From: Baffinella frigidus
Taxonomy: Eukaryota; Cryptophyceae; Cryptomonadales; Baffinellaceae
Length of the DNA: 27,389 nucleotides
Direction: 5' to 3'
Assembly: GCA_026770585.1 (NCBI GenBank)
Contig: MU646345.1
Span: 777,618-805,006 of the forward strand
Shown: one piece after another, positions 1 to 27,389 of the stretch
Position numbering within the stretch: position 1 is the stretch's first letter
How the letters are laid out: each line of letters begins with the position of its first letter
Position numbers and translations under genes: made by a program
Notes under the pieces: model-generated
The model's input: only the letters and a program-made list of their open reading frames with translations
What the model was told of the DNA's origin: nothing
The model's database searches: none

Positions 1-87
1 GGTCCTAGGATCCCTCGGCCTACGGTAGGAGGTCCTAGGCAATGCCGTATGCCTAACTACCCCATTTTCAGGCCGTTAGCCTATGAA
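1..87 (+). repeat. 87-bp arm of a 2.2-kb inverted repeat
   Basis: Matches the reverse complement of 2131-2217 with few differences, enclosing about 2 kb of other repeats. It may extend left of the window. A related copy is at about 20085-20140. Confidence 0.85.
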
Positions 88-111
88 CTCGTCCTTGGAG
101 AGGCGATCGGT

Positions 112-160
112 GGGCCCGCCTCGGGACAGACAATGGCTCCAACGTCTGCCGAGGCGGGCC
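112..160. repeat. small GC-rich hairpin
   Basis: GGCCCGCCTCGGGACAGAC pairs with GTCTGCCGAGGCGGGCC around a 10-base loop. A similar GCCCGCCTCGGGACAG word recurs at 1029. Confidence 0.7.
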
Positions 161-170
161 TATCCCCGGA

Positions 171-292
171 TACAGGGGTACCTCGCTCATAAGAAACCGC
201 CCCCCCCTGGGACCCTACAGTAGGCCTATGCCTAGGGCCCTACGGTGGTCCTAGGGGGGGTAGCGTTTTCTTATGAGCGAGGTACTCCTGTA
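171..292. mobile_element. MITE family A copy 1 (TA-flanked)
   Basis: Inverted repeat with ends TACAGGGGTACCTCGCTCAT / ATGAGCGAGGTACTCCTGTA, each ending at a TA dinucleotide, as expected for a Tc1/mariner-type target duplication. The centre carries CCTAGGGCCCTA. Confidence 0.75.
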
Positions 293-502
293 GTGATCAC
301 ATGCCGCTGTCAGCGCTCGCTCAGCCCCTTCATACAATGCATGGGATACCCACACCACAGGGGTGGGATACCCACACCACACCGGAACTGGTTCTGTAGA
401 ACGGCCATGCTTCCTTTCGGATCACATCAAGCCCCCCTGCGCATGCGCCGCCAGGCAGCCCTCGAGCAAGCTCTGGGAGCGTGCTGCCTGCCCCTTTTGA
501 GG
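293..502. other. no gene; short repeats
   Basis: Holds a 19-20-base direct repeat (GGGATACCCACACCACA, about 349-386) and a GC-rich imperfect hairpin around 450-490 (CAGGCAGC...GCTGCCTG). Open frames here have no recognisable product. Confidence 0.5.
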
Positions 503-622
503 TACAGGGCTACCTCGCTCATAAGAAACCGCGCGCCCTTAGAACCCTCAGTAGGCCTATGCCTAGGGCCCTATGGTGGTCCTGAGGGGGTGGGCGGTTT
601 CTTATGAGCGAGGTACCCCTGC
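503..622. mobile_element. MITE family A copy 2
   Basis: Same ends as copy 1 with a different arm interior. The right outer end is TGCA rather than TGTA, so the element is old. Confidence 0.7.
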
Positions 623-635
623 ACCGCGCAATCCT

Positions 636-689
636 GGGCGTTGCAGAGCGGAATCCAGCCGAGGGCGTTGCAGAGCGGAATCCAGCCGA
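636..689 (+). repeat. 27-bp tandem duplication
   Basis: GGGCGTTGCAGAGCGGAATC plus seven bases is present twice. The core CTGCAGAGCGGAATCCA recurs at 959-975 and an inverted GGATTCCGCTCTG at 691, so the copies bracket the palindrome at 740-875. Confidence 0.8.
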
Positions 690-739
690 CCTGGATTCCG
701 CTCTGTCCACCGCCACTCACTCACTTCCCACGGCCACTC

Positions 740-875
740 TTATCCGGGGAAGCCTATGTTTCTTTCAGAATGTGGCAACGAAAATTACTATAATTCGTTC
801 TTACTAGTAACATATTTAAAAATGTGTAGTAATTTTCGTTGCCAGATTCTGAAAGAAAATTGGTTTCCCTGGATA
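740..875. mobile_element. MITE family B copy 1 (TATCCGGGGAA ends, TTACTACAC core)
   Basis: About 136-bp palindrome: TTATCCGGGGAAGCCTATGT outward arm, GGCAACGAAAATTACTA core, loop, then the inverse. Confidence 0.8.
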
Positions 876-1028
876 CACTCGTCTTTGGAGCGGAGGGCGC
901 CAACATCGCTCACTGAAGGAAGTTTATTGGTGACCCATAACATCGTGAAATCCAGGGTGCTGCAGAGCGGAATCCATCCCAACTCACTCAGCCTCCGCGT
1001 CTGGGAACAAAGTGGCTGCTGCTCGTTA

Positions 1029-1240
1029 AGCCCGCCTCGGGACAGGCAAGACCCGCCTCAGGGCAGTCAGCGCGCAGGCAGCCCCAGCGGGCCTCTCGAC
1101 CTTGAAGCCATTGGCTGGCGCCACTCTCCCTTGGAGCCATTGGCTGGCGTCACTCGGCCGTGGAGCCATTGGCTCGAGTGCGCCCCAGCGGGGCATGGCT
1201 CCACGGCCGAGTGACGCCAGCCATGGCGCTGACATCCTCG
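1029..1240. repeat. GC-rich inverted repeats built on GGAGCCATTGGCTGGCG
   Basis: GGCTGGCGTCACTCGGCCGT (about 1142) pairs with ACGGCCGAGTGACGCCAGCC (about 1203). Three tandem copies of TTGGAGCCATTGGCT precede it. Open frames on both strands result from composition. Confidence 0.65.
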
Positions 1241-1364
1241 GATAGTCCTCACACGCAGGTCCGCCCCAGCGGGTCACTCGTCCTTGGAGCGGAGCGCGTC
1301 GACGATGTCGGCGCGCAGCGTCTTCATGAGGTTCAGGAAGTCCACCTGCCAGCAGGCCACGTTG

Positions 1365-1500
1365 CAAAGTTGACGGATTTGTACCACGGACCGAGCGTGT
1401 CAACTTCAGAACAGTCTGTTAACTTCAGAATAGTGTGTCAACTTCAGAATAGTCTGTCAACTTCGGAATAGTCCGTTAACCCGACTGAGGCAGAGCACGG
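1365..1500. repeat. AAGTTGACGGATTTGTACCA repeat, family K
   Basis: Holds AAGTTGACGGATTTGTACCA, then four or five tandem copies of about 19 bases (GTCAACTTCAGAATAGTCTG), then CCGACTGAGGCAGAGC. Related copies occur at about 8255-8365, 13470-13640, 19495-19590, 24745-24850 and 25240-25480. Confidence 0.7.
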
Positions 1501-1529
1501 GACGCACTCGGTCTTCACATCAGGTCCAA

Positions 1530-1655
1530 CCACGCCAGAGCCTTGGAAGGGGTCGCCAAAAGTCCATGCCTCCTGAGGGCAGTGGTTTTCAAAAGTCAAA
1601 CAACCTTATCAAAAAGGTTTTTTAAAAAACAACACCCACATCCACTCTGGCGTGG
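1530..1655 (+). mobile_element. MITE family E copy 1 (CCACGCCAGAG ends)
   Basis: Terminal inverted repeats CCACGCCAGAG / CTCTGGCGTGG enclose the conserved inner words GGGGTCGCCAAAAGTC and GGTTTTCAAAAGTCAAA. Confidence 0.8.
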
Positions 1656-1686
1656 AAGACGCCCACCTGTCAAGTAACGAAATGAT

Positions 1687-1808
1687 TACAGGGGTACCTC
1701 GCTCATCAGAAAGCGCCCCCCTCCCCAGGACCACCACAGGGCCCTAGGCACACGCCTATTGTAGGGTCCTAGGAGGAGGCGCTTTCTTACTGGCGAGGTG
1801 GCCCTGTA
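1687..1808. mobile_element. MITE family A copy 3
   Basis: TACAGGGGTACCTCGCTCAT ... GGCGAGGTGGCCCTGTA, TA at both outer ends. Confidence 0.75.
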
Positions 1809-2130
1809 TTACCGCCTACGCGGAATCATTTGACCGAAAACGGGAATTGCGGCCAGTTCACAAGTCCCTTCACAAATCGGCCACTTTTGGAGAAAACTCG
1901 ATTTTTTTCTCGGGTGGAATGACTTTTGCCACCCGCAAAAATCGGCGGATAAGACGTGTCGGTTGCAACCCAGTGGCCCCGCGTAGATGTTCCAACGTCC
2001 ACAGGGCGCTGCAGAGGTTACTCAAAATTAAGGGCACGCACCACCCCTAGGGTGGTCCTAAGCTTCTAGGACTAGCCCTACTGCAGAGGACCCTTAGGCG
2101 GAGCGTTTCCTGGATTTCGAGTTACCCATG
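1809..2130. other. no gene recognised
   Basis: Mixed sequence with one short unconvincing open frame (1847-2050 +). It contains GGCCACTTTTGGAGAAAAC, a word related to the AAAAGTGGCCGATTTATGG repeat near 15755. Confidence 0.4.
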
Positions 2131-2295
2131 TTCATAGGGTAACGGCCTGAAAAAGGGGTGGTTAGGCCTACGGCATTGCCTAGGACCTCCTACCGTAGGC
2201 CGAGGGATCCTAGGACCAAAAAGTCTCGGCCTACGGTAGGAGGTCCTAGACAATGCCGTAGGCCTAACCACCCCATTTTCAGGCCGTTACCCTAT
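2131..2295. repeat. 71-bp-arm hairpin of CCTACGGTAGG-type repeat
   Basis: Arms 2134-2204 and 2225-2295 are nearly perfect inverse copies separated by 20 bases. The left arm also pairs with 1-87. Confidence 0.85.
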
Positions 2296-2318
2296 TAGTG
2301 TTACCCCCGCAGCGTCTG

Positions 2319-2441
2319 TCTAGCTCTGCCTGAGTTTGATTCTCGCTCGTCCTAACGGCCTTCTATTCACCCTTTTGTACTGGATTTGTGCGGTTACATA
2401 CTTGTAAGGACGCGCCAGAATGAAACTCAGGCAGACCTAGT
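2319..2441. repeat. imperfect inverted repeat
   Basis: CTGCCTGAGTTTGATTCTCG pairs with GAATGAAACTCAGGCAG about 70 bases on. Confidence 0.65.
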
Positions 2442-2465
2442 CTGTTCCAGGGCGGTAGCGCAACC

Positions 2466-2599
2466 TTATCCGGGGAAACCTATTTTTCTTTCATTTGATG
2501 GCAATCAAAATTACTACACAGATTCTTTTATATTACTAATAAGAACGAATTGTGTAGTAATTTTCGTTGCCGGGGAGAAAAATAGGTTTCCCCGGATAA
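2466..2599. mobile_element. MITE family B copy 2
   Basis: TTATCCGGGGAAACCTATTT ... AAATAGGTTTCCCCGGATAA with the TTACTACAC/GTGTAGTAA core. Confidence 0.85.
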
Positions 2600-2698
2600 A
2601 ACCAGGCTGTGTACCAGGAAAGCGCGGGATGAGGTTTTTTGGCGTTTAGGTTCTAGTCTAACACGGCATTCACGGAAGGCCTTCATGGACGGGAATAC

Positions 2699-2970
2699 AT
2701 GGTGGTCAACACGACCACCATGTTGTCAACACGACCACCAACACGACCACCATGTCAACACGACCACCATGGTGGTCAACACGACCACCATCACGACCAC
2801 ATGTCAACACGACCACCATGTCAACACGACCCCCATGTCAACACGACCCCCATGTCAACACGACCAACATGGTGGTCAGGTCAACATGACCACCAGCACG
2901 ACCACATGTCAACACGACCACTATGGTGGTCAACATGACCACCATCAACACGACCACCCAACACGACCAC
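2699..2970 (+). repeat. GTCAACACGACCACCATG minisatellite
   Basis: About 270 bases of variant 12-24-base units built from CAACACGACCACC and GGTGGT. Because the unit contains both GGTGGT and ACCACC, the array can fold on itself. Its open frames are artefacts. Confidence 0.9.
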
Positions 2971-3001
2971 CGTTGGGTTCGAGCGGGTGGGGGGGGCGGC
3001 A

Positions 3002-3034
3002 CCTTATCGGAAGGTGAGGCAAAAACGAAGTCGA
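3002..3034 (+). repeat. direct repeat flanking element G1
   Basis: CGGAAGGTGAGGC plus GAAGTCGAC recurs at 3301-3333 on the far side of the palindromic element 3124-3294, so it resembles a long target-site duplication. Confidence 0.7.
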
Positions 3035-3123
3035 CCCTAACCCCTAACACCGAACCCCGCCACTCCCAACCCGTACCCCTGATCCCGAAACCCGAAAACA
3101 TCAACAGGATATCCGAGGGGGTT

Positions 3124-3294
3124 CCACGCAAGAGTGCTGGACTGACCTCGAAAAACAAGTCAGTTCACACGGAATCTGAACCAAATTTCCGAATTTTCGA
3201 TTTTTCTGCAGGGAGAACGTCCACTTATGAACTTCCAGAATCGTAGGATCCTACGATTTCTCCATAAGCCAGCCAGCTCTGCACTCTTGCGTGG
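3124..3294 (+). mobile_element. MITE family G copy 1 (CCACGCAAGAGTG ends)
   Basis: Ends CCACGCAAGAGTGC / GCACTCTTGCGTGG. The interior has a perfect 20-bp palindrome AATCGTAGGATCCTACGATT (3239-3258). Confidence 0.8.
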
Positions 3295-3310
3295 CTGCAC
3301 CTTGTCGGAA

Positions 3311-3614
3311 GGTGAGGCGAAGATGAAGTCGACTGGCTCCGTCTGCAGCGCGCGACTTGTCAGTGTTCACTCAGCCACCGCGATCCACCCACACGAGGCT
3401 ACCCTTGTGAACAGATCCCTGAGTCAATTAGTGGATTAGTGCCCAGGAAACACGCCAAAAGTCAGCAGTTGATCACGTCGGCACGCGACGTTTCAGTGGT
3501 CACTCTCATAGGGTCACGTCATGAAAACCGGGTAGTCAACCCTACGGTATTGCCTACGGTAGGCCGTAGGGGCCTGCCGCAGACGGAGCCTGTTGACTTC
3601 ATTTTCGCCTCACG
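3311..3614. mobile_element. 300-bp inverted-repeat element containing a family D fragment
   Basis: GTGAGGCGAAGATGAAGTCG (3311) and GGCTCCGTCTGC pair with GCAGACGGAGCC and TTCATTTTCGCCTCAC (3581-3614). Inside, 3385-3500 carries the ACGAGGCTAC / GGAAACACGCCAAAAGTCAG words shared with 11795 and 17430. Confidence 0.7.
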
Positions 3615-3645
3615 GGGCTTGTCAGTCTCCTTGGTGGAATAGCGA

Positions 3646-3771
3646 CCACGCCAGAGTCTTTGAAGAGGTCGCCAAAAGTCAATTTCCCCTGAAGGCAGTT
3701 GTTTTCAAAAGTCAAATACCGTATCCACTTACGGTTTTAAAAAATTAACCCCCTCCTCCACTCTGGCGTGG
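3646..3771 (+). mobile_element. MITE family E copy 2
   Basis: CCACGCCAGAGTC ... ACTCTGGCGTGG with the same interior words as copy 1. Confidence 0.85.
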
Positions 3772-3799
3772 GAGGGGGCCAACGGCGGCTCTTTTGGGA

Positions 3800-4258
3800 A
3801 ATGCGGGTTGCGGGAGCGGACGCACACGGAGACGGTGAGCTGCGCTTCCATGGAAAGCTCGACCAGAAATTAGTACCACGAAAATAAACGGACCTGGTAT
3901 TTAGTACCACGAAAACAAAATGGGCCTGCTAATTAGTACCATGAAAATAAATGGACCTGTTAATACGTACCACGAAAATAGAGGTACCTGTTAATCAGTA
4001 CCACGAAAATAGATGGACCTGGCGGAGGTTACGCGAGCGGACGCGGACAGAGACGGTGAGCTGCGCTCCGAAGGAAATCTCGACCGGAAATTAGTACCAC
4101 GAAACTAAATGAACTTATTAATTAGTACCACGAGAATAAATGGACCTGTTAATTAGTACCACGAGAATAAATGGACCTGTTAATTAGTACCACGAAACTA
4201 GATGGACCTGGCGGAGGTTGCGCGAGCGGACGCGGACAGAGACGGTGAGCTGCGCGTA
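3800..4258 (+). repeat. higher-order minisatellite
   Basis: Units of about 32-34 bases (TTAGTACCACGAAAATAAAT + GGACCTG) are grouped between three copies of a GAGCGGACGC...GACGGTGAGCTGCGC spacer (3808, 4025, 4216). This makes two-level repeats of about 190-215 bases. Confidence 0.9.
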
Positions 4259-4299
4259 GTTGTAGTTGTATTCCAGCAGCGACTCGATCGACCCCACCT

Positions 4300-4375
4300 G
4301 AGTGTGTGTGAGAGAGAGAGGTGAGAGAGGGAGAAAGAGGGAGGGCCTTACAGGGAGGGAGAGAGAGGGCCCTAG
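4300..4375 (+). repeat. GA-rich microsatellite
   Basis: GAGAGAGAGAGGTGAGAGAG and derivatives, degenerate. Confidence 0.85.
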
Positions 4376-4388
4376 ACCCTAGACCTCA

Positions 4389-4532
4389 CCACACGGTGGA
4401 CTACGGACCTTTTTTTTAAAAATCAACTTGCCCGGAGATAATTAACTTGAAGGATTTTCTGGCGTAAATTTGGTCACGCGACACCCCAGAATCCGGCCCC
4501 AAATTCAAATCCGAAACCCTTGAAGCCCACCG
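4389..4532 (+). mobile_element. element F copy 1 (CCACACGGTGGAC)
   Basis: About 140 bases beginning CCACACGGTGGAC with inner AATTAACTT and CCGGCCCCAAA. It is repeated at 6109-6250, inverted at about 18743-18881 and 19854-19976, and in part near 20210. Confidence 0.75.
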
Positions 4533-4569
4533 AGTGGGAGAGAGAGCCCCCTAGACGCGTGCTCGGGCA

Positions 4570-4936
4570 CGTATTCCAGCATCACTTTATCCATAGGAAC
4601 CCCCCTATGCCCCTACGGGTTGCCTACCGTAGGGTCCTAGGTCTCGAGCGTGGCTGGAGACTTCCACCTGCTCACAGGTTACGAGAAAAGTACGAATAAA
4701 CGCGAGAAGCCGCGGCTGCTACAGGGTCACCTCGCTCATAAGAACCCCCCTAGAACCACCATAAGGCCCTAGGCATGGCTCTACTGTAGGGTCCTAGGAG
4801 GAGGGGCTCTGTGGCCACACAGCGGACTTCGAAGGGATTTTGAATAACCCCTAAGCGTTAAGACCTAGGACCCTACGGTAGGCAACCCGTAGGGGCATAC
4901 GGGGGTTCCTATGGATAAAGTAATGCTGAAATACAA
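4570..4936. repeat. 72-bp-arm inverted repeat enclosing family A copy 4
   Basis: Arms 4570-4642 and 4863-4936 (TATCCATAGGAACCCCC; TGCCTACCGTAGGGTCCTAG) are inverse copies. Between them lie a family A element (about 4720-4812) lacking its last bases and the left end of a CCACACAGCGGAC element (family P) from 4814. Confidence 0.8.
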
Positions 4937-4984
4937 CAGCAGCGACTGGATCGAACCCAACTGCTCAATCAGCCGATTGCGTAG

Positions 4985-5280
4985 AGGGTTGAGGGTTGAG
5001 GGTTGAGGGTTTAGGGCTTCGAGTTTAGGACCTTAAGGCGGCGTTGCCATGACGGGTTTCCCTTTGCGGTTTTGGACCTGGTTTGGGGTTCAGGGTTTAG
5101 GGTTTAGGGTTTAGGGTTTGGGGTTTAGGGTTTAGGGTTTAGGGGTGAGGGTTTAGGGTTTAGGGTTTAGGGGTGAGGGTTTAGGGTTCAGGGGTGAGGA
5201 TTTAAGGTTTAGAGTTTAGTGTTTAGTGTTTAGTGTTTAGTGTTTAGGGTTTATGTTTTAGAGTTTATGTTTTAGGGTTG
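4985..5280 (+). repeat. degenerate TTTAGGG array
   Basis: GTTTAGGG-type heptamers with many variants, interstitial. It indicates plant/algal-type telomere motif use but is not a chromosome end. Confidence 0.9.
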
Positions 5281-5584
5281 GACCAGATGATTTCGTGGAG
5301 CTGCGTGTCGAGGATGATGTCGCATGTCTGGTTTCGGGTTTCGGTTTTTGGTTTCAGTGTTGAGGCCCATATGCTATCACCCTCCAGCCGATAATATGCT
5401 ATCACACCCCAGCCGATAACACAACCCTAGTTGAGGGTTGAGTGTGTAGAGTGTGGTATTTACTGCCTAGTGTTTGGTGTCCAGTATTTTGGGGTTTGTA
5501 GTGTTTAGCATGTTGGTGTTGGTGTTTAGAGTTTGTCCAGTGTGTTGAGTTGTAAGTATTTTGGTGTTTATTATTTTGGCTGTT
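5281..5584. other. no gene; sequence between telomere-like arrays
   Basis: Contains GTGGAGCTGCGTGTCGAGGA plus ATGATGTCGCATGTCTGGTT (about 5296-5335), repeated exactly at about 5656-5695. Also a TATGCTATCACCCTCCAGCC / TATGCTATCACACCCCAGCC duplication at 5370-5420. Confidence 0.6.
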
Positions 5585-6060
5585 GAATGGTTTGGGGGTT
5601 TATTGGTTAGGGGTTAGGGTTTGGGGATTAGGATGGTTTGGTGTTTGAGGTGAGTTTGTGGAGCTGCGTGTCGAGGATGATGTCGCATGTCTGGTTTCGG
5701 GTTTCGGGTCCAGGGTTCAGGGTTCAGGGTTGAGGGTTTGGAGTTTGTGGTTTAGGGTTTGGGGTTTAGGGTTTAGGATTTAGGGTTTGGGGTTCAGGGT
5801 TTGGGGTTTGGGGTTTAGGGTTTGGGGTGTGGGGTTTGGGGTGTGGGGTTCAGGGTTCAGGGTTTAGGGTTTAGGGTTCAGGGTTTAGGGTTTAGGGTTT
5901 AGGATTTAGAGTTTAGGGTTTAGGGTTTAGGATTCAGGGTTTAGGGTTTAGGGTTTAGGGTTTTGGGTTTAGTGGTTGGGGTTTGGTGTGTAGGTTTGGG
6001 GATCCAAGTTCCCGGAACTTTGATAGAACTTTAGGGTTTAGGGCTTAGGGCTTAGTGTGT
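5585..6060 (+). repeat. degenerate TTTAGGG / TTTGGGG array
   Basis: Mixed GGGTTTAGGG, GGGTTTGGGG and GGGTTCAGGG units, ending in a duplicated GTGTAGGTTTGGGGATC (5988, 6056). Confidence 0.9.
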
Positions 6061-6108
6061 AGGTTTGGGGATCAAAGTACAGGCCCGGAGCATCTGGTTG
6101 AACCATCT

Positions 6109-6250
6109 ATCCACACGGTGGACAACGAATCTTTCATCAAAAGCCAACTTGACCGAAGACAATTAACTTTTAGGATTTTTCTACTGTAAATTGGTCACGT
6201 AACACCCGGAATTCCGGCCCCAAAGAAACCCTCGAAGCCCACCGCGTGGA
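6109..6250 (+). mobile_element. element F copy 2
   Basis: CCACACGGTGGACAACGAAT ... GAAGCCCACCGCGTGG, matching 4389-4532 along its length. Confidence 0.8.
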
Positions 6251-6313
6251 TCTACAGCCGACCTTCGATTTTCGGTCTTTCGGGGATCGTTCGGCGCAGA
6301 ATGTCCACACTTC

Positions 6314-6486
6314 CCACGCAAGAGTGTAGGGCTGACCTAGGAAAACAAGTCAGTTCACACGGAATTTGTACAAACTTCCCGAAATTTCGATTTTTCTCTG
6401 GGGAGAATGTCCACTTATGAACTTAAAAAAATAGTCAGATCTGACTATTTCTCCTGCAGGCCACTCTGCCTTACACTCTTGCGTGG
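6314..6486 (+). mobile_element. MITE family G copy 2
   Basis: CCACGCAAGAGTG ... CACTCTTGCGTGG. At the position of the 3239 palindrome it has a different perfect palindrome, AAATAGTCAGATCTGACTAT plus TT (6427-6448). Confidence 0.85.
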
Positions 6487-6489
6487 TCC

Positions 6490-6612
6490 CGCCACGCCAG
6501 CATGACCGAAACATCCACTTTTGACATCTTTCAAGGGAAACCCCTTGAATCCTTCAGTCAACCACGTCAGATCTTACGTGGATAAGGCGTCGGTTTCCCT
6601 CGTTCAATATGT
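6490..6612 (+). mobile_element. element related to 21425-21551
   Basis: Shares CCACGCCAG, ATCCACTTTTGACAT, CCACGTCAGATCTTACGTGG and GCGTCGGTTTCCCTCG with the copy at 21425. Here the right terminal repeat is lost. Confidence 0.75.
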
Positions 6613-6629
6613 GAAAATCTCATCGCGTC

Positions 6630-6770
6630 TATCCATAGATTCTATCTCAGATTTCAGTGGGGCGTGGAGTCATTCTGTACATTTAGAGTTTTAAAACTCC
6701 TCGATTTGTACCATAAATCGTTTAGATGGACAGTTTCTGAGATAGAATATATGAAGGGGCCCGATGAACA
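6630..6770 (+). mobile_element. element H copy 1
   Basis: ATAGATTCTATCTCAGATTT ... TTTCTGAGATAGAATATATG inverted repeat with inner GAGTTTTAAAACTC. It matches 14785-14905. Confidence 0.8.
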
Positions 6771-6958
6771 ATAATAATATGGCAGACGGACCAAATAGAG
6801 CATGTTTTTTGAGCCATTTTCAGGTGAAAGCGCGCTACCTTCCATGCGTCGTTGAGCCGTTCGGAGACCTCGAAATGGTGGTGCCGAATCTGCGAGCAAT
6901 GTTGACTATTCTTAAGTTGACCTTATCTGCGTATTCTTAAGTTGATCTGCGAATCTGC

Positions 6959-7101
6959 CACCACACAAGGCGGTCATTGGCGCACCCAGACATACAGATT
7001 ACAAGAGGGGAATAATAGTTCATGCCCTATGGTGGCCCTAGGGGGGGGGGGCGCTTTCTTATGAGCGAGGTACCCCTGCCACACAAAGCGGTCATTGGCC
7101 T
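6959..7101. repeat. half of a family A element between 21-bp direct repeats
   Basis: CACACAAGGCGGTCATTGGC (6961) and CACACAAAGCGGTCATTGGC (7081) bracket a segment that ends in the family A right arm only (TTTCTTATGAGCGAGGTACC). Confidence 0.7.
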
Positions 7102-7290
7102 TTTCTGAAATGTTGGTTTTAAGGTCGCGTCCAATATTTGTACGAGAAGTGGTCACGCCCCCGGGGCTTAACCCCCCGGAGACGTGACAACTACTACACA
7201 ATGCAGAGACGACCTTTTTAAAAGAGGATTTTAAGAAAAAGGCCAACTGTAGCCTGGTGTGGGACGGGTCGGGATGCACAGAGATCAGAC

Positions 7291-7430
7291 TTATGCGGGA
7301 AAACCTATTTTTCTTTAGTTTGATGGCAAGGAAAATTACTACATAAATGCTTGAATATTACTGATAAGAACGAATTGTGTAGTAATTTTCCTTGCCATCA
7401 AACTAAAGAAAAATAGGTTTCCCCGGATAA
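7291..7430. mobile_element. MITE family B copy 3
   Basis: Near-perfect 140-bp palindrome, TTATGCGGGAAAACCTATTT ... AAATAGGTTTCCCCGGATAA, with GATGGCAAGGAAAATTACTA inside each arm. Confidence 0.9.
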
Positions 7431-7449
7431 AGACCACCTTCCAGTTAAT

Positions 7450-7581
7450 GTGGAAACTTTTTCAAATTTAAAACGTTGGGTAATGAAATTTACTACACAT
7501 AATGTTCTTTACGAGTAATAATAAAGCAGTCATGTAGTAACTTTCATTGAAACCATTTTGTAAAATTCAAAATATTTTCAC
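7450..7581. mobile_element. TTACTACAC-core palindrome, outer arm type 2
   Basis: Same central words as family B (AATGAAATTTACTACACA ... GTAGTAACTTTCATT) but unrelated outer arms (GGAAACTTTTTCAAATTT). Confidence 0.8.
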
Positions 7582-7629
7582 ATGAGATTTGATCTTCGAG
7601 TTGACCACCGCTGCCCCGCCGCCCAAATT

Positions 7630-7767
7630 AATCTCCAAACAAGTATTAATTAATTGCTTTTCGGCAACGAAAATTACTGCACGATTTGCTCATAAAAGTA
7701 ATAGTAGAGCGTTTGTGTAGTAAATTTCGTTGCGCCAAAAGCAATTAATTAATACTTTTGTGGAGAT
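7630..7767. mobile_element. TTACTACAC-core palindrome, outer arm type 3, copy 1
   Basis: Outer arms ATCTCCAAACAAGTATTAAT ... ATTAATACTTTTGTGGAGAT around GGCAACGAAAATTACTGCAC. The same arms occur at 25781-25916. Confidence 0.85.
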
Positions 7768-8022
7768 GAAAATGGCATAGCTCACGTTTCCGAGTTGGGC
7801 CCGTTTCTTAAGGCTCATAGACTTTTGTATCACTCAACTCAAGGCTCAAGGGCCTCATCTAGGACCTGCATCGAGAGTAATCAAGGCACAGGGCCTGATT
7901 CACAGCGGATATCTAGCTGTGCCTCTCTCGGGTTCGCCAACTTTTCTCTAGTTGGCATGTGGGGGGTGCTGTACAGTACAAATCCGGCAACTTTGGAGCG
8001 GACAAGAGCTCGCTAAATTTCA
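7768..8022. other. no gene recognised
   Basis: Contains one unconvincing 73-codon frame and, at 7965-8010, a family K fragment (GTACAAATCCGGCAACTTTG). Confidence 0.4.
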
Positions 8023-8156
8023 CCCGGAGGAGTATTCAAGTTGAATACGATCTGGCAACGGAATTTACTACATTTTTTTTCAACTATTACTTCTATGGAC
8101 CAATTGTGTAGTAATTTTCGTTGCCAGATCGCACTCAACTTGATTACTCGCCGGGG
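8023..8156. mobile_element. TTACTACAC-core palindrome, outer arm type 4
   Basis: CCGGAGGAGTATTCAAGTTG ... CAACTTGATTACTCGCCGG around the shared core. Confidence 0.8.
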
Positions 8157-8171
8157 TTGAATTGGTGGGCC

Positions 8172-8365
8172 CAAATAGACTGAGAGAGAGCCGGGATCCA
8201 GCTCATCTCGTCCCTCAGAGCCGGGTACGATTTCTAGCCCCGGCTCAGTCTATTTCGTCTCACCATTGTGGTGAGACCAGGCTCTTTCCCGCTCCAAAGT
8301 TGACGGATTTGTACCACGCACTCGGCATGGCAACTTAATAATAGTCTACCAACCCGACTGAGGCC
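8172..8365. repeat. AAATAGACTGAG inverted repeat and family K copy
   Basis: AAATAGACTGAG ... CTCAGTCTATTT (8172-8251), then GTCTCACCATTGTGGTGAGAC hairpin letters and GCTCCAAAGTTGACGGATTT, the inverse of the 13470 copy. Confidence 0.65.
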
Positions 8366-8378
8366 GAGGTAGGATTTC

Positions 8379-8513
8379 ATATGGAAACACTTATAATTTA
8401 TCAACTTGATTTCAATCAAAATTACTACACGTTTGCTCTAATATTAGTGATACAGATCGTTCTGTGTAGTAAATTTCGTTGAACCAAGTTTACAAATTAT
8501 AAGTGTTTCCATA
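8379..8513. mobile_element. TTACTACAC-core palindrome, outer arm type 5
   Basis: ATGGAAACACTTATAATTTA ... AATTATAAGTGTTTCCAT around ATCAAAATTACTACAC. Confidence 0.85.
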
Positions 8514-8934
8514 CATGATTCCTCGCCCCTCCGCTTGACCCCTCCCCCCCCTCCCTTCCCCTCACCCCCCCCCGTCTCACACCCGAGTGCACACACCTTC
8601 TCGTTCTGCCTCAGTTGATGGGGTCTCCTCAAAATGAGGAGACCAGAAGTTGATCTGGCGGGGGTATTAATGGAAATATCGAGGCTATTCAGGACGACCG
8701 GACGGGCCCGCCTCAGACTTAACTGGTACAAATTTAAAACTCATGAGGTTTACAAGTGTTTTTTAGTGTTTTAGTCAGCATTCTTTGAAACTCTGTACCA
8801 CGAAATCGTCCTAAATTGGAACGATTTCCCTATGAGTGTGTGGTACAAATCCGCCAACCTTGGAACATTTGTATCTGCCAACCTTGGAACGTGAAAACGA
8901 TCAGTGAACCCGACGCAGGCAGAGCGAGACCTAA
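8514..8934. other. no gene; C-rich tract and small hairpins
   Basis: Pyrimidine-rich 8520-8580, a hairpin GTCTCCTCAAAATGAGGAGA (8626), and family K-like words GTGGTACAAATCCGCCAACC near 8840. Confidence 0.5.
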
Positions 8935-9122
8935 TCCGGGGACAGGTTTAATCTAAAAGAAAATGGATCCCTATTTGTTCATCTGAGTTAGACGAAGGTC
9001 AATTAGGGCCCTACGTGAATTTAATTAGGGCCAGAATCCGGTTTGATAAGCCATTTAACCTTCGTCCAACTCCTAGGAACACAGAGGGATCCATTTTCTT
9101 TTAAATTAAACATGTTCCCGGA
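8935..9122. mobile_element. 188-bp inverted-repeat element
   Basis: CCGGGGACAGGTTTAATCTA ... AAATTAAACATGTTCCCGG with AAAGAAAATGGATCCCT in both arms. It overlaps the 3' end of the minus-strand frame. Confidence 0.85.
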
Positions 9123-9144
9123 TGAGACCTTACTCTCCTTGGCC

Positions 9145-9599
9145 GAGCCAGCCGAATTGTGCGACGCAGTGGAATCTTGCCGGGCCAGATCTTGCCGGTC
9201 CAGATTCCGCGCCGCGCCGAGCCGCTCCGTGCCCTGTCGATGCAGCGTCCTCTCCGTCCCTTCGCGGAAATCCCGGAGCGCTTCTTGGTGGATAGACCCC
9301 GGTTTCCTCTCCGGGTCCGTCGTTTCAGGCGGCGCCTCCCTCCCAGCGCTGGATATCTCCGACGTGTCATCGCGCGCCATGCGTGTCGGCGGTGGTATGT
9401 CCCGGACGGGCAAGGGGGGCTGGACTGCTGGCCCCTCTCCCTCTGCCTCTCGGTCTCTCTCTCCTACAGTCATGGCGTCGAAGCCGGGGACGTTGGAATG
9501 CATATCGGGCACATCATCCGGAAATAGCAGCTCTTCCCGGGTGGTCGGCCGCGCCTTCATGTCCGGAGATGGCGGAAGCGGCAGCTCACGGGTCCCCAT
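9145..9599 (-). CDS. possible exon of a divergent gene, function unknown
   Basis: Unrecognised. Read on the minus strand, an open frame begins MGTRELPLPPSPDMKARP just after an in-frame TGA. It continues for about 150 residues of hydrophilic, Pro/Arg/Glu-rich, probably disordered protein. The frame runs on to 9021, but its last ~30 codons lie in an inverted-repeat element (8935-9122), so the exon more likely ends near 9145 at GAGA|GTAAGG. The opposite strand is also open and Ser-rich, a warning that GC-rich composition alone may keep both frames open. No domain, signal or homologue is recognised. If real, it would be transcribed away from SAM50 with a shared upstream region. Confidence 0.35.
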
Positions 9600-10192
9600 G
9601 TCTTCTCAAGTCTTTGAGCTGCGCTCAGCCCAACCTGTCTGGACCCAAGGTGGAGCCGACGAAGAAGAGAGTGCCCAACGTACCCTGCGAGAAAGGCAGA
9701 TATCCACGAGGTCAGCATCCTCGGCAGCGCATCAATATGAGCATGCCATGAGCATTTCATCGAAGTCCCACATTTCATGGAAGTAACAGAAAAAAACTTG
9801 GATGGCAGTGCAAGAAAAATGTGGGAGCCAGGAAAGGGCGCGCGGGGCTCACCTGGGGCGCCAGCTCCAGTCCAACTCACCGTTCTGCTTTGAACGACGC
9901 TCGCTGTTCCACCGGGTGCCCAGTCCCCCAATCTCTGAATCTGTTTCGGAAGCGTCGAGCTCTGAACGCTTTTTCTGTCTTTCTATTGCCTTTAATTAAA
10001 ATACTTTTAGATTCTACAAAGTTGACGGATCTGCCCTCCAGCTGTCAACTTGAGAAAGCGTCCAGGGCTCGAGGCTTTCGTACGTCGAAATCGAGGAGGG
10101 TGCGGTGGGATCAAAGGTTCTTCCCCCGTCGTTGGATCCTGGCACGAGGATCCCCAGCCGTCGTTTCCAGGTAACACTGGGACGATCACATC
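9600..10192. promoter_or_regulatory. 5' flank of SAM50, possible bidirectional promoter
   Basis: No TATA box stands out. An AT-rich stretch with TTAATTAAAA lies at about 9988-10003, 190 bases before the SAM50 ATG, followed by a fragment of the recurring AAGTTGACGGAT repeat (10018-10050). The minus-strand exon candidates overlap the left part. Promoter assignment is positional only. Confidence 0.25.
9867..9990 (-). CDS. possible minus-strand exon(s) with consensus donors
   Basis: On the minus strand a polar reading frame (RQKKRSELDASETDSEIGG...) ends at GAACG|GTGAGT, and a little further on is CCCCAG|GTGAGC. Both are textbook 5' splice sites, unlike those of SAM50. Further downstream on this strand CTTTCTCGCAG (about 9697-9707) looks like an acceptor. 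This could be an upstream exon of the 9145-9599 candidate. No Met start or family was identified. Confidence 0.3.
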
Positions 10193-10447
10193 ATGGACGC
10201 GGACGATCTCCGGAGTACTGCGCCACCGATGCCAGGCCAGGGGCAGAACCCGGACAAGCTGCTGTCGGTGCCGGTCAACGTGCAGCGCGTTTTCGTGCAC
10301 GGAAATGAGCGAACGAAGCGCGCACTGGTCGAGGCCGAGCTGGCCAACGCGCTCGCCGCACACACGCACCGGGATCTCGCCATCGAGCTCTCTATGGCGA
10401 CGCAGCGGCTCGAAGAGCTTGACATCTTCAAGAGCGCCGTGTGCGAG
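10193..10447 (+). CDS. SAM50: SAM50 exon 1: N-terminus and POTRA domain
   Basis: 85 codons. Residues 28-85 are a POTRA domain: VQRVFVHGNERTKRALVEAE, then an amphipathic helix ending LEELDIFKSAV, the classic R-T-(K/R)...E-L...L..L.IF..V pattern. The first 27 residues (MDADDLRS...) are polar and low complexity, as is usual for the cytosolic/IMS N-tail. An in-frame TAA lies 18 bases before the ATG. The donor is GAG|GTTTGT. An upstream exon is possible because CAG|GTAACA at about 10168-10176 looks like a donor, but no coding signal is needed there. Confidence 0.92.
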
Positions 10448-13400
10448 GTTTGTCTCCATGCTCAAGCGCGCCCAGGCAGGGAATTTGGCGCCGCGTGGGA
10501 ACTCGCACCAGCGTCTATCTCCCCACTCCACGCCTCGGTGCCGGCGATGCGCCAGTTCGACGATCCATCCTCCTAGGCACCTCCCTCTGGACCACCACGC
10601 ACACCGACGCTGTCCGCCGCACTGACCTCCCACCCGCGTGCAGGTGGACCTGATGCCCGGCGGGAAGGACGACGCAGTCCAGGTGTCCCTTCCTCCAGCC
10701 CTCAGAGTGGGAGTAAATCGCCTTTTTTAACCCCCTTCATTTGTACTGGAGGCCGCCGGAATCTGGCGAACTGTGGTACAAATCAGGGGTCTCGACCAAG
10801 AGGATTTGCTCCCACTCTGAGGGCTGGTGGTCAAGTGCCCATAGGGGGAATTTTCACCCTAACTCGCCCTAGGCAGGTCCCAGGGCCCTACCGTAGGGCG
10901 TATGCGCCTACTGGGCACTTGAGGCACTTGAGGGATACACACCCTGTAATGTGGAAAGATGAGGCCAGCGAGGTACTTAAGACCTACGGATTGCCTACGG
11001 TAGGAGCCCCCGTCCTACGACTTTTCAAGTCATTTTTGTTTTAAAAGTCGTAGGAAGGGGGGCTCCTACCGTAGGCAATCCGTAGGCTGTAAGTACCTCA
11101 CTGGCGTGACCTTAGCGCACTCCTCTTCGAACCCGGCACCTCCTGGTGTCAGATCTAGGGCTAGAAAACTCAACCCCTAAAGAAAACTGCTAGAAAACTC
11201 AACCCCTAAAGAAAACTGCTAGAAAACTCAACCCCTAAAGAAAACTGCTAGAAAACTCAACCCCTAAAGAAAACTGCTAGAAAACTCAACCCCTAAACCA
11301 TCAACTCTACCTCAACCCTATTCCCTATTCCCTAATCCCTTTTCCCTAATCCCTAAACCCTAAACCCTAAACCCTATATCCTAAACCCTAAACCCTGAAC
11401 CATGAACCATGAACCCTCAACCCTCGACTCTCAACCCTAACCCCTAAACCCTAGACCCTAGGCCCTAGGCCCTACACCCTCGGCCCTGAACCCCACACCC
11501 CACACCCCACACCCCACACCCCACACCCCAAACCCCAACCCCCAAACCCCAAACCCCAAACCCCAAACCCCGCCCCAACCCTAAACCCTAAACTCCAAAC
11601 CCTAAACCCTACACTCGGGGGCAGATTGACGTGAGGGTGGAGGAGAAGGGCTTGCATACGCTCTCGACGGGGACATACATGCAGGTCCGAACTATCCCAA
11701 AAGTGAACAATCTCCCCTTATTCCTTCCGGGGAATTGACTTTTGGCGGCCCCTTCCAAGAAACTGGCGTGGCTGGTGCGCGTCTTTTGGATGACCACACG
11801 AAGCTATCCATGCGAACAGATTCATAAGTTAATTGTTGGATTATTGCCTAGGAAACACGCCAAAAGTCAGCATTTGATCACGTTTCCGTACGGACATCCG
11901 TACGGAAACGTGATCATTTCCCCACAAATTTTAAAATGTCCTTTTATTCTGTTCGCATGGATAGTCTCGTGTGGGAGGGGAGGCGTGAAGTTTTGGATTT
12001 TAGGTCCAATTTTGTTAGGTCGGGGTTCAGGGCTTAGGGTTAAGGTCGGGGTTCAGGGCTTAGGGTTTAGGTCGGGGTTCAGGGCTTAGGGTTTAGGATT
12101 AGGGTTTTAGGGTTGGGGGTTTGGACTGCGCTTGTTCAAACCACAGAACACACACGCACACGTGGGGTGTAGGGTTCAGGGCCGAGGGTGTAGGGCCTAG
12201 GGCCTAGGGTCTAGGGTTTAGGGGTTAGGGTTGAGAGTCGAGGGTTGAGGGTTCATGGTTCATGGTTCAGGGTTTAGGGTTTAGGATATAGGGTTTTAGG
12301 GTTGGGGGTTTGGACTGCGCTTGTTCAAACCACAGAACACACACGCCCACGCGAGATTCCCAAGACCATGCGACGTGAACGCGCCCATCTCTCGCCCACT
12401 CACAAGGCTACGCAGGTTTGATCGCACCTGACCTCTTTGATTCCAGAGTCGGCGAGATGGAGGTGGGTCAGGGTTCAGGGTTCACCATGATAGCCTCGAG
12501 GAGGGAGTTGCTCGGAACGATCCCGAGTCGCCCGAGCGCACACGCGCACAGTCTTCTTGGACATGCCCGCCCGCCGTCCTGAGTGACCGTTGCCATTTAA
12601 TCACACACGGCAATCGTCTTACTCCTTGTCGTTGCTTCTGATTGCAGAGGCACTGGTCCGTGGAACAGCCCCGCCGGCAGGCTCGTGAACGCCCGCGTGA
12701 CCGGTCACGCGGACGCCGAAGCCAGACGGTCGGTCGTGACTGCCTTGCGTGTACGGGGGGCGATGGTGAGCCTTCTCCTGGACACGTTTGAGCAATGGCT
12801 TCTGATTGCAGAGGCACTGGTCCGAATCACAGCACACACGTATAGTCTTCGAATAGGCAGGAATAGGTGTGCTGCTCTCAAAGCTATTCCTGGAATAGGC
12901 AGGCATAGGTCCCGTGTACACATGTATCCCTTAAGTGACCAGGCCTCCAAATTTGGGGGCCTGAGGTCCTAGGCTGGTCCTAGGGCCCTACGGTAGGGCG
13001 TGTGAGCCTACTGGACACTTGAGGGATAGTCTTCTACTTGGTGGACTACAGATCTTTCAAGACCCCATAGTCTAGGGGTCGCGAGATCAAGTCTGTACCG
13101 GGATATGGCTACCATACGTGAAAGTGGACGAGGCTCCTTTTGAAATGAAAAACCTGTGGTGTGGCTTGGCGCTGCCCTCCTGCTCCTACTTTAGACGTGA
13201 CCGGGAGCAATCATAAGTTGACACAACAGGAAAACGCTCAGAATCTGAGCGTTTTGCCAAAAGTTGACACGAGGTTCTATTGAAGTTGACTTTTGCGATT
13301 GACCCCCTTCAGGTCCAGAGTAGCCCCTGTCTGGTGCGAGTGAAAGCATAAGCAGTCATCATTTTTAATATTAACGATAGCGGTTTTGTTATTCATCCAT

Positions 13401-16400
13401 TCAGGTAATTCAACATAAGAACCACCAGCTACACTTTTTAATTTCGCAAAACTGAATGTGAAGTATCTTGGTGCTGTGGTACAAACCCGCCAACTTTGGA
13501 GCGGGAAAGAGCCTGTTCGTGGATTGGGGCAATGCGACCGAAACCCGAACCCCGAAATCTAGCTCTGCCTCACTCGGGTTGAACGACCACTCTCAAGTGG
13601 AGATGCTGGGTGTGCAGTGCAAATCCGCCAACTTCCCACTCGAGGCTAGAAATGTGACTATTTTAAAACAGGGTTTCGTTTTAAAAAGAGGCGTGTAGTA
13701 ATTTTCGCGCAAACGAGGGCGTTTGGTCACGTATCGGGCGGAATTTCGCCCGATACGTGACCACGCCTGCCCGTGACTGGTACTAAATTCAACAACCCCA
13801 CATTCAAAATAGTCCCATTTCTAGCCTCGAGTGGTCACAGCGGGAAAGCGCCCGTGCTCACCAAATTCGTGAGACCAAATCATACTGAGACAGAGCTGGG
13901 GATGAAATTTCTCTTACTGAGCGGCCGCACGCAGGGCGGGGAAGGCAATTTCGAGGTGGCCTGGACGCTCCGCAACTTCTTCGGCGACGGCGAAAAACTC
14001 CAGGTGTCTCTCACCACACAGCGGACTTCGAGGGGATTTTGGACAACCCCTGAGCGATAAAATCTAGGACCCTACAGTAGGCAACCCGTAGGGACATAGG
14101 GGGGTTCCTAGGGCTAAGGTAACGGAAACTCGGGGAAAGCTCCAGATTCGTGAGAGAACCACACGAGAACGCTACAGGGGCATATTTAAATGAGGAATTT
14201 TAAGATTTGTGCGGGTCACGTCCGGGACCGAACAGAAATTTTGGTGGGTGACCTTGGAGCCATTCAAAAATAATGCTGTAAGACAGACACGAGGTTGTTC
14301 AATCTGATCCGAAATCCGTGATCGTTTTTATAATGATCACGAATTTCGCATAGAAAGACGACGTCTCTAATTGTTTGAGGGGCGCAAGTCTTTTGATATA
14401 TTCTGGAAAGTTCTTTTCTTCTTCGACACAGTCCTTCAAAATCCTTTTTCGGCCGCGTATTTAAAATCTTTATCAGCCCTGACGGTTTTCAAAAGGTTCC
14501 TCTAGCGTTCTCGAGCGGAAGGTCCCAGTTTTGGGCCCCTTTCTTAAGTCCCAAAGTCAAGAAAAAGCTCAAATTCCCGCCACAAATCGGCCGCATCACT
14601 GAAAAGTGGCCGATGTGACGGGAATTTGAGCTTTTGTTGATTTTCTGACTTGAGAAAGGGGCCCAAAACTGGGAACTTCTCCATTTAGGGTTTCTCTCAC
14701 ACCAATCCTCCGAAGTGGACCAAATCGAGGATTTTGTTCGAGCCATTTCCAGGCGGCGGGCGTTCGAATTTCATCGCGTCCCTCCATAGATTATATCTCA
14801 GATTTCTGTGGGACTTGGAGCCATTCTGTACATGTAGAGTTTTAAAACTCTTCGATTTATTCCAGAAATCGTTTAGATGGACAGTTTCCGAGATATAATC
14901 TATCAAGGGGCCCGATGAAATTGTCTTTCCCGCCCTCTCCCGTTTTTGGAGTCCATCTACGCGTAAAGTTGACTCTGCCCTGGGAAACACGCTAAAAGTC
15001 GAGCCCTTTGAGCCCGTGCCATGCGCAACAACGCTTCGGCTGTACAACGAAACACATTTCGCACGAAACGTTGCGTTTGGCATTCGCACTTGTGACCTGG
15101 CGTGGCCTTGGCACACGCGTCCTCTTCTACTGCAAAGCCACAAGGGAAGTCTCAATTTCTCTGGACACGACACTATTGTTGCCTTTTGACGATTTTTGGT
15201 CATGTCCTTGGGGCAGAAATTGCCTTTTGAGGTGAAAATGGCTCCAAAGTAGCTGAAGCAAATGCTTCCGCTACTTTTTGAAACTTCCCCTGGGGCTTTC
15301 CAGTAGTTCCTCCTGGCGCTTCTGATCCAGAACGCCAATGGCTCCAAGGACGGGTCACGTGACTCCAGTATCCTCCCCAGAGCAATACCTCCATGGGGCA
15401 CACTACTTGTTCCTCTTCCTCCTGACTCTCCTGAACCAGGAAGCCCCGTGTCATTTTCTGAACAAGAATATCCCGAACCCTCTCTCCTGAACCAGAATAT
15501 CCCGAACCCTCTCTCCTGAACCAGAATATCCCGAACCTCTCTCCTGAACCAACATATCCCGAACCCTTTCCAGAGCAATGCTTCGATGGGGCACAAGACG
15601 TCCAACTCCTTCAAAGTCGACTTCTCGCGTCCTCTCTCGCACGGGTCCCGCCCATCAACCAACCTAAATCGAGTCATCCTCCAACCGCTATCGGATTGTA
15701 TGTACCTTCCAAAAGTTACTTCGCCCGGAGGAATCGCTGCGTTCTTTCCAAAAGTGGCCGATTTATGGTACACATGATAGAAAGACGCAAAATGTCCGAA
15801 TTCCGTTTAACCCCCTTCGGCGTAGACACCCGCCGTCACACTCGAGAATGCTGGAGGACCCTATTTACATGTGGGGCTGTAAGAATTTGTACCAGTCACG
15901 GGCGGGTTGGTCACGTGCCTGACTCCGTTTGAGTCAGGAACGTGACCAATCTCACGAAAGTTACTACACAAATACCCACTTGAAAAATCACCTCGATTTA
16001 AAATAGGGTCCTCTAGCATTCTCGTGTGGTCAACCAGCATCGTGTTTCACAGTCCCTTGACTCTTGTCGAAGCAGCACCGGGTTTAGACGAAATCCAGGA
16101 GGACGGCTAAACCCCCCGCAGGCCGTCTACCTGCAAAACCTAACAACTCAACGGTTTTTGTATTTCATAATACGTGAAGACAAACGCATGTCGACTGGCG
16201 TGCCCCATGCCCCGCCCCTTTTTGTTTCTAATTTTGACCAGTTGTACTTTGTTTCTATTTTTGACCAGTTTTAGTTTCTATTTTTGACCAATTCTATTTT
16301 TGACCGCGCCCCTCTTTGACCAGGTCTTCGACCAAAACACAACGTTTCCTGTATTTTACAATACTTAACAAAGGCACACGTTGCATGGCGTGCCCCCTCT

Positions 16401-19400
16401 GCTCAGCCCCTTTTTCTCCAGTGTCTCTTTTTGACCAGGTTGTGACCATTCCGCGCCCCTCGTTGACCAGTTCTTTTTTCAGTTCTTTTTTTAACCGCGC
16501 CCCTGTTTGACCAGTTCCGCGGCGCGCTTTTCGTCGACGCTCTTCCAGTCAGTCGCGAACCTGACCAAGTACTCGTCGTTCCGCGAGCGCCAGCGCGGCG
16601 TCGCGGTGCGTGACCCGCTTAACGCCGTTCTGTGACCCTCTTAACGCCGTGCTGCGACCCTCTTAATACCGCTCCAGAACCTTCCAGCGTATGATTAATT
16701 CCGCTCCAGAACCCTCCAGCGGTGCGTGGCCCGCTCATCTTCGCATACGTTGTATACTTGGTGATATACGACTCTGGGCAGGTCCCTCGAGATTATCTTC
16801 TCTCTCGTGTGACCTCCCCAGCGCCCACCTCTCACCACCTTGTGACCCTCCTACATCGTCGTTCTGCGACTCTCTTAACGCCGTTCTAGAACCTTCTAGG
16901 GCACTCTCGAACAGACACCAGAGGCGTCGCTGACGCTGGACACAGCTGGTAAAAGCTCGGGGTTGAGGCAAATCTCAATACAGAAACAGATTTCAGTTGC
17001 ACCCCCTTTTTGCTATCGTGGGGTGGATTGTGTGCTATCCACTTAGCAGCCACGGGGGGCTTCACGGATACAGTCCCTCTAAACGATTTGTACTATAATC
17101 GTATCCATTGCCCTGGAACTTAACCGGAACTTCACCTTGAATTCAAGGCGAAAAGAAACCCGGCCGCTGCTAAGTGGGGTACAGCTATGTCGAGGGCAAA
17201 ATAGCGAATTCCTCCCTTAAGATAGCACGACACGGTCTTTTAAACCGAACCTGATTCTACATTAGGGGTGCGGTTAGCGCCTAGGCCCCCCTGCCACGCC
17301 AGAGTCTCGCAAGGGGTCGCCAAAAGTCAATTTCCCCTCAAGGCAGCGGTTTTCAAAAGTCAAAGAACCTTATCAGAAAGGTTTAAAAAAAATCAACACC
17401 TCAACCACTCTGGCGTGGTGCCTCCCCCCACCACACGAGGCTACCTATGCGAACAGAATAAATGTCGATTGTAAACGTGTGTAGTAATTTTCAGCTAAAA
17501 AGCAGCGACTTTACACAGGTCCGACCGCTCAGCTGGCGGAAACGTGATCATTCGCCCACAAAACTTTAAAAGTCCGTTTTATTCTGTTCGCCTGGGTAGC
17601 CTCGTGTGGCATCTCGACTCCTGGCTCGTGCGCGGTCGTGCGCGGACAACCCGAACATGTTTTTCATGAATCTGTTTTTCCAACACAATTAATCAGTTTC
17701 CCCTCAAAATGGATCTGTTTTTCCTCGTTAGATCCCGGCACGCTGCGACCCTCGTTGACGGATTCTGGTACTAATCCGTTAACCTTGGGGGGGGGGGGGT
17801 AGGGTTTGGTTTGGGGTTTGGGGTTTGGAGTTTGGGGTTTGGGGTTTGGGGTGAAAACCACTCTTAACGGTAGGATCCTGGCGTGTGGTAGATTGCGCTG
17901 ACGAGCGTGCTAGACGGCGCCGGGAACCTCCTCCACCAGGAGTAGAGGAAGAATCCTGGACTCTAGAACGTTCTAGAACCTTCTAGAACCTTCTAGAACC
18001 TTCTAGAACCTTCTAGAACTTTCTAGAAGCGCTGGGGTGATGCGAATCCCGGCGTGCGGCAGGTTGCGCTGACGAGCGTGCAAGACGGCGACGGGAACCT
18101 CCTTTACCAGAAGTAGAGGAAGAATCCTGGATTCTAGAACCTTCTAGAAGCGCTGGGGTGATGCGAATCCCGGCGTGCGACAGGTTGCGCTGACGAGCGT
18201 GCAAGACGGCGACGCGTCGCACGAGGTGCACTACGAGGGCGTCTGGCGCTCTGTCACTCAGGTCCCCCCCCATTCCCCGAAACCCTGAATTCGAAAACCG
18301 AAAACCGAAAAACCGAAACCCGAAACGTGCAGGGCCCTCTGCACAGACCACGCAGGGCTGGAGGGGGTATTCAAAAGTCATTTTTGATGGGAAAACTTTC
18401 TCAAAAGTCATTTTTTAGCACAAAAACGGCTCCAAGAACGAGGAAGCGGCTCCAAGAACGAGGAAGGAATACCCCACCCAAGGGCCTGGAGTGGTTGGCA
18501 GTCACGCGGGGCGATGGTGTGTCTGGTGCAATCGAGACACTGCGAAGACGTGCCACACAGCGGACTTTGAAGAGATTTCGAATAACCCCTAGGCGATAAG
18601 ACCTAGGACCCTATGGTAGGCAGCCCGTAGGGACATAGGGGGGGTCCTACGGATAAGGTAACGGAAAGGTGGCCCAATTTGGGCCTAAAATCACCTTGTA
18701 GCCCGCTGTGTGGCTTTGCAACTCTCTGGGTTGGCTGGGGTGCCACACAGTGGGCTTCGAGGGTTTCGTTGGGGCCGGAATTCCGGGTGTTGCGTTGCCA
18801 ATTTGCATCAAAAAATCCTTGAGGTTAATTGTCTTCAGGCAAACTGACTTTTGATGAAAGGTTCGCAGTCCACCGTGTGGTGTGCCCTCCCCCGCCAGTG
18901 ACTCGCAAGGGTTTGCACACACACCTGAACGCTTAAATATTGTTTTTGTCGCTAAACGCTGAATCCCGGGGCCCGGCAGTCGCGCGGGGCGATGGTGTGC
19001 CGCCCAGATGAGGCAGGGGACTCCTTCAAGTCCAGGTGCTCTTCCTCAGCCTCAATCTCTTCGAAACGAGCCTCAAACTTAACTAGAACAGGGCCCAGTT
19101 TCGGGCCCCTTTCCCAAGTCCGAAAGTCAATTCCTGGTACAAAATTTAGAACTCCAAGATCTTTTAAACTCCTCAAAATGATTCTCCTCAAAACGAGGAG
19201 ATCAGAAGTTTGTTTCCCTGGTTTGCGGTGCACGCCCGTCGAATTTTTCAGTGGTGATATTGGGGAGGTCACACGAGAGAGAAGAGAATCTGGCAGGGGC
19301 CTCCTTCAAGTCCAGGTGCCCCTCCTCCACACAGCGGACTTGGAAGGGATTTTGAACAACCTTCAAGCGATAAGACCTAGGACCCTAGGATAGACAACCC

Positions 19401-22400
19401 GTGGGGACATAGGGGGGGTTCCTACGGATAAGGTAACGGAAAGGTGGCCCGATTCGGGCCGAAAATCACTTCGAGGCCCGCTGTGTGGCTGCCTCGTTCT
19501 ATTTGGTCTCACCAATTTGGGGAGCCCGGGTTCTTTTTCGTCCGAAAGTCGTCGGATTTGCGCGTGTCAACTTGAGAATAGTCGGTCATTACTTCACACC
19601 GGCCCACTTGTAAAGGAGCCCCGGTTTTAAAATAGTCACATTTCTGGCCTCGAGTGGTGACCTCGATTCCGGGCGGGGCTATTTCTACAATCTTATCCGG
19701 GGAAACCTATTTTTCTCCAGTTTGATGGCAAGGAAAATTACTACACAATTCGTTCTTATTAGTAATATTAAAGCATTTGTGTAGTAATTTTCCTTGCCAT
19801 CAAACTACAGAAAAATAGGTTTCCCCGGATAAAATCCCCTCAGTAGGTTACGAGGGTTTCGTTGACCCCGGATTCCGGGGTGCTACGTGACCAATCTGCA
19901 TTAGAAAAATCCGTAAGTTGATTGTCTTCAGATAAGTTGACTCTTGATGAAAGGTTCGTAGTCCACCGTGTGGGTGAGGTCTGGGCTTTCAGTGACGTGC
20001 GCACGTGGGGTGCAGCATCCGGAGTTAACGTCAGCTGGCCCAGCTGAATCCTCGGACTTTTTGGTCGTAGGAGCCCTACGGCCTACGGTAGGCAATACCG
20101 TAGGCCTAACTACCCCATTTTTGGTCCGTTAGCCTATGAGTGTGGCATGGGTTGTTCCTGCGGGGCTGGACATGCATCCAAATTGGTGAGACCAAATCAG
20201 CTGGCTGAACCATTCATCAAAAGTCAACTTATCTGAAGACAATTAACTTTAGAATTTTTCTGGCATGCAACGTACGCTGGTTGGCGTTGAAAGAAAGCTG
20301 GTTTGTATTTGCAGTACGCCGGTTTGCGTTCACGAAACCTGGTTCTCGTGGGATACAGCATCCGGATTTCATATGAAAACGGTTTCGATTCAAACCCTTA
20401 GGAATCAATGGACATTACTACACGAATGCTTTAATATTGCTGATAAAGATCATGCTGTGTAGTAAAGTTCGTTGCCCAGAAGTTTTGAATTAAAACCGTT
20501 TTTATATGCGAAAACTGAAAGTAGGCCGGTTTGCCGGCAAACGGTAACGTACGCTGGGTCTCGTGGGGCGCATCATCCGGCACAACTTCACGTGTCCTGT
20601 ATCGTACGTATCTACTATCTACTATCTACTATCTACCATTTACCATATACCATATACTATATAACTATATACCATATACCATATACCGTATACCATATAC
20701 TATATACTATATACTATATACTATATACTATATACTACATATGTCCTACCCGCGACTGGCATGTGATGTGCGTGGGGTGCAGCATCCGGCACAACTTCAC
20801 GTCCGTCCGCCATATAGTACATAGCATATAATATATATAGTATATAGAATATAGTATGTAGTATATAGTATACAATATGCAGTATACAGAGTATATACGA
20901 CTGACATGCGCTGAGCGTAGGGAGCAGCATCCGGCACAACTTCACGTTCGACCGCCGCGACAGATTTGAAACATTTCGGCAATGAAATTTACTACACCGA
21001 ACGATCTTTACTAGTAATATTAAGCAAACGTGTAGTAATTTACCACACATGACGATCTTTACTAGTAATTTTAAAGCAAACGTGTAATAATTTTCATTGA
21101 AATCGTTCTCGTGGGGAGCAGCATTCGGCACAACTTCACGTTCGACCGCCGCGACGATCCACGCCTGCCGGAGCAGGTGATTCCCTCCACACAGCGGGCT
21201 ACCAAGGAATTTTGAAGTCTCTCCAGACAGCGGGCTACGAAGAGATTTTGAACAACCCCTGAGCGATAAGACCTAGGAGCAGGTCAGATTCTACCACGCC
21301 AGAGTGCAGGAGGGGGTTGATTTTTTTAACCCGTTTCTGAGAGCGGGTGTGAACTTTTGAAAACCACTGCCTTGCAGGGGAATTGACTTTTGGCGACCCC
21401 TTCCAAGATTCTGGCGTGATAACTGCCACGCCAGAGGGATCGAAATATCCACTTTTGACATATTTCAGGGTAAATCCCTTGACTACTTAAGTCAACCACG
21501 TCAGATCTTACGTGGATAAGGCGTCGGTTTCCCTCGATCAGTCTGGCGTGGTAAGCCTAGACAGCAGAGGCTAGAGGCTAGAGCCTAGAGGCTACACTCG
21601 AAACCTGCATGGTCTCCTCGCGCTCCCTCGTCGGCGGCCTCGAGGGGACATATACAGTTTATACTAATATGCGGAAACGGACAACAAGAATCGTTTCCTG
21701 GATCAATCTTGCGTGGTGCTGAACCTCCACAGCCAGCCTTTCGATTTCGGAAAAGCCTTGGCATGGCATCAACGGCTCCAATTCCCACAACTTTGGACGA
21801 TTTGTTTGGTGTGTGGGGGGGTATTTTACCCTGCATACAACCAGTTTTGAACCTGTTCCAGTTCACGTTCGACCGCCGTAAAGCGGTGTTGCGTGGTGCA
21901 GGGAATGTCAACTTGTCAACAACCCGGCTTTTGTAAAGTTGATAGCGTGTGGCAGGGGGTGTATGTGCGGGACAAACCAGCTTACTTGAAACGACCTGGC
22001 TTTTGTAAAGTGGTTTTGCGTGTGGCAGGGGTTGTATGTGCAGTCAAACCAGCTTACTTCAAACAACCCGGCGTTTGTAAAGTTGATTGCGTGTGGCGGG
22101 GAATGTAAAGTTAATTGCGCGTTGCAGGGAATGTAAAGTTGATTGCGTGTGGTAGGGGATTTACGTGCGCAGCACGACGGTGTCAAGCCACCTTAACGTC
22201 AACTTAAACAAACCGGCTTTTGTAAAGTTAATTGGGTGTGGCAGGGAATGTACCTGAGGAGCACGACGGAGCTAGTGGGGCTTGGCGGCGACGTCCGCTT
22301 CCTCAGGCTTGTAGGAGGCGGGCAACCGTCTGCTAAAACGCGGTGAGTCTGCTGCCTCGGGGGAGGGCAGTCGACCCGTGAAACGGGTGTGTCTTGGAAG

Positions 22401-25400
22401 CAAGTAAAAGTCAACTGGGCGAACACTTGAGACATTGTCTGAAAAATGTTAATTGCGTGTGGCAGGGGGTGCACCTGCGGAGCACGACGGTTTGAAACCA
22501 GCTTACTTTTGTCAAGTGGTTTGGGTGTGGCCGGCTTTTGTAAAGTGGTTTGGCGGCAGGGGATGTATCTGAGGAGCACGACGGAGCTGGCGGGGCTCGG
22601 CGGCGACGTCCGCTTCCTCAAAGCCCAGGTCTAAACCCTTAACCTTAACACAGCATACAAAATTCTAACACACAAAATCTTAACGCAGCATACAAAATCC
22701 TGACACAGCATGCAAAATCCAACAAAACATACCAAAATCCTAACACAACATACAAAACCCTAACACAACATACGACACCCGAACACAACATAAAAAATCC
22801 TCCCGCAACATACGAACTCCTATCACAACATACGAAATCCGGGGATGTATCTGAGGAGCACGACGGAGCTGGCGGGGCTCGGCGGCGACGTCCGCTTCCT
22901 CAAAGCCCAGGTCTCTGTTACGATTTTGTACGTTGTGTTAGACTTTAGAGACGTGAGACGTGAGATGTGAGACGTGAGTCTTCTGGGCGGTCTTCTGGGC
23001 GGTCCTCTGGGGGGGCCGCGGGGCTTGGCGGCGACGTCCGCTTCCTCAAAGCCCAGGTCTAAACCCTAAACCCTAAACCTTAAACCCTAAACCCTAAACC
23101 CTAAACCCTAAACCCTGAACCGAAACCCTGAACCCTAAACCCTAAACCCTAAACCCTAAACCCTGAACCGAAACCCGAAACCCCAGACCGGAGACCCGAA
23201 ACCCGAGACCTGAAACACGAAACACGAGACCCGAAACCCGAAACCCGAAACCCTAAACCCTAGACTCTAAACTCTAAACCCTAGACCCTCAACCTTCAAC
23301 CTTAAACTCTAAACCCTGAACTCGAAACCCGAAACCCTGGACCCTAAACCCTGCACCCTAAACCCGAAACCCTGAACCCTGAACCCTAAACCCTAAACAC
23401 CAAACACCAAACCCTAAACCCTAACCTTGAAGTTGGACTCGCAGCTGCATGCCTCAGTCCTTCTATTCTCTGACTTTTAATTATGTATCAGAAAATGGAT
23501 TGTAAATAATTAATGTTGTACCAGAAAATGGGTTGTAAACGCGTACAACTATTTTACGCAGGAGGACTCGCAGCTGCATGCCCTACTCCTTCTATTCTTT
23601 TACTTTTAATAGTGTACCAGAAAATGGGTTGTACATAATATAATGAATTTTGTGCCATACAATGGATTGTAAACGCTTACATCCATTTTATGCAAGCGGA
23701 CTTGCAGCTGTAGATGGCGCTGTCGTGAAGCAATGTCAAAAGTTGACGGTACTGGCACCCAAAGTTGACGGTGCTGGCACTAAAAGTTGACGGTGCTGGC
23801 ACTGAGCTGTCAACTTTTGCAGGTGCACTCGCAGTTGCACGCGCAGACGAACATCGGGGTCAACCTCTCGCTCATCAATCCTTAGTCCGATTCTCTGAAT
23901 ATCCGTCTATTCTATCGATGTCCTTCTACTCTCTGCCTCATTGGTCCTTCTATTCTCTGACTGGGTTGTGAACGCGTACATCTATTTTATGCCGACGAAC
24001 ATCGGGCTCAACCTCTCGTCCTTCTATTCTCTGACTTTTAAATGTGTACCAGAAAATGGGTTGTAATCGCGTACATCTATTTTATTCGTGTTGTTTTGCG
24101 TTTTTTTGCAGGTGGATTCGCAGCTACACGCGCAGACCAACATCGGGGTCAACCTCTCGCTCATCAATCCTTAGTCCTCCTATTCTCTGAATGTCCGTCT
24201 ATTCTCTGAATGTCCGTCTATTCTTTGACTCGTTGGTCCTTCTATTCACTGACTGGGTTGTAAACGCGTACATCTATTTTATGCTAGTTTTTTGCAGGTG
24301 GATTCGCAGCTGCACGCGCAGACAAACATCGGGGTCAACCTCTCGTCTTTCTATTCTCTGACTTTTAATTATGTACCAGAAAATGGGTTGTAATCGCGTA
24401 CATCTATTTTATTCGTGTTGTTTTGCGTTTTTTTGCAGGTGGATTCGCAGCTGCACGCGCAGACCAACATCGGGGTCAACCTCTCGCTCATCGGCTCCTT
24501 CGGCCTCCTCCAGGTGCTCTTCTTTCTTCTTTATTACTCTTTATTGCTCGAACCGTTGCGTCTTTCGGACGCGACGACGTGTCTGACCCGTGTCGTGTCC
24601 GTGAAACGACGTGGTTTATGCTGTTGTGCCCGCGAATCGTTACTTCTTTCGGACGCGATAGCGTGTCTTTCCCCGGTCGCGTCCGCGAAAACAGGCACTC
24701 GGGGGGGGACCTTTCCCGCATTTAACGACCGTTTCTCTCTCGGCTTGACGGACTATTCACAACTTGACATCCTGGGTGTGCGGTGCAAATCTGTCAACTT
24801 TGGCGCGGAAAAGAGCCCCGTCTCACGAAACTGGTGAGACCGAATAACCCCCGAACAGGCGTCCGGGGGGGGGGCTTTCGCGCATCAACGACCGCAGGGA
24901 CGTGCGCACTGAATACACACCTCCTCGCGGACGTGTTTCCTGAAAATCACAACTCCTCGCGGACGTGCACACTGAAAACCACAACTCTCCGTGGAAACCG
25001 CAACTCTTCGCACACTGAAAAATGCACCTGTTCCGAACAGGCGCTCGGGGGGCACCTTTCGAGAACCAACGACTGTTTCTTCGTTGTGGAGGGTCCCTGG
25101 TCCGGAACAATTTTCGGCGTTTAGGTCCTGTGATCTTACAAGGCCTTCGAACAGGCACTCGGGGGGGACCTTTCGAGAATCAACGACCGTTTCTTCGTTG
25201 GCGGACCTCTCGCCATGCGCGGCTTCCGCACCAAGGTCTCTTTCCCGCGCCAAAGTTGTCGGATTTGTACCGGAAGCCCCGCGTGTCAACTTTAGAATAG
25301 TCCGTCAACCCGAGTCTCGCCCCGCCTCAGTCTTTTTTAGCTTGCCAATTTGGTGAGCCCGGGCTGTTTCCCGCGCCAAAGTTGAATGACTTGCACCGCG

Positions 25401-26500
25401 AAGCCAGCGTGTCGACGTGAGAATAGTCGGTGTCAACTTGAGAATAGGCAGTTAACTCAAGAATACTCGGTCGGCCCGAGTGGGCTCTCGTCAACCCTAA
25501 ACCCGAAACCTTAAACCCCAAACCCCAAACCCCAAACCCCAACCCCCAAACCCTGAATCCTACACCCTACACCCCAAACCCTGCACCCTAAACCCTGAAC
25601 CCTACACCCTAAACCCTGGACCCCAATCCCTAACCCAGCGGCCGACACTGCCCCTACCATCGAAGCCTTCACGCTCGACTCTTCATCGTACTTCGACGAT
25701 TCAGTGAAACCCTAAACCCCAACCCCGTTCCGCGTCGCAGGGACTCGGTGCGCGGGTGTCAGGGGCAGGCGCCGCGTTCAATCTCCATACACGTATTAAT
25801 TAATTGCTGTTGGGCAACGAAAATTACTACATGATTTGCTCATAAAAAAATAGTAGAGCATTTGTGTAGTAAATTTCGTTGCGCCAGAAGCAATTGATTA
25901 GTGCTTATGTGGAGATGGCGTTAGGATATCCGTAGGTCCAGCCTATGCCCCTACGGTCCTGCCTACCGTAGGACCCTAAGGAATGTTCACTGATGGGTTA
26001 TTCGGCAGGGGCTCGGTCCGCGTGTGTCAGGAGCAGGCGCCGCATCCGGGGCCAAGGGGGGTGGGCGCGTTCTTGAAATTTACTACACACACATTATCTG
26101 TGCCGGATTCTTTCCGCGTGGACCAAAGGCGAAACAAACGCGAAACCCGCTCTCTAACTCTAACCCCGTGCCTCGGTCGTGCGTGGCAGGGGCTCGGTCC
26201 GCGTGTGACAGGAGCGGGCGCTGCGTCCGGGGCCAAGGGGGGGGGCGCGTTTTCATCTCATCATCATTTGTGCCTGATTTTTTTTTTTGAAGGGGCGAAA
26301 AGACGCGAACACCTCTCGCTCACCACGTGTGGGGGGGTGGTAGGGGCTCGGTCCTATGGAATGTTCACTCATGGGTTACTCGGCAGGGGCTCGGTCCGCG
26401 TGTGTCAGGAGCGGGCGCCGCGTCCGGGGCCAAGGGAGGGGATGCGTTTTTCACGCTGGGCGCCTCCGCTGCGTTCCCGCTCCCGTCGCGCTTGCTGCAG
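10193..26500 (+). CDS. SAM50: SAM50/SAMM50 (Omp85 family) gene, 13 exons, 3' end outside window
   Basis: Core subunit of the mitochondrial outer-membrane sorting and assembly machinery, which inserts beta-barrel proteins such as porin and Tom40. Exons: 10193-10447, 10644-10682, 11625-11684, 13935-14003, 15574-15672, 16549-16605, 18184-18261, 18980-19035, 21122-21176, 22560-22628, 24439-24513, 25155-25235, 26387-26500. They join without a stop into about 369 residues: a short N-terminus, one POTRA domain (about residues 28-110), then the bacterial-surface-antigen barrel. Spacing between conserved blocks agrees with my recollection of human SAMM50: 28 residues from the F-x-x-P block to the S-S block, and 18 residues in the exon 8 segment. 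All introns are phase 0 except the phase 2 one between exons 8 and 9, where AG+C makes the second Ser of SFKS-S. Family length is about 470, so roughly 90-100 C-terminal residues are missing. Start: first ATG after an in-frame TAA 18 bases upstream. Family and order are near certain; single splice sites could shift by a few bases. Confidence 0.93.
10644..10682 (+). CDS. SAM50: SAM50 exon 2 (13 codons)
   Basis: Micro-exon encoding VDLMPGGKDDAVQ between GTGCAG and CAG|GTGTCC, phase 0 at both ends. It continues the POTRA third strand after IFKSAVCE, where the family has a short acidic/Gly loop before the last POTRA strand. No long open frame marks it; it is found only by homology and phase. Confidence 0.88.
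10693..10828. mobile_element. inverted repeat in intron 2
   Basis: CCAGCCCTCAGAGTGGGAG ... CTCCCACTCTGAGGGCTGG, perfect 19-base ends, starting 10 bases after the exon 2 donor. Confidence 0.85.
10832..10930. mobile_element. TCAAGTGCCCA-ended element, copy 1
   Basis: TCAAGTGCCCATAGG ... CTACTGGGCACTTGA with GGGCCCTACCGTAGGGCGTA inside. A second copy is at about 12922-13025. Confidence 0.75.
10964..11107. mobile_element. 144-bp near-perfect palindrome in intron 2
   Basis: Arms of about 63 bases (GCCAGCGAGGTACTTA; CCTACGGATTGCCTACGGTA; GTCCTACGACTTTT) around a short T-rich loop. The outer GCGAGGTAC word links it to family A. Confidence 0.9.
11164..11300 (+). repeat. 29-bp tandem repeat
   Basis: Five near-identical units of TAGAAAACTCAACCCCTAAA + GAAAACTGC, leading into CCCTAAA-type DNA. 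Confidence 0.9.
11301..11620 (-). repeat. degenerate CCCTAAA array abutting exon 3
   Basis: CCCTAAACCCTAAACCC variants run up to four bases before the exon 3 acceptor CAG. The stretch 11367-11490 is present inverted at 12171-12295. Confidence 0.9.
11625..11684 (+). CDS. SAM50: SAM50 exon 3 (20 codons)
   Basis: Encodes IDVRVEEKGLHTLSTGTYMQ, the last POTRA strand (V-x-V-x-E-x) and the first barrel strand (L-S-T-G-T-Y). The acceptor is GGGGGCAG and the donor CAG|GTCCGA, phase 0. It sits directly downstream of a 300-base CCCTAAA-type array and inside the loop of a large inverted duplication (about 11367-11490 with 12171-12295). Confidence 0.92.
11718..11975. mobile_element. half family E element, then family D copy with perfect hairpin
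   Basis: 11718-11770 is the inverse left half of family E (GACTTTTGGCGGCCCCTTCC). 11795-11975 has ends CCACACGAAGCTATCCATGC / GCATGGATAGTCTCGTGTGG with a perfect 19-bp-arm hairpin GATCACGTTTCCGTACGGA (11876-11915) in the middle. Confidence 0.8.
12010..12310 (+). repeat. TTTAGGG-type array, inverted duplicate of 11367-11490
   Basis: 12171-12295 reads as the reverse complement of 11367-11490, including irregular words such as GTTCATGGTTCATGGTTCAG. A 58-base direct repeat (GGTTGGGGGTTTGGACTGCG...) occurs at 12104 and 12290. Confidence 0.9.
12640..12830. repeat. repeat shared inverted with 26797-26890
   Basis: GGCAGGCTCGTGAACGCCCG, CGCGTGACCGGTCACGCG and GACTGCCTTGCGTGT occur in inverse order and orientation at 26797-26890. 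GCTTCTGATTGCAGAGGCAC is duplicated directly (12643, 12798). Confidence 0.85.
12922..13025. mobile_element. second copy of the 10832-10930 type element
   Basis: Shares GGTCCTAGGGCCCTACGGTA, GCCTACTGGACACTTGAGGG and overall length. Confidence 0.7.
13026..13334. other. no gene; hairpins in intron 3
   Basis: Holds GACCCCATAGTCTAGGGGTC (13070) and a near-perfect hairpin AAAACGCTCAG-AAT-CTGAGCGTTTT (about 13231-13255) between two AAGTTGACAC words. Confidence 0.5.
13335..13468 (-). pseudogene. remnant of a virus-like / Polinton-like ORF in SAM50 intron 3
   Basis: On the minus strand about 45 codons are open: ...FAKLKSVAGGSYVELPEW, then MNNKTAIVNIKNDD, then C-x-CF. The pattern S-Y-(V/I)-x-L-P ... 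K-x-A-I-V/I-N-I/P-x-N-x-D-x-x-C-F is, from memory, a block found in large proteins of virus-like DNA elements (Polinton/Maverick and relatives), next to endonuclease and polymerase regions. The piece is AT-rich with AT-ending codons, unlike the GC-rich SAM50 exons. It has no start or stop of its own and abuts another repeat at about 13470, so it is a fragment. Family assignment is tentative. Confidence 0.55.
13469..13770. repeat. family K copy and perfect GGTCACGTATCGGGCG hairpin
   Basis: GTACAAACCCGCCAACTTTG (about 13480) and GTGCAAATCCGCCAACTTCC (about 13616) are inner duplicates. A perfect 16-bp hairpin (13725-13740 with 13747-13762) follows. Confidence 0.65.
13935..14003 (+). CDS. SAM50: SAM50 exon 4 (23 codons)
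   Basis: Encodes GG-E followed by GNFEVAWTLRNFFGDGEK and LQ. This is the family signature E-G-x(4-6)-L-R-N-x-x-G-x-G/A-E-K of the second and third barrel strands. The acceptor is ACGCAG and the donor CAG|GTGTCT, phase 0. The frame stays open into flanking DNA, which is accidental. Confidence 0.93.
14018..14130 (+). mobile_element. family P element, left part (CCACACAGCGGAC)
   Basis: CCACACAGCGGACTTCGAGG, GATTTTGGACAACCCCTGAG, CCCTACAGTAGGCAACCCGT. Full copies with the GCCCGCTGTGTGG right end lie at 18552-18718 and 19326-19492; other partial ones at 4814 and 21188. Confidence 0.75.
14280..14515. other. no gene; AT-rich intron DNA with hairpin
   Basis: GAAATCCGTGATCGTTTTTA / TAATGATCACGAATTTC hairpin at about 14309-14348; otherwise nothing recognised. 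Confidence 0.4.
14518..14677. mobile_element. 160-bp palindromic element in intron 4
   Basis: GGTCCCAGTTTTGGGCCCCT ... AGGGGCCCAAAACTGGGA, with AAAGCTCAAATTCCCG and a GGCCGATGTG centre. A half copy is at about 19090-19130. Confidence 0.85.
14785..14905 (+). mobile_element. element H copy 2
   Basis: ATAGATTATATCTCAGATTT ... CCGAGATATAATCTAT, same inner GAGTTTTAAAACTC as 6630-6770. Confidence 0.85.
14930..15370. other. no gene; intron 4 remainder
   Basis: A hairpin AAGTAGCTGAAGC...GCTACTT lies at about 15246-15278. The 358-codon minus-strand frame that crosses this area (14697-15773) contains repeat elements H and the exon 5 complement and has no recognisable domain. Confidence 0.4.
15381..15401 (+). 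pseudogene. truncated SAM50 exon 5 copy
   Basis: CCCCAG then AGCAATACCTCCATGGGGCA is the diverged start of exon 5 (SNTSMGHT), which hits TGA after 14 codons. Confidence 0.75.
15425..15572 (+). repeat. 34-bp tandem repeat before exon 5
   Basis: Four units of CTCTCCTGAACCAGAATATC + CCGAACC. The last unit supplies the CTTTCCAG acceptor of exon 5. Confidence 0.9.
15574..15672 (+). CDS. SAM50: SAM50 exon 5 (33 codons)
   Basis: Begins SNASMGHKTSNSFKVDFSRP, the barrel segment in which the family has G-T/H-K-x-x-x-S-x-x-x-x-F-x-x-P. It ends ...STNLNR. The acceptor is CTTTCCAG; the donor CGA|GTCATC is weak, chosen because it keeps phase 0 and gives the 28-residue spacing between the F-x-x-P block and the S-S block of exon 6 that I recall for the human protein. 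An earlier donor (CACGG|GTCCCG) would break the frame. Confidence 0.82.
15673..16548. other. SAM50 intron 5: hairpin and TTTGACCAG minisatellite
   Basis: GGTCACGTGCCTGACTC pairs with GAGTCAGGAACGTGACC at 15909-15948. From about 16155 to 16525 the DNA is pyrimidine-rich with repeated TTTTTGACCAG and CCGCGCCCCT words, including two diverged copies of ACGGTTTTTGTATTTCATAA. Confidence 0.7.
16549..16605 (+). CDS. SAM50: SAM50 exon 6 (19 codons)
   Basis: Encodes SVANLTKYSSFRERQRGVA, matching the family segment (S-V-N/A-x-x-K ... S-S-x-R-E-x-x-R-G) of a barrel hairpin. The acceptor is CTCTTCCAG and the donor GCG|GTGCGT, phase 0. A pyrimidine-rich TTTGACCAG minisatellite precedes it. Confidence 0.87.
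16606..17000. repeat. intron 6, 5' part: copies of the exon 6 donor region
   Basis: GCGGTGCGTGACCCGCT at the exon 6 end recurs as GCGGTGCGTGGCCCGCT at about 16719. CTTAACGCCGTTCT and CCGCTCCAGAACC are repeated between and after. Confidence 0.65.
17004..17215. repeat. imperfect inverted repeat in intron 6
   Basis: TTTTTGCTATCGTGG ... CCACTTAGCAGCC pairs loosely with GCTGCTAAGTGG ... AAAATAGCGAA. Confidence 0.55.
17294..17418 (+). mobile_element. MITE family E copy 3
   Basis: CCACGCCAGAGTCTCGCAAG ... CCACTCTGGCGTGG. Confidence 0.85.
17429..17610. mobile_element. family D copy 3
   Basis: CCACACGAGGCTACCTATGC ... GCCTGGGTAGCCTCGTGTGG. The middle differs from 11795-11975 and includes a GTGTAGTAATTTTC fragment. 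Confidence 0.75.
17795..17855 (+). repeat. GGGGTTTGGGGTTTGG tract
   Basis: Poly-G run followed by degenerate TTTGGGG units. Confidence 0.85.
17892..18157 (+). repeat. two truncated exon 7 copies and a TTCTAGAACC array
   Basis: Exon 7 5' copies at 17892-17919 and 18063-18092 are each followed by GGGAACCTCC and GTAGAGGAAGAATCCTGG. Between and after them TTCTAGAACC is repeated (17965-18030, 18134-18150). Confidence 0.9.
18184..18261 (+). CDS. SAM50: SAM50 exon 7 (26 codons)
   Basis: Encodes VALTSVQDGDA followed by SHEVHYEGVWRSVTQ. The S-H-x-(V/L)-x-(W/Y)-x-x-x-W-R block is one of the clearest mitochondrial Sam50 signatures. The acceptor is GCGACAG and the donor CAG|GTCCCC, phase 0. Two truncated copies of its 5' part lie upstream at 17892-17919 and 18063-18092. 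Confidence 0.93.
18502..18521 (+). pseudogene. truncated SAM50 exon 8 copy (5' part)
   Basis: GGCAG then TCACGCGGGGCGATGGTGTG matches the first 20 bases of exon 8 with one change. Confidence 0.85.
18552..18718 (+). mobile_element. family P element in intron 7
   Basis: CCACACAGCGGACTTTGAAG ... TAGCCCGCTGTGTGG, about 167 bp, with internal GTGGCCCAATTTGGGCC hairpin. Confidence 0.85.
18743..18881 (-). mobile_element. element F copy 3, inverted
   Basis: GCCACACAGTGGGCTTCGAG ... GCAGTCCACCGTGTGG. Confidence 0.8.
18980..19035 (+). CDS. SAM50: SAM50 exon 8 (18 codons plus 2 bases)
   Basis: Encodes SRGAMVCRPDEAGDSFKS, then AG completing a codon with exon 9. It matches the family segment S-R-x-A-x-x-x-x-R-x-E-x-G-x-S-x-K-S at equal length. 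The acceptor is CCCGGCAG and the donor CAG|GTGCTC. This is the only phase 2 donor found. A copy of its 5' part (18502-18521) lies upstream and one of its 3' part (about 19291-19315) downstream. Confidence 0.88.
19036..19325. other. intron 8, first part: exon 8 3' copy and repeat fragments
   Basis: GGCCTCCTTCAAGTCCAGGT (about 19299) repeats the exon 8 end and donor. A fragment of the 14518 element lies at about 19090-19130 and a CTCCTCAAAACGAGGAG hairpin at 19184. Confidence 0.7.
19326..19492 (+). mobile_element. family P element in intron 8
   Basis: CCACACAGCGGACTTGGAAG ... GAGGCCCGCTGTGTGG, very close to 18552-18718. Confidence 0.85.
19693..19832. mobile_element. MITE family B copy 4
   Basis: TTATCCGGGGAAACCTATTT ... 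AAATAGGTTTCCCCGGATAA, 140 bp, nearly identical to 7291-7430. Confidence 0.9.
19854..19976 (-). mobile_element. element F copy 4, inverted, left end lost
   Basis: GAGGGTTTCGTTGACCCCGG ... CGTAGTCCACCGTGTGG. Confidence 0.75.
20371..20508. mobile_element. TTACTACAC-core palindrome, outer arm type 6
   Basis: ATATGAAAACGGTTTCGATT ... TTAAAACCGTTTTTATAT around ATTACTACACG / CTGTGTAGTAA. Confidence 0.8.
20605..20900. repeat. ATACCATAT / ATAGTAT microsatellite pair
   Basis: 20605-20740 is (TACTATA/TACCATA)n; 20812-20900 is the roughly complementary (TATAGTA)n, so the two tracts can pair around the exon 9 copy at 20783. Confidence 0.8.
20962..21108. mobile_element. TTACTACAC-core palindrome with tandem core, in intron 8
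   Basis: AGATTTGAAACATTTCGGCA ... TTCATTGAAATCGTTCT. The ACGATCTTTACTAGTAAT half-core is duplicated. It separates the 34-base exon 9 copy from the intact exon. Confidence 0.75.
21122..21176 (+). CDS. SAM50: SAM50 exon 9 (1 base plus 18 codons)
   Basis: The first base completes Ser (AG+C), then IRHNFTFDRRDDPRLPEQ follows: the family motif H-x-x-x-x-D-x-R-(D/N)-x-x-x-x-P. The acceptor is GGGAGCAG and the donor CAG|GTGATT. At least five truncated copies precede it between 20016 and 20961, and an internal fragment follows at 21859-21879. Confidence 0.94.
21294..21419 (-). mobile_element. MITE family E copy 4, inverted
   Basis: CCACGCCAGAGTGCAGGAGG ... CCAAGATTCTGGCGTG. Confidence 0.85.
21425..21551 (+). 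mobile_element. element related to 6490-6612, complete
   Basis: CCACGCCAGAGGGATCG ... CAGTCTGGCGTGG; carries CCACGTCAGATCTTACGTGG. Confidence 0.8.
21900..22500 (+). repeat. tandem units with truncated exon 10 copies
   Basis: Units of about 65-70 bases, CGGCTTTTGTAAAGTTGATT + GCGTGTGGCAGGG + exon 10 start, recur near 21920, 21990, 22070, 22115, 22135, 22200 and 22445. Copy 22245-22305 contains 61 of the 69 exon bases; the others stop after 10-30. Confidence 0.9.
22560..22628 (+). CDS. SAM50: SAM50 exon 10 (23 codons)
   Basis: Encodes GMYLRSTTELAGLGGDVRFL then KAQ. E-L-A-G-x-x-G-G-D-V-x-F-x-K is the most characteristic Sam50 barrel motif. The acceptor is GCGGCAG and the donor CAG|GTCTAA, phase 0. 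A near-complete upstream copy (22245-22305) lacks the donor half; a full-length downstream copy (22842-22911) lacks an AG acceptor. This copy has both sites and is therefore chosen. Confidence 0.93.
22650..22840 (+). repeat. CCTAACACAACATACAAAAT minisatellite
   Basis: About nine diverged units of roughly 20 bases in intron 10. Confidence 0.9.
22842..23062 (+). pseudogene. downstream copies of SAM50 exon 10
   Basis: 22842-22911 is a full exon 10 copy with donor CAG|GTCTCT but preceded by ATCC instead of an AG acceptor. About 23020-23062 repeats its last 40 bases and donor, CAG|GTCTAA. Confidence 0.9.
23058..23428 (-). repeat. degenerate CCCTAAA array in intron 10
   Basis: CCCTAAACCCTAAACC with ACCCGAAACCCGAAA variants; it starts directly at the donor of the exon 10 3' copy. 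Confidence 0.9.
23432..24345 (+). pseudogene. seven truncated SAM50 exon 11 copies
   Basis: Copies at 23432, 23562, 23698, 23823-23885, 23993-24018, 24112-24174 and 24298-24345. Most are followed by TCCTTCTATTCTCTGACTTT, and several by GTACCAGAAAATGGGTTGTA and TACATCTATTTTAT. Copies at 23823 and 24112 have GCAG acceptors and read in frame to LINP then TAG. Confidence 0.92.
24439..24513 (+). CDS. SAM50: SAM50 exon 11 (25 codons)
   Basis: Encodes VDSQLHAQTNIGVNLSLIGS and then FGLLQ, the barrel strand after ELAG..FLK. The acceptor TTTTTTTGCAG is the best polypyrimidine tract in the gene; the donor is CAG|GTGCTC, phase 0. Seven truncated copies lie upstream in 23432-24345. This is the only copy that reaches the donor. 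Confidence 0.93.
24514..25154 (+). repeat. intron 11 with truncated exon 12 copies
   Basis: ACAGGC(A/G)CTCGGGGGG-type exon 12 starts at 24695, 24859 and 25041. They run progressively further into the exon and differ in G-run length. A family K fragment lies between the first two (24745-24850), and GACGTG(C)ACTGAAAAC repeats between the second and third. Confidence 0.88.
25155..25235 (+). CDS. SAM50: SAM50 exon 12 (27 codons)
   Basis: Encodes ALGGDLSR, then INDRFFVGGPLAMRGFRTK. D-R-F-x-x-G-G-x-x-x-x-R-G-F is the Omp85 signature of the conserved L6 loop region (RGF), needed for barrel-assembly function. The acceptor is GAACAG and the donor AAG|GTCTCT, phase 0. Three imperfect copies precede it (24695, 24859, 25041), none with both an open frame and a donor. 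Confidence 0.95.
25236..25490. repeat. two family K copies in intron 12
   Basis: CCGCGCCAAAGTTGTCGGAT and CCGCGCCAAAGTTGAATGAC start two tandem copies, each with GTCAACTT-GAGAATAGTCGG repeats. Confidence 0.75.
25494..25730 (-). repeat. CCCTAAA / CCCCAAA array
   Basis: Degenerate telomere-like units, interrupted at 25640-25695 by unique GC-rich DNA. Confidence 0.85.
25741..26354 (+). pseudogene. four truncated upstream copies of SAM50 exon 13
   Basis: Starts at 25741 (40 bases), 26009 (about 64), 26190 (about 65) and 26343 (12), each GGGCTCGGTCCGCGTGTG-like; the first three are preceded by CAG. The first is cut by the palindrome 25781-25916 and the second by GAAATTTACTACACAC. Confidence 0.92.
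25781..25916. mobile_element. TTACTACAC-core palindrome, outer arm type 3, copy 2
   Basis: ATCTCCATACACGTATTAAT ... TTAGTGCTTATGTGGAGAT; close to 7630-7767. It directly follows a 40-base exon 13 copy. Confidence 0.88.
26387..26500 (+). CDS. SAM50: SAM50 exon 13 (38 codons), last exon in window
   Basis: Starts GLGPRVSGAGAASGAKGGDA and continues FFTLGASAAFPLPSRLLQ: the family's G-(L/I)-G-P-R, G-G-(D/E)-A and F-P-L-P blocks following RGF. The acceptor is CGGCAG and the donor CAG|GTCCCG, phase 0. It has partial copies on both sides. The remaining C-terminal strands were not found before 27389. Confidence 0.94.
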
Positions 26501-26526
26501 GTCCCGCATCCGATGTTCCGGGTTTA

Positions 26527-26752
26527 GGGTTTGGGGTTTATCAGAGTTTGATTGGGGGTTGATTGGGGGTTGATTGGGTATTGATTGGGGGTTGATTTGG
26601 GGTTGATTTGGGGTTGATTGGGGGTTTAGTGGGGTTTAGTGGGGTTGGTTAGGCGTTGCCCCTCCCAACGCCTCCCAACGCCTACGCCTAACCAACCCCA
26701 CTAAACCCCACTAAACCCCAATCAATCCCCAATCAACCCCCAATCAACCCCC
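26527..26752. repeat. inverted TTGATTGGGGG arrays
   Basis: GGGTTGATTGGGGGTTGATT and TTTAGTGGGGTTTAGTGGGG on the left mirror CCACTAAACCCCACTAAACC and CCCCAATCAACCCCCAATCA on the right around AACGCCTCCCAACGCCT. Confidence 0.9.
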
Positions 26753-26756
26753 TCCC

Positions 26757-26908
26757 GTCGCGTTTGCGGCACGTGCTGTGCGGTTTTATGAGACTTGAGG
26801 CGCACACGCAAGGCAGTCACCTCGGACAGTTGGCTTCGGCGTCCGCGTGACCGGTCACGCGGGCGCTCACGAGCCTGCCGGCGGGGCACCGCACGGCACG
26901 TGCCGCAA
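26757..26908. mobile_element. inverted-repeat element carrying the 12664-12755 sequence
   Basis: CGTTTGCGGCACGTGCTGTGC pairs with GCACGGCACGTGCCGCAAACG at the ends, and an 18-bp perfect palindrome CGCGTGACCGGTCACGCG (26844-26861) lies inside. It is inserted within an exon 13 3' copy (CGTCGCGTTTGC). Confidence 0.8.
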
Positions 26909-26913
26909 ACGGT

Positions 26914-27250
26914 CGCGTTCTTTACGCTCGGCGCCTCTGCTGCGTCCCCCCCCCCCGTCGCGTTTGCTGCAGGTTACCTTCCTTTGCCTCACTCTAGTCC
27001 CAACCCTGAATAGATTTAACTTCGGGATTTAACTTCGTCCCCCCCCCCGTCGCGCTTGCTGCAGGTGACGTCCGATAATTTTACGCGAAATAACTTTTGT
27101 CAAGGTCAGCGAAATAACTTTGTCAAAGTTGTTGCGGGAAATAACTTTGAATGGGGGAATGCTGCTATAGCAGAAGGGTACATCCGATGTGTAGGTTTTG
27201 GGGTTTGGGGTTTGTTAGGCGTTCCCTGTTCCGTCGCGTTTGCTACATGT
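26914..27250 (+). pseudogene. downstream copies of the 3' part of SAM50 exon 13
   Basis: 26914-26972 (TTTACGCTCGGCGCCTCTGC ... GCTGCAG|GTTACC), 27048-27064 (CGTCGCGCTTGCTGCAG|GTGACG) and 27233-27250 (CGTCGCGTTTGCTACATGTG). They shrink with distance and carry the donor, not the acceptor. An AAATAACTTT-rich stretch lies at 27075-27150. Confidence 0.88.
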
Positions 27251-27267
27251 GACGTCTGATGTGTAGG

Positions 27268-27321
27268 GTTGAGGGTTGAGGGCTAGGGGTTAGGGGTTAG
27301 GGGTTATTATCAACAAGGAGT

Positions 27322-27359
<38 letters not shown>

Positions 27360-27389
27360 GCGCTCTCTCTCTCTCTCTCTCTCTCTCGC
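27268..27389 (+). repeat. GGGTTAGGGGTTA tract and (CT)n microsatellite to window end
   Basis: Three GGGGTTAGG-like units, then about 65 bases of CTCTCT with one CGCGCG interruption. Confidence 0.95.

What the first reader, a model, noticed from the sequence alone, without database searches (positions are those of the whole stretch)
15381..27250. Exon 'echoes': truncated copies flank most SAM50 exons with a fixed polarity
Seen: for exons 5, 7, 8, 9, 10, 11, 12 and 13, upstream copies begin with the intron acceptor and stop inside the exon. Downstream copies, where present (8, 10, 13), begin inside the exon or lack the acceptor and end with the donor. At exons 9 and 12 the copies lengthen toward the real exon. 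Repeat elements often fill the gap between copies. Inference: each event (element insertion, break repair or template switch) duplicated a stretch spanning the exon edge, leaving one broken and one intact copy. Intron growth would then be driven by repeated partial exon duplication. I do not know this as a described class of gene architecture.
Basis: partly seen in the sequence, partly recalled or inferred. Interest (0 to 1): 0.88.

Follow-up and report, generated by a model that had tools for sequence, protein, structure and literature searches.

The report
Broken exon copies fill algal introns
In this alga most exons tested are flanked inside their introns by short broken copies of their own edges, which look like a fossil record of repeated local DNA duplications that lengthened the introns while one intact exon was kept.

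Summary
The SAM50 splice model matches a transcript-derived protein at 100%. Four genes on this contig (36 exons) hold 83 local exon 'echoes' at 25 exons; 82 are in the same orientation. Of 75 direct echoes keeping exactly one splice site, 74 have the stated polarity (43 upstream with acceptor, 31 downstream with donor); none keeps both. HMM-chosen ABC-transporter exons on seven other contigs show direct local copies in 5 of 8 cases. The polarity follows from topology: a duplicated block crossing one exon edge must leave a truncated upstream (acceptor) or downstream (donor) copy if one exon stays intact. Most events look like other DNA placed between two copies of a 25-104-nt block, as in staggered-break repair or template switching. 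The gaps are not richer in repeats than introns at large. A uniform-rate simulation with the real exon and intron lengths gives 34 echoes (sd 6), against 83, so exon edges seem over-represented; why is open. Related processes are published; the block length, the exon edges and the density appear new. Host: probably a cryptophyte.

The parts
10193..10447 (+). SAM50 exon 1, no echo found
10644..10682 (+). SAM50 exon 2, no echo
11625..11684 (+). SAM50 exon 3, no echo
13935..14003 (+). SAM50 exon 4, no echo
15574..15644 (+). SAM50 exon 5 (intact)
15364..15402 (+). upstream echo of exon 5, acceptor + 22 nt
   Evidence: E 1e-5
16515..16605 (+). SAM50 exon 6, no echo
18184..18261 (+). SAM50 exon 7 (intact)
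17875..17922 (+). upstream echo of exon 7, acceptor + 31 nt
18038..18093 (+). upstream echo of exon 7, 98% identical; same junction as the farther copy
18980..19035 (+). SAM50 exon 8 (intact)
18497..18521 (+). upstream echo of exon 8, acceptor + 20 nt
19292..19327 (+). downstream echo of exon 8, 24 nt + donor
21122..21176 (+). SAM50 exon 9 (intact)
20559..20593 (+). upstream echo of exon 9 (20 nt)
20771..20811 (+). upstream echo of exon 9 (29 nt), lies between inverted TATAC arrays
20916..20961 (+). upstream echo of exon 9 (34 nt), 96%; separated from the exon by interspersed-repeat DNA
22560..22628 (+). SAM50 exon 10 (intact)
22000..22040 (+). upstream echo of exon 10 (12 nt)
22132..22180 (+). 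upstream echo of exon 10 (25 nt)
22217..22305 (+). upstream echo of exon 10 (61 nt)
22461..22490 (+). upstream echo of exon 10 (25 nt)
22841..22914 (+). downstream copy of all of exon 10 with donor but without acceptor, 100% identical over 74 nt: the youngest-looking event
23018..23076 (+). downstream echo of exon 10, 39 nt + donor
24439..24513 (+). SAM50 exon 11 (intact)
23552..23581 (+). upstream echo of exon 11 (20 nt)
23815..23876 (+). upstream echo of exon 11 (54 nt)
23991..24018 (+). interior fragment of exon 11, no splice site
24087..24181 (+). upstream echo of exon 11 (71 nt)
24288..24345 (+). upstream echo of exon 11 (48 nt), 98%
25155..25235 (+). SAM50 exon 12 (intact)
24690..24736 (+). 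upstream echo of exon 12 (40 nt)
24852..24894 (+). upstream echo of exon 12 (35 nt)
25034..25086 (+). upstream echo of exon 12 (46 nt)
26387..26500 (+). SAM50 exon 13 (intact)
25737..25777 (+). upstream echo of exon 13 (37 nt)
25984..26074 (+). upstream echo of exon 13 (65 nt)
26185..26253 (+). upstream echo of exon 13 (64 nt)
26748..26774 (+). downstream echo of exon 13, 25 nt + donor side, weak
   Evidence: E 1e-3
26915..26974 (+). downstream echo of exon 13, 57 nt + donor
27033..27066 (+). downstream echo of exon 13, 32 nt + donor
27219..27270 (+). downstream echo of exon 13, weak (74%)
9129..9599 (-). gene 2 exon G1, no local echo at E<=1e-3
6839..6889 (-). gene 2 exon G2, no echo
5284..5327 (-). 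gene 2 exon G3 (intact)
5648..5707 (-). upstream echo of G3 (acceptor + 43 of 44 nt)
5032..5077 (-). gene 2 exon G4; only matches through its minisatellite flank
4208..4297 (-). gene 2 exon G5 (intact)
4937..4963 (-). upstream echo of G5 (24 nt)
3994..4066 (-). downstream echo of G5, 48 nt + donor
3806..3845 (-). downstream fragment of G5, stops 8 nt before the exon end
3301..3342 (-). gene 2 exon G6 (intact)
3576..3613 (+). INVERTED upstream copy of G6 with acceptor: the only inverted local echo at E<=1e-3
2995..3035 (-). downstream echo of G6, 33 nt + donor
1277..1345 (-). gene 2 last exon G7 (intact; stop codon follows)
1073..1108 (-). downstream echo of the G7 end
876..904 (-). downstream echo of the G7 end; abuts palindromic element 741-875

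Best explanation
The echoes are remnants of many small local duplications that lengthened shorter introns. In a typical event a break, nick pair or stalled fork at or near an exon edge was repaired so that a block of about 25-100 nt ended up on both sides of other DNA (palindromic elements, minisatellite or unique filler; the gaps now have a median of about 130 nt). If the block crosses the acceptor edge, the upstream block becomes 'acceptor + truncated exon' and the downstream block completes an intact exon; across the donor edge the mirror case results. Other outcomes break the gene and are lost. Each echo has at most one splice site, so it should be ignored when exons are recognised by paired sites, and it drifts. 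Later events at the same edge push older copies outward, and some arrays were re-amplified by plain tandem duplication. Shown: polarity, orientation, locality, short blocks, gap DNA mostly not part of the duplicated unit, the gradient of length and identity with distance, presence in several genes and contigs, and that the matching proteins use the intact exons. Inferred: the enzymology (fill-in of staggered breaks or template switch), shorter ancestral introns, and selection as the filter. Unexplained: echoes at exon edges are about 2.4 times as many as a uniform process predicts.
For: 83 local echoes at E<=1e-3 in 25 of 36 exons of four genes; 82 of 83 direct; 74 of 75 one-splice-site copies with right polarity; 0 with both sites; nearer copies longer (39 vs 14 pairs, 9 ties, p 0.0024) and more similar (46 vs 16, p 0.001). 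In simulation, tandem topology gave 20000 of 20000 right; random local capture gave 4952 right, 4979 wrong and 10069 inverted of 20000. DNA next to the truncation point recurs on the far side of the echo in 13 of 74 with short repeats masked and 23 of 74 unmasked, against 20 of 150 masked control segments, so most events put other DNA between the copies. By eye about nine pairs of copies share a junction, leaving roughly 65 distinct junctions, with no common filler end. Other contigs: 5 of 8 HMM-chosen exons with direct copies, 0 inverted (exon edges were not fixed there, so polarity was not scored). The matching proteins are built from the intact exons.
Against: A uniform-rate simulation with the real exon and intron lengths gives 33.9 echoes (sd 6.4, max 55 in 100 runs) against 83 observed; gene 2 fits (6.3 vs 8), SAM50 (11.9 vs 29), the transporter (9.5 vs 28) and Yip1 (6.2 vs 18) do not. 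Deletion turnover made the fit worse; only an assumed 60% of events without filler came near (74.4, sd 12.8), which clashes with the observed gaps. A cruder earlier run (18.6, sd 5.4, per 13-exon gene) had suggested agreement and is superseded. At >=92% identity exon queries have 0.81 local copies against 0.30 for introns, or 0.10 with echo stretches avoided, more than the roughly twofold detection advantage of a conserved exon (inference). No empty allele or close relative was available. 23 of 74 echoes carry the plain tandem-unit signature, and arrays M2, M4, Y5, Y6 read as ordinary tandem arrays. One echo has wrong polarity (M2, patch A 12899-12977), one is inverted (G6), one displaced Y2 copy lies about 5 kb away.
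Confidence: 0.58

Rival explanations
1. Plain tandem duplication (slippage or unequal exchange) of a unit made of intron plus exon part, with mobile elements and minisatellites entering the gaps later.
For: Same polarity is forced. Shared junctions, read by eye, at E7, E10, M2, M4, M6, Y2, Y4, Y5, Y6 and tandem units. 23 of 74 echoes show the unit signature when minisatellites are left unmasked. A high share of events without filler is the only tested setting that comes near the observed number.
Against: In 39 of 51 non-minisatellite cases the gap DNA is not found on the other side of the echo, including young copies such as E9 20916 (96%) and Y5 1393 (93%). Homology often stops a few nt beyond the splice site instead of running into the intron. 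Gaps have a median of 130.5 nt.
Confidence: 0.27
2. A mobile element family that inserts in exons and makes long target-site duplications (introner-like).
For: Interspersed-type DNA fills nearly all of some gaps (E9 148 nt, E12 115 nt, G6 257 nt, M4 105 nt, Y5 163 nt).
Against: Fillers have no common ends in the listed junctions, and 34 of 82 gaps are at least 25% interspersed repeat versus 87 of 150 control segments. As read by eye, one palindromic family in the window has 4-nt and another TA target duplications. Some published introner families show 3-9 bp target duplications (PMC9860276, passages).
Confidence: 0.05
3. Repair-mediated capture of nearby DNA (synthesis-dependent strand annealing) dropping exon pieces at random nearby breaks.
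For: Local, short copies; a described process in vertebrates (PMC2671141); one inverted and one displaced copy fit it.
Against: Simulated with random place and orientation it gives about half inverted, and half of the rest with wrong polarity; observed 1 of 83 inverted and 1 of 75 wrong.
Confidence: 0.03
4. The echoes are functional: kept as splice decoys or regulatory pseudo-exons.
For: 75 of 82 direct echoes keep one splice site, and those of SAM50 lie in the introns beside their exon (coordinates). Their number exceeds the uniform simulation, which retention by selection could also cause.
Against: Identity and length fall with distance, as for drifting debris; 7 of 82 keep no splice site. 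No RNA evidence was available either way.
Confidence: 0.04
5. Assembly artefact.
For: Highly repetitive region.
Against: Copies differ from the exon (median identity 89%, range 70-100%), occur in four genes and on other contigs, and all 18 SAM50 matches in the assembly are at this locus.
Confidence: 0.02

Closest known systems
Internal direct repeats in newly gained Daphnia introns, read as repeated staggered double-strand breaks (PMC4202315; [quoted passage not shown]
   Same: Direct repeats around inserted DNA; repeated breakage proposed to lengthen introns.
   Different: Repeats shared with an adjacent exon are 4-12 bp there; here blocks are 25-104 nt and carry splice sites and exon pieces. 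Established Daphnia introns show significant internal repeats in only 16.2%.
Small tandem duplications from fill-in of break ends (PMC8355091; abstract and introduction read)
   Same: Short (<100 bp) direct duplications at breaks; same topology.
   Different: Those are tandem; here a median of 130.5 nt of other DNA separates the copies.
Repair-mediated duplications in vertebrates (PMC2671141; abstract, Results part 1 and passages read)
   Same: Short local duplications that include exons and splice sites.
   Different: 824 proximal events in the human genome include two complete and two partly duplicated exons; here 83 copies around 36 exons, with fixed polarity.
Intron gain by tandem genomic duplication of AGGT-bearing exon segments (PMC3443670; passages read)
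   Same: Local duplication of exon DNA creates intron DNA.
   Different: That model makes a new intron inside an exon; here existing exon edges are copied into existing introns.
Introners (PMC9860276; passages read)
   Same: Palindromic elements in introns.
   Different: No shared filler end was seen; blocks far longer than the 3-9 bp target duplications of some introner families.

Membership tests
Staggered-break repeat growth of introns (Daphnia type) | Direct repeats flanking inserted DNA | tested here: met
   82 of 83 echoes direct; gap DNA mostly not duplicated
Staggered-break repeat growth of introns (Daphnia type) | Repeats of 4-12 bp shared with the adjacent exon | tested here: not met
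   Block length 25-104 nt, median 47; the search could not see repeats as short as 12 nt
Small tandem duplications by fill-in | Duplication shorter than about 100 bp | tested here: met
   Alignment lengths 25-104 nt; some flanks were cut at 25 nt by the query, so a few blocks are longer
Small tandem duplications by fill-in | Copies directly adjacent | tested here: not met
   Gaps 18-859 nt, median 130.5 nt, 82 gaps
Repair-mediated duplication (SDSA capture) | Copy placed at a nearby break irrespective of orientation and side | tested here: not met
   1 of 83 inverted, 1 of 75 wrong side versus simulation
Tandem genomic duplication intron gain | New intron bounded by the two copies of an AGGT-bearing exonic segment | tested here: not met
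   For the echoes found: upstream copies carry the acceptor edge of the following exon, downstream ones the donor edge of the preceding exon; none with both
Introner | Many introns share one sequence family end to end | tested here: inconclusive
   Only filler ends were compared: no common one in the listed junctions; 34 of 82 gaps partly interspersed. Whole introns were not compared genome-wide
SAM50 / Omp85 (host gene) | Omp85 domain | tested here: met
   PF01103 E 1.5e-35, 123.7 bits, cut-off 24

The most novel reading that the evidence does not exclude
In this lineage exon edges themselves are hotspots: a transcription- or splicing-linked process (for example co-transcriptional nicks at exon boundaries) repeatedly breaks and refills DNA at splice sites with 25-100-nt duplications, so that introns grow outward from exon edges and most genes carry an ordered record of it.
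Probability: 0.27. Interest if true: 0.87.

Novelty: new variant of a known kind. Interest (0 to 1): 0.73.

Why it matters
How introns become long is usually inferred from transposon content. Here an exon, fixed by selection, acts as a landmark that makes otherwise unreadable local duplications countable, oriented and roughly ordered in time. A genome in which 25 of 36 tested exons carry such a record would let the size, rate and polarity of short duplication-insertion events be measured directly, would test the staggered-break model of intron growth, and would show whether exon edges break more often than other DNA. It also warns gene finders: unused, partly coding pieces with real splice sites lie beside most exons tested here.

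Tried and rejected
Uniform process as a full account: a first simulation seemed to fit SAM50, but a truer one with real gene dimensions, growth confined to the gene and the detection limit of 25 nt gives 34 against 83, and turnover or a 30% share of filler-free events does not close the gap. I therefore withdrew the claim that exon targeting is unnecessary and raised the novel case from 0.13 to 0.27, interest from 0.70 to 0.73, and lowered the best explanation from 0.62 to 0.58. Repeat enrichment in gaps: not found. A single mobile element: no shared filler ends. Programmed-elimination pointers and classic AGGT intron gain: polarity does not fit (inference). Rows dropped before the main count: of 106 rows at E<=1e-2, 18 with E>1e-3 and 5 not local (G4 minisatellite flanks 3, displaced Y2 copy 1, Y6 match in another patch 1). 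Of 14 ABC_tran matches I left out six on C122, C16 and C62 with long open frames (196-936 aa) before looking at repeats. and a note spoke of 77 kb; most flanking letters were N, so only about 41 kb was readable. Organism: no 18S result was obtained; 'cryptophyte' rests on Guillardia theta being the closest named hit (59%).
Full report
What is there. The window is part of contig C43 (777618-805006) of an unnamed 382-Mb assembly in 1364 contigs. It holds a SAM50/Omp85 gene on the plus strand (PF01103, E 1.5e-35). I read 13 exons by hand; the spliced product matched P0001, named by its source as an MMETSP transcript, at 100% identity over all 371 aa. A second gene lies on the minus strand: its seven exons (G1-G7) each match P0038, an unnamed 271-aa protein from a 1320-base contig; that contig lacks the introns, so it is presumably a transcript (inference). 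The last 81 aa of P0001 were not found in the readable flanking DNA; much of the flank is withheld. All 18 matches of P0001 in the assembly lie at this locus.

Checking the observation. Each exon with 25 nt of flank was compared with the window on both strands. Shuffled exons gave 0.4 hits per set of 20 exons. SAM50 copies lie within 1 kb of their exon. The youngest-looking event is a 74-nt, 100% identical copy of exon 10 at 22841-22914 that keeps the donor but not the acceptor.

Other genes. Of 250 kb fetched around the window 43.5 kb was readable, in three patches. A codon model trained on the two window genes was run over them. Two clear further genes appeared, in patches A and B; repeated pieces were already visible in that listing, and a gene-like run in patch C was left out. 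The first is a major-facilitator transporter whose exons match P0040, also named as an MMETSP transcript; ten exons (M2-M11) were used, the ends of the gene being outside the patch or unmapped. The second is a Yip1-family gene mapped by homology only (six exons, Y1-Y6). Echoes occur at 13 of these 16 exons (none at M3, M11, Y1). Outside this contig I used Pfam ABC_tran to choose exons without regard to repeats: of 14 matches I took 8, in 7 stretches on 7 contigs, leaving six with long open frames. Direct local copies occur at 5 of 8: 13 copies overlapping the match by at least 10 nt, none inverted. The three without are two in a stretch with 501 of 3985 letters withheld and one in a full stretch. 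Polarity was not scored there because exon edges were not fixed.

Pooled numbers. Of 106 rows at E<=1e-2, 83 are local with E<=1e-3 (SAM50 29, gene 2 8, transporter 28, Yip1 18), in 25 of 36 exons. One is inverted (G6, upstream). Of 82 direct ones, 43 are upstream with acceptor, 31 downstream with donor, 1 upstream with donor (wrong), 7 have neither site, and none has both. Grouped by exon and side, 35 of 36 groups are right. Aligned lengths are 25-104 nt (median 47), identity 70-100% (median 89%), distance 69-860 nt. Within exon sides the nearer copy is longer in 39 pairs, shorter in 14, tied in 9 (p 0.0024), and more similar in 46 against 16 (p 0.001).

Why the polarity is fixed. If a block crossing the acceptor edge is present twice in direct order, the upstream one must be the truncated one and the downstream one continues into the rest of the exon; the donor edge is the mirror case. 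Simulation: 20000 of 20000 right for tandem topology; 4952 right, 4979 wrong and 10069 inverted of 20000 for random local capture. So the polarity speaks against scattered insertion of exon pieces but does not point to a special device. It also means that each one-site echo should be invisible to recognition of exons by paired sites (inference).

What lies between the copies. If the unit were intron plus exon part, the DNA next to the truncation should recur beyond the echo. It does in 13 of 74 with short tandem repeats masked (control 20 of 150) and in 23 of 74 unmasked (12 of 51 outside minisatellites). So some arrays are plain tandem (read as such at M2, M4, Y5 and Y6; about nine pairs share a junction by eye), but most events placed other DNA between two copies of a short block. 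That DNA has no common ends in the listing and is no more repeat-rich than introns in general: 55 of 82 gaps against 112 of 150 controls have at least 25% interspersed, hairpin or minisatellite sequence; interspersed alone 34 of 82 against 87 of 150; minisatellite alone is commoner, 31 of 82 against 30 of 150. Two G7 echoes abut the ends of palindromic elements (read by eye; one is seen).

Are exon edges targeted? Introns also carry local direct repeats: within 15381-27250, 40% of unmasked intron bases against 63-65% of exon and edge bases; over the whole window 24% against 34-41%. With matched queries, exons have 2.36 local direct copies against 1.09 for introns (0.38 when echo stretches are avoided); at >=92% identity 0.81 against 0.30 (0.10). 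An exon diverges from its copy on one side only, which by itself roughly doubles the detectable span (inference). I then simulated insertions with 25-104-nt target duplications falling uniformly, with gap lengths taken from the data. A first version (75-nt exons, introns grown from 60 to 1270 nt) gave 18.6 echoes (sd 5.4) per 13-exon gene and suggested rough agreement with the 29 of SAM50. A truer version with the real exon and intron lengths and a 25-nt detection limit gave 33.9 (sd 6.4) for all four genes, maximum 55 in 100 runs, against 83; longer ancestral introns lowered it to 27.9 and 23.5. Adding deletion turnover lowered it further; a 30% share of events without filler raised it to 44.0, and a 60% share to 74.4 (17 of 60 runs reached 83), but that share fits poorly with the observed gaps. 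So under these models exon edges carry about 2.4 times the expected echoes. Re-amplification of arrays, hotspots at exon edges, retention by selection, or wrong gap lengths in the model could each cause this; the data do not decide.

Comparison with what is known. The nearest published idea is repeated staggered breaks in young Daphnia introns, with repeats of 4-12 bp shared with one adjacent exon and a proposed passive growth of intron length (PMC4202315, passages and one section read). Small tandem duplications by fill-in at breaks (PMC8355091, abstract and introduction) share topology and size but not the filler. Vertebrate repair-mediated duplications (PMC2671141, parts read) include two full and two partial exons among 824 events. 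Direct repeats of 4-30 bp at intron borders in 213 introns are reported in PMC11782384 (abstract only seen). The listings (titles and abstract starts, open-licence papers only) showed no description of this architecture; that is weak evidence of absence, because most subscription papers are not held.

Verdict. Real, dense and seen on six contigs; best read as the trace of frequent short duplication-insertion events filtered by the need for an intact exon, with an unexplained excess at exon edges. Known kind of process, new in block length, density and legibility as far as I could search.

Noticed in passing
window 1-9599 minus strand: Second gene (271 aa; its match P0038 has no precomputed Pfam domain) with the same exon echoes.
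   Followed up: yes
window 3576-3613: The only inverted local echo at E<=1e-3 (exon G6, acceptor side), suggesting an occasional fold-back or inverted template switch.
   Followed up: partly
patch A (L003-L005 trimmed) 12899-12977: Only wrong-polarity echo: 3' part of transporter exon M2 with donor, upstream of the exon; may be a complete copy that later lost its 5' part.
   Followed up: no
patch B (L018-L020 trimmed) 1995-2024: A piece of the Yip1 exon Y2 echo with neighbouring minisatellite sits inside the intron before exon Y5, about 5 kb away: echoes can be moved.
   Followed up: no
window 741-875, 2461-2600, 7298-7432, 19690-19835: Palindromic element family with long matching arms and 4-nt target duplications (read by eye).
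   Followed up: partly
window 165-295, 503-625, 1690-1810: Second palindromic family (TACAGGGGTACCTCGCTC...) with TA target duplications (read by eye).
   Followed up: no
window 5100-5990, 11330-11620, 23060-23430: Long interstitial TTTAGGG-like minisatellites inside introns.
   Followed up: no
patch C (L024+L023 trimmed) about 10587-11077: Gene-like run with near-duplicate coding pieces, possibly another echo.
   Followed up: no
window 10193-26500: Most SAM50 introns are phase 0 and most exons end in AG (often CAG), with little donor consensus beyond GT.
   Followed up: no
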